NCBI GenBank assembly: GCA_963921795.1 | Contig: OY997645.1 | Span: 32,610,382-32,674,381 of the forward strand | Direction of reading: 5' to 3' | DNA from: Nannobrachium achirus | Lineage: Eukaryota; Chordata; Actinopteri; Myctophiformes; Myctophidae | Length of the DNA: 64,000 bases | Part shown: one piece after another, positions 1-64,000 of the stretch | Layout: each line of letters begins with the position of its first letter | How positions within the stretch are numbered: position 1 is the first letter of the stretch | Notes under the pieces: generated by a model | Databases searched by the model: none | What the model was told of the DNA's origin: nothing | What the model saw: only the letters and a program-made list of their open reading frames with translations | Made by a program: the position numbers and the translations under genes

Positions 1-640
1 ATTATCAAACATTGTATTACTTAACTTTATTCACAGTTATCTGTGCCAAGGAAAACATTACAGACTACACCCACACACACAACAAATTGTTACAAAAAGA
101 AATGCAAATCAAAGTTACAAGAGGTATAGGCATGGATAACACCTTGTATGCACATAAATGAAGAGAAGTCAATTTCCCGCTATACTACTACATGTTCCTC
201 TGTGCTCACTGCTCACACGTTTTGGTTTGTGTGTGAGAAAGGGATTGAGGGAAAAGTGGAGAAGGGGGCTAGAATAGTCTTATCAGGAATGTGCAGGTCC
301 AGTCCAGCCGTTCCAACGATGAGTCAGAATGAAAAGACTGCTAGCTACAGTGTTGGCCCTCTGCTTACGGCAGCCCCGTGCACCACTAGTGTATGCATGC
401 AATCTTAAGACGTTCCCGTCAATCTGTTTTATCCCTCATAAATCTGAACGCAGCTATTCCACCAATCATCATCTTTACAGGGGAAAACTGAACAAGCTTA
501 ACGGCTCCATTAGCATTAAATGAGACTAAGGCCGTCATTTCAGTTTAAGGAAAAATAAGTACACTGAAAGCAAAAGTGAACAAACTCAAGAGTCATTGTT
601 GACGTGAAAAACAAAAAGCACAGGGCCCTGACAACGGCTC
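1..640 (-). other. rpa1: rpa1 3' UTR with poly(A) signal
   Basis: The region downstream of the rpa1 stop on the minus strand has no coding potential. A canonical AATAAA on the minus strand (TTTATT at 26-31) lies about 610 bases past the stop and is the best candidate poly(A) signal. Cleavage would fall at or just beyond the window edge. Confidence 0.7.
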
Positions 641-745
641 CTACTGCACGGCCAGTTTCCTGATGTTCATGATTAGCCTCTTGCTGTACTCCTTGTGGTC
701 CACGGGTTTCACATCCATCACTGTGGCTTTGATCCTGGATTCGTC
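641..745 (-). CDS. rpa1: rpa1 exon 17: C-terminal end and stop codon
   Basis: Encodes [20 protein letters not shown] and [14 protein letters not shown], then TAG (641-643). Human RPA1 ends [20 protein letters not shown] and GRRLVMSIRRSALM. The acceptor AG lies just upstream on the minus strand at 747-746. It is separated from exon 16 by a 12.7 kb intron containing the Gypsy element, so correct splicing must skip that element and all its cryptic sites. Confidence 0.95.
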
Positions 746-2550
746 CTATTCAAAAAGGGAAGAAAAAAGAAACCCCATCACACCTTGTGCATTCACTTCC
801 TTCAAAACAACCCAAGACAACAGATTCCATACATTACTTCAATGTGGTATCACAGTTAATGCAGATAAACAAGAGGATAAAAGCAGCCATCATCTCCCTG
901 TGAGCGTTTGACAGGGGATTAGTAATATGCAGGCATTCTAATTTTAATTACTGCTTCTGACTACAACAGAGGCTTTCAACACCACCTCCGCAAGCTGTCT
1001 AGACAGGAGAAGGTCATTTCTAGCAGGGCCATCATTTAAACAGAGGTTACACACACTTTGTCTCCATTAATCCCTCTGCTACTGCAGTAGGTGAAATGGA
1101 TGGAAATCATACTGGATTCATGCAAATACCTTTTAAGAGTCCTGCAGTCTCTCATTCGCGACTAAAGGGCCGTTTATAGTTACGTATGCTTGATTTTGTG
1201 TACGTTTTGGGTGAGATTACGTACGGTAGATCTGTCGACATGCATAGTTCCTCTCTACGTTATTTACGTGCTGACCTGCTCCCGTTGGGGCCGTGCGCCA
1301 CATGGAGGTGGTTCTGCACAGCACACACGTGTAAACCGAAGCATTTTTAGCCAAAATATGTAGAACCACAGAATTTCTTGACCCGACGTGATGTTTGGTA
1401 ACAGTCTGGACTGGTTCTGCAGCTGCTGTCTGTCGGCAACGTTATCGCGGTAAATGCAACTCCGCAAGGGTACAGATTTAACCACCCGGACTGAGTAATA
1501 ATAACGAAACACAGTGCCCTGCACCCATCTTGCTGTTGGAGGAGAACCTCTGTCTTATAAGTAATTTTCCTCATTACTGCCACGGTTGACAAAAGTTTGG
1601 CACGGGTAGTTTCATCGGTTTTAATCCGTCGGGTTGAGTGTTGTCCGTAAGGTTACGTACAGAGACAAAAACGGACAGACGTAACGTAGCCAACGGATTA
1701 AATTACTCTCCCCCTCCGTTTCTAGTGTAGACTTGCGGTCCTTATGTATTACTATGCATGGTACTTAAGAGGAATACACTACATATCCTACTACTAAAGA
1801 TAGTAGGATGAGGTTATGGTCAATAGCTTCACCATCAGGCAGAAATCCTGTATGGTCTTGGCATGCTAAATATTCGACTGAACACGGCACAACCCTGTTC
1901 AAGTTCATTTCCCATAGGAAAACCATATCATTTTAGCCATCTTGGTGGAGAGTGGGAGTTGTGTATTGTATGTCTGCAACATGCTGTGAGCAATCTGATC
2001 TTCCTGTACCAATGCCTCCCAGATTTCCAAGCCAGGATGAGAGTTTGAGGCGTGGGGGGCTCATGCACATAAACACACAGGGCTAAGCTTGTGCTATAGC
2101 AGTGCTACGACTCATTCCCAGAGCTAGGGATGGGACGATATGAAAATTTCATATCACGATTATTGTGACCAAAGAAATCGCGATTTACTTCCTGGGGCGG
2201 AACATTTGCCAAAAAATAGCAGATCTACAAGCTCACAACGCGTCGCATTGCGACGTGTTGTGAGCTTGTAGATCGGCTATTTTTTTGGCAGAGATTTAGT
2301 AGAGAGTGAAAAAAAAGACTGTATCAAGTACGTATATTATAAGTACCTTTTATCAATTATAGAAAGTTTAAATGGTACCAGATATGCAGCTCGGCAAATA
2401 AAAGGTGAACTGATCCCAGTGCATGACGGAGGACGATATCACAATAAATTAAATCTCCACAATACGATTATTGCGAGTGTTTTTTTATCACGATAAACGA
2501 TAATATCGCTTATCGTCCCATCCCTACCCAAATCGCTGTGATCTGGCTCA

Positions 2551-2601
<51 letters not shown>

Positions 2602-5600
2602 CATTCAACCCGGAAATACCGCTCTACATGTTTGTTTACAAACATTCTCAACTGGTCTACACGAATAGCATTTAACCTGCCTGATGCAACAGAACCAGAG
2701 CCGTCGCTGGAGTCGAGCCACCTCTGTTCACTTGACCTGGGTCTTCTACATAGACCTCCATTGGCGAATAGTGCCAAAGCACTGAACCAGAAGTTCACAG
2801 AAGGCATTGGAGTTTATGGGCATTTGGCACTATTTCAAATGACATGTGCATGAGGTTTCTGCCCCCACAATGGCGCAACTCTCCAATAGACTGTTCTGAA
2901 TAGATCCAAATAACTTGTTCCAAAAGTGCATGGTTAACCGGCATTTTCACAGCCTATAGTAAAAGGCTAAAAATATAAGAGCCTTGATGAAAGCATTTCC
3001 AATACACCTCAACACACAGGTCCATCTAATATTCTCAAAACCATGATTGTTGCTTGCAGAAGATAAGTCTAATGTCTGACTTTTTCATATTTCAAGAAAC
3101 TCCAATATCTGGGCTTGTGGGAAGCCAGAGCAATAGAAGGACATGCCTTTAATAAAGCCTAGGCAACGCTGGGGCTATCGGTTACCATGGTAACCAGTTA
3201 ACACGTCTCTGAACGTGATAACAGGGCCGCGGCGCTCCACGGTGGGGAATCGTTATCACGCGTGTTGTGACGATTAGCGGAGAATCGCCACTTCAAGTTC
3301 AACGTCATTACGCTGCGAGCCGCACACGCCGCTCCGACCACTTTTATGAATGAACTGTGACGTCACTCAGGCTGCTGAGAGTCTGCAGGCGAGGAGACAG
3401 CTCGGAGCCACGGAGAGGGACGCCACGTCCATTGTTGCTGCGCTGCCCACGTTTGTTGTGTTTGTAGCTCGTACAGTGTTTATCGTATATCGGCGATCAC
3501 CTCGTTTTCACCGGAGGAAGGAGTTCTTGGAGGATCGCGCAGGGAGGATGCATCTGCTGTGACCTACAGTAAACCCTCAGCGGAGCGTGGATGCTCACCA
3601 AGTTCAACAACAAACTTCCGTTCCTGGCCGTGAGTACAGGTCTGACCGTGCGGAGCGAATACAAACAAGGAGACGGCTTTCACTGTACAACTGCGTGCGT
3701 GCGGACGTGCGGTGCAATACAAACAAGGAGATTCCATTGTACACTGCGTGCGTGCTGACGTGCGGTGCGAATACACACAAGGAGACTGCTTCCATTGTAC
3801 ACTGCGTGCGTGCGGACGTGCGGGCCTTAACATTGGAGTGGGGTTTGGGGACGTGAACTGTCGGGTTGTATGCGAACTGTGATGCGCGACGCTATGGTGA
3901 AACGTGACTGTGAACTGAACTGTGAATACGTGAACTGACCTGTGAATAGGCCTATGTGAATGGAACTTTCAATATAACTTACCTTTTGAACTGCAAGTTA
4001 TTGTGTTGTGTCCGTTATTGCGTGTTGTTTAATGAACGAACCCCTGTATTCCCAGAGGTTGTGTATATGTGAGAGTGCCTACTACCCTCCATATAGCAGC
4101 TTTGTGTAATGGTTTTGGCCATTTTGTCAGGTTAACTCCCTGGCTGGCACCCCAAACATTTTACTATTCGGCCTAAACCGTTACATAGAAAATGGCACCC
4201 CAGATGGTCGTATGAAACGGATGTAACACTGTAAAAAAAAGAAGAAAAAAAAAGAAAAAAAAAAAGAAATACACTAAGAATTTTTTTTCCCCTGTACTTT
4301 TTTGGTTTACACTGTAAAACGTGTTTTGTGGTAAAAACAAAGAAAAGGTGGGAATTTGCTTGGTAAAAACAGTGTGAAAAGGTGTTTATGGGAGAAAGAT
4401 TATTCACAAAAAGGTTTAAAAAGGTTATTCACAAAAAGGTTTAAAAATGGCCACAGCGCTGGAGAGGCTACTTGATTTAAACATGGAAGATCTAAGTCAG
4501 GTGATGCCTGCTCCTACAATACCTGCTCCTACAACTACTACCAGTGCCACACCAGAGAGCCCAATGGTATATGAAGGCGCTAATTCGCAGCAGCAGGCAA
4601 CAAGCTACTCTGTGTTGGATGTGTTGGATTTGACTACAGGATTTCATCCCGCAGGAATTGCGTCACCTCAAACTAAGGAGCCGCAAACTCAAAGTGTGGA
4701 ACGAAATGTACTTGGGTCACCTCAAAATAACGAGCCTCAAACTCAAAGCGTGGAACGAAATACTCAAACGGAGGCACAACCGGAAAACCCAGACTACACC
4801 AATCTCAGGGAAACTATGCGGAGCGGGCTGGACAACTTCTCAAAAATACTCAAACAAATGGAAATTCAGAAAGCAAAACAATTGCAGGAAATGTTGGATT
4901 TGCAGGCCGAATACATCAGGAAACAAGTGGACCTTAACTTAACGTGGAAGTTGAAACAATTACAGACTGACTCTGTAAAGGTCGTGGACCAGGCTGTATT
5001 GCCCCTCGTTAATGCAGTCAATCAATTAAAGGACACGGTCATTGATTGTTCTCAGCAGCTCACAGAGTGTTCTATGCAACTCAAAGAGGTGGTGGGGGAA
5101 GTGACTTTTCTTAAACAGCAGGCCACTTCTTCCATTCTTTCTTCTAAGGTTCAAACTTTACCACCATCTGCCTTTTTAACACCTGAAGCGTCACAGGCTG
5201 TAGGCCAACAGCCTCCATTGTGTTCCACCATGCAAAAAGGAGCTGATCCGGAACCTTTAATATCTCTCCTTGACTCAGCTGTGTCAAGTGAGGGGAGAGG
5301 CAGATTCCTTGCTCAAAGCCTGGTGAAGTTACAGTTCCCAACGTTTGGGAGAAGTGAGGACTGTACGGACCCACTTAGGTATCTGGAGAACTGTAATGAC
5401 TTTCTGGCATTAAACTCACTCCACAACGCAGAGCTGCTTGCCACTCTCCGAAATGTTCTTTACGGCACTGCCCGTGATTGGTGGGATGTCGCACGGAAAG
5501 ACATCCAAACCTGGACTCAGTTCAAGCATAAATTCCTTGCAGCCTTTCTTTCTGAAGATTATGCAGATGAACTGGAGGAACGTGTGAGGACCAGGGTGCA

Positions 5601-8600
5601 GGGGGAAGAGGAGAACATCAGGGATTTTGCCTACGCATACAGGGCTACACTGATGCGTTGGAAGCCTGACATTACTGAGGAGAAAATCATTCAAATGATT
5701 CTCAAGAATGCTCGTCCACAACTCGCCAGTCAGCTCCGTAGCAGCCGTGTGGCCACTGTAGATGCCCTAGTGCGACTAGGCCAACAGCTGGAGAAGGATG
5801 TCTGGAAGTACAAACAGATGCAGGACAAGAGAGGTCAGCAACCTCAAAACATGAGTAAAGGCTCCAACTATTCAGCTTCAAACTCTGCGGGACAGTCTAC
5901 CCAAAAATCTTCTGAACCCTACTGCTGGCATTGTAAGGGTGCTCATTCCCCTGCCTCATGCCCCAACAATCCAGGACAAAAAGGCAGATACAACAAATGG
6001 GAAAAAAAGCCACAGAGTTCCACGTTCAATGCGCCTATAGCCCATACAGTCTCTCATGCTGGGCCATCTACAACCGTTGAGCCCACTGTACCTGAGACTT
6101 CCTCTTGTTTCTTGACTGCTGCCTCCCATCCGCAACAACTGCTGGTTCCTCTTTCTGTTGTGGGGGTGGAGGTTAGTGGAATCCTTGACTCTGGTTCTAC
6201 TTATACTTTGATTAATGAGGAACTCTGGAAGAGCGTTGTTGGGAAAACCAGAAAGCTTAATCCATGGTCTGAAGGACCTTTGTACTTGGCAGACGGGAGT
6301 CCACGACAGCCGTTGGGATGGTCTGAGGAAAAAATTACCATGCACCAACGCTCATGGACCATACCGGTGGTGATCCTTACTGCTGAGACTCTGGCATTTC
6401 CCGTCGTCCTTGGCCTAGACTTCATGTGTGCCAGTGGTGTACAGCTGGATGTCACCAACAACAGTTACTGGTTCAAAGATTGTGACAACATCAAGTATTT
6501 CTTCACCCCCATGTCGTCCAAAGGGTCATCCTCAGGCCGAGTATGCTTCTTTACGGCGGTGTCTCCACGCCGGCCGGCTTCTCAGACTTGTGACAAAGAT
6601 CTAGAGCTTTTGAAGGAAGCCACCCGGAATGCCCAACTAGATGACGCAGGAAAGGCCCAACTCGGTAGGCAACTTCAGCAGAATGGAGATGTATGCACTT
6701 CCGCTCTGGGCTGTACCGAAGTGTTGACGCACAAAATCTTTGTGACTCAGGACATGCCCATTAACTCATTCTGTGCCAATCACGCGTATACACGTGATAT
6801 ATTAGCGCATCCCACAGTGCCAATCACGTATATACACGTGATTCAAAAAAAAAAAAAAAAAAAAAAAAATTTTTGGGGGAAAATTTTTTTTTGAATTTTT
6901 TTTTTTGGACCCCATCAAAACTAGTGAACATGATTTCAATCGCGATTTTGCATGTTTAACCCCCATACAACCCCCATACAACTCAGGTAGCAGACCTCCA
7001 AGCTCACAACAGTGTAAAACATAATGGCTATTATCTCAAGAATGCCTGAACGGATTTCCAATCGGATTTTTTTGTTTGAAAGCTGTGAACAAACTGCACA
7101 AACCCACAACAATGCAATCCAGGATTGCATTGGATTTTTTAGAGCTCATTCTTCTCTGTTTTTTTCCCATGCATGAGGTGTGCAAGGTTTAATCATGGCT
7201 AAGTTGACGAAAATAAGGCTTTTAAAATGCTTGGTAGCCAATAGCTAACTTCAAGCTAACTTCATCCTCTTCCTGTACATGCACAAAGGAAAGTGTTTAG
7301 GCAAGTCATGGCTGCAGGGCTTCTGCATATACCAGCATATCTCTATGGGATTGTCTGTGGCACACTTGGCCCCCTCTAGTGGTGAAAGGGTGGCATTAAA
7401 TGAGTTAAGCAGAAGGCCTACCGGGTTTCACCATCAAGACTCAAGATCATGAAAGAGCTCATTGATGAAATGCTGGCGGCTGACGTCATTGAGCCGTCTG
7501 CTTCTGCATGGTCCTCTCCTGTCGTCTTAATTCCAAAGAAGAATGGGACGTATAGATTCTGCGTTAATTACATCAAGCTGAACGCCATCACTTACACTGA
7601 CGCCTACCCTCTTCCTACCATTCAGGAGATTCTGGAATCACTTGCTGGCTCTGTGGTGTTTTCCAGCATTGACTTGAACAGCGGATATTGGCAATGCAAG
7701 ATGAACCCTGAAAGCCAGGATAAGACTGCCTTTGTCTGTGCTTTTGGGTTGTATCACTTCAAGGTTATGCCCTTCGGCCTTAAAAACGCCCCAGCCACCT
7801 TTCAGCGGCTCATGGAGCAGACTTTGGGTGAGCTCAGAGGTCAGATTTGCTTTGTCTACTTAGATGACATTATCATCTACTCTTCAACCTGGGAACAGCA
7901 CTACCATGACATACAGGCAGTATTGGACAAGCTGAGAGAGGCCAAGCTTACGGTCAACATGAAGAAAAGCAGCTTCTTTCAGACCTCCTTGAAGTTCCTA
8001 GGTCATGTGGTTTCTGCTGCTGGGGTCCAAGTAGACCCTGAAAAGACCAAGGCCGTGGAGCAGTATCCTGTCCCCACCAACCTTAAGACTGTACAGCGGT
8101 TCTTAGGCATGTCGGGCTGGTATCACCGGTTCGTGCCCAACTTTTCCCGGATAGCAGAACCCCTTAACAATCTGAAGAGGAAAGGTGTCAAGTTCAAGTG
8201 GACGGAGGAGTGTCAAAGAGCCTTTGAGATCCTTAAAACCCATCTTGTGTCATCACCCATTCTAGGACATCCGAACTTTGAGCTGCCCTTCATCGTCTAT
8301 ACAGACGCCAGTGATGTGGGGTTGGGTGCAGTTCTGGTGCAACAGACAGGATTGGGATCGGAGGAAGTTCTTGCCTATGCAAGCCGGAGCCTAAACAAGG
8401 CAGAGAGGAACTACTCTACGACTGAGCAGGAGTGTTTGGCTGTGGTGTGGGCCCTAGAGAAATGGAGATACTACCTGGAGGGGAGATTTTTCACCATCGT
8501 GACGGATCATTCTTCTCTGGTGTGGGTCTTGAAATCTCAACGGACCACCTCACGCCTCATGCGTTGGGCTCTGAAGCTCCAAGAGTTCAGCTTTGCTGTA

Positions 8601-11600
8601 GAGTACCGGAAGGGCAAGTACAACGTTGTTCCTGATGCCCTGTCCCGATCTCCTGGGGAAATACCTTACACCGTATCACCCACCTGTGCCATCATGCAAC
8701 CATCGCAGAAGGAGGCGGTAAAGGAGATCCCTATCTCGGATGATGAAATCTGGAAGGCGCAGCAGGGTGATGTAGAAATACAAGAACTGTACCAGAGAAT
8801 AATGGAGGAAGGGGAGGTCAAGGTTAACGAGACAACTTTCTTTACTATCTTGGAAGATAAAGTGTACAGACTGGTTACACTTCCTTATAAGAGCTCGTAT
8901 CAAGTCTACGTTCCGGCTATACTACGACCAGAGCTGCTTCGCCAGGTCCATGAGGACACCTTAGCCGGTCACCTTGGGAGATTTAAGACTTACAAGAGGT
9001 TGCAGTCTCTCGCCTTCTGGCCAACCATGAATCGAGATGTTCGAGAGTTCGTTCAGGACTGCGAAACGTGCCAGAGGTACAAGCCAGAATGCCGAAAGGT
9101 GGCCGGAATGCTACAGCAGACTATCGTCCACAGGCCGTGGGAAATGCTGGGCGTAGATCTTATGGGGCCCTTTCCCCGAAGTACCGCAGGTAACCTCTAC
9201 TTGTTGGTCTTTGTAGACTACTATTCTCGGTGGGTGGAGTTATTTCCCTTGAAGAAGGCCACAGCCGAAATAGTGTCTAAGTTCTTTACGCAGGAAATCT
9301 TGACTCGCTGGGGGGTTCCTGATTTTCTTCTTTCTGACCAAGGGTCTCAGTTTGTCTCAGCAGTATTCAATGCCACCTGCAAGAGCTGGAATGTAGGACA
9401 CAAGATGACTACTGCTTACCATCCGCAGACAAACCTCACAGAGAGGATAAATCGAACCCTGAAGGTTATGATTGCTTCTTATGTTGGGGACAATCATAAA
9501 GCCTGGGACAAGAACCTGCCTGACTTCCGCTTCGCTATAAACTCTGCAGTCCATGAATCCACAGGTGTGACACCTGCGGACCTGAATCTGGGCAGGGGGT
9601 TGCGAGGACCACTGGAGGTTCTGTTATTGCCCCGGAATATGGATCCGGATTGCCCTGCTTACCCCAAGACAGCAGAACTGTCCAACATGAGGGAGTTTGT
9701 GGAGGAGAACCTGATCAAGGGACGAAGGAGGCAGAAGAGAAACTATGACCGGAAACACCGTGACATAGCGTTCAAGGACAATGCCAGGGTCTGGTTGCGT
9801 ACCCACCCTTACTCAAAGAAGGAAACCGCCTTTGCTGCTAAATTAGCACCTAGGTGGCATGGTCCTTACAGGGTCATTCAGAAAATGGGCCCTGTTAATG
9901 TGGAAATCGTGAGAGAGGAGGATGGAGAAGGAAGGAAAACTGTGCACGTTTCAAGACTGAAACCCTGTTACCCCACCGCAGAAGAGGTGGAGGCAAGGGA
10001 ACGACAGCGAGTTTGTGAGATCTTTGAAGAGGACAGCGACTCAGAAGATTTTCTAGGGTTTCCGGATTCCCAAGAAGCCACTTGCCCCAAAAAGGAGGAG
10101 GAGAAGGCTCAGCGCCAGCGGATTCTTAAAATCTTTAACGAGGAAAGTGACACAGAAGAGTTCCTGGGCTTTCCAGAGTCCCAAGAAGTCACTTGCCTCA
10201 AAAAGGAGGAGGAGAAAGTTCAATATCAGCGTATCCTCAACATATTTGAAGAGGACAGCGAGTCGGAGGAGTTCCTAGGATTCCCAGAGGAGAGCTCAGA
10301 GTTGACGTCTCCCCGTAGCCGTCTTTTTTCAAGGGGGGGGGAATGTGACGATTAGCGGAGAATCGCCACTTCAAGTTCAACGTCATTACGCTGCGAGCCG
10401 CACACGCCGCTCCGACCACTTTTATGAATGAACTGTGACGTCACTCAGGCTGCTGAGAGTCTGCAGGCGAGGAGACAGCTCGGAGCCACGGAGAGGGACG
10501 CCACGTCCATTGTTGCTGCGCTGCCCACGTTTGTTGTGTTTGTAGCTCGTACAGTGTTTATCGTATATCGGCGATCACCTCGTTTTCACCGGAGGAAGGA
10601 GTTCTTGGAGGATCGCGCAGGGAGGATGCATCTGCTGTGACCTACAGTAAACCCTCAGCGGAGCGTGGATGCTCACCAAGTTCAACAACAAACTTCCGTT
10701 CCTGGCCGTGAGTACAGGTCTGACCGTGCGGAGCGAATACAAACAAGGAGACGGCTTTCACTGTACAACTGCGTGCGTACGGACGTGCGGTGCAATACAA
10801 ACAAGGAGATTCCATTGTACACTGCGTGCGTGCTGACGTGCGGTGCGAATACACACAAGGAGACTGCTTCCATTGTACACTGCGTGCGTGCGGACGTGCG
10901 GGCCTTAACATTGGAGTGGGGTTTGGGGACGTGAACTGTCGGGTTGTATGCGAACTGTGATGCGCGACGCTATGGTGAAACGTGACTGTGAACTGAACTG
11001 TGAATACGTGAACTGACCTGTGAATAGGCCTATGTGAATGGAACTTTCAATATAACTTACCTTTTGAACTGCAAGTTATTGTGTTGTGTCCGTTATTGCG
11101 TGTTGTTTAATGAACGAACCCCTGTATTCCCAGAGGTTGTGTATATGTGAGAGTGCCTACTACCCTCCATATAGCAGCTTTGTGTAATGGTTTTGGCCAT
11201 TTTGTCAGGTTAACTCCCTGGCTGGCACCCCAAACATTTTACTATTCGGCCTAAACCGTTACAGTGTGGACGTGTTAGGCATCCCATGTGTCAACAACCT
11301 GCATGGTTGTGGTTGCGACCGTCAGGTCGCAAGTTACTATGAAAACCTCCACAGGCTGTCTGTCAGTCCCTCCGTCTGTCCGTCACGTCACACTTTTGGC
11401 CTTATCTCCGGCACCGTTGCCCCTATCCATGCCAACCCACGGCCAATTTGTGTAAACATGCGACCTGACGGTCGCTTATCTCCCGATTAGGGAGTCTTAC
11501 AGGCTTTAAGTGGGTAAGTGTGCCACGACTGATTGTGTACGATAATTACACTTGAAAAGGGCACAGGGCCTTTTTTATGTTCTATGAAGCATTTATCAAA

Positions 11601-14600
11601 CGGGACAGAGGAGACATAGGGTAGCCTGTGAATTGTCACTTTTCATTCTCAACCGAGTAATTCACAGAAGCTCTCGTGATGCTCTGCTTTCAGGTGTATA
11701 AAGTTCCTTTACACCTTGCAGGCAGTCATCCACTCACAGATACACCCTATACTGCAGCGCAACGACAGAGTTCATTCAGTTATTCGTGTTTGTCACAATT
11801 TCCCAGAAAGATAGGATTTGTATGGCTATAACAATAAGAATCAGCTCACAATTTGCAATTCAATCAACTGACAATTATTATAACAAATTATACAAATAAA
11901 TAAATACATAGCTAATTAAAACAAAGGTCCACACAATGTAGGTCCAAACAAGTGACTTGTCAGACTGAGAACTTTAATCCAGGCGATAGTCTCGTCTTCA
12001 CAGAACATCAGGGACACATGCAGGGTCACCTTCATATCTGCTGACAGTGACTTAGTGTCCCAATTACATTACATGGAGATAATTGCGTTATACATCTTGC
12101 ATGAACGGGAGTGAATTAAAAATGCAGAGCATAATTTCCCCAAACATCCTCGTAAACTTCGTTAGACGGATCCTGTCAAAACACCAATGCCGCAACAGAA
12201 TTGATAGGCGTCATTAACTACTACTAATGCTTTCCCCTCTATAGGACACATACTGACTCGTTGTGGTTCCTCTACGATATCCCTACAAGTAGCTGAGATG
12301 AACCGCTCCATAATAGAACCTCCACTACCAAACACAGGGTTCCCACACATTCTTTACCAATTAATTTCCAAAACCTTTCCAGAATATTTAACCCAATTTC
12401 CAGGACTATAAAACAATAATTCAGCTCAATAACGAGTCGCTTACTCCTATGCGCAATGCCCAAAGACAGGTAGTGTATGCCAGTGGTTCTCAACCTTTTC
12501 AGGCCGTGACCACCGAAATAATCATATTTGAACTGGGGACCCCGGCACCCTGACGAGCACTAAGAGTTGACGAATTTTGTATAACACCGTTTTATTGTGA
12601 AAGTAGCCGATCTACATGCTCACAACGCCTCGCAACCCGAGGCGTACTGGAACTTTTCAAGTACTGGAAAAATATTTTTCTAATTTCAAAATATTTCCAG
12701 GAATTTCATGACCGTGGGAACCCTGCAAACAAGCAAAAAGGGAAAGGCTGAGAATGGGGGGAAAAAAAATATGTTTGGGTGAGAAGGGTGCAGGTGTCTG
12801 CAAGGCATATGGATTTTTGGGGGTGACAGCCACTACCTCCTTGTAGCGGTGCCACAGGCATTCAGGATGCTTGAGTTGAATGAGACACAGACACACACAC
12901 ACACACACACATAGTGGGATACTGTGTGTGTTGGTTGGTGGCGGATGCAGCCGTTGGCTCAACTCCAGACCTCCTGCTCAGAATCCCAGCCCAATCAATT
13001 CCTTTTTTATGCTCTTCCCTCAAAAACAAGCCTCTGCCTGTGTAGCCTACAGGAAATAGTGACCGCAACTAATCTGTGTGCGCACCTTTTTGCAAAGCTG
13101 AAAATGAGTGGTAACAGGCAAACAGTCTTTTTTCCCCCTTTTTGCCTGGTCTAACTGCTTTGTAAATCAAAATGAGGCACACTATTTGTTTTGTTAAATA
13201 TAGAGCGAATGGAAACTCTATATAATGGGTCACACATGTAGAGCTCAAACATTTGAGTATATAGGATCTTTTTATACATGTTCCAGAAGCTGTACGAATC
13301 TAGTTCAATGAACGAAGGTGGCTCTGGACAGATGCATCTACCGTACCATACATGCACTTGGCTTCAATAAAGGATGGCATTGTTCCAATTATCACTCACC
13401 AAGTCATATTATAGTTATAGGAAGGTAACAGCCCTACTTTACTTACATTATACGTTTCCATCTTGACTCTGCTGCGGAAGATAAAGGTATTGAAATTGGC
13501 TTGCTGGAAGACTTCATCAAAGGCAGTTTCATTCTGGAAAAATAAGATAAACATTGGATGAACTCAACTTCACAACTATTTCTATTCAAATGCAAGGTTC
13601 ATTTGGGTTCAGAATACAAAAGAAACCTGTGGTACTCAATTAAAACCAGCTTAGCCCTGAAGTTACACTGGAATAAACGGCCCCTATGATTATTTTATTA
13701 AGTTGTATGGAAATACCGACCACAGGAAAAACAGCACAACCGTATTTAGACTGTTTTGTTGTTGGTGGCGGGCCATTTCCTGTGGACAGCCTTTAACACA
13801 GGCAAAGGAGACTCACCGAATCCCTGAGCTGCCCCAGGTAAGTAGCATTCTGGCCCAGAATGGCCTCCGCACTTTCTTGAAAGCATGTCACCCACTGGTT
13901 GTCCGCATAGTCTGCAATGTTGGCCTGCCAGAGAAAACGCATGCCACAAATGAGTGGCAAGTTAAGTCAAAGGCACTTATCACAGTTTAATCTTTTAGTT
14001 CACACTCTGACATGTCATTATTGGCTTGATGCAGTAGCTACTCAATGCATAAATATGACACACATGCATGTGTGTGAGTGCGTACAATATGTATATGTTA
14101 GCTTGTATCTTGTTGGCATTTGACAAGCATGCATACAAATCTAACAGAAGGCCAAGGTTGCACTTGTTATGCATAAAGCGCAAGCAAGTTCACAGCTTAC
14201 GTTACTACTTGTGAAGAATTGCAATATGCTGACTGTAGAGAGGTACAAAAACAATCGAAAAGCCTCTTATTTCAGACGTAATATGCAATAGCTTCCGACC
14301 TCTGCTGACTAAATTAGTTTTAGCATTTAATGCCGATAGGTTTTTCTTTTTTTTCTGGCTGCAGACTAGCAGAGCAAAAGGAGAATGCATATGTGCTCAT
14401 TGCTAGACATCTGCTTAACACTTATGTTGCAATGATTTTTTCCGGCCAATGTCCCGCGTTGCCATGGTTACCATAGACTTCCATGTAATTGTGCAAGTGT
14501 GTAAAAAGTGCACGCCCATGCCTAGATGATGCACCACGTGTGTAGATGCTGTTCACAGCTTTCAAACAAAAAAATCCGCTTGGAAATCCGTGCAGGCATT

Positions 14601-15246
14601 CATGATTTATCAGCCATTATGTTTTCTACAGATGTAAACAAACATGGCTGCCATGTTTGAAAGAATGGGTTGGTGTGGGGGTTAAACATGCAATTTCGCG
14701 ATCGCGATCATGCCTAATACATTTCTGGAGGTCCAAAAAAAAAATTTGAAAAAAAATTTTTTGAAATTTTTTTTTTTTTTTTTTTTTTTCAAAAACGGCC
14801 CAAACTCGGGAAACTCGGGGTTGGCACAGCACTAGTACCAATACAAACTCGGGAAACTCGGGGTTGGCACCATATGTGTTAAGATGAATACAAAATATAG
14901 CAGCAATTACCAGTAAGATCTTAACAAAAATAATGGATTCAATATTTGGATTTATCCAATTACACAATTCCAACAAGCGAGGGCAATAAGCTTCCAAATT
15001 AAAGTCTTTAAATAGGAACTGAAGAGCAAACAGGGACAGCAATGACCTATGGGGAGAGGGCCACCGAAAGAGGTGCTGGAATCCTGAGAGATAGATGAGG
15101 AAAGGAGGAGCAGTGGAGAAATGTGGTGGGAAGGGGAGACAGTGTGAAAGACAGGGTAATGAGTAGCACTACATAAGTCACCCTGAGGATGACACCCATA
15201 GCCTCAGCGGAAAGGTCTTCTGAGGACGTGGCAGGCTGAACGGAGG

Positions 15247-15310
<64 letters not shown>

Positions 15311-18300
15311 TGAAACTGTTGAAATAGAGTCAGACAGAGGCTTTAGGGCAGCCAGTGCTGAGCGACTCACAGAAAGGATGAGCCGGTACTTGTAGTTGGG
15401 GAATTCTTTGTCGCACTTCTCACAGCGGAACATGCCGTTCTGCTGGTCCACCACCTTCTTGTTGCAGTCCTGGCTGGGGCAGGCCTGGTACAGGCAGTTT
15501 TCCTTCTTCAGGTACACTATGGTGGCAGTGCAGCTGAAGTAGTCGGGCTAGAACAGAAAATACAAACAATCTAAAACAGTGGTTCTCAACCCCAGGGGGG
15601 TCCCCAAATTATTTTTGTCATTTTTACCTCTAAAATGACAAATGAAATATTGGTAAAATTGTCAAATATTAGAGGGTGAAAAATGGCCAATAACACCTCG
15701 CAACACGAGGCGTTTTGAGCATGTAGATCGGCTATTTTTCACAATAGAACCATATTATATGAAATGTAATGCCTCAACTCTTAGTGCTCGTCAGGGTGGG
15801 GGGTCCCCAGTTAAAATATGATTATTTTGGGGGTCGCGGCCTGAAAAGGTTGAGAACCAATGATCTAAAACACTAAAATCTCAGACAACGTATTGTAAAC
15901 CGCCTGTTACTGCTTGGAGTATGTACTCTATTTATTGTGGCCAACTCTTCAGCGTTTTTTTGGAAGGCCATCCATTGAGCTTTGTGCAGTTGTAAATAGA
16001 ACCAAGGGCAAGGTCACAACAAGGATGAGACAACCTTTTGATGAGGCAGAATATATTCTGCTTCACGCTGTATTCAAATAATTCAAAAGCAGTGGATGCT
16101 CAAAGGCAACGTAGCAACACCTTTGGAATAGGCAAAGTGTATAACCCCTCCATGGCATATACAAAGCCTCTTTGGAAATCACCCCTCGCTGGTATGAGGA
16201 AAACATAAAAACAGCTGACATGAATTTCAGAGGCTGAAAAACAACAGTTGAATATAAAGAGAGATGTTTTGTGAAGGAGAGGACTCACTAAGTCACAACA
16301 CTTTTCTTCCCAAGGCAGGCCTTCCTCTCAGCACCACTATCCAGGTGTCAAAGGCCCCGACACAATAGAAGGTTTCACCCCAGCACTGGCTGTAGGTACA
16401 GAGTGGAGACTACAGCCCTGCAAGCTGAGAAGCAGGCCAAAGGCTCAGCGTTGAGGGTCAGCGAACAGGGCAACAGGCCATGGAGCCAGGGCAAAGCAGC
16501 AGAATTCATCAAACAATCATCCCTGTCACCCTATGAATCCTAAAATATGTTGACACTGCTGAAGTGCTGAAGGCCAAAGGCAAATCTGTAATGAGTTTAT
16601 CCACAGAGCACAATGGCCAGATGTGATTTGCTGATATATAGTACATCGGCCTACTGTGGGATAAACAAGCAGATTTTCTTTCTTCTTTTTTAATCATGTT
16701 GTCCAGTTGTGTGTTCACCTATAAATAGTCTCACTTTAAAACCTAGCAGGAGTCAGGAATGGGACATTTGGCCAAGTAGTTAATTGAGAATTTTGTTTAA
16801 GGAAGATGATTCCTCTCTAGATTACAATATCTAGCAGGGAGCCTCAGGCAAGCCTTGACTTCTAAGATTTTAAAAGGAACTAAATAGGAAAATGTAAAAA
16901 ATAAAATAAAGGGAACATTTCCCAACAGTAGTGAAAACTCCACATGCTAATGCTGACCATTGTGTTTGCAAGCGAAGGATTTTTTTGACCCCAATTAACT
17001 TCACACCCGGGACAATTGATATTCCATGTCACTTTGGATGAATAAATGCCTTTAGGAAATGGTGAATGACAGTGGCCAAATTAAACTCATCCCAATTGCA
17101 CACATGGAGCTTGACCTACCACCAACAACCCAGACATGCACCTCAGAAGCCTGCTTATAAGAGTGCTAATTAGTCGAGTAAATACCACTTCAATTAGTGT
17201 GTAACTCAGTGTACAATAGTGCCAAGAGAAGTGTTTTTCTGTCAAAGGCTCTTTCTACACGCGGTGTCGAGTCCACAAGATACGGTAGCCGCTCACTGTC
17301 AGGGGGGGAGGAGGGGGGGCAAGCACAATGTGGAAGATTTGAGTTTGTGAGACAGAGACTTTGTGACAAGGACAATTAATTGTGGCAGACAGGGTGAGGG
17401 TCCTTCAAGAGGCCTGACCCCTCGCCACTGCGTGTCGAGCGTCTGTGCAGGCTGAGCGCAAACCGAGTTTGGCTCCTTTGTCAGCCTCAGCCCCCATCAA
17501 GCTACAGGCTGAAGTGGTGCAAGAGACACTGTGGCACTGTGGGGTCAAACTTTACCCCCTCCACCGCAGGGATCTAATTGCAGGAGAAAGCTATGTAACC
17601 AACAGGGGGAGATAATGGTTACCAGTTGAACTGAAGGTCTCCCTTCCTAACTTAGACTTACGGAACCATTGCTGTATTGACTTTGACCTCTAAGGATCAA
17701 TTGCTGTATTGACTTTGACCTCTAAGGACCTTCCAGGAAGAGTGCTCATGTGCGCCTTGCGGTGACACGCTTCCTAGTTTCTTCTTTTTTCGCACTGATT
17801 TTTGACACTGCACTATTAGGTTGTTAGTGTTGGTAGTTTCTGAGTATTTTTGCTTTGTTTAACAATGACAGTGATATACTTGTTTGCACTAACTAGCATT
17901 GACTGCTATGGTCTCTTTTGCAAGACACTTTATGTATATATACTTATATATTATTCGCCCCCTCTATTGATGCACCTTCTCCTTATTGGTACTGTACTGC
18001 TCTTGTCTTTGTTTTGTTTTTTTCCCTCTTATCTATCTTTCTTACGTCTCTGTAACTTTGTAAATAACTGTATACTGCTGTGCTACTACTGGACAACTAA
18101 ATTTCCCCCTTGGGATAATAAAGGTATCTATCTATCTATCTATCTATCTAGGAGATTGAGAGCTAGCTGGTGCAACAGAAATGGCATTGTCAGCCTACTA
18201 TTTATGGTAGGATACCCAAAGCACCAATAGTGGCATACAGAAGTGCAATGATGCAGACTATCTATGACTGGAGGACCCTGCAGCTGTGTGGCTGGAGTTG

Positions 18301-21300
18301 AGATAATGATGAGAGCAGCAGAAGTAGGACAGGGCCACTTATAGCCGGGGGGCAAGACACACACACACACAGCTGAACTACTGATCCAATAACTCCTGCA
18401 ATTCCTCACAATCCTTCACACCGAAACACAGGATTTCGCCCCCAAACTGACAGTCGTAGGTCTGTGTTGCTGTTGTGTTCACTGTGGTACATTCATACAC
18501 CCCATTTAACATGTTTTGAGAGAAAAAAAAAGGAGCTTTATTTGCATCTGCCATTTCCAAATCCTCTGTCCTGTTATCTTTCACGCCACTCGCTCACACT
18601 TACGACAGCATTCACAGCACGGGTGCTCTAAGCAATTTTTGTTAGAATTCCTCCCTTTACTTTGAGTCCAACTGAACGCCATATCCTCGCTTTATTCGAA
18701 TTCCACAATTTTCAGGGTACAATCATTATTCCAGTTATGTGCATATTAAATTGTGTTAAATTATGCGAGCCAAGATCTCAAAAGAGCTCGATTATCCCCA
18801 TACTGGAAATTAGGAACATTATCTGAGCCAATCTACCATGAAAAGTGTGGGGGGAGGGGGATTACAAAACGCATATTGCTTTACTTATCAGAGGGGGCAA
18901 TCATTTCATTACAGTACGCAAAGAATAGAGCCCACATTATTTTCCCAATCAATATCAAGAGATAAATGTGACTTTCACCTGAAATATATAACTAGGCTGG
19001 GGAGTGGACACCCACTATGGCAGTGATTAATGAGCAAGGGCAGATCAGATACGCTTTTAAAAACAAGTTTAGCGTCCTCTGTAGCACGCTCCTTTAATAT
19101 GAGCCACAGAGATTATAAAGATTCATCACTGTGACTGGCAGCTATGGGGATCCTTGGACACCGGCTGGAAGGGACGAGAGGAGAGAGACTTAACGTGCAT
19201 CAGTAATATACCATACATGTACAGTATTTGATAACACGGGCAGTGTGTCTGTAAGCCACATCAGAGTTATTGCTTGAAATTCAACGTGGGCCTTCCAGTT
19301 CACCCTTGAATCGCTTGAAAGAATCACCCTTGAATAACAATACATCTGCGGCCATCGTATCTTGAATGTTTGATGTGCATGTCAAGGTAAAGCCTGTCGA
19401 GCTATGCAAGAGCGCGTGTGCTGCGCGCGTACCTTGTCTCCGTGTCCCAGGTGCTCCGTCTTGACGTCAGCCAGTGTCTTCCAGTTAGTGTTTGCACCTC
19501 CTCCTCCAGGTCCTCTCGACTCAGTGAGAGACTGTCCATCAACGGCGTGACCCTCCTTGTCATACCTGCAGGCACACAAAGAGAAAAGCTCAGCTGTCAG
19601 TGCAGAGTCAACCTCATCAATCAAAGTGAGCCAAATATGTTTTTTGAGGGTTGCTGAGGCATCATCATTCATTACGTACAAGTAACTGAAACGCAATGTA
19701 GGACAAAAGCAAACAAAACTAAAAAACATCTTGTCTCATTACAGTTAGCCTAAAAAAAAAGGTCCTGTCCTGTGTAGCCACTTCTGACTGTGAAATGCAC
19801 TTTAGGCCCTATACTACACAAACTTTAGAAGGCAATCGTAGCCAGTCAGGAGGGAATATGGGAAAAGGGACAGATCCATGTTGATGACATGACTTTAGAG
19901 ATACTGTGTACCACTTTGTGTGATTTTAGGCCAAAATCTGTAGGAGCACTGGAGCAGTGTCCATAAATCAGCCTGATGGTGGTGCTAGAAGAGGGCCATG
20001 TGAGAAATGGATAGGGGCAAAGGTGCTGGAGATAAGAGTAGGGCAAAAGTGTGACATGACGGACAGACAGCCGGTGGTTTTTATGTACACCAAATCTCTT
20101 CACAAAATATATATCCCCACTTCACTGTACGTGGTCCGAGAGAGCCAATACCGTTTACTAATCTGTTAGCCTTAAGGCAGGGTGGTGGTGTATTCTGTAA
20201 GTTATAAGGCAGTGTGTTGTTGTTGATGGCGGGATTGGAAATACAAGGAGAGCAGGACTTGCTCCTGAAGGCATGACTAATTGAAAATATCCCCATTAAT
20301 GGTCCAGGCTGCAACAAGCATGCTGCCAATTCCCAGTCCTACTGACAAATGTGAGCAATTCTTTCCGGTGGCACCTATTCACTCACTGCTTTATTTTTTA
20401 ATTGTGTGAGAGTGCAGTCGAGGTACTGGAAAAAAAGCAAAGATCCAGAAAAATCAAATTGAACGTTTTTCTTGGATTAACACCATTGCACACATTTTAA
20501 CGAGAACAAAAATGTGAATACACTACAGTTAATAAATCACTCTCTAAAGTAAACAGACTCCCAAGTTAATAGGTTCTGCATGATTACTTTTTTATGCCAT
20601 CTGATGAGAGTATAGGGATGGGACGATACACGATATTATCGGTTATCGTGATAAAAAAAAAACAATCATGATAATCGTATCGTGGAGATTTAATTTATCG
20701 TGATATCGTCCTCCGTCATGCACTCGGATCAATCAACCTTTTATTTGCCGAGCTGCATATCTGGTACCACTTAAACCCTCTATAATTGGTAAAAGGTACT
20801 TATAATATACGTACTCCATACTCTTTTTTTCACGCTTTCCAATTTTTTGCCAAAAAATAGCCGATCTACAAGCTCACAACGCGTCACAGGATCGCCCCAT
20901 CCCTAGATGAGAGACGACTTACAGTAGGACTGTGCACCCAGGCTACCCTAGCCTAGTGACTGATTATCTGGACTATAAACATGCTCAGGGAAGAGAAATA
21001 GCAGGGTAGACACAGTGGTCCTGGCGAGAGAGACAAAAGGACAAATTGGAGCTGGCAGAAAGAAAGAAAAAAAAATGTGCAGGGGGTTGACTGACAGGCA
21101 GCCAGGCAGGCAGATCCCAGCTCTGATCAACGTGGCTGAAGTGAGACCAACCAACTGTGGAAGCACCACAAGAGAGACAGGGGGGAGGAGCAGACGCATG
21201 TACACATGTGCAGCACGCCACAAACCATCACATGTCAGAGTGTGTCAACAATCAAAGGCAGGAGGAGCGTGGGAGGAGGGGGAACATGAGGACATGACGG

Positions 21301-24300
21301 AAAGGGACAGTGGTTCTCAAAACCACTTCATGTCAAGGAGCCCCCAAATTGATATGTATTTGGACACTGATCCCCATCTTTAAAGTGTGTGCCAGTGACC
21401 CCCATATAAGATTTGTGTAAAATAATAATAATAATACTAAATTATTCAAAGATTTTCTTTTGACTAATGGTAACAAAGTCCATTTACAATGATGGACACA
21501 ATTGAGTCAGCAAACACAGCCTTGACATTTAGTTGATTTTTTTTTATATTTTTATCCCACGTTTTTTGCAACCCATTTTCTCACCTAGTGCCAACTACCT
21601 AACCTGTAGTCCTGGTTTCCGCTCTCCCCCTGCCGCGCCAGGGGAATTGGGGAGCACCTGGCTGGCTAGGGGGAGTATAGAAACCAGGACTACTGCATGT
21701 TTTTGTGAGGGCATCTACCCTACATTTAGCAGATTTCCTTTTTTTTTTTTACAACTGATATTGGCAACTAAGTCTGTTTTGGGTGTGTGACACTGGTGCA
21801 CGTCAAAGTATAAATCAGGCTGCATAGACTGCATACCACTCTGGTAAGGACCTAATCACAGCATCATGTGTTTGAAACCAGCACTCATCTGATAAATCAG
21901 TGTCACCAAGACACCGATGTGCTGGGGCCATCCATAGTGGACATAAGTAACATGGAGTGAGTGATCGGTGAGTGCCGGAGGATAACAGTGTCAAGAGCAG
22001 AGCAGCAGAATGGCAAGAGGTCCAGCTGACACAGAAGTGACTGTCTAGTTAACAGAACGCAAAGCCAAGGAGGGCAACAGGACCATCTCCAAATGTGCTG
22101 TTGCCATCTAATGGTCAACCTTTGTGGTGCACAAGACGTAGAGTGACATGGTCACAGAACGGTTAGTCCTGTGGTCCTTATGAGACAAACATTGGTTTAG
22201 AGTGGCAAAGGAACAGAAATGAATTAAGTCATTTTCAGGGAACTGTAGATAAACAAGTACATTTGAATTAAATATAAATTTAAATTAAATACAGAGTATA
22301 TTATTTATATATTAGCACATTAATCCAATTAAAGTGATCATTCAGGAGGAAAATGCAAATAGAAATGTAATTAATCTCAACATTAAGCAAAACTTTAAGC
22401 ATATTAAATAATAAACAAATAAATGTAACTATAAATAAGTGAAAGACTCATTAAAACATTTAGCAGCAGTCCAGTAGGAAGGGCGAGTTCAAGTTTGCAC
22501 ACCTGGTAACCTAAGGATCTATACAAGGGACCAACATTTTTATATCACATGGTAAGTGCTGCATTGCGCAGCATTCTTGTTTGAGGAAATTAAAACAGCT
22601 TTCCTTCTCGCCAAGATGAATTAGTCTGACATTAGCCTGTTCAAAGAGGAGGACGATTTGGCATTGGGGGGCGGATTCAAACCTCCCGCAAAAATCCAGC
22701 GCCGAGATCCTATTGGTTCACCGATCCCCACCCTCCCCCCCACCCCCCTCCGCTCACCGCCTCACCCCTCCTCCCCAGTGCACTCCGTCAGCATTTAGGC
22801 TCCGGTGGGAAGCAATTGAAACTAGTTCCTCCTCATTCTAATGTTTACACAACTTGGGACCTTAGTTTAGTTCAAACCACAAAGCTGGGTTTGAAAAAGC
22901 GCTTTCTCACAAGTGGATCACTACCAACTCAGCGTCTTTCAACTGTAAGTATTTCGTTATTTTCTGTGTTTAGTGTGCACATTGCATAACAGTACTAGTG
23001 TTGCAGTTGAATAAAGTTAGCCTAGCACAGCTAAACTATCCACCCATGATGTTAACAAAAGACAGAAATATATACTCACGCAGTTAACTGCAGTGTGTGA
23101 TTTAGTATGACTATGCCAGGTTAGCACTGTAGTGCTCTAGTTACAAATATTAATCTGACGATATTTCAACTAGAGATTATAAACAACACGTTACATCAAT
23201 AGCTTGAATCCCAAAAAACTGGAGTTAATTAAGGGAATGTTTCATGACGGTAAGGCAAAGATTTTATCCTTCTCTGAAACTAAACTTGATGACTCGTTTA
23301 CGGATGCTAGCATTGAAATTGCCAACTATACTGTAATCAGGAATGATAGAAACAGGTATGGAGGCGGAGTTTGCATGTATGTACACAATGATGTCAATTT
23401 TGTCCCCCGTCCAGACTTACACCACAGTTCACTTGAAACTGTATGGATTGAGGTAATCTTTGAACATGCCAAAAACATACTAATATGCGCTGTCTATAGA
23501 CCACCTGATCAGAATGATTTCTTTGAGCTGTTTGATGAGAGCTTAGCAAAGGTGGACGGTACCGAGTGTCACATTTTGGGCGACTGGAATGTGGACATTT
23601 TGCGTAAAGACGCACCCATGTTCAAGTCCTTTGATGGGTTATGCAAGCAATACAGCCTCACTCAGCTTGTCACAGTACCCACCAGGGTGACAGAGCACTC
23701 TCAAACCCTCATAGATCTCGTCGTAACCACTGACAAGTCCAAAGTCACCGCTAGCGGGGCTATTGTATGCGGTCTTAGTGATCATTATATGATCTACTCT
23801 ACCCGAAAAATACACAAACCCAAAGCTAGTGGCCACAGAACTGTCGTTGCTAGAAGCCTGAAGAACTACTCCAGTGAGGCTTTTAATCTCAAACTAGCGG
23901 GTGTAGACTTTTCCCCAGAGCTGCAGTGTACAGATGTCGAGGAAGCATGGTACGGTTTTAAAACCAAATTGACCGATGCTCTAGACGACGTGGCCCCCTT
24001 GAATACCACCAGGGTTAAAGCCCGCCAAGAGCCATGGTATAACTCAGATATTGCAGAATCAGCTAGACTCAGAGACAAAAAATACGATGAAAAACGAAAG
24101 TGCTGCAAAAAGCTCAAGAAAAAATTCAACCATGACCTCAAAAAACACATTGAGCATCTTACTGCTCAATGCAAGAGACTTAGAAACCAGACAACCGCCC
24201 TAGTTAGATCCGCCAAAAAAAACTACATCGACGACAAAATCGATGAATACAAAAACAACCCACGAGACCTATGGAAGTTGCTTAACAACCAATTAGGCTT

Positions 24301-27300
24301 AAAATCAAAAACCATATGCCACAACATAAACATCAAAACGGACGCCGCTCTCATTTCTGACAAAGGTGAAGTGGCTACCCATTTTAACAAAACCTTTACC
24401 ACCACAGCCCGTTCACTGGTCAAAAGACTGGTCGCCCCATCTGGGCGGTATGGTGAAGAATTTGTTAATACATTCTACAAAAAACTGGGCGTCAGTAAAG
24501 ACAGCTTTAAACTTTCCACAGTGACAACTGATGAAGTGTTTAAAAAATTGAGCGCCCTACCTCAACACAAGGCCACTGGCCTTGATAAAATCCCAGCTAG
24601 ATTTCTCAGAGATTCAGCCGCCACCATTGCTCCAATCATTACCCACATAATTAACCTTTCCATCGAACAGGGTCATGTCCCCCAGGACTTCAAACTAGCA
24701 AAAGTAACCCCCCTGCATAAAAAAGGTAGCAAACTAGACCCTGGAAACTACCGCCCCGTTTCCATTCTTAGCTCCATATCCAAAGTCATGGAGAAAATAG
24801 TCTACGAACAGATTGCAAGATATCTCGATGAGAATAATCTGATTTACGAGTTCCAATCTGGATTCAGAAAATCCCATTCCACTGACACATGCCTTCTCTA
24901 TTTGACTGACCAAATCAAACGCGAAGCGGATCAGGGCAAGTATAGTGGCATGGTCATGATGGACCTCCAGAAGGCATTTGACACCGTGGATCATGCTATT
25001 CTGATTGAGAAACTAAAAGCCATCGGTCTAGACAGCGCAGCAGTGAGCTGGATGCAATCTTACCTGGTGGGGAGGGAACAGGTGGTGGAGATTAACGGTA
25101 CCCTGTCCCCCCCCCTCCCAGTAAGCTGTGGAGTTCCCCAAGGTAGCATACTGGGACCTCTGTTGTTCCTAATATACGTGAACGACATGGCATCTGCTTG
25201 CGACTGCAACCTGTTCCTGTTCGCGGATGACTCGGCTCTCCTAGTGTCGGGCAAGGACCACTTGCAGGTTGAAAAGACACTTAACTCTGAACTGAGTAAG
25301 ATCTGCACATGGCTTAACGACAACAAATTATCAATTCACCTGGGCAAAACCGAGTCCATCCTCTTTGGATCAAATCATAACCTCAAAAAGGTAGAGAACT
25401 TCACAATCAAAGTGGGTGACAAGGTCATAACACGAAAAAACGAAATCTCCTACTTAGGATGTATCCTTGAAGCTAATCTTTCCAGCGAAAAGATGACTTC
25501 AAAAGTAATACAAAAAATCAACCAACGAACTCGTTTCCTACAGAGGATCGCCCCAATGGTCAACTTCAACACACTGAAGACCATAGCTGGTGCAATAATC
25601 CAGCCCCTCTTTGACTATGGAGTCCACGTATGGTATCGTGACGCCCCACAAGCCCTAAAAACTAAACTCCAAACAGCCCAAAATAAACTAATTAGGGTCC
25701 TGCTTAACCTTCCCAATCAGACTCACCTCACCGCTACTCACCAGTTAAGAGTGGGGTGGCTCAGAGTAGATGACAGAGTACAGCAACTTGCAATGGGCCT
25801 GTTGTACAAGATACACTACACCACTATGATACCCAAGTACCTGTCAAAATACTTTAAAAACGTTAAGGATGTCCATAATTACAACACCAGAGGCAGTGCC
25901 ACAGATCACGTTCAACCCAGAGTCAACTCAAAGAAAGGGTCGAACTCGTTCTTCTGCTACACCACAAAAATGTGGAATGCCTTACCGAAGGCCATAAAGG
26001 AGTGTGGATCACTAGCATCCTTTAAAATTGCCCTAAAAAACCACTTACAGGCAGCAGCCGTTCACAACTGGTAAAAACCTAGCCCAACCCTACCCTCCCT
26101 GCCCCTTCCTTGTATATACTGTACATACTGATTGTTTAGACTTACTGTTACCTGCCCCTTCCTTGTATATATTGTATATACTGTACTTACTGATTGTATA
26201 GACCTACTGTTTTTCTTTTTTTCTTTACATATCTACTGCATAGTACTGTGTTCTATTTGTCTGTCATTCAATGTTATATGAGATACTTTAATGGTTTCCT
26301 GTTGAAATAAGCTTAGTCTTTTCATGGATCTCCTTTTAGTAGACCTTGTACCAGTGAACTGTACCGTCATGAATCTGTACATTTTCCTATGCAAACTTCT
26401 AATAAAGCCTTCAATCAATCAATCAAAAACATAACTTTGGCTCAACAATGCTGCAGCCTGCAGTACAGTACATACACTACAGCTGTGTACGGTATTGCTG
26501 CACGACATTTTGTATTTTAGTGCAGTTAAACATCTCGCTGCTCAAACTGGGACAATAGCGTAACTACCGTTATAAATAAAATGCTGTAAACTTAAGCTAA
26601 AAGTAAAACGCGATCCAGTAATAATGGGCGAGCGAGGGGGTATCAAACAAGCTACTGTAACACACGCAGAGTTTAATCTGGGAACGGCAACGGTAAAATA
26701 TAAATGTATCTTTTGTTCTTTTGAATTAGCTACAGAGCTCTGTATCAGTCTTTACTGTGTCAGTCTTTGCTGTATCATGTCTCGTATAGTATTTCCACTG
26801 GTGGAAAAGTAGACTAAGTAGACTAACCATTTCACACGTTTTCAAATGTATACAATATTTGAAAATAGCAGATTACAAGCTCACAATACGTTGCTCAAGT
26901 AAAGTACGGTACTTGCTTGGCTTTACACCTCTGAATATATCCCCCTTCCCCCACGTAACATGCTTACCCTTACATTCCTTCCTTTTGTCTCTAACTGGTC
27001 TTTATCTGTGTGTCAACCCCCACTCCCACTCCAACCCCCACTACAACTTACAAATATGTTAATCCCAATGTTATCATGTTTTTTCTATCATGTGTTCATC
27101 AATGTATTCATTTGAACATTATTTTTCATTTTCTTCTCAAGGAGACAACACATTGGAGGAGTCCCTAGTCCCTACTCAGCTCTGCTGCAAACCCAGTCCA
27201 GACCTTCAACAATGGGAGTGGAGAGTCACAGCTGGAACGCCAAACAAACATCTTCTCAATCAAAATAATAACAAAATATGCCTTCAACTTGTCACTGTAA

Positions 27301-30300
27301 CAACTACACATACTGAAATATGGTTCAATTAAACATCCGACAAGCTGCTAAAATAAAACTACAAAGGATGTATACATTGAACTGATTGAATATTGTATTA
27401 CATTCTACAGTCTTCTTTACATTTTACTATTGAGCCAAATAAACGTTTAAATAATATGGAAATGGGAATCCTAATATGTCTTTATTAAATTGAGGGTACC
27501 AGTTTAAGAAGACATTTAATCATTTCAATATAATTATATTGTTTTGACATTGGAACTGTACTTGGATCTGTAAAATCGGTTGGCTACTTATTTTGACTCA
27601 TCTGGTGATGACATGACACTCTTTAATAATCCATGGTATTGGTGTATTTGCATGAAAATCAAGGTGCTAGCAGGCTTGATTGGCCCATATAGCCTATTGT
27701 CATACTGTAGGCTATACAGACTATGTACACAATGAATTATTGCGACCGTAGGTCGCACTTACTACAGAAAGCTCCACCAGGTGTCCGTGCGTCAGTCAGT
27801 CAGTCCGTCACACGTCAGACGTCACACTTTTGCCCTGCTCATATCTCCGCAACCGTTGCCCCGATCCATGCCAGATTTTGCACACACACTCCTTACCTGC
27901 CAAACTACAACCTCCAAGGACCCCCGGAGCTCCAGGGACCCCCAGCTCCCTCGGGGACCCCCAAGTGTAAAAAATGAGCACATGTGAAAAAATTACCAAA
28001 TGACCACCCCAACGGGGCTGCTCACGGGGAATTCCTGGGGACCACCCACTCCTGGTGCTCCAGAACGGATGCAAAAGTGGTGACGCCCCCAGTGGAGGAC
28101 CCCCTCCACTGCAGCTCACATAAAATGCCGTAACTCGGCCTAGGAGCGTCCGGGTGAGCCGGGGCCGGTACCTATTCGTCCGCCAAGGCAACGCGGAGAC
28201 CCCACCCCTCATTTCTCACATTGCCCTCTTCTAGTGACGCCCCCAGTGGAGGACCCCCTCCACTGCAGCTCACATAAAAAGATGTTGCCCTAAAATCACG
28301 AAAATCACTACACAGTATGTCTACACTCATGTCATCAACATGGCTCAGGCAGATTTTGGAAAAACACATTTTTTCCCTATTTGTGGAGATAAGTGACCTA
28401 CGGTCGCTTATCTCCCGATTAGGGAGTCTTACTGGTTTAAACAATGTGTCTCATGTTGCTCACAGGTTTGGGTGAAAGGAGGATTTAGCATTGTGAATTG
28501 ATTGAATAATTGATTAGACATGAATGCAAAACAGCAAGAGTAAAAGGATAGTTCTATGATTAAAAGGCGTAGGCTATACATTCTAAACTACTATTGAGAA
28601 TAACAGGGTGAATGCATTGAAACGTTGTAGCCATTTAATAGTCTGTAGGTTGGTCAAATAGTGTATTTTATACATGTTCCCACCAAGGTAGCCTTTCAAC
28701 ATCTTAAAACAGTCTTTGATTGTGTTACTGGTGAATGTGTATTTATTTATTTATTTATTTATGTGACATCAACGGACGAGATGCTGCGCAGCCTCATCAG
28801 TACCATAGCAAAGGTAATAAAAGAGTAAAGACTGGGGATAAAGGAAATCATTAAATGGAGAACATTGAATTAACTTCTGAAAAGGCTTCTAAGCCTACAC
28901 TATAGCCTACTAAAAACTAGTGGAACCGCGATCTTGCCACACGTGAATAATTGGTTGTAAACAATAACACAGACAATGTAAATCCTTAGTCTAGTTGTGG
29001 GAAGAAAAGGTTATCATCATGGCCCCAAATAACTTTTAAATATCTTGCAATTGGCAACGAGTCTCTTACTAAATCGGCAAGAGTGCCTCTCGTCCTCAAT
29101 ACATAAAGGCTAAGCTATATAACTTCTCCATCAGCAGTGTTCCCCACACTCCCAAGCCCCCACCGTTGCGCACAGATTCACCGGGAAATACCCGGTCGCC
29201 TGCCTTGCAGGAGAAAGTAAACGTTAGCTGCTTAGCTAGTTAGCTTCAAGTTAGCCTCTAAGCTAGCAGCAACATAATTCGAACTATGGTAAACCCTGAG
29301 GCTTGACCTGCTGCGGTGAATATGCGACTACTTCATTGCATACACCGTGCTGGCGTGCGTGTGTCCACACTTCCATCCGATTGCCTTTTAAATGTAAATT
29401 TCCCATCCACTGAGTCTTGTGTAATGTGTATGCGAGCGCAGCCGTGCAGGGAGAGGGACTGCTGCGCTGGTTTGGTTTCCCTACGGAACTATTTTCAGGG
29501 TAGGACCAGAGCAGACTGGCCCTGACGTCACAGCATTTGGAGAGACGCCCCCTTATGCCAGCATATGCGTTGTGCTTTCCCAGGCTTTTATTTTTTCTTC
29601 CTATCGCCAAAATAAAAGTCTGGGTTTCCGAGGCTAGTCTGACATTAAAGGGATATAGCACTCAACTCCCCGAATCCCCATACAAGCACAATGTGATGTG
29701 CCATGTGGAACCACTGATCCACTGTCTATTATATGTTCGAGTCAACAGCCCATCAAGGATAAATGGCCTGTTCAGTTAAACATGTCCCAAGAGACTGAAC
29801 CAAAACATGATCAAAAGAAGACGCCTCAACAAGCATAAAACAAATGTTGTTCCAGCAGCCGTGAAACCACATGTCTTTGTTGCAAGCCTAAAGGGTTCTC
29901 CAATTGGAGATCAACATTCAACATGAATGATATAGGCTGTGATTTGTTTCCTTTCCTTTCGACGTCTACAACAAATCCAACACCCAAATTGAGATTACAA
30001 TTAAAACCACAAGGGCACAATGTGTGGACTGTTACTGTTCTGAGACTCAGGACTGATGAGCAGGAAAATGTAAAACACATACATATATTCAACAGCTACT
30101 AATCTACCCCATGAATACACCCACTAACAATTCATTTTCCATATTCATCACCTGTAAACCAACTATAAAAAGTGATAGGTGCATATAATAGGAGAGGGCC
30201 TAAAGGCTGCAAGGCATACAGCGTGAATGAAGAGACACACATACTGTTAATTAAAACATTTGGCAAAATAACACAATTTAGTTTGACAATGAACATCCAT

Positions 30301-33300
30301 CTTATGCAGGGAGTGGCTGACTCCCCATAGGTAACAAATTCAATTACCTTCCCAAAAGTGCTACTCACACAGATAAAGTACAAATTTACCACAGAGAAAT
30401 AAACAGCCATAATCCATATTACACTCCATTAATCAATGCAAACTAGCATCCATTCCTTTAATTGGCTGCATACTATTAGATTGTGAAGTTAAATTATGAT
30501 AGGAACAAGAAAATTATAATGCATGCAACATTTAGCAAATGAACCCAAATATACTGTACATGTGCCTAACATATGTACTGTCTTAGTACATTACATACAT
30601 GGTCATTTTGTACTATATCTGTGTGAGCAACACTCTGATTGGACGGGTAATTACCTACAGTATGGCGTTCTCTCCCCAAAACATTTTGAAAACAAATTTA
30701 AAATAATAATAATCACGCTTATGAACTCGACACTGCGGTATACATTACACCAGGGGTTCCCAAAAGTTTTTTTGTCTCAGGGCACCCCATTAATATTTTT
30801 TTAAATCTGAGGCACCCCTACATTACAATTTTCACTCCCAGTCCCAGCACCTTATATTTATAGCATATCGTCGTTGTCGGGTGGAAACCTTGTCCAAAAG
30901 CGTTTGTTTTGTATTTATCATCTATAAAGTGTACTAAACTAGTGAAAACAGCAGATCTACAAGCACACAACGCCTCGCAATGGTGCTTGTAGATTGGCTG
31001 TTTTCACTAGTTTTGTGCGACAGTCTTGTACGATGAATTATGATGTTTATTTTGCGAGGAAAACGTTGAGATAATAGCCATTTTGTTTAGAACTGACTGA
31101 AAATAACTTTGTACTTCAAGTTTAAAATGAAATATTACATATTTTTTCAAGTGTCCAGATAAATTCCAAATATTATCAAATTATCTCGTGGCACCCCTGG
31201 ACTGCCGTCATGGCACCCCAGGGTGCCCCGTCACCCACTTTGAAAACCCCTGCATTACAAAAAGGCAGTATGGAGGTATTGCGGTTATTGCACCCAGCCC
31301 TACTGTGGAGAGCCCGACACTCATCAGTACATAACATGGCTTCTCAGTGTCAACAGCTATTTTACCTGATGAAGGTCTGAGGAGGACCAAAACAGTGGGC
31401 AGTGTGCATGAGTAGGGCTGTCACGATTATGACATTTTACACAACGAATAATTGTCACTCAAATAATAAATTGTGTTTCTGTCTTTGACAATTACATTTC
31501 TGTTTGGCTTGTAGGCTTTGAAGTAGCACATGGTAGATATGACACATAACCTAAACATACAAAGAAATTACTGACATATTTGACAACTTTATACTTAAAA
31601 AAGAACACTGATAGTGGAAATAGCCGATCTACAAGCTCACAACGCGTCGCGATGCGACATTATAATTATTTCCGTTCTTCCATGCTGCTGAGGACCGCCA
31701 TGTTGTACAGTATGTTGATGGTGTAACTTCACCACAATTCCCTCGCTCAGGCTAAAGGACTGAGTCTCAAATCTGGCCTCCCATCATAGTGACTTCTGAA
31801 CTATTAATTGGTGGTTGACTGTGTGCGCCTGCAGAAACCCACTGGCCAAGAAGGACCTGCATGACCTAACTCCTCTGCTCTAGATAAACAGGAACACGGC
31901 TTTAGGGATCGTTATCTCTGGCCATCCAAGTGAAAAGTGACTGGAGAGAGTGGAGAGCAGACTGCTGCTGTTAAATAGAGACGAGGGAGAAGTGAAAACA
32001 TCAGCATTGAAAGCAGGGACGTGGAAACTATGGCGATTCAGCAGTCAACACTCATTATTATTACATAATGGCATCAGGTAAACAAGCAAATCCAGAAAAT
32101 GCTTTTCCTGAGTCTTATTTCCTTTTGCATATTGAGTAAGCAGAGCAGAGAGCACTTTCTACGACTATCGAAATATGCTAAGTAACACAAAGCTATCTCA
32201 TTTAAACAACCAATCCGCTTAATCTGAAAGCTCCTTAGTTTGAGGGACATTGTTCAGCACTTTACAATCAAACTCCAGACAAGATAATAATTCCTAAGAC
32301 AGCAACAAGGAACAACAGGATACTTTCAAATAGTAGGTAGGTGCTCAAGCTAACTGTGATCACGACATTTATTTTCCACAGCCAAACACCAAATCAAGTG
32401 GCTGATATGAAAACGTTTTGCTGACTGGCCTGTCTGTCTCTAACCCGCTGCACGGAGTCACATTTCACTGCCCTCATTGTGCAGATCATTTTATTTTTAA
32501 GTGCTCAAAATAATCACAGACAACTTTTGTATTAAAAAGAGACTCTGAATCTGTGAAGATGCCAGGTGGGGCCATTGGTACTGGGAGGTAAACAAATGTC
32601 TCTCCGCCCACTTGGGTGCAATCAATCGTATCTCCAATCTGAAACGCACACATTGCCTTCTTCAGAGAAGAGGCCCCAGACCAGGTTTGCTGCTGCAGCG
32701 CCTCAGTGGGGGAGGACGATAAGAAGATGGACAAAATCAATCAGTCAATGTGCCAAGTGAGCTGAAGTGAAGGTTAAGTAGGAGCAATGACAGCCACCTC
32801 AGTCCATGTTAACATTGCATTGTCCATCAATCTTTTCTGTGCCAACCAGTGCCACTTTGTAAAACCACTTGGCAATGCTTCCTGTGCCAAGTTAACCTGT
32901 GTCACTTACTTTGCCAAGTGGTTTTACAAAGTGGCAAAGGTTGGCACAAGATAGATTGCCAAGTAGATTTGCAGTCTTCTCTTACTACCAGTTCTTGACT
33001 TCAAAAAGTATTTGACATTTTTATAAACAATATAAAAATAAGGTGGGAGAAGATAAATATGAACGTTCATTATTGGACCAGTATGTGATGAGGGCGTTGA
33101 GGGGTGTGCAATGACTAAGATAATTATGATCACAAAAACTGGCAAGAGAGCTCAGAGAAAAGATGAAAGCTTGACTCAAGGCTGATTCTGTATTCCTCTG
33201 CACAAGAAGCCAACAGAATGTCCTCAAGGAATAGAGGCATATGCCTGTTCAACTGTGATGGGGCCTGCCTGCCACAGCAGCTGGCTAACACACTCAAATA

Positions 33301-36300
33301 TAGTGCAAATTAGAGCTGAACAATTTGGGGAAAATACGTAGTGGTCGCATAGACCAAGGCTCTTCAACAGGGGGTCCGGGACCCCTAGGGGGTCCTCAGA
33401 GTTACTACAGGGGGTCCTCCAAATCTTCGTGTGATAGAAACTCCCCCTTTTTATATTAACCACTTGAACCCTAGCGTCCATATTCTGATAACTTCAGCCA
33501 AAAATAGCAGATCTACAAGCTCACAACGCCTCGCAGCGGCTATTTTCGGCAAAGTGGTTTGGTGTTGAGGGGAAAAAAGAGCAGACTAAGTACAGAGTGA
33601 AAGAATCCAAAATACACTGATGATCCTGCTGTCAAATAATGAAACTATATGGAATCTCTAAAAAGGTTTTGGGGTTCCCTGCTTCATCTGTCTCTCAACT
33701 AAGGGGTCCTTGGCCTGAAAACATTGAAGACCCCTGGCATAGACGCATTAAAAAAGGCTGAAGCACAACGGTGGATTTGAACACTCAACCTCTGTGGTGG
33801 TGGGAGGACGCAGACTTTACCACTGTGCCAGAAAAGGTGACCTTGGGAACTAATGACAGGATAACTACACAAGACAAACCTCTACCAAAGTGTCATTGCG
33901 TTTTAAGGCTGAATTGAATATTCTACTTCAGAAGTCTTCAACATTTTCAGGCCAAGGACCCCTTAGTTGAGAGAGAGAGATGAAGCAGGGACCCCCAAAA
34001 CCTTTTTATAGATTCCATATAGTTTCATCATTTGACAGCACGATCATCAGTGTATTTTGGATTCATGTCAATTTGTGTTTTCAGATATTTAACCACTTGA
34101 ACCGTCAATACTTATTAAACTTAACCTTTCACTCTGTACTTAGTCTGCTCTTTTTCCCCTCCTTTTCTTCTACGTTCTACTTGATTCATGGACCACATTT
34201 TACCAAAACAACGAATAACCAAGTCCATTATGGACCCCTCTCTCTTATGATTTAATGTAATTAATAGCAGCCTGCGCAATTTGGAAATTGCAGTTAAAGG
34301 GATTCGATTAATTGTTCAGCCCTTGAGATAATATATAATTGAACATGCGCAAAAGTGCTGCAATATCCTTATAGTAGCATACATATGATAAATTACAAAA
34401 TGGTTCACAGTAGCGAAGCTCAAATTGAGCTTGAATATAAGAAATTAACATGAGAAATTGGACGTCTATCCCAAACCACCAACACGATAAACAAAATGCT
34501 ACAGTCCCCATAATGAAAGACAAATGAGAAGTCTGGCAGGTTTACCGTCATTTCATTTGGAGTAGAAAATGGCATTGTGTAAAGATAAAGGGTGATTTGC
34601 ATTAACATGTAAAGCTTCAGTGAAGTACCCCCTACATCTTTGCAAACAGAGGTGGCCTAATCTCCTTAATGAGAACCAGAGCATGTGCCCTCCTAGCTTG
34701 TGAATCGGGAAGTTTACAATTCAAATTCTGAAATCCTTTCAATGTCTTTAGTCAGATGCAACAAAATAGCACTTTCAAAGTATCTAACTTCTGTACCCGA
34801 ACATATTTCCGACCGTCTAATGAAACAGGAAAGTAAGTAAGTAAGTAATGAAACAGGATATGCGTGAGACATACCATAGCATTGGGCGTAAACTGAATTT
34901 GAACATTTAATAGTGGCCATGTCAAAAATTATAAATAATTACAATACAAGTTTAACAAAGATTGATGGGTGGATGTGATATCATTGGATGAAATTGTTTG
35001 GTTACAAAATTACAAAAGTTTGTCATATTTTGTTTTACAGAAAACTTTGTTTTGTATTATTATTATTTTGTTTGCCTCTATTGCTAAGTAAGTATGGGAT
35101 GTGTACCTGGGATGTGATGTGAACTAAAAGTGTGTGAAAGGAGCGCCCCACACTAGCAGTGATTCCTAAACACCGTAATATGTAAATAGGGCTGGGGCGG
35201 TATGGATTTTTAGTTATTGCGGTCACTTTTTACAGACAGTATGGCGGTCATCGCAGTATAATCGCGGTTATGAACTCGACAAACGGTATGCATTACACAG
35301 CCGCATATTATTATATTATATATATTATTGCACCCAGCTCTGTATGTAAAAAGATGTTTTAGTAATATTCAGGGTTCCCACACATCTTTACCAATTAATT
35401 TCCAAAACTTTTCCAGAATATTTAACCCGATTTCCAGGACTATATACTGTAACAATAATTCAGCTCAATAACGAGTCGCTTACTCCGATGCGCAATGCTC
35501 ACAGACAGGTAGTGTATGCCAGTGGATCTCAACCTTTTCAGGCCGTGACCCTCTAAATAATATTTGAACTGGGGACCCCGGCACCCTGACGAGCACTAAG
35601 AGTTGAGGAATTTTGTATAACACCGTAATGCGAGGCGTTGTGAGCATGTAGATCTGCTATTTTCACAATTTCTGCCTCTAATATTTGACAATTTGGCCAA
35701 TGTTTAATTTGTCATTTCAGAGGTATTAACCAAAGACAATACATAGCTTGTCCAGGACCCTTGATCAATTCCAAAACTTTTCAAGTACTGGAAAAATATT
35801 TTTCTAATTTCAAAATATTTCCAGGAATTTCATGACCGTGGGAACCCTGAATATTATTCCTGGTGTGGCATCTTCCAGGTGAAGAAATCACATAATGAGG
35901 CTCTATCCTTTGCTTTTATATGAAATATCCCAGACCATTAGCGTTTTATAGAAGATGCTTCAGAACACATTGCTCCAATCTCAAAATATGCTCCAAATGC
36001 TCCAATCTTAAATAATACCCAAAAATAGACTATCTACAAGCTCTCAATGCTGATGCATAAAATGTTAGAATCGTGACAGCCCTAATGGCTTCTATAGAAT
36101 CCAAGCGACAGAAATCAGTTGCGGAGACTGAGAACTTTAATCCATGCATTGCACAGCTCTGGAAATGGACAGAACAAAAGAATGCCACTGTTGTACAGTA
36201 TTTCGTTATCCATTGATTTCAGGTTCACTTACCAGCCTCTGAGTTTATATGCTTCAGGGATGTCTGGGTTGATCATTATAGTGCTACTGAAGCTAGCACT

Positions 36301-39300
36301 GAGGGACCTGCCTCCAAAGTCAGATAGCTTGGCCCCCTTGATGGCCAAGATTGGCTGTCCAGAACCATCAAATTTCTCTGCCTGCGAAGAGATAAAACAT
36401 TTAAAACAGAATATATATAACAAACGTAGTGATAATTGATAATGGCCATTAGAATAGTGTTCATATAGGAGTGTAGTTTATATTCTAAAGTACTAATTCC
36501 AGCTTACAACAACCTTGGTAGAGCTTGGAAGAAAGCAGAGCAAGAATCATGAGACACTCAGAACCTGGGAGGTAAATGCTGCACATTTAAGAAAAAGGCC
36601 AGTTTCATCCCCTCTGCCATTAGTTAAAATATGATTTTTATGGGGGGTTGCGGCCTGAAAAGTTTGAGAACCACTGGGCTAGACTACGTTATCACCCCTG
36701 TCTCTGTCTGTCTGTGTGCAGCCAATTGGCGTGAAACACTGCACGCTCTCCCTTGAGACCAAGTAAAAACGTCTGTCCCAGATTTTTCAGTTCAGCCTGC
36801 GCCACCAAGTGGCAGGCTTTTGATAAAGTAATTTTTGGATATTACTCCTATAGATTTTGTTCAAACATTGATGTATTACTTTACCTATTGTATTGACGTA
36901 TTACCTTGCTTATTGTAAATCGCTCTAGATTAAAGACAGGGTAGCAGAATAACATCTACTTTGTCCCAATTTAATTGTTAGGTAGTTGTGAAAATATTTG
37001 CCAATGCAACCATATAGTTGTCTTGCCTGTTTTCAGAGTTGTATTCAGACGGAGATTCCAATGTCCTACTTTTTCAAAACTCCTCCTCCACGAGCTCGGG
37101 AATGGCCGAGCAAAAGCATGACGTATGAAAGCAGAGCAACATCACGTGATCCCATTGAAAGGAATGTGAAGAATGTCTTGGAAATTACAATATTTTACAC
37201 TCTTTCTAATAAAGTGAACTCTTAACTTTCTTAATTGACATGAACAACAACATGCACTTGCAATTTTTTATAAAGAATCAATAAGCCGTTTTTTCCGTAT
37301 CCATTATATAGTGTAGCATGCACGTATTTTACTAGCCTGGGGGGCGTGTCTCTTCGCGGCCCCGGTTCTCTAGCGAGGCACTGAGAAACACTAAGCCGAG
37401 ATGGGCGCTCGTTTCGGCCAAATGCTGGAGTTGCCTCGGTGTTTGACTGTGGATGTTTTTTTTTTTTGTTTGTTTTTTTCTCTCTCTCCTCCCGTTTTTT
37501 CCCCTGCCTCTCATTCATGTGTTCTCTACCTCTGGACCAAACAATGACACGAGTAAGCAATTTACCCCGAGTGAGAGGACATTATGCTCTGATAATGTCC
37601 TGTGTTAGGGGGTGATCGGACGAGGCGAAGCCGAGTCCGATAACCCCCTAACACAGGACATTATCAGAGCATAATGTCCGACCCCGAGTGGTAAATAGCT
37701 TTTCTACCACTTTTTCCCATATACATGAAAGAAAACACATAGTTGTAACTTGCAAGGATCTTAAGTTACAATCATTGTTGCCTATAAAACTTCCGCCATA
37801 ACAACAAATAGTGCCACAAACAACATCTTCTACTCACCACCAGATGGCGCCAACTCCATGCTGAGACAGATGTCTAGCTTACGCGACCGAGTATTTCCCG
37901 GTGAATCTGTGCGCAAAGGTGGGGGCCGATGGGCAAGGAGGGTTGCGAGCTTATGAGAAACAACTAAAATAAGACCTTAAAACCTGGCGAAAACAGTTGC
38001 GTGCATTAGCGCAAATGGAAAACATTCAATTAACTTCTGAAAAGCCTACACGACCTTTAAACAGCGTGCATACGGTGCATTAGATGAGGATAAATGAAAT
38101 CATTAAATGGAAATCATTAAATTAACTTCTGAAAAGGCTTCTTCTAAGCCTACACTATATAGCCTACTAAAAACGAGTGAATCTTGCCACACGTGAATAA
38201 TTGTGGTTCAGTGGTTGTAAACAATAACACAGACAATATACAATCCTTAGTCTAGTTGTGGGAAGAAAAGGATATCATCATCATCATGGCCCCAAATAAC
38301 TTTTAAATATCTTGCAATTGGAGACGAGTCTCTTACTAAATCGGCAAGAGTGCCTCTCATTTTCAATACATAAAGGCTAAGCTATAGAACCTCTCCATCA
38401 TCAGCAATAGTCAGTGGTGGTGCGTGTCCCCCAGACCCCCACACTCCCAAGCCCCCACCTTTGCGCACAGATTCACCGGGAAATACTCGGTCGCCTAGCT
38501 TACAGCTAAGCTAACGTCAGTTAAAAGCACCGTTCCGGCCGTAAATAGAGGCTGTTCGCTTCCAGAAAGGCATAGGTTCAGAGAAAAGGGGCTTTAAAGT
38601 TGGCGGATTGCATTGGATCCAAATAAATCGGCGACGATAGTACGCACGTTAGTAAACAAAGGACCGCTGCGACCGTCATTTGTTGGTGGGGGGAAAGGTG
38701 TTCCGACCATAGGGTTCCGACTCCCTCCTGAAGTCCCCGGATGCGTTCATCGCGTATTGATCTCGGAAATGTGCCTCATTTGCATGTACATCCGGGCATT
38801 TCACACATTCCGGCTATTGTGGCCTCATTTACTACTGTTTTAAGCCAATCACAATCCAGTATTTGAACACGTGACTAGAAAAAGTGGTAGAAGATTGGAT
38901 TAACTCACCCAAAAGAAGGTAGACAAATGTATTCCACTGGAATTAGTTATTAAAAGGTGCTTCACAAACGCAAGTGATGGGGCCGTGGGCTGTGCGAGCC
39001 ACGTGACGAGCTCGACTGGAAACGATACTCATACTTAAGTAAAAGTACTCTCATATCATTCTCGCACGCATGGACAGTCACGCAGTGGCCAATCTACAGT
39101 ACAAGCTCACAATTGTGAGCTTGCAGATCGGCTAGTTTCAAACAGCCAAGGTATAATAGGGCTAAAGTAGTTATTATCTGGTCCTTCACAAACGCGAGTG
39201 ACATGGCCGTCGCCCGTTCGAACTCGCAATGGTGGAAAATATATTTTACTCAAGTAAAAGTACTCTTATATCATTCTCGCATGACAGTCGCCTAGGACGT

Positions 39301-42300
39301 GACGTGCAGCTTGCAGATCGGCTAGTTTAAAACAGCCAAGGTATAAAATAGGTAGTTAATATATGTTTTATATTATAATGTATTTCTGTTTTGATTGATT
39401 GAAGATTTTATTAGAAGTTTGCATAGGAAAAGGTACTGTAGTAACTAAAGCTTTCAAATAATTTTAATGGTGTAACCAGTATTTGCCTCAGAGATAGATG
39501 TAGTGTAGTAGAAGTGAAAGTATTGGAAATTGGAAATATCCAAGTACAAATACCTCAACATTTTACTCGAGTACAGTACTTGAGTAAATATACTTATAGT
39601 TACTTTACACATCGCGGTGATGTCCGGGCGTGCAGCGAGCCGCGAACACAAACAGTCACGCAATCAAACAGTCTGCAATGTGTCTCTACTACTGAAGTAG
39701 GCTAAAGTACACACAATCAGAACATTAAACAATTATTTCACTTCACTCTCTCAGAGTCCTGCAGAAACAGGCAGAGGGGAGGGGGCGACTGTCTGTCTGT
39801 CTGTCTGCCTGTCTGTCTGTCTGTCTGTCTGCCTGTCTGTCTCACTGACTGAAACGAGCCTCCGCTGTGACGGAACAGAACGTCACGGAAGAGGCGTGGT
39901 CCCGAAGTCGAGGGTGTAGAGGGAGACACTGATTATAACTTCAAATGTGCCTATGTCTTTTGTGTTTTTATTTATTTTAAATTTATTTGGGCATCCTTAG
40001 GGGATCTTTGAGAGATATGCGTCATTATTTAGATAAAGAAAGATTCCTGCTCCCCCTCCTTTAAGAGCGTCTGCTAAATGCCTAAATTGTAAATTGTAAA
40101 CAGTAATGTCATCAAGATGGATCTGTCGGATTTTTCATATTCCATCCCGATTAGCCAAGATTGGCTTGCAAGGTTTACAACAAGAACCTGTGCTCCGAGG
40201 AGCATACCTTTGTAGTTCCTTTTTTTTTCAATAACAGGGCAGGAAATGGAGATGTGTTTGTATTCATTTAAAACTATTTACCAAAGTTTTCGCCTCATTC
40301 TAAATACAACCACCTCAGTAGACCCATTTGAAGGAACGAACTTCAAAAAGTGCTATTTATACGCATGCTGGGCATTGTCACTTTTCTATCTGGCACTGCC
40401 GTGGTTCTTTATAAACTATACATCTTGTGTACTTCAGCAAGTCTCCCTGGAGAAGGGGTATCTGCAGAGCAAACAAAGAGGGTACACAGTGCTTCTTGTC
40501 AGAAGGAATGAAATGGTGGCAAACTGAGCAGAGTCCCTTTGAGCCATAGGTAAAATCAACTGCAGCACCACAGTTCCTTCATCAGACCCATGACAGGGTA
40601 TTTACTCAGTAACTTCAACCACATCAGCTTCCATTAAACACAGCGCACAACCCTGTTAAATCCCCTCCATCTTCAAACTGCTGAATAGCAATCTCCGGGT
40701 GCTGGCTCATACGCGACACGCAAAAAAACACCTTTTCAATTAAAGAGGGAGGGGAGGAGATGTACAGCCTATGTCTGTCACTACCTGTCAGGAGTCGGAA
40801 CATGTACAATTTGGCTGCAAGCGACTTTTAAATGTGTGACTAGATTTGGTCTTCACAGCAGCGGTGATGTTGCATTTTTTTTAAATGCCTGGTCTGGCAT
40901 TTGGCCTAGTTCTACTGACTGACATATTGGGGTGAAGTCAGCTCTAATTAAAGTCATGTCTGAGGTTAGTTATGCAACTTATGCTTATTCAACAGACTAA
41001 GCAGACTTGTTTCAACCTGGAGTGCCTAGTTTAGACAGGTATTTACTTGACCGCTTTACCTTACTTTGTTGGTTTACTAGGGTTTATGCCGCTTACGGCG
41101 TTCAAGCACTTTGTAAGTCACTGTGGATGAGACATGAGAGCGTCTGCTAAATGCCTAAATTGTATTGTGGTGTATGGAAACCTGGAGTCATTCTCTATAC
41201 CCCCCTTTGTCTGCATCTCTCCCCCAGTTGGTCCTCACCTCGTCTCCCCACAGCGTTACAGATACCATCTTCCCAGACATGTCTATCAGATTCACGGTCC
41301 TCTTGGAAACCTCGCGGCCAGTCTTGGTGGTTAGACGGGTCATCTCATCCACGCTCTTGCACACCCCAATAACATCTGTGCAGGAAGACAAAGCATTGTT
41401 TACAACTCTCAGCACTAAGAAACTGATTGTGTCTCCTTTGCCAGGCAGATTCATGGTCACACTTGCAAAAACCTTATCATGACAAACAACGGGCTGCTTG
41501 TCCTTGAAAAGCCCTTGACCAACTCTGGACTACATTCCCAGACAAACACACATTCACACATATACATATCATAAATATTAAATGCGTGTCTTGACGGCCA
41601 CAGGTCACTTAGGGTCCCACCGTCTTACGGCTCAAATCGGCTATGGGGAAATCAGTTGACTCATTTTTCAGTTCAACTCAGTATGAGGTCAGCAGCTTTA
41701 AACACATACATTCCCTATGCTGGTGTGTTGCCTCTATACTCTATAAGTGGACAAAATCAAATGCAGCGCATCAAGCACAACCTCAGTATTGTTGAAACTG
41801 TTCGCTTAAATGATGAGGAGCCATTTATATGAGCAGTGAGTACTAATGATAGTCCATGGGCCAGACGGGTTGTCGGTATCAAAAAGGTGGCAAAGGTTAC
41901 CATGCATTTTTGAAAAGCTCTATATCTGTAGATTATATTTTGGTATGATAACCCTTTCTTAGACACAGCTAAATTGGTGTTATCAGCCGCTGGAGTTGGT
42001 GTCCCATTAACTTTACATTACAGGGAAAAAAAGCAAAAAATAGTAGCATAAGTAGCTTTTAGTAGCATAAGAGGGGTCAAACTAGGGGTTTGTCATGATG
42101 CCGAATCCATTGCAAGCATTTGTTTTGCACAAAAAACATTCCTTGGGCTATAAATGGCCTCAGAAAACGATGCATGTATGGGTGTGCATTCATGTTAGTC
42201 AGAGGCCTTAGGGTTTTATTTCTCGTGCTAATCAGTCTAAAAGCGCCACATTTTGCACAGATGTAGCCCAGGGCATGCTCTAATGATTTAGCTAGGGCGC

Positions 42301-45300
42301 CCGAGTCGGTGACCTTCGGGGTCGCCACAGCTCCAGAAAAATGGTTTAGTGATGAAAAGTGATGAGTCATCACTTTTCAGAGTTTGTGGATGTTTTCTGG
42401 AGCCCGAAGGTCAAGAATTTAGTTCCCAAGAAAGGTCATGTCACTATTGGTATGGTATTTGAAAAATCAATATCAAGAAATATTTAAGTCTAATTATCCT
42501 TTTGAAGTCATAACACCATAGCGACGCCTGAATGATGGACTTGGGAGTGAAATCACTCAAACAGTACTACAAGCGGCAGTCTCCGTTATCATAATTACAT
42601 GTGGGCTCCTTATTATTACTTATTCATATTACCTGTGACAGCACTTTCTCCTCTGCTAAGTTAACCGGGTCGGCCATGGGGCCAAAGTCAATCTATGCTA
42701 CAGGCCATTACTGTCATCATCAGTATTATTAATACTTCTTCTATCTTCTTATAATTGCCTTAACCTCCCATGCACATCCCTCTCCACACTCAACTACATG
42801 CATCGTCCTACCCTATCATAGGTTATTATTATCATCATCATCAGTCTGGTATTAGTAATGCTTATCAATGCTGCTTCCATGGCTACTGGTCTAACTTATG
42901 AGTTGCTTCTCCTCACCCAGGACGGAATCCGTTTCTCTGGCCTCCAGGTCGCCAATGGAGACGAAGTCACACTGCACCATGGGAACCTCACTGCTCTCAC
43001 TGTCGTCACAGGGGATGATGGTCGATTCCCCATTGAGCGTCATCTCGTAGTCGTTCTTCAGGGTGCAGTACTGCTTGTTGGCAATCTTCAGGGAGCCCTT
43101 GGAAATGTAGTACACCTAGGATGTACAGACAGATGTGTTAAAACAGATCTGAGGAGCATTTCACCTGACTGAATGGTGCTAACAAGATGTGACTTTATGC
43201 AGTTGGGGGGACTCGACAAAGACTGATCAACATAAGCTGCTTATTGTGTTGGTACATTGCAGCAGAATGACTCACTCAAAGTCCCTTTGGTTGCAATTCA
43301 AAAACGTATTGGCAGTTGTTTGTACAACGGTGAGAGCCAAATCCATCTTAGACAGCAAAGCGATTGACAGTGACAGTGTGACTGTGTAACATAATTGGTG
43401 AGAGAGGGGCATCGCTCACCTTTCCCGTCTCTAGAAGAGTGTAGAACTTGTCCACCTCTTGTTGGAAACCTGTCACTCTTATTTCTCCCTGAAACAAAAC
43501 ACAGCAATTCTTCAGCCATAGTGTGTGTGTATAGCAGTGATGTCATTACATGCGCATCCCGCATCAAAAACTCATTCAAGTCGCCCAGGGACTCATTCAT
43601 GTCATGGTCCTGGGGTCCCGGGGATGCGCCTCCATTGGAGTCCATGTTAAAATAATTTACCGGGTCGCAGTAAAAGAAAAACATTTTTAAATTCCACAGA
43701 CACCACCATTGTTCATGGGTGAAAGCATCCTACTTTACCCTACGTTAACACAAATAAAATCCACGTAGAAAGTCTTAACTCATACAGTGCCGCCGGCCAC
43801 AAGGGGCGCTAGAGTGCCAGAAATTTCTCCATAGACCTTCGCTCTAGCTTTCGTCGACACTGTCCCAAGTGCCTTGGGATTTCACTCCAGCCAATGCTAT
43901 GGGTGACGATAGGAGGAAGCTAGCTGACACGTAGCCAAAATGCTAACCCATTTAGAAGCCCGATCTAAAGCTATTTCAGTCGCAAAAAACTTTTTCTTTG
44001 GGTCTGGGAACACAATCCGGAGAAAATCCTGTCTAAAGATGTGATTTATCATTGGAGTGGGCGGCGCGATGCGGCCGTTAGCGCGACTACGGCCCGTGGA
44101 TGGCCGAGTCTAAGTCCCGGCCATGGATGGAAATTTAGACCGGGGCTTCGTTGAGGCCTCCGATTAAATAATTCATTTTATTAAATATCCCGAACTAGTT
44201 CGGGATAGGCACCCTGGCATACGTCGCGCCGCCGACAGTATATATCAAGTTTTTTTTGGGGGGCTTTATTTTAAACCATTTTCAATGGAATAAATCGTCG
44301 GACCATCTAGCGTCTCTCGTTGGCTAGCGCTGGACGAGCAAGGACCACCCACGTTGCTCCAAGCAGCTCGGGGTAAGTAAAATAGCAAATAAAATATTGT
44401 ATTGGATTGAAATAAAGCCGAACTTGTTCGGGATAGGCACTGCAAGGGTTAAACAGGCGATAGAAACGTCAATGTTTTGATTCCACCGCTATTTTGCGCG
44501 CCCAAATTAATTAGGGGCACATGTTTTAGTAGTTTTAGTAGTTCTAAGTTCAAACATTAGCCAAATTGTAAAATAAATATAAGAAATAGGCAAACATTTT
44601 GAAAATAGCCGATCTACAAGCTCAAAGCACTCGAAAACATTGTATTGAGGACTTTTCTGGGACCCATTTGAATGACCACCTGTGGGTCCCGGGACCCATT
44701 ACATTGAAAACCAAGTAACATCACTGGTATAGTATATGTGTGTATGTATGCATGTATGCATGTATGTATGTATGTATGTATGTATGTATATATATATAGA
44801 GAGATATATACAGATAGATACAATGACCAAATAAAAGTTGTCGGAATAACCCTGTTGATACTCACACTCTCATCCACAATCTCCATGGAGAAGAGCTTGC
44901 CATCACCCTTAGAGTTGCTCCATGTGCGGATGCCGCTTTTGTTAGTGACACGGGCTCGGATGGTCCATCTAACACACAGGGTTGAAGGCGATTCATGTCA
45001 GGGTGATTCAATTTGAAATGAGTAGTGGTATTCTAATTGGATACTGTGTCAAGAGATATCTATCTATATAATTTCTGATCTAAGAATAGTGTGATGATCA
45101 AGCAGTCTCTTTATATTCTCATTAATTACAAAACAGATAAATGCCCATGCCTGTCAAACACAACTATCTCTTCTCTTGTCAATCAAAATAATGCATACTG
45201 AAGTGGACTCCTCTAATCTTACTAAGAATCATAACAGTTATGCCTCCCTCCATGACTGAGATAAGATGTGTCAATCTCTTTCCCCACAATGTCTGGCTGC

Positions 45301-48300
45301 AAACCATGTATACTGTACAGTATGTTATTTGCCAATGGAAAATTAAGCTTTTATTCAGAATTATACTGTGGGCTATAACAGCAAGATTCCCTATTCAGAT
45401 CCAACTCTAACTCTTGCATGTCATGGGGTAAAATAAATGTATTTACTGCTCTGTAGTTTCATGTTAGGACATTTGTATTTTATGGCAAACATTGTGATTC
45501 GGGAATTGTGAACCACGATTCTCTAGAGGACATCAAATACTCACTTAGACTGGTACGGGTTGAGGCTGGCAATGGGCACGACTTTGGAGCTACCCCCAGG
45601 AGTGCTGGGCACAGCAGATTGTGGCTTCTTCCCAAAGGGAAGGTCCCTATTAGGAACTCTGTTCACTATTCGGAGGAATGAGGAGAAACATGATGAGTAG
45701 TGAAGTAGACTAGTAAACTCAGGTCACAGCAGACATACAGTACATTATTCATCAGGGCCGAATTGCAAAAATCTACTTTCTTTAGATTACAACTCCTTGA
45801 TCACTATATCTCTGTTCATGAAGGACAGTTTGTAGGTTTAAAGCCTTCAAACACTTTGTAACGTAATAGTAATAGAACATATTGCAGTAGATCTGGAAAG
45901 CTTGCATTAGGAGGGACTAGAGGGAGGTAACAAAAGTCCTGTTGAAGCTAGGTGTTACATGATGGCATTTCAGAGGTATTATTCCCATTTCATAGAATCA
46001 AAGCAAGAGCCTTATATGCTGTAACAAACTAAAGTTGCACTTCCCCCTGGAGAACGGAGCTGACAGACTTGGGAGATTTTCTCTTTGGACAAGCGCTGCA
46101 CATTTGATTTGTGTGCGTCTCACATGGCGGATTAAAGTTCAAAGTGTCCGGTTAAGTCCTTCTACTTTGCCGACCACTGCATTTCTGGTAATTAAACCCA
46201 GAGATCAAGCGGCACACATAGAGAAATAACTGTGCTGATGAAGAGGATGCTCGGCACAATTTCCAATTCCCGGACGGCAGATTAGGGGGATGAATACCTG
46301 TTATGACACACAGAGGACTGCACAAGGCTGCATTTCATCTCTGCTGGCCTTCTCAAAGTTCTATGACATGAACAACTATAAACTGTATTTAAGTGAAAAG
46401 GACCTTTTCTTACTTTGACTATGGCTGGCCAGATTGCTGACATAGAAACATAGGTTCTTCAAAAAAATCGTAGGATTCAAAAGACACTTATAGAACCGGG
46501 TCAAAATTCTAATTTTCACGATTTTTCAAAAATAGCAGATCTACAAGCTCGCAGCGCGGCAGTGTCGCGCTGTGAGCTTGTATATCTGCTATTTTTCAAT
46601 AGTTAAAGCACAAAATAATGATACACAATAATGTGTACCCGTTCTGAATGGGTTAACATAAACTGCCAATGTTCTAAAAAAAATGTTAATGTTAATATGG
46701 GTTTGTTTGGAATTATTGTATTAATCAGAACAGTCATCACCCATTGAGCTGGTGTTTGTGGACTGTGCCGAGTGCTCCTGCCTTCTGACATGATTGAAAG
46801 CCATGTTGTAAACTTAGCCAATTCAAATAAATTGCATGGTTCTAGAATAGTTTTCTTCCATATTAGGTAAAAGATGGAAATGTATCTGGACAATACATAA
46901 ATCCATAAAACACAGTAAGCAGGCATAGATGGCTAATAACTCACATACCAGATTGTCATAGTGAGTCATTTATTATGTCAGTTGTTAATGAGTAGAGACT
47001 CAGCATGGTGATGATAAATTAAAGAAATTGACAGAAGGACCTAAAATGGCACATTTTCTCAATAGCATTCTGTCGACCATTCTGTTCACCCAAAATGTCT
47101 ACTACACACAAATGCTGCCATCTGGTGCCAATTTAAGAAACATCCAAATAATTCCTAATAGCATAAGCCCAAGTCAAGAGGCTAAGGCTCGGGTGGCGCA
47201 ATGGTAAAAGGAGGAGATGACTACATGTGTGTGAAAATAGTGGTTAGTATCATTATGTCTCAAAGAAACTATCATATATTGTATATTATTTTCATATTGC
47301 ACAATGGCAATGCAGTCCAGTTAGAAGAGATCCAAGCAGTGTTTACCTTCATTTCCATTTTGGGGCTGCAGGGGGCGGTGTGGTGGAGGGTTTGCAGCTG
47401 GCTGTGGAGCTGGCTTACTTTGACCTAAGGAAGACCAAAAGTGAGAGGAGCACTCAACGTAACATATGCAAGTTGGCAACAAAAATGTGTTTGTGTTGAA
47501 GCCTTACCCTCCACGTAAGTAATGGGTTCCCCGATCTTTCCACCAACTTCATCAGCAGACTTTATTATGTCCATTTCCAGAATAATAATCACCCGTCTGA
47601 CAAATGATAAACAAACAGCAGGAACACCTTTATTTACGGGCTCCGAAAAAACACAGCAGTGAGCAAAGACCTTAATTCATCATACTGTGTCATAATGTCA
47701 GCTATTAAATGTATCATACCCTGAAAAAGGCAGCTGTACTGCCGAAACGTTGGTTTAATAATTATTCTCCAACAATGTCCAACAATAAACTTTGGCACTT
47801 TGGCTACGGTGTGTGCGGCCACTTTTCTGTCTTTTTAAGACATCTTCTGAGCTATTAAATGTAGATCATTAACAAGAAAGACTAATTCATCATACCGTCC
47901 ATCCTTCAATACATTGGTCACGCTCCTCTTGAGGCAGCAGACACAGTTTTGGACCAGTCTGTTGTCCTCTGCCATGTGGTTGAGCTGGGTTGAGAGCATG
48001 AAAGCTACAAGAGGGTAGAAATACAAAAGAGCTGATTAATACCAGGCAAGGCCAACTACTGAGAACTTTGCCCTTCACTTCACAAGAGATTGAGCAGGGC
48101 ATTAATGTATGAATATGATTGAAGGAGGGCCTCTAATGGGCAAAACATTCCTTTCTAAATCAAGGAATTAAGTTTTATTATTCTATACTTACAGGACATG
48201 GTGTGTAGTCCATCACTCATCATCAGTCTAAATCGGGCAGCACCATTCCCACTCTCAATCTTACGGATGTTCTGAGAGAAACATGGCAAAAGTTCATGAT

Positions 48301-50340
48301 TTAGATCAATTAATAAAAACAGCAGCATAATTTGTTTCACTGAACTGTGCCGTATGTTTATGAACCAAGTTGTTCTGAATATATGACTTGACCAAAAGGA
48401 GATTTAGACCTTCATTAGCAATAAGCAGGTCATACAACTACAGTTAATCAAATATGTGAAGAACACAATTACATTCCCAATTACAGATAAACAATACAAG
48501 TCTCAAAAGATGTCACTTTGGATACATTTGATTATTAGAGCATATTTTTTCATTAGGTGTACCCAGCACATGATGTTTGGTTGAATTATTCGTATATAGT
48601 TAAATAATAATAATAATAATAATAAAAAATGCTAAGGCGAGTCACTACTCACCAATAACTGAAGCATTGAATCATTGACAGTGTTGCCCTTTGTCAGATC
48701 CTGCAAGCAGAGATTGTCAGGTTATAATTCATATAATAATAAACACCACAAGAAAGCTTTTGGTCTGGTTTAAATTGGGGTCCCTTTTTACAACTCATAC
48801 AACATTAAAAGACAGACAAATAAAACAGTACGATGCAAAGAATATCAAAAAATAAATTTTATTTATAGTAGGCTTTGTCTTTTTTGAGTTTCAAGTTGCA
48901 GCCACCTGTAAGTGACTTTTCAGAACGGTTTTAAAGGAGGATAGGGATTTACACTCCTTTAAGGCCATCAGTAGGGCATTTCACATTTTTGCAGCATAGC
49001 AGGAGAACGGATTTAAGCATTTGTTTGTGCCAAATCTGGTTTGGACATGATTTGTGGAGCTGCCTCTGGTGTTGCAATTGTGAACATCTCTGACAGTTTG
49101 GAAGTACATTTTGTCAGGTACATGGTATCTTAGTTTACTTGTGTAGTGTATCTTGTACACCAGGCCCATTGCAAGATGCTGGACACTGTCAGCTACCATG
49201 AGCCAACCCAACCCAAAATGGATCAACCTGATCATTTTGTAAGTACAAAATGATCAGGTTTAAGGTGCGCCGAGTGGTTAAGCAGAAGCCTAATAATCAG
49301 TTTGTTTTGGGCTGTTTGGAGCATTGTTTTTAAGGCCTTTGGGTGGGGTTGAACGAGTGCTCTTGCTAGAGTCTTCAAAGTGTTTTTACTGACCAGAAGG
49401 GCGATCCTCTGTAAAAAAAACAACTAGTTATTTGGTTTGGTTTGGCCCCTAGGATGCAACCCAAGGTGGTGATTTCATCTTTTCTTGTGATTACATTGTC
49501 ACCCACTTTGACTTCTAGGTTATCATTATCAACCTGGCTGAGAATAGGATTTGACCCAAAGAGGATGGATTCCGTTTTATCCAGGGCAGAAATAGTGATA
49601 GTTTGTTGACATTAAGCCAGGTGCAGATCTTATAAGTCAAAAATGGCTTGACAGATGATAACACATGTCATTTGTGACAGTTAACGTTGCAGACAGTAAT
49701 ATAGTTACACAAATGTATAACTCATCATTGTGGAAATGGAAATGTGACTAATATCCTTTGGGTCTCTTTCCTCCAGGTTTTAATGAATGCTCTGATGTCT
49801 GTCACTGTCAGTAAGCTTTGTTTCAGATACTTGCCACAGTACAGAAGTGAAATCATCAGTGCTACTTGTCTTTTATCCATTGTAACTCTAGCCGTGTACA
49901 AATGTAACCAAATGGACCAATTACACTCGTAGTTAGATTTTACTCTGATGATGTACACTGCCTTCCAATATTCCTACCCACGGTACAGTGTTCAAGGGAA
50001 GGGACTCTCACTAATTTCTACACGTTTAAACAAATGTCAAAAGCAGAATAAAAGGCAACTTCAGTTGTGTTTTTCTTTGCAATCAATATCAGACGGAGTG
50101 GAGTGGGTCTTGTCTGTCGGCTGATTTCACAGCAATATGAGCAAAAACCTAGTCAGAAAAGTCGCTAAACTTTACTAACAAACCATAGATGACACCACCA
50201 AGTTCAACAAAGACATGTTCTTATGTGTACACAGCACCATTTTGACTCTGAACTGTGGTCATAATCATATTGTCAACAATATAGTTACCTACTGCAAAAC
50301 AGAACCTTACCTCTATCGTTCCTTGTGAAAGCTGTATCAT
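641..50340 (-). CDS. rpa1: rpa1: replication protein A 70 kDa DNA-binding subunit, complete, 17 coding exons, 606 aa
   Basis: Large subunit of the RPA heterotrimer, which binds single-stranded DNA in the nucleus during replication, repair and recombination. Coding exons in transcript order (all minus strand): 50340-50311, 48700-48653, 48271-48193, 48004-47896, 47596-47508, 47424-47347, 45665-45545, 44968-44866, 43488-43420, 43115-42917, 41375-41239, 36381-36233, 19565-19433, 15547-15371, 13924-13817, 13533-13447, 745-641. All have AG/GT borders, and the total is 1821 nt including TAG. Start: ATG at 50340-50338, giving [10 protein letters not shown], which matches the vertebrate N terminus. 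The length is close to human RPA1 (616 aa, from memory), with the shortfall in the variable linker. Intron 12 (about 16.7 kb) and intron 16 (about 12.7 kb) are swollen by mobile elements. No frame break was seen, so the gene is probably functional. Confidence 0.97.
746..2116. other. rpa1 intron 16, proximal part: no gene seen
   Basis: Apart from the weak transposon remnant at 1150-1755, no coding, RNA or repeat structure was recognised. 2600-3179 is likewise unassigned. Confidence 0.5.
1150..1755 (+). mobile_element. Possible DNA transposon remnant
   Basis: AAGGGCCGTTTATAGTTACG (about 1165) and the complement of CTAGTGTAGACTTGCGGTCC TT (about 1743) give weak inverted ends AAGGnCCG. The interior has repeated TTACGTA motifs. 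No clear target duplication. Tentative. Confidence 0.25.
2125..2526 (+). mobile_element. hAT-like MITE, TAGGGATGGGACGAT family, copy 1
   Basis: Perfect terminal inverted repeats TAGGGATGGGACGATA and TATCGTCCCATCCCTA. Flanks CCCAGAGC and CCCAAATC match at 6 of 8, consistent with a decayed 8-base duplication. Contains a long hairpin at 2208-2289. No coding capacity. Confidence 0.85.
2208..2289. repeat. Hairpin module with core GATCTACAAGCTCACAACGC (full palindrome)
   Basis: Arms of about 40 bases: GCCAAAAAATAGCAGATCTA continuing through CAAGCTCACAACGCGTCGCA, then the near-exact complement back to GGCTATTTTTTTGGC. Other copies of the same core in this window: 12604-12650, 15680-15742, 20849-20886, 26866-26895, 30936-31013, 31616-31662, 33497-33550, 35629-35668, 36004-36040, 39087-39139, 39308-39328, 44601-44628 and 46525-46599. 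Confidence 0.9.
2555..2599. repeat. (AT)n microsatellite
   Basis: About 22 AT units just right of the hAT MITE 2125-2526. Confidence 0.95.
3180..3195. promoter_or_regulatory. Perfect palindromic X-box-like (RFX) motif
   Basis: GGTTACCATGGTAACC is a perfect 16-base palindrome matching the RFX consensus GTTNCC-AT-GGNAAC. It lies 3 bases left of the palindrome into which the Gypsy element inserted, inside rpa1 intron 16. Binding is inferred from the match only. Confidence 0.35.
3266..4185 (+). repeat. 5' LTR of the Gypsy element
   Basis: 920 bases starting TGTGACGATTAG and ending CCGTTACA. Contains about three imperfect tandem units of roughly 50 bases (about 3665-3832), each with GTGCGTGC-GACGTGCGG, possibly U3 enhancer-like repeats. 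Collinear with the 3' copy without gaps. Confidence 0.95.
4447..6764 (+). CDS. Gypsy Gag and protease region (fossil element)
   Basis: The predicted product begins [19 protein letters not shown]. It then has a 20-residue tandem repeat around [10 protein letters not shown], a long coiled coil (about residues 110-230), the conserved retrotransposon Gag block ([44 protein letters not shown]), a CX2CX3HX4C zinc knuckle ([13 protein letters not shown]) and an aspartic protease ([22 protein letters not shown]). The nested TTAA element begins right after 6764. Confidence 0.9.
6765..7404 (+). mobile_element. piggyBac-like TTAA-flanked MITE, copy 1, nested in the Gypsy element
   Basis: Flanked by TTAA (6761-6764 and 7405-7408). 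Ends are inverted: TTAACTCATTCTGTGCCA on the left and the complement of TGGCATTAAATGAGTTAA on the right. Just inside the left end, GTGCCAATCACG...TATACACGTGAT occurs twice (about 6773-6843), followed by an A-tract. The body (6905-7090) is related in sequence to 14485-14745 in the opposite orientation. No transposase is encoded, so it is non-autonomous. Confidence 0.85.
7449..10355 (+). CDS. Gypsy RT, RNase H and integrase region (fossil element)
   Basis: RT is shown by [20 protein letters not shown] and [10 protein letters not shown]. RNase H is shown by [15 protein letters not shown] and TDHSSLVW. Integrase has an HHCC zinc domain ([13 protein letters not shown] ... CETCQRYK), a DDE core ([20 protein letters not shown]) and a GPY-type module ([15 protein letters not shown]). 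There is no obvious chromodomain. Instead the C terminus carries three acidic repeats of about 33 residues centred on [16 protein letters not shown] and SEEFLGFP. Confidence 0.93.
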   Translation: MKELIDEMLAADVIEPSASAWSSPVVLIPKKNGTYRFCVNYIKLNAITYTDAYPLPTIQEILESLAGSVVFSSIDLNSGYWQCKMNPESQDKTAFVCAFGLYHFKVMPFGLKNAPATFQRLMEQTLGELRGQICFVYLDDIIIYSSTWEQHYHDIQAVLDKLREAKLTVNMKKSSFFQTSLKFLGHVVSAAGVQVDPEKTKAVEQYPVPTNLKTVQRFLGMSGWYHRFVPNFSRIAEPLNNLKRKGVKFKWTEECQRAFEILKTHLVSSPILGHPNFELPFIVYTDASDVGLGAVLVQQTGLGSEEVLAYASRSLNKAERNYSTTEQECLAVVWALEKWRYYLEGRFFTIVTDHSSLVWVLKSQRTTSRLMRWALKLQEFSFAVEYRKGKYNVVPDALSRSPGEIPYTVSPTCAIMQPSQKEAVKEIPISDDEIWKAQQGDVEIQELYQRIMEEGEVKVNETTFFTILEDKVYRLVTLPYKSSYQVYVPAILRPELLRQVHEDTLAGHLGRFKTYKRLQSLAFWPTMNRDVREFVQDCETCQRYKPECRKVAGMLQQTIVHRPWEMLGVDLMGPFPRSTAGNLYLLVFVDYYSRWVELFPLKKATAEIVSKFFTQEILTRWGVPDFLLSDQGSQFVSAVFNATCKSWNVGHKMTTAYHPQTNLTERINRTLKVMIASYVGDNHKAWDKNLPDFRFAINSAVHESTGVTPADLNLGRGLRGPLEVLLLPRNMDPDCPAYPKTAELSNMREFVEENLIKGRRRQKRNYDRKHRDIAFKDNARVWLRTHPYSKKETAFAAKLAPRWHGPYRVIQKMGPVNVEIVREEDGEGRKTVHVSRLKPCYPTAEEVEARERQRVCEIFEEDSDSEDFLGFPDSQEATCPKKEEEKAQRQRILKIFNEESDTEEFLGFPESQEVTCLKKEEEKVQYQRILNIFEEDSESEEFLGFPEESSELTSPRSRLFSRGGECDD
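10344..11263 (+). repeat. 3' LTR of the Gypsy element
   Basis: Matches the 5' LTR over 920 bases with a single base difference. The offset between the copies is exactly 7078 throughout. The pol reading frame ends a few bases inside this LTR. Confidence 0.95.
11315..11500 (+). mobile_element. GCGACCG repeat family, short copy
   Basis: Left end GCGACCGTCAGGTCGC and right end GCGACCTGACGGTCGC are exact inverted copies, and each is also a hairpin by itself. Followed by CTTATCTCCCGATTAGGGAG (another hairpin) and TCTTAC. Interior CGTTGCCCCTATCCATGCCA is shared with 27742-28436. Only 50 bases right of the Gypsy 3' LTR. Confidence 0.75.
12335..12725 (+). mobile_element. Composite MITE: CAGGGTTCCCACAC element carrying an inner CAGTGGTTCTCAACC element, copy 1
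   Basis: Outer ends CAGGGTTCCCACACATTC and ACCGTGGGAACCCTG with flanking CAAACA on both sides (12329-12334, 12726-12731). An inner hAT-type element starts at 12481 (CAGTGGTTCTCAACC), and its right part is lost. The same outer/inner junction recurs at 35520, so the inner insertion happened once and the composite then spread. Confidence 0.8.
12891..12911. repeat. Short (AC)n microsatellite
   Basis: About 10 AC units in rpa1 intron 16. Confidence 0.9.
13447..19565 (-). CDS. rpa1: rpa1 exons 13-16: DBD-C with zinc ribbon
   Basis: Exons 19565-19433, 15547-15371, 13924-13817 and 13533-13447. DBD-C mediates trimerisation with RPA2 and RPA3 and contacts DNA. The four zinc ligands are visible in exon 14 as CPSQDC and, 13 residues later, CEKC (about residues 471, 476, 490 and 493, equivalent to human 481, 486, 500 and 503). 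Exon 15 reads [18 protein letters not shown] and [12 protein letters not shown]. Exon 16 reads [20 protein letters not shown]. Intron 13 contains a complete hAT MITE, and a (GT)29 tract starts 63 bases past the exon 14 donor. Confidence 0.96.
14419..14878 (-). mobile_element. piggyBac-like TTAA-flanked MITE, copy 2
   Basis: Flanked by TTAA (14415-14418 and 14879-14882). The ends read TTAACACTTATGTTGC and, from the other side, TTAACACATATGGTGCCA. CTCGGGAAACTCGGGG followed by TTGGCAC occurs twice (14805-14828 and 14847-14870), next to a T-tract. The body shares CGGATTTCCAA, GGATTTTTTTGTTTGAAAGC and TTGCATGTTTAACCCCCA with copy 1 once orientation is reversed. Lies in rpa1 intron 14. Confidence 0.82.
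15251..15308. repeat. (TG)n microsatellite near the rpa1 exon 14 donor
   Basis: 29 uninterrupted TG units, 62 bases beyond the 3' border of rpa1 exon 14 (downstream in the gene's direction, read as (CA)n in the pre-mRNA). (CA)n tracts are known hnRNP L binding sites, so an effect on splicing is possible. Confidence 0.95.
15577..15862 (-). mobile_element. hAT MITE, CAGTGGTTCTCAACC family, complete
   Basis: Ends CAGTGGTTCTCAACCCC and GGTTGAGAACCAATG. Perfect 8-base target duplication ATCTAAAA (15569-15576, 15863-15870). 286 bases, non-coding, only 30 bases upstream of rpa1 exon 14 in intron 13. This is the free-standing form of the inner element of the composite MITEs. Confidence 0.9.
15871..17667. 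other. rpa1 intron 13 interior: nothing recognised
   Basis: Short open frames only, without conserved motifs; no strong repeats or inverted ends. 18152-19432 and 19740-20600 are similar. Confidence 0.5.
17668..17728 (+). repeat. Two-copy tandem duplication
   Basis: ATTGCTGTATTGACTTTGAC plus CTCTAAGGA occurs twice with no mismatch, separated by 3 bases. A recent local duplication in rpa1 intron 13, next to the LINE tail. Confidence 0.85.
17740..18151 (+). mobile_element. LINE (L2/CR1-like) 3' UTR fragment ending in (TATC)n
   Basis: AT-rich sequence ending CTAAATTTCCCCCTTGGGAT, AATAAAGG and then (TATC)n (18122-18151). This ending is typical of 5'-truncated LINE copies in fish. No reading frame remains. 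Assigned by its tail only. Confidence 0.5.
20613..20905 (-). mobile_element. hAT-like MITE, TAGGGATGGGACGAT family, copy 2
   Basis: Ends TAGGGATGGGACGATAC and CGCCCCATCCCTA. Target duplication GATGAGAG at 20603-20610 and 20906-20913. The shared interior (TTATTTGCCGAGCTGCATAT, TGGTACCA) is inverted relative to copy 1. Only one arm of the hairpin module remains (20849-20886), directly against the terminus. Confidence 0.85.
21308..21430 (+). mobile_element. Fragment of a TGGTTCTCA-type hAT MITE
   Basis: Starts CAGTGGTTCTCAAAACCACT and carries the AAGGAGCCCCCAAATTGAT, GTGACCCCCAT segments seen in this MITE group. The right end is not found. Confidence 0.5.
21606..21693. repeat. 88-base stem-loop
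   Basis: GTAGTCCTGGTTTC pairs with GAAACCAGGACTAC at the ends, and CTCCCCCT pairs with AGGGGGAG inside. GC-rich centre. Possibly a tiny MITE; no flanking duplication was established. Confidence 0.7.
23190..26428 (+). mobile_element. CR1/L2/Rex1-like (Jockey superfamily) LINE, 5'-truncated, recent
   Basis: One open frame from about 23183 to 26074, then a 3' UTR with a duplicated CTGCCCCTTCCTTGTATATA block, AATAAAGCC and a TCAATCAATCAATCA tail (to 26428). The frame begins inside the endonuclease, at [13 protein letters not shown], where full-length relatives have a longer N terminus, so the 5' end is truncated near 23190. No clear target duplication was found. Two older minus-strand relatives lie at 48890-49632 and 39391-39431. 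It lies in rpa1 intron 12, antisense to the gene. Confidence 0.88.
23204..26074 (+). CDS. LINE ORF2: apurinic endonuclease and reverse transcriptase
   Basis: About 956 aa with no internal stop. The endonuclease domain shows [34 protein letters not shown] and [10 protein letters not shown] (metal and catalytic motifs of the APE family, about residues 20-200). A basic, coiled region follows. The RT shows [71 protein letters not shown] and FADDSALL (the YADD-like catalytic box). The C terminus ends [16 protein letters not shown] ... AAAVHNW. No ATG is visible at the truncated start (the frame opens at ACA 23183, and 23204 is TTG), so it is unlikely to be translated as such. Confidence 0.9.
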   Translation: MNPKKLELIKGMFHDGKAKILSFSETKLDDSFTDASIEIANYTVIRNDRNRYGGGVCMYVHNDVNFVPRPDLHHSSLETVWIEVIFEHAKNILICAVYRPPDQNDFFELFDESLAKVDGTECHILGDWNVDILRKDAPMFKSFDGLCKQYSLTQLVTVPTRVTEHSQTLIDLVVTTDKSKVTASGAIVCGLSDHYMIYSTRKIHKPKASGHRTVVARSLKNYSSEAFNLKLAGVDFSPELQCTDVEEAWYGFKTKLTDALDDVAPLNTTRVKARQEPWYNSDIAESARLRDKKYDEKRKCCKKLKKKFNHDLKKHIEHLTAQCKRLRNQTTALVRSAKKNYIDDKIDEYKNNPRDLWKLLNNQLGLKSKTICHNINIKTDAALISDKGEVATHFNKTFTTTARSLVKRLVAPSGRYGEEFVNTFYKKLGVSKDSFKLSTVTTDEVFKKLSALPQHKATGLDKIPARFLRDSAATIAPIITHIINLSIEQGHVPQDFKLAKVTPLHKKGSKLDPGNYRPVSILSSISKVMEKIVYEQIARYLDENNLIYEFQSGFRKSHSTDTCLLYLTDQIKREADQGKYSGMVMMDLQKAFDTVDHAILIEKLKAIGLDSAAVSWMQSYLVGREQVVEINGTLSPPLPVSCGVPQGSILGPLLFLIYVNDMASACDCNLFLFADDSALLVSGKDHLQVEKTLNSELSKICTWLNDNKLSIHLGKTESILFGSNHNLKKVENFTIKVGDKVITRKNEISYLGCILEANLSSEKMTSKVIQKINQRTRFLQRIAPMVNFNTLKTIAGAIIQPLFDYGVHVWYRDAPQALKTKLQTAQNKLIRVLLNLPNQTHLTATHQLRVGWLRVDDRVQQLAMGLLYKIHYTTMIPKYLSKYFKNVKDVHNYNTRGSATDHVQPRVNSKKGSNSFFCYTTKMWNALPKAIKECGSLASFKIALKNHLQAAAVHNW
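27742..28436 (+). mobile_element. GCGACCG repeat family, long copy
   Basis: Left GCGACCGTAGGTCGC and right GACCTACGGTCGC, then CTTATCTCCCGATTAGGGAG and TCTTACTGGT. Interior includes CCGTTGCCCCGATCCATGCC. A block of about 47 bases (GACGCCCCCAGTGGAGGACC...) is directly duplicated at 28081-28127 and 28232-28278. Possible short target duplication ACAATG. The class is unclear: the terminal hairpins recall Helitrons, but the canonical CTRR end is missing. Confidence 0.75.
28836..29260 (+). repeat. Dispersed repeat matching 38088-38510
   Basis: Shares AAATCATTAAATGGA, ATTAACTTCTGAAAAGGCTT, CTTGCCACACGTGAATAATT, ATGGCCCCAAATAACTTTTA and GCGCACAGATTCACCGGGAA in the same order and orientation with the element at 37702-38892. 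Terminal inverted repeats of that element are not present here, so this is a partial copy. Confidence 0.75.
29261..30700. other. rpa1 intron 12: nothing recognised
   Basis: Moderately GC-rich at 29300-29560, AT-rich after. No splice-consistent exon or repeat border was supported. 31690-32830 and 34330-35180 are also unassigned. Confidence 0.45.
30711..31302 (-). mobile_element. hAT-like MITE remnant (GGGCTGGG family) split by a younger MITE
   Basis: Left part CACGCTTATGAACTCGAC and right part GGTATTGCGGTTATTGCACC, ending CAGCCCTA, match the complete copy at 35187-35342. It is interrupted by the element at 30751-31252, which duplicated CATTACA within it. This gives a relative age order. Confidence 0.65.
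30751..31252 (+). mobile_element. hAT MITE, CAGGGGTTCCCAAA family
   Basis: Ends CAGGGGTTCCCAAAAG and CTTTGAAAACCCCTG. Target duplication CATTACAC/CATTACAA (30743-30750, 31253-31260; 7 of 8). Interior has GGCACCCC repeats near both ends and a hairpin module (30936-31013) whose arms read AAGCACACAACGCC, a variant of the core. Confidence 0.88.
31413..31680 (+). mobile_element. MITE fragment, TAGGGCTGTCACGATT family
   Basis: Starts TAGGGCTGTCACGATTATGA, with a hairpin module at 31616-31662. The right end is not identified. The same end reappears inverted at 36084. Confidence 0.6.
32838..32948. repeat. 111-base stem-loop
   Basis: TGTGCCAACC...GCCACTTTGTAAAACCACTT GGCA pairs with TGCC AAGTGGTTTTACAAAGTGGC...GGTTGGCACA. 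The stem is about 37 bases with a single mismatch region, and the loop contains a further GTGCCAAGTTAACC. Precursor-miRNA-like folding is possible but not established. Confidence 0.75.
33355..33736 (+). mobile_element. hAT MITE, CTCTTCAACAGGGGGTCC family, complete
   Basis: Starts CAAGGCTCTTCAACAGG and ends AACATTGAAGACCCCTG. Perfect 8-base target duplication GCATAGAC (33347-33354, 33737-33744). Contains a hairpin module (33497-33550) with a collapsed right arm. Confidence 0.88.
33929..34170 (-). mobile_element. hAT MITE, same family as 33355-33736, truncated
   Basis: CAGAAGTCTTCAACATTTTC, GGCCAAGGACCCCTTAGTTG and TAGTTTCATCATTTGACAGC are the complement of the preceding copy. The distal end is missing. 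Together the two copies form a spaced inverted pair. Confidence 0.7.
35187..35342 (+). mobile_element. hAT-like MITE, TAGGGCTGGG family, complete short copy
   Basis: Ends TAGGGCTGGGGCGGTATGG and ATTGCACCCAGCTCTG. Perfect 8-base target duplication TATGTAAA (35179-35186, 35343-35350). 156 bases. Confidence 0.82.
35370..35849 (+). mobile_element. Composite MITE, copy 2
   Basis: Same outer ends (CAGGGTTCCCACACATC, CCGTGGGAACCCTG), flanked by AATATT (35364-35369, 35850-35855). The inner element starts at 35520. This copy keeps the right arm of the hairpin module (35629-35668), whereas copy 1 keeps the left arm. Lies in rpa1 intron 12. Confidence 0.8.
35960..36084 (-). mobile_element. MITE fragment, TAGGGCTGTCACGATT family
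   Basis: Ends GTTAGAATCGTGACAGCCCTA, the complement of the family start at 31413. Carries a diverged hairpin-module arm (36004-36040). Confidence 0.55.
36233..41375 (-). CDS. rpa1: rpa1 exons 11-12: DBD-B
   Basis: Exons 41375-41239 ([19 protein letters not shown] ... [10 protein letters not shown]) and 36381-36233 ([18 protein letters not shown] ... [13 protein letters not shown]). Both stacking aromatics of DBD-B are kept: Trp at about residue 351 (human W361) and Phe at about 376 in [10 protein letters not shown] (human F386). The last Trp codon is split across intron 12. The intron between these two exons carries the 103-base palindrome and several repeats. Confidence 0.95.
36623..36676 (-). 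mobile_element. Fragment of the CAGTGGTTCTCAACC MITE family
   Basis: GTTAAAATATGATTTTTATG through GGCCTGAAAAGTTTGAGAACCACTG matches the end of the complete copy at 15577-15862. Confidence 0.65.
37577..37679. repeat. 103-base near-perfect palindrome
   Basis: GGACATTATGCTCTGATAAT through GTCCTGTGTTAGGGGGT is mirrored exactly by ACCCCCTAACACAGGAC and ATTATCAGAGCATAATGTCC. The loop is itself dyadic (TCGGACGAGGCGAAGCCGAG-TCCGA). Outer TTTACC/GGTAAA extend the symmetry. Lies in rpa1 intron 11. Confidence 0.9.
37702..38892 (+). mobile_element. Putative 1.2 kb non-autonomous DNA element with 15-base inverted ends
   Basis: TTCTACCACTTTTTC (37702-37716) and GAAAAAGTGGTAGAA (38878-38892) are perfect complements. 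Inside, TATTTCCCGGTGAATCTGTG (about 37892-37911) recurs inverted near 38463-38488. The stretch 38088-38510 is repeated at 28836-29260. No reading frame of note. Classification uncertain. Confidence 0.6.
39005..39370 (+). repeat. Diverged direct duplication carrying hairpin-module arms
   Basis: Two related segments (about 39020-39180 and 39245-39370) share AAGTAAAAGTACTC, ATATCATTCTCGCA and CAGATCGGCTAGTTT, then AACAGCCAAGGTATA. The first contains a palindrome around CACAATTGTG (39106-39127 overall); the second has only one arm. Confidence 0.65.
39391..39431 (-). mobile_element. Very short 3'-end fragment of the LINE at 23190-26428
   Basis: The complement matches the last ~40 bases of the intact LINE (TTTTCCTATGCAAACTTCTA, AATAAA, TCAATCAATCAA). 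It is a severely 5'-truncated retroposition product, as expected of target-primed reverse transcription. Confidence 0.7.
39788..39842. repeat. (TGTC)n microsatellite
   Basis: About 13 tetranucleotide units with two TGCC interruptions. Confidence 0.92.
41041..41165 (+). mobile_element. SINE-like tail (GCGTCTGCTAAATG type)
   Basis: Ends GAGCGTCTGCTAAATGCCTA AATTGT, a tail very common in fish genomes. A second, shorter example lies at 40062-40100 (GAGCGTCTGCTAAATGCC, AAATTGTAAATTGTAAA). The 5' limits are not defined. Confidence 0.45.
42311..42412. repeat. 102-base stem-loop with a perfect central palindrome
   Basis: GACCTTCGGG...GCTCCAGAAAA pairs with TTTTCTGGAGCCCGAAGGTC. At the centre AAAAGTGATG-A-GTCATCACTTTT is a near-perfect dyad (42355-42377). 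Lies in rpa1 intron 10. Confidence 0.7.
42917..44968 (-). CDS. rpa1: rpa1 exons 8-10: DBD-A and start of DBD-B
   Basis: Exons 44968-44866, 43488-43420 and 43115-42917, residues about 185-308. Recognisable blocks are [35 protein letters not shown] and [16 protein letters not shown]. This OB fold is the tight ssDNA-binding core. The aromatic near human F238 is kept (Phe in VTGF). The position matching human F269 is Tyr (KQYCTLKND), which is still aromatic and so plausibly able to stack on bases. Intron 8 contains a TTAA-flanked transposon (43779-44448). Confidence 0.95.
43779..44448 (-). mobile_element. piggyBac-like TTAA-flanked element, copy 3
   Basis: Flanked by TTAA (43775-43778 and 44449-44452). 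Left end TTAACTCATACAGTGCC closely matches copy 1 (TTAACTCATTCTGTGCC). The right end read inward is TTAACCCTTGCAGTGCC. Inside it, GGGATAGGCAC preceded by a CCGAAC-nn-GTTCGG palindrome occurs twice (44190-44212 and 44418-44440). The body is not obviously shared with copies 1 and 2. No long reading frame. Located in rpa1 intron 8. Confidence 0.72.
44731..44820. repeat. (TATG)n / (TA)n compound microsatellite
   Basis: TATG/CATG tetranucleotides passing into TATATATA and AGATAGATA, about 45 bases from the rpa1 exon 8 donor (44866). Confidence 0.92.
45545..47424 (-). CDS. rpa1: rpa1 exons 6-7: flexible linker and start of DBD-A
   Basis: Exon 6 (47424-47347) encodes a Pro/Gln-rich segment ([21 protein letters not shown]). 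Exon 7 (45665-45545) continues the linker and ends with [14 protein letters not shown], the conserved entry into DNA-binding domain A. The Pro-rich stretch and the QPQNG block resemble the human linker but are shorter, which accounts for most of the length difference from human RPA1. Residues about 119-185. Confidence 0.93.
45700..47340. other. rpa1 intron 6: only a hairpin module recognised
   Basis: Contains the stand-alone hairpin at 46525-46599 and a tRNA-head-like GGCTCGGGTGGCGCAATGGT at 47186-47205. No other supported feature. Confidence 0.5.
46525..46599. repeat. Hairpin module, stand-alone copy
   Basis: TCAAAAATAGCAGATCTACA plus AGCTCGCAGCGCG, a 7-base loop, then the complement to GCTATTTTTCA. 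Same core as 2208-2289, with copy-specific changes (CGCAGCGCG) present in both arms. No host transposon ends were recognised around it. Confidence 0.85.
47508..50340 (-). CDS. rpa1: rpa1 exons 1-5: N-terminal DBD-F domain
   Basis: Encodes residues 1 to about 118, the OB fold that in RPA1 recruits partner proteins such as p53, ATRIP and RAD9 through a basic cleft (family knowledge). Visible segments are [60 protein letters not shown] and [17 protein letters not shown]. They align with human MQKGDTNIKP, YRLLMSDGLNTLS and VVILMELEVL. Exons: 50340-50311, 48700-48653, 48271-48193, 48004-47896, 47596-47508. A 14-base-flanked retroposon lies in intron 4. Confidence 0.95.
47714..47849 (+). mobile_element. 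Short retroposon (GCCGAAACGTTGG repeat) with 14-base target duplication
   Basis: Flanked by AGCTATTAAATGTA at 47700-47713 and 47850-47863. Contains CCTGAAAAAGGCAGC, TGCCGAAACGTTGG and CAATAAACTTTGGCAC, a motif set seen in many animal SINE/LINE 5' regions. Family not assigned. Lies in rpa1 intron 4, close to the exon 4 donor. Confidence 0.7.
48603..48626. repeat. (ATA)n microsatellite
   Basis: About 7-8 trinucleotide units in rpa1 intron 2, 27 bases from the exon 2 donor. Confidence 0.9.
48890..49632 (-). mobile_element. Degenerate 3' fragment of the same LINE clade
   Basis: The minus strand encodes [24 protein letters not shown] and [17 protein letters not shown], which align with [24 protein letters not shown] and [17 protein letters not shown] of the intact copy. 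Homology runs from about the CTWLNDNKL region to the C terminus, with several frame breaks. A tRNA-head-like insert (GGTGCGCCGAGTGGTTAAGC, 49264-49283) interrupts it. An old copy in rpa1 intron 1. Confidence 0.8.
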
Positions 50341-50560
50341 ATCTGCAGAGCTTTTCTTAAATTGAGTACAAGAATTGTTTAATCTAAAACAGTGGCGTGT
50401 TTGAACAGAAGAGCTCCAGAACAGTGCCTGCTACTCGGGTTGTTGTCTCTCGGTGTGTGTGGCGCCAATGCTAGTACAAACCCGCCAAAGAAAAGCACTG
50501 CTCAAGCTTCCGTTTTCCGGTCACAGACCTGGAATCAGTTAACGGCGTTTTCTTAGTGCT
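50341..50560 (-). promoter_or_regulatory. rpa1: rpa1 5' UTR and core promoter region with an E2F-like site
   Basis: Immediately upstream of the rpa1 ATG. The minus strand contains CTTTGGCGGG (50481-50490), a good match to an E2F site, which fits the known S-phase regulation of RPA1. A CCAAT-like GCGCCAATG lies at 50462-50470 on the plus strand. The transcription start is not visible from sequence alone. Confidence 0.55.
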
Positions 50561-51228
50561 ACAAGCATGGATACACACTGCCACAGATCTGACTTGAGAC
50601 CAGTTCATCCATAGTAGGGCAGGGGCAAGTGCGTACTGCGTAGAGTTACGAATGCGTGGTGTGGTGGTGTGTCACCGCGTTACGCCACATACGTCACATG
50701 GCTCTGCTACTCCGACCGATACTCTGAGTATCATACTCATACTATTTATTATGCCAAATTAATATGTGAGACTTTTTAGTACGTCCAGAAAGTTAGTAGA
50801 GCCCAGTAGGTTGGTAATGCAACTGTGGACGCCGGCTACGCTGCTATGAATGGACCACGAGCCACGATGGAACAACTCAGTGGAGGAAAGTATGGCCAGA
50901 TATGGGGTTGAACCAGAGCCTTGTACATACAGTCAGAGAGAGTCGTGTAGTACCTCTACTTTGTCACAAGATGGGGCAATTAATGAGAAATGGGAAAATT
51001 AAGCATAGCTTCAGGTGTTTTTCCTCATGTTAACGAAATAAAACATGTCTCGTTTATTATGAGTATACTAACGTAAATGGGAATGTTGTTAAGTTAATTG
51101 AACTTGAATACATTTTCTTTGGAATTTAAAACAAATTTAGTTAGCAAACGTTTTACATTCATGCCAGCAAGTTTGCTAATATCTACGTTTGTAATATTTA
51201 GCCTAAAATAAAAATGAAATATTTGAAA
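50561..51228. other. Intergenic, rpa1 upstream region: nothing recognised
   Basis: Between the rpa1 promoter and a hAT MITE. No CpG-rich block or reading frame of note. Confidence 0.5.
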
Positions 51229-51512
51229 TAGTGGTTCTCAAACATTTCAGACTGTGCCCCCCACAAATAATCATATCTGAAGGGACCCCCCACCCTGACA
51301 AGCACTTGGAATTATAGGAGTTGAGGCAATGCTTTTAGTTTGACTCAGTTCCACAGATAAATGGCTGATCTACAAACACAACACACACTATTATACACTT
51401 ATACTTTATGTAGGTTTGTTTACTGTTGAGTGAGAAAACAATGTGAAATCATCTTCAGGACCCCCCAAAATCATCTAGGGGTCCCCAGATGAACCCCAGC
51501 AGAGAACCACTG
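51229..51512 (+). mobile_element. hAT MITE, diverged member of the TGGTTCTCA family
   Basis: Starts TAGTGGTTCTCAAACATTTC and ends CAGCAGAGAACCACTG, with CCCCACCCTGACAAGCACTT inside as in other members. No clean target duplication. Intergenic, between rpa1 and serpinf2. Confidence 0.7.
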
Positions 51513-51779
51513 GCCTATATGCTGTATGTACATGTAATAAAGCTGAGCAACGATTATCATGCTTAGATATTTCAATCCCATATTTGTTGCATACATTATT
51601 AATTATTAACACTTCAGTTTGTATTGATGTATTTTGTCCAAACCTTTTGTCAAATCTGTTTTAAGGTGAGACACCCCAGGTGACTAGGGTATTTCTTTCT
51701 TACTAATTGCTATCACAATGAAACTTCTCCAGTTGATTACTTACATTAAGACTAAGAATTTTTGTACCTCATCCCAGCT

Positions 51780-52240
51780 CCATCCATCCATCATCTTCAA
51801 CCGCTTATCCGGAATCGGGTCGCCGTTCCAACTGGGATTTCCAGAGTTCCCTATCCTGAGCAACTTCCTCCACTCCTTCCGGGAGTATACTGGCGTTCCC
51901 AGGCCAGGGTGGAGATATAATTCTTCCATCTGGTCTTTGGCCTTCCAGTGGGACGTGCATCGAGGACCTTATCTATAGGAAGGCGTTTGGGAGGCTTCCG
52001 TACTAGATGCCCAAACCACCTAAGCTGACTCCTTTCCAAGTGAAGGAGCAGCGGTTCTGCTCCAAGTCTTTCTCGTGCAATTGAACTTCTCACCCTATCT
52101 CTAAGGGAGATACCAGCCACCCTTCTGAGAAAACTAATTTTGTCTGTTTGTACTGAGACCTTATACTTTTGTGACCCACACTTCATGACCATAGGTGAGA
52201 GTAGGAGGATATAGCTGACCTGTTCTGACATCACCTCCTC
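51780..52240 (-). mobile_element. Rex3/RTE-like LINE 3' fragment
   Basis: The minus strand encodes a fragment with FLRRVAGISLRDRVRSSIAR, ERLGAEPLLLHLERSQLRWF, GHLVRKPPKRLP and DARPTGRPKTRWKNYIS, a sequence typical of the C-terminal region of fish LINE ORF2. It ends in GATGATGGATGGATGG, a (GATG)n-type tail as known for Rex3. 5'-truncated. Just upstream, a 28-base segment (GGATATAGCTGACCTGTTCT...) is directly duplicated at 52208-52235 and 52256-52283. Confidence 0.72.
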
Positions 52241-52294
52241 CCAGCTCAGCAGAAGGATATAGCTGACCTGTTCTGACATCACAATGATGTTGCA

Positions 52295-52778
52295 AATTAA
52301 TTCAGTCCTTGTCCCACTCCCTTTTATGCCCATATATGGAGATACCTGATGTCATCAATATTAAGCTCATCTGGGGCACCCGCTGGCCTGGTGGTCAAGG
52401 CGCATACCACATACTAGGCTGATGCCTGCTGGCGTCGCCGGTTCGATTCCCGATCTGGACGACCTTTGCCGCATGTCATTCCCCATCTCTCTCCTCATTT
52501 CCTGTCATTCTACCGTCCTATCGAATAAAGGCATAAAAAAGCCCAAAAACAAATCTTAAAAAAAAATATATATTAAGCTCATCACTGTGCGTGACACATC
52601 CATATTTTGGAAAATATGGCCGCATTTGGGCCACATTTTGTTCAACAACCTCCCAAGGACGATGATACACGAAAGAAGAAGACCAACCGCAACACAAGTC
52701 ACTCTTGCAAATGAATTCAGTCCTTGTCCCTTTTATGCCCATATATGGAGATCCCTGATGTCATCATCAATATTATGC
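52295..52778 (+). repeat. Direct duplication of a ~70-base segment flanking the SINE
   Basis: AATTCAGTCCTTGTCCC, CTTTTATGCCCATATATGGA and CCTGATGTCATCA...ATATTA occur at about 52297-52364 and 52711-52774. The first copy received the SINE at its end. Intergenic. Confidence 0.75.
52372..52569 (+). mobile_element. tRNA-derived SINE with 14-base target duplication
   Basis: Shows a pol III A box (TGGTCAAGGCG) and a perfect B box (GGTTCGATTCC), then a body with TTGCCGCATGTCATTCCCCA and CCTGTCATTCTACCGTCCTA, and an AATAAAGGCATAAAAAAGCC tail with A-runs. Flanked by ATATTAAGCTCATC at 52358-52371 and 52570-52583. This is the common percomorph SINE type; the cloverleaf is too degenerate for a working tRNA gene. 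Confidence 0.88.
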
Positions 52779-52920
52779 TTATATCTGGGAATGCCCATAT
52801 ATGGACATATTGTGTCAGTCTCATGTGGTCTATGACATCAAACATCTATGATGTCAGTCCTCTCCATATTTGGGAAAATATGGACACATTTTGTCCAACA
52901 ACCAACCCGGTGGTCTTACT

Positions 52921-52988
<68 letters not shown>
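52921..52988. repeat. (TG)n microsatellite
   Basis: About 34 units with one CG interruption, downstream of serpinf2. Confidence 0.95.
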
Positions 52989-52994
<6 letters not shown>

Positions 52995-53182
52995 ATAATA
53001 AGTAAAGATGGCACCTTCACGCATAAAATTAACATCTATGGGTATTTTGAACGTTTATTCTGCATTAGTTTGAAAGAAGACATGTTTAGGAAGCAAAATA
53101 GCACAAAATTCAAACCATTTTTTATTTTTTCATGTTTCCACCTGGGGTGTCTCACCAGGAGAAGACAGTTCCTTGTCTGGGA

Positions 53183-53188
53183 TTTATT
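53183..53188 (-). terminator. serpinf2: serpinf2 poly(A) signal AATAAA
   Basis: TTTATT on the plus strand reads AATAAA on the gene strand, about 27 bases past the stop codon. A second AATAAA lies at 53121-53126. The 3' UTR is therefore short. Confidence 0.55.
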
Positions 53189-53214
53189 TTTGACAGCCAT
53201 CTAGGTAATAGTTC

Positions 53215-56200
53215 TTACTTAGGTGGGCGACCATAGCTATCATAATTATCAGTAGGAAATCCCATTTTATCTTTGTTTCCAGGTTCCACTCTCTGCAAGA
53301 TAGGAGCTTCAGGGTTAGGGTTGCTGATGACACCCATGAAGATTGGTACTTGGGTCATATCATCCATAAGGGCAAGGAAAAAGGGCTGGTTGAGATAGAA
53401 GATGGGGTTTGATGCTCGTGAGATGACCACAGAGGTTGCTGCTGTAGCTTCTGCTCCCTCTTCATTTATTTCCATGCTGGACTTGTGCATCACGCTGGTT
53501 ACCAGCAGGGGGCCATCTGCCATCGCTGCTAGGTTGGGTTGAGAAAAGATCTCCCCTAGACCTGTCATGGGATATAGAGTAACAAGCAAATTCAAGTCAA
53601 GGTGTGGAATAGATCTAGACTGAATAGATACAAGATACTTCATTGACCACGTCTGTTGATACACATCTCTTCATCTAGGCCTAGGGCCCTAGGCTATTAC
53701 ACAAGGACTGGAGGCGGTTGAGAAGCCTTACCTAACTTGGCAAGAACGTCATGTAGATCCTGAGTGTACTCAAGTTTGAATTTGGGGACTTTAACCTGCA
53801 CTGCCCTTTCCTTGGGCAGACGTTCATATAAGTCTGTGAAATTCAGCTTTGCTGAAATTTGTGACATATTCAGCTTGCCAGACAGGGGCATGACCACTAT
53901 CAAGCTCGTAGACTTCTGAAATGGGAACCGGGCCACCTGCATGAGCAGAATAAATAATGTCAAAAATAATGCTGAGCATTGGTCCTTTTTCTCATGAATT
54001 TTACATATACTGTATATTATTATTACTATCATTATTATTATTATCATCATTATTATTAATTATCTTTACCATTAAAGAGGCAAAATATATTCTACCTCAA
54101 CACAGAGTTGATAAACTGGCCCTCTTGTAGCTCTAGTTACAACTCAAGGAAACATATTTTACCTGAGCCTCCAAGTCATTATCAGTGAGCACACTCAAGG
54201 GGTGTTTGGCACCTTCCATCATTTCAACATCAACCATTTGTTTGTCATCAATGTAGAACACACCTCTGGAGGTGAAGCGTGGGTCAAAGCGAGATTTCCA
54301 TTCTCCTGTTTTAAACAGTGAGGATTACTTCAACTCATATTACCACAGCAGTGAAAATAACCTGGAATCAGTTTTGTTTTTTAGAAATGATCATCCTGCA
54401 ACACAAATGCCATTTGGCCAGATTTCATCCGCCACTTTGTTTACCTTTGAAATGGACAGCGTTAATGAGCATTAGGAGCAAGTTGGGCGGTAAAGAAGTA
54501 AGGAAGTCAGTCATTCTTCCATTCGTGGCCTTCTCAACCCACTCATTTATCTGTTGCATCCCTTCCAGGGTCATTGGCTCTGAGTCATAAAGTTGCTGGG
54601 ATTCGAGGATAAACTCTGGCTTTGGCTGAAACCCTAAAACACACATCAAATACTGTTCCATTGATTCCATTAAACGTTCTCTTTAGAGCGGCACTATTCA
54701 CTCGCCTAATTACAACACTTTTCCTAATCATATGACTGGTGGTGAGGGACATAAATTATATATATTTATATTAAGGCTGGGACTTTAACTGATTAATTGC
54801 GATTAATTAATTACAGAAAATTAACGCGATTAAAAAAATTAACGCATTTTAATCGCACTTAGTTTTTGCACCACAGAACCTTCAGTTTCGGGCATACTGA
54901 TCATAGCGATGCACCAACCAAGAAGAGACAACAAACGCAAAGGGAAAAGTAGCCGATCAGAGTGCTTTGCTTGGCCCAGTGGATGCGAAATTTAGATTAA
55001 AAAAAACTCACTCGTTGATTCACTCGTACAACAAAATGTGTTTTACTTGAAAAAAGATGCTTCTCAGGTCAAATATCGATGTGCGATTAAAATGCGATTA
55101 ATTGCGATTAATTAATCACAGAGTCTGTAATTAATTAGATTCAAAATTTTAATCGCATCCCAGCCCTAATTTATATATATAAAAGAAGGTAAAGGCTGCA
55201 ATGAACATAAAATGTCTTGTGTGGAATTCTAATCATAGTTTAAACTGTTAGTATGGTCCCAGACAGATTTTTTTGTTTAATACAGTGTACTCCACAGATG
55301 TAACCCCACATTTATTTAAGTACTAACCTTTGTCAATGAAGATGCCTGATGCAATTTGCAAGTCAGTGTTTCTGAGCTGCTTTAAGACAGTATGCAGTGA
55401 CTGGTGGTAGCAAGGTAGAGTATTTGCATTGAGATGGTGCATCAGAAGCTCCTCTGTCTCATTAACTGCCCCTAAATTGACGAGAGAACAACAAACATAT
55501 CATAATATTGACTTTGTAAAATAATGTTTGTATAATACACAGCCTAGTTGCCAGGACATTTCTATCAGATGTACTTGCCAGTTGCTATGCATATGAAGTG
55601 ACATACAATTTCTCATAATTTAAAAGCTACCATAATAGATCATTACCCAGAGCCAGCTGGGAGAGAGCAAATGATATGCTGAGTGGAGATATGATCACAT
55701 TGGGGTTCTTGGGTGTTGTCTCTAGGTTCTGTAGAATCTGCATGCCCAGTCTTTGAAAGGCAATGGCTATGGCCTCCTTGGACTCTGAGCTTCGACCCAA
55801 AGACACACAGTGTCCATCTTGCTCCTCCTCTGATGAGCCACCATCTGGTCGATCAATTGTATTTGTGGCGACTGTGGTTTGCTGTGTGTTAGTTGTATTT
55901 GGTGATTGTGATGTGCTTCCGTTTTCCACTTTCTGAAGGCAAGGAATAGTGGGTGACAGTTGAGCAAAGGGGCATACAAAATGCATGGGTACATCAAAGC
56001 AGTGTTGCCAGGTTACTCAGGTAATGCAACAAACATCCAAACATCTCATCTTTGGGCCTCACCTCTATGGGGTGGCTAGGCATTAAAGGAATAAGAGGCA
56101 CCAAGGGGATTGCCTCATCAGTTTCTCCATTCGCAATCTGAACAGAAACACAATATACACTGTTAGGTCTACGTAACACAATGGCACAAAGAGTGGCATT

Positions 56201-56366
56201 TAAACTAAAAGAATGATGGCATTGTATGATCTACGTTTTAAGGCAAAATGTATACTTTGTTGTACGACTCAACAAAAATTTCAAGCTAAAAAAATATATT
56301 TATATATGGCTTTACAGTAACTCCTCTGCACAGACACATCAACAGGAGTGCCAGCAAAAGGTCCAT
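53215..56366 (-). CDS. serpinf2: serpinf2: alpha-2-antiplasmin, complete, 8 coding exons, 479 aa
   Basis: Secreted serpin that inhibits plasmin, made mainly in liver. Coding exons: 56366-56316, 56137-56063, 55932-55647, 55471-55328, 54633-54445, 54305-54163, 53936-53732, 53561-53215. The phases close to 1440 nt with TAA. The start MDLLLALLLMCLCRGVT is a signal peptide. The serpin core includes NPNVIISPLSISFALSQLALG (each half recognisable) and MLINAVHFKG. The reactive loop aligns with human AAATSIAMSRMS as TAATSVVISRAS: P1 Arg (about residue 413) is kept and P1' is Ala instead of Met. Cys at about 84 and 158 match the human disulfide pair. A 36-residue tail (PGNKDKMGFP ... YGRPPK) ends in Lys, as in human, where C-terminal lysines bind plasmin kringles. 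The N-terminal insert is rich in Thr, Ser and Glu. Confidence 0.95.
54010..54060. repeat. Imperfect (ATT)n microsatellite
   Basis: ATT/ATC trinucleotides in the serpinf2 intron between coding exons 6 and 7. Confidence 0.85.
54772..55168 (+). mobile_element. hAT MITE in a serpinf2 intron
   Basis: Starts TAAGGCTGGGACTTTAACTG and ends TTTTAATCGCATCCCAGCCCTA, with many GATTAATTGCGATTAATTAA repeats. Perfect 8-base target duplication ATTTATAT (54764-54771, 55169-55176). Sits between serpinf2 coding exons 4 and 5. Confidence 0.88.
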
Positions 56367-57020
56367 GTCCTCACAGCGTTCCTAGAAGAGGCAGAAATGA
56401 ATTTGACCAAAGGACAGTGTAATGTTCTCTGTTCCAAATAACAATACTCAAACAGTTATACAATACTAATAGACAATACAAGAATACATTTACAGTAAAT
56501 CTTTCTGGAGGTCATATTCTATACTTTTTTTCAATTCTAATATCAACTGTTTAGGTTAGTACTTATCATGACTTTTAACTATGCAGATATTGGGCCTAGT
56601 TTTGCTCTCTTTGAAAAGCACAAAAATAATTTCTACCATGTCTGAAACATGAGTCTCACAACAAGACCGCTTCAGTGAAATTGTAAACCATGTGCTCTCA
56701 CCATGCTTTTATGAAACACATGCCCAAATCCAGAAAATATTTGAAACTAAAAATATATATGTATAGTCAACATTTCGTCAACATTTCAATTAATAACATA
56801 ATTGTGTAATGTTGTATCTGAAATAGTGTTATATACTAGATAAGAAGATTGTATCTTTATTTATTTAAGGAATCCTTAATATACTCCACATATGCCTAGA
56901 GGAATACATGGAAAGTAATCTTATAAAGGTAATCATTACCTTTTAGAACATTAGTCCAAAAGCTTAAAAGTGTTCTTATTTCTTACTGGTGTAATAAAAG
57001 ATTATATAAAACACTCTTAC

Positions 57021-57100
57021 CTTCTTTACAATTAGATCAAACCCCTCCTATCTTGTTCCAAAAAAACAGACTAGGTGAATGTGAATGACGGATGTCCCTA
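57021..57100 (-). other. serpinf2: Candidate noncoding first exon of serpinf2
   Basis: The first coding exon is preceded by an acceptor (CTTCTAG, then GAACGCTG, near 56382-56388), so an upstream noncoding exon is expected, as in human SERPINF2. A strong donor reads AAAGAAG then GTAAGAGTG at 57021/57020 on the minus strand. The 5' boundary of this exon is a guess. Confidence 0.35.
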
Positions 57101-59381
57101 GTGTAAAAGATTGCCACTTGCTCAGTGAACAGTTAAAAATCAACTTACATTGATCGGTGCCTCATATAGCCTAAGCCCTAAGTCACTACTTGTTTGTAAA
57201 TGTCACTACTGAGACTAATCCTGGGTCCAATGTGGAGGTCTGACAGTTGGCTATTCAGTATCACAATGAACATTATGAGAACCTAACACAGCAAAACTGG
57301 AAGATAATATGCTGATTGTTTGATTGCAAAAGTGTGTGGTCACTCCACTTCTGTGCGGGAAAAGAAGTGTAATGTTTTGAGTCATGTAAATAGTGTATGA
57401 GAAACCAAGGAAAACATTTCCCAGAAATATTTGGCAAGGCACATTAATGATAATGTTATACATTTAACATCACTGCTCAACCACATTAACCCTAGTGTCC
57501 CTATGCTGAGCATATAATAGGCACACATTTTGTGTAGAGGAGAATTAGGGTGCCAAGTACAGACCCCTGGGGGACCACGGCCAATAAAGTATACTAGGTT
57601 TAGCTAGTTAAGACACAGAGAGAACACACAATATGTTCACGGTAGTCATCAGAAGCTGTATAGAGGCGTCCTCTACATCACATGGCATCAGCTGACAGCA
57701 TAGACTAGTGAGAATGTGTTAGTGTGGACTTTGTCCACTTAGAGCTCTAATTAGGTTTGGAGGTTTAGGAAATGTACATTAAAAAAAGCTGGAACATACA
57801 CAAACCATGTAAATGTAGTATTTTAATAAACCAGTTAATAAATAAGCATTTTCATGTATTTTTTCATCATTACATTGTTCCAAATGATATTGGATCAAGT
57901 AAAACTGATTATCAAGATGCAATGTGTTATTGAATTATTTTGAAAATCTTGTTGGCCATAGTTCACCTTTGAATTTATAAAAGCCACAGAAAACATAAAA
58001 AAACTGGGTATAAATGCCAGAGCCGTTTAGCCTTAAGGCAAATAATTAAAATGAGGTATTATTCATAGAATTTCTGTATATAATAAAGATGAAACAAGAG
58101 CAGAGAATTCTTTGTTCGTTATTGAATTCTTGGCAACAGTTGGTGGTCTGGCAATCCTGTCAAGGTCAAACATAATTGCCAATACATTTTAATTTGGTTT
58201 CCATTTCTTACTATATATTGGCAATACAGAAGCTAGTGAAATCACATTTAAATGACTCTTTAGAGATTCATTACTTATTTCTGCATCATACTGATGTAGT
58301 AAAACATCTAGTATATCATGTATTGTGTATCTTGTACGATATCATGTGATTATATCAAGTTATAGAATAGTCTGTTGTGTCTTGGCATTGTCTGTTCCGG
58401 TGCTTGATTGTGTAATCAGTACACTGATGTACTAAGTTTAAACTGGCATACCCAATTAAAATAGCATCTGCCTATGGGTTTCTAATGAATTATATTACAG
58501 CTCAGACTACAAAAGGAAGACGACTCTGGAAAAGGAATTTCAAGTAATTAAAGTGGTAAAAACATATAATCTTATTCTGAATAAGTAAAAAATATTACAA
58601 TTCAGGTTATAATTGTGCAGTACTATGAAGGTTGTGCATCTCTATTCACATAAGTATCCAAAGTCAATTGAAGCATGTTCGCTCCGACAAGACTATCAAA
58701 TGGACAAGCTGCTGTAGTTTTATTGTTCATCAATAAACAATTGACCTTGAAATAGTGCTAATAAAATAGTAATGCAAACAAACAAACACACAAAAAGGTT
58801 TTAATCTAGAAATACTGCATAGTTTAGTCAGTGCATTGAATGTACTAATGTCAAGGGGAAATTAATGATGAAGTGACTGCATTTCTTTTTTTTGGTGTTG
58901 TATGCATCTATTTGGAAAGTGTAAACACTAAATTAGAACCATGATTGGTTCCACCTTCCTGAGCGGTTACTTTGATTCTTCTGAACAGAATAATTGACCT
59001 TGTCAACAGACAAATAATTGACCTTGCCTAGATAAGAATTTATTTTCCATATTATAGTATCTACAATATGTAAAATGCTTAAAAGAAAAGGAGGTTACAT
59101 GATTTGCTGTACAATGATAAATGTCAATATAGTGTTCACTATTTTGGTCAATGCCTATAGCCAGGGCAATAAGATTCTCTAGGCATGATGCTCACTCAAC
59201 TACAGCTCTAGCGCTGCATAATAACTAAAACAAATGTTAAGAGGTTTTGGCCCCTTGCTCCATCAGTGGAAAGCGCATCAATATCTCACTGACAGGCAGC
59301 ACAGCTACCAGCCATCATGAACAAGACACTGTTAAGGTCAGCAGTAAATTGTTTAGTGAAGCTGAGAACCATTGTGTTGGT
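57101..59381. other. AT-rich intergenic region between serpinf2 and wdr81
   Basis: No gene, inverted end or SINE was recognised. By position it should hold the serpinf2 promoter and the wdr81 3' UTR. Several AATAAA-like sequences occur on the minus strand, but none can be chosen. Confidence 0.5.
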
Positions 59382-63300
<3,919 letters not shown>

Positions 63301-63777
63301 CTGTGCACAAGAGCAGAAAGGAATGTGATTACAATACATGCAACAGATATCAATGCAGTTTTCATCAAGATAACAATCAAATCAACTCCCAGATGCAGAC
63401 ACTGCCTTATTTGGGCATTCTGCCACAGGAGACTGGGCCCCAGCACCTGCAGAGCTGTAGTGTGTATGGATTGCGTATGGATTGCAGTGTGTGAAGAGAT
63501 GCATGTTCTGTTGAGACTTATGGAAATGGGTCTCTGCACTCTGTCCCCAAATTCAAATCACGGTTGAGGGAGCTGGTGGGTATTTGACATGTAGACCTGT
63601 GATTTGAGCTGTCTGGCAGCCTGGTGAAAATTCTTTCAAATATGGAGACCAGTTGTAGATTAGTGTGATGTAATATTGGTTCAGTTGTTTATAATGCCTT
63701 TAACTTTTCACTTTGCCTTCATAAACTTTAACTCATTAACTCTGATTCATACTGGTGGTGTCTTATGTGTGTATGTA

Positions 63778-63780
<3 letters not shown>

Positions 63781-63820
<40 letters not shown>
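63781..63820. repeat. (TA)n microsatellite
   Basis: 20 perfect TA units upstream of a possible LINE tail. Confidence 0.95.
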
Positions 63821-63825
<5 letters not shown>

Positions 63826-63829
63826 GTAT

Positions 63830-63965
63830 TTATTTTTTACATGTTTTTCTCTGTGAGATGGAGGAAGGGATGCGGTTGTTTATCGTTATCCAAATGGTCT
63901 TGCGTGTTGTGCTTGTTGTCTGTGTTTTAAAAACAAAGATTGAATAAAAACATTAAAAAGTAATC
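63830..63965 (+). mobile_element. Possible L1-like LINE 3' end
   Basis: T/G-rich sequence ending GTTTTAAAAACAAAGATTGA, ATAAAAACATTAAAAAG resembles fish L1/Tx1 3' ends. Weak, based on the tail alone. Confidence 0.3.
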
Positions 63966-64000
63966 TAATCAACTCTGAGCTGTACACTTGTGCTAGTTAG

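Follow-up and report, generated by a model that had tools for sequence, protein, structure and literature searches.

A short palindrome with a fixed outer edge recurs within several hAT-like element families of Nannobrachium achirus

How non-autonomous DNA transposons come by their internal sequence is a long-standing question. Several known systems come close to the one described below. Tol2 of medaka is a fish hAT element that contains an internal inverted repeat, Angel (PMC8151067). The GC clusters of yeast mitochondria are short palindromes of high copy number, subject to merging and shuffling (PMC4478555), and the organelle DNA of Volvox carries selfish hairpins of about 50 nt that are often inserted in other palindromes (PMC2670323). 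Pack-TIR elements have interiors that are filled from other templates by template switching, often with microhomology (PMC8277862). Here we report a palindromic module that recurs, with one edge, across several families of hAT-like elements in the genome of the fish Nannobrachium achirus.

The recognised hosts of this module resemble non-autonomous hAT elements (MITEs) in that they are short and have terminal inverted repeats and 8-bp target-site duplications (TSDs), and differ from them in that a single internal palindrome recurs across families with mostly unalignable interiors. Tol2 likewise has a palindrome within a fish hAT element; Angel is a longer element in its own right. The yeast GC clusters are also short palindromes in many copies but belong to mitochondrial DNA and have short direct repeats at their borders, whereas the module lies in chromosome-size contigs and shows no direct repeats above the null at its edges. 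The Volvox repeats are also short palindromic hairpins that multiply, but they belong to organelles, with a minor fraction in the nucleus, and in the text consulted they are not described as carried within DNA transposons. As in Pack-TIR elements, a transposon interior is filled from other templates, but the Pack-TIR fillers are duplicated from other sequence, whereas here one filler with one edge occurs in several families. A literature search, covering open-licence papers, yielded no description of one palindrome common to fish hAT families, and six module stretches of 15–17 nt were absent from the open-licence paper texts. Palindromes inside fish hAT elements, and short palindromes that multiply, are already known.

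The window analysed is a stretch of 64,000 nucleotides of contig OY997645.1 (assembly GCA_963921795.1). The module, a palindrome about 70 bp long, has two parts, the arm AAAATAGCMGATCTACAWGCTCACAACGCSTCGCA and, close behind it, the reverse complement of that arm (Table 1). Near-whole two-armed palindromes stand at 2211–2285, 30933–31016 and 46525–46599, and the remaining places hold either a lone arm or an arm accompanied by a remnant or by a damaged partner, in agreement with the original observation that full copies are palindromic and others one-armed. Compared with shuffled sequences, the three two-armed places fold with z-scores of −14.4, −11.1 and −11.1, and four damaged places fold more weakly (−5.8, −1.8, −0.1 and −1.9). 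A palindrome scan of the window (score at least 18, loop below 18) left four non-AT palindromes, three of which were the module.

Table 1. Places of the module and its recognised host elements in the window.
Feature	Position	Strand	Remarks
Full palindrome, both arms	2205..2291	none	Fold z −14.4; between TAGGGATGGGACG ends at 2125 and 2526
Left arm and ~7 nt of right arm	12595..12645	+	Family A within CAGGGTTCCCACA composite 12335–12725
Palindrome, one arm partly missing	15680..15744	−	In hAT-like element A, 15577–15862
Single arm	20845..20888	+	Second TAGGGATGGGACG-family copy, 20612–20906, TSD 7/8
Single diverged arm	26855..26893	+	Profile match; host not recognised
Palindrome, arms reaching into ACTAAACTAGTG	30933..31016	none	Host x, 30751–31252
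Left arm and truncated right arm	31611..31674	+	Profile match; host not recognised
Left arm and right-arm stub	33497..33551	+	In hAT-like element z, 33355–33736
Right arm alone	35629..35669	−	Family A, second composite copy 35370–35849; the 12595 copy keeps the opposite arm
Single diverged arm	36016..36052	+	~17 nt from TAGGGCTGTCACGATT end at 36069–36084; partner end not found
Palindrome without CG-rich centre	39086..39143	none	Weak left arm, E 0.063; tandem duplication with 39294–39332
Single arm in second tandem unit	39294..39332	−	Profile match
Single arm	44597..44636	+	Outer flank in common with family A (like its right flank)
Full palindrome, m-type (CAGCGC variant, both arms)	46523..46601	none	Host not recognised at this place
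Possible arm, badly decayed, weak	51356..51386	+	E 0.71; old family A copy from near 51230
Host A	15577..15862		Ends CAGTGGTTCTCAAC; TSD ATCTAAAA, 8/8
Host x	30751..31252		Ends CAGGGGTTCCCAAA; TSD 7/8; score inside random range of wider host test
Host z	33355..33736		Ends CAAGGCTCTTCAAC/CAGGGGTCTTCAAT, family ends CAGGGGTCTTCAA; TSD GCATAGAC, 8/8
TAGGGATGGGACG-end host	20612..20906		TSD 7/8

The 20-base core GATCTACAAGCTCACAACGC, described in the first inspection as occurring 13 or more times, has 13 matches in the window at up to three mismatches and none in any of 100 dinucleotide shuffles. An arm profile, built from 16 window arms with 39308–39328 alone left out, detected 17 arms at E < 1e-4, located at all 14 places noted earlier, and these E-values hold by construction since the profile was made from the same arms. 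The best further profile match in the window (6988–7010, E 0.028) was dropped as weak, and a relative at 14539–14789 lacks it. The genome-wide core search that had been proposed, run at the same three mismatches on the whole assembly (1,658,514,493 bases in 564 contigs), returned 634,585 matches (317,854 + 316,731), compared with 21 (6 + 15) for a reversed-core control. This corresponds to about one core per 2.6 kb and, by rough arithmetic at about 37 nt each, to arms making up about 1.4% of the genome. A position-chosen sample of twenty 10-kb stretches, which include 21,517 bases reading N, contained 80 arms of at least 18 bits, distributed over 16 of the 20 stretches.

Tandem arms occur at two sampled loci (L005, 1457–1600, with a spacing of about 43 nt, and L025, 6845–6932), as would be expected if arm repeats had spread like a satellite and the palindromes had arisen later. 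However, in the stretches sampled by position the majority of arms lie scattered or are joined in palindromes, and we regard such an origin as extremely improbable. A scan of the window against the structured RNA families of Rfam gave no match at the gathering score, and a tRNA scan of the window gave none. There were no exact matches in IMG/VR viral contigs for three module patterns and two family-A patterns, or in GTDB genomes for two module patterns.

The strongest result is the sharp outer edge of the module, which is a discrete unit. Counted outward from GATC, identity across hosts is high at bases 2 to 9 and reaches background past about base 11. With one arm taken from each of 10 hosts (45 pairs), identity was 0.80 at nt 9 and then 0.47, 0.40 and 0.27 at nt 10–12, and one of the 45 flank pairs was similar at p < 0.02. 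When 122 arms were clustered by flank and a single arm was taken per cluster (51 clusters, a number that is approximate because the clusters are single-linkage and some merge hosts), identity was 0.75 at nt 9 and 0.33 at nt 10. In both the host and the cluster tests, the module has the constant ends expected of an independent mobile element, and the identical edge base across the sampled contexts bears out the suggestion that a discrete module is common to families that are otherwise mostly unalignable.

Four elements in the window with terminal repeats and 8-bp duplications carry the module; they scored 10.5–13, compared with at most 9.5 for chance-like matches elsewhere, in a search run without a random control. 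A second TAGGGATGGGACG copy, at 2125–2526, has a 12/12 terminal repeat, and an 8-bp duplication looked for there was not found. A wider host test covered 38 palindromes, 35 from sampled loci and three from the window, and placed 12 of them inside 10 hAT-like elements and 26 in none; five of the 14 window places also lack a recognised host, in line with the first inspection. Sixty random positions gave a best score of 11.0, which seven of the 10 host elements exceeded; the other three did not (w, 11.0; x, 10.5; the CAGTGGTTTTCAAA element, 10.5). The new host ends in this test were CAGGGGCGTCACA, CAGGCACGTGCACA, CAGTGGCGTCAG (family w) and CAGTGGTTTTCAAA. The TSD is exact (8/8) in A, z, L014, L016, L018, L025:2961 and L027, and matches at 7/8 in others. 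With both an 8-bp TSD and terminal inverted repeats of hAT type, the recognised hosts have the hallmarks of non-autonomous hAT elements. The search was restricted to hAT-like ends, and hosts of other kinds would therefore escape it.

Among the findings that the first inspection named as speaking against a mobile palindrome was that every host is an internal-deletion derivative of a single ancestral, module-bearing transposon. Instead, about seven types of two-ended terminal repeats, some scoring no better than random controls, carry the module. Weak similarity outside the module does link some hosts: the A–x pair has a z-score of 3.5, x–z 4.2, f2–k 2.7 and A–z 2.2, x–k is also weakly alike, and the ends of hosts A, x and z (CAGTGGTTCTCAAC, CAGGGGTTCCCAAA and CAGGGGTCTTCAA) look alike by eye. 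Pairs with host t were ignored, as t wrongly took in a neighbouring family-A copy. However, once the module is masked, the majority of the 45 window host pairs score within the shuffles, and the host ends include CAG-type and TAGGG-type repeats, which makes descent from a single ancestor very unlikely. The ends of the hosts thus differ, as first noted, but they are not all unrelated.

The module might also be an ancient cis-acting hAT sequence, a site kept by selection for propagation while the rest of the interior turned over, in which case the edge of the module would be the edge of a functional site. All recognised hosts are hAT-like with 8-bp or near duplications (the wider search sought that kind only), by eye, the module varies less from family to family than the terminal repeats do, and, by our own arithmetic, its tip lies near mid-element in A, x and z (0.54, 0.45 and 0.47). 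Against this, tip positions within host elements range from 0.17 to 0.76; the CAGGGGCGTCACA-ended elements, which hold m-type copies, have in L014 and L020 two modules per element, towards both ends; and family w has a module-free copy. We consider a conserved site of this sort distinctly unlikely.

Exchange between elements, also raised by the original prediction, has one good candidate, in family w. Two copies of this family, L025:2961–3532 and L009:2841–3364, are alike at 344 of 359 aligned positions on their right side; the w element has an exact 8-bp duplication, and its sister copy aligns with it almost end to end. The L025 copy contains, in order, 35 nt like the left flank of family A (31/35 identical to one A copy), a full module with the CATGC variant that is usual in family A modules, and CACAAT. 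The L009 copy has no module at that site and has, nearby, a different palindrome, formed by the host's own sequence folded back. Judged from sequence, the simplest account is that a patch was copied from A into the w element at L025. Opposite the A-like stretch, 27 of the 31 positions that could be aligned agree in L009, and 10 positions are gaps, so the module may instead have been lost from L009. The CATGC variant is not unique to A: both arms of one z copy, L020:4192, carry it, and this copy may itself be an exchange.

Copies with exact flanks indicate how often the module is present in its two best-sampled hosts. Family z has 1,575 copies with 60–90 nt between the flanks and 166 with 0–30 nt, family A has 3,038 with 62–92 nt and 431 with 0–30 nt, and in flank searches of the sample the z and A copies mostly keep the module or a remnant. 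Of the 166 short z copies, 100 were listed, and 37 of these can each be derived from a typical filled copy by one exact deletion; 36 of these 37 joins have microhomology of at least one base, with a mean of 2.78 nt compared with 0.31 nt for the possible products of the same size. The other 63 do not fit an exact single deletion of the reference string. Eight of the same 100 leave at most 3 nt between the flank words, and seven of the eight fit a deletion at 4 or 2 nt of microhomology, whereas one does not. Exact deletions and microhomology make the short z copies better read as deletions than as empty sites; the short A copies (100 listed of 431) are similar by eye. The empty-looking copies of both families are thus best read as deletions, and families z and A probably had the module before they multiplied. 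Module-free flank matches in the sample, considered as empty sites, were rejected, being remnants or else SINE-like or microsatellite repeats beside a module.

Edge direct repeats were tabulated for 23 distinct palindromes, which are not fully independent because several come from the same host type. Ten had none, five had two bases, seven had three and one had four, compared with 44%, 38%, 13% and 3% for an unmatched-flank null; three-base repeats were commoner in the palindromes (30% versus 13%). No target duplication above the null, of the kind expected of an independent element, was found at the module edges of these 23 palindromes. Independent insertion of a mobile palindrome is thus unsupported so far, with deletion-like short copies in z and A and no TSD above the null.

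These results bear on the idea of a self-mobile palindrome, which would enter hAT elements as well as other sites, possibly those with short inverted repeats, would leave no TSD and would be mobilised by some enzyme. Such an element would suit the identical edge base in about 50 flank clusters, the palindromic flanks (for example, ATTGTG...CACAAT and AAACTAGTG...CACTAGTTT), the direct repeats of 5 and 6 nt at the edges of two window loci, and the 26 of 38 palindromes outside recognised elements, several of them of the z, A and m types that have hosts elsewhere. In addition, one short A copy reads GTTCTATTGTCACAATTTC, one base from the predicted empty palindrome ATTGTGCACAAT. However, none of the 100 short A copies listed (of 431) reads exactly ATTGTGCACAAT, seven of the eight clean z junctions (100 listed of 166) have the 4- or 2-nt microhomology of deletions, and direct repeats are near the null in the 23 palindromes. 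We consider self-mobility unlikely.

The flanks and loops of the palindromes have a pattern of their own. The flanks of the two arms agree at 0.47 over 10 nt, compared with 0.32 across palindromes (0/5000 permutations), and a mirror run-length measure was weak in the 23-palindrome sample (357/5000) and gave 4/720 in the window (six entries, family A twice). Relative to host A, the loop reads GTT in 16 and AAC in 13 of 39 readable copies, counted over the first 52, in order, of 100 listed filled A copies; these rows supersede an earlier count of 55 segments picked by eye (GTT 22, AAC 20). In yeast, template switching is reported to homogenize the arms of palindromes and to invert their spacers (PMC8604942). 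A near-even loop orientation is predicted by hairpin template switching of this type, and on the agreement between the two we propose a passenger hairpin.

In the reading that we prefer, with belief and doubt about evenly balanced, the module is a palindromic cassette that rides on hAT-like elements, is passed on by copying and is kept palindromic by template switching. The cassette would multiply chiefly by being carried along in transposing hosts, as suggested by the exact-flank copy counts. It would occasionally move between host families by copying during repair or replication, sometimes with donor flank, a step indicated by the sharp edge common to the families and by one or two candidate cases of transfer. 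Template switching at the hairpin would keep or re-make the palindrome by copying arm onto arm, and could flip the loop and extend the mirror into the host. Copies would decay by deletions of the centre or of one arm; deletion at microhomology, together with template switching, is supported by the pattern.

Some observations sit uneasily with the passenger cassette. Ragged capture alone would not predict a sharp edge, and many transfers would have to start at the palindrome's own base. There is a single good transfer candidate, 26 of 38 palindromes have no host by the hAT-type test, and 63 of 100 listed short z copies are not exact single deletions of the reference string. It is possible, if doubtful, that the module is a hyper-parasitic hairpin of about 70 bp with fixed ends, which passes from family to family by hairpin copying or insertion without target duplication and has reached several hundred thousand copies in a single vertebrate genome through its hosts.

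A single interior cassette with a fixed edge recurs hundreds of thousands of times, across several families. Such numbers are sufficient to trace the exchange of interiors, the persistence or decay of palindromes, and any help that the hairpin gives its carrier in multiplying.

Two smaller points concern the window itself. The module looks inverted in one of the composite copies (12335 and 35370) relative to the other, but an inversion was rejected, as each copy seems to lack a different arm of one palindrome. Exons near 53–62 kb, SERPINF2-like and WDR81-like, suggest a bony vertebrate.

Both module arms of a copy of family z, a hAT-like non-autonomous family, carry the CATGC variant that is usual in family A, a second such family (L020, 4192-4262; L numbers denote 10-kb stretches of the same assembly, taken by position), and this combination possibly reflects an exchange of the module alone. 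The CAGGGGCGTCACA-ended elements each contain two palindromic modules, one towards either end. In the window, the two copies of the composite retain opposite module arms, and the module copy in the second unit of the tandem duplication consists of a single arm only. The tandem arms of L005, spaced ~43 nt apart, and those of L025 resemble a young satellite.

Features associated with the module, and retrotransposons of the window
Feature	Stretch	Positions
Elements with CAGGGGCGTCACA ends	L014	6724-7215
	L020	4719-5256
Module arm in tandem	L005	1457-1600
	L025	6845-6932
Composite, CAGGGTTCCCACA repeat enclosing the 5′ half of family A (two copies)	Window	12335-12725
	Window	35370-35849
Tandem duplication, each unit with one module copy	Window	38941-39365
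LTR retrotransposon, Gypsy-like (type assigned by eye)	Window	3266-11263
Long open frame resembling endonuclease and reverse transcriptase (LINE; by eye only)	Window	23183-26074

The palindrome at window positions 37555-37701, the longest tight one of the window (arms of ~72 nt), gave no match to the profile of the module's arms. Another long palindrome distinct from the module (L009, 2860-2950) is built from folded-back sequence belonging to the host element itself, and lies close to the site at which the sister copy carries the module.

The terminal repeats of the LTR retrotransposon are 99.9% identical, which indicates a recent insertion. A second repeat within it (6847-7100) is related to window positions 14539-14789.
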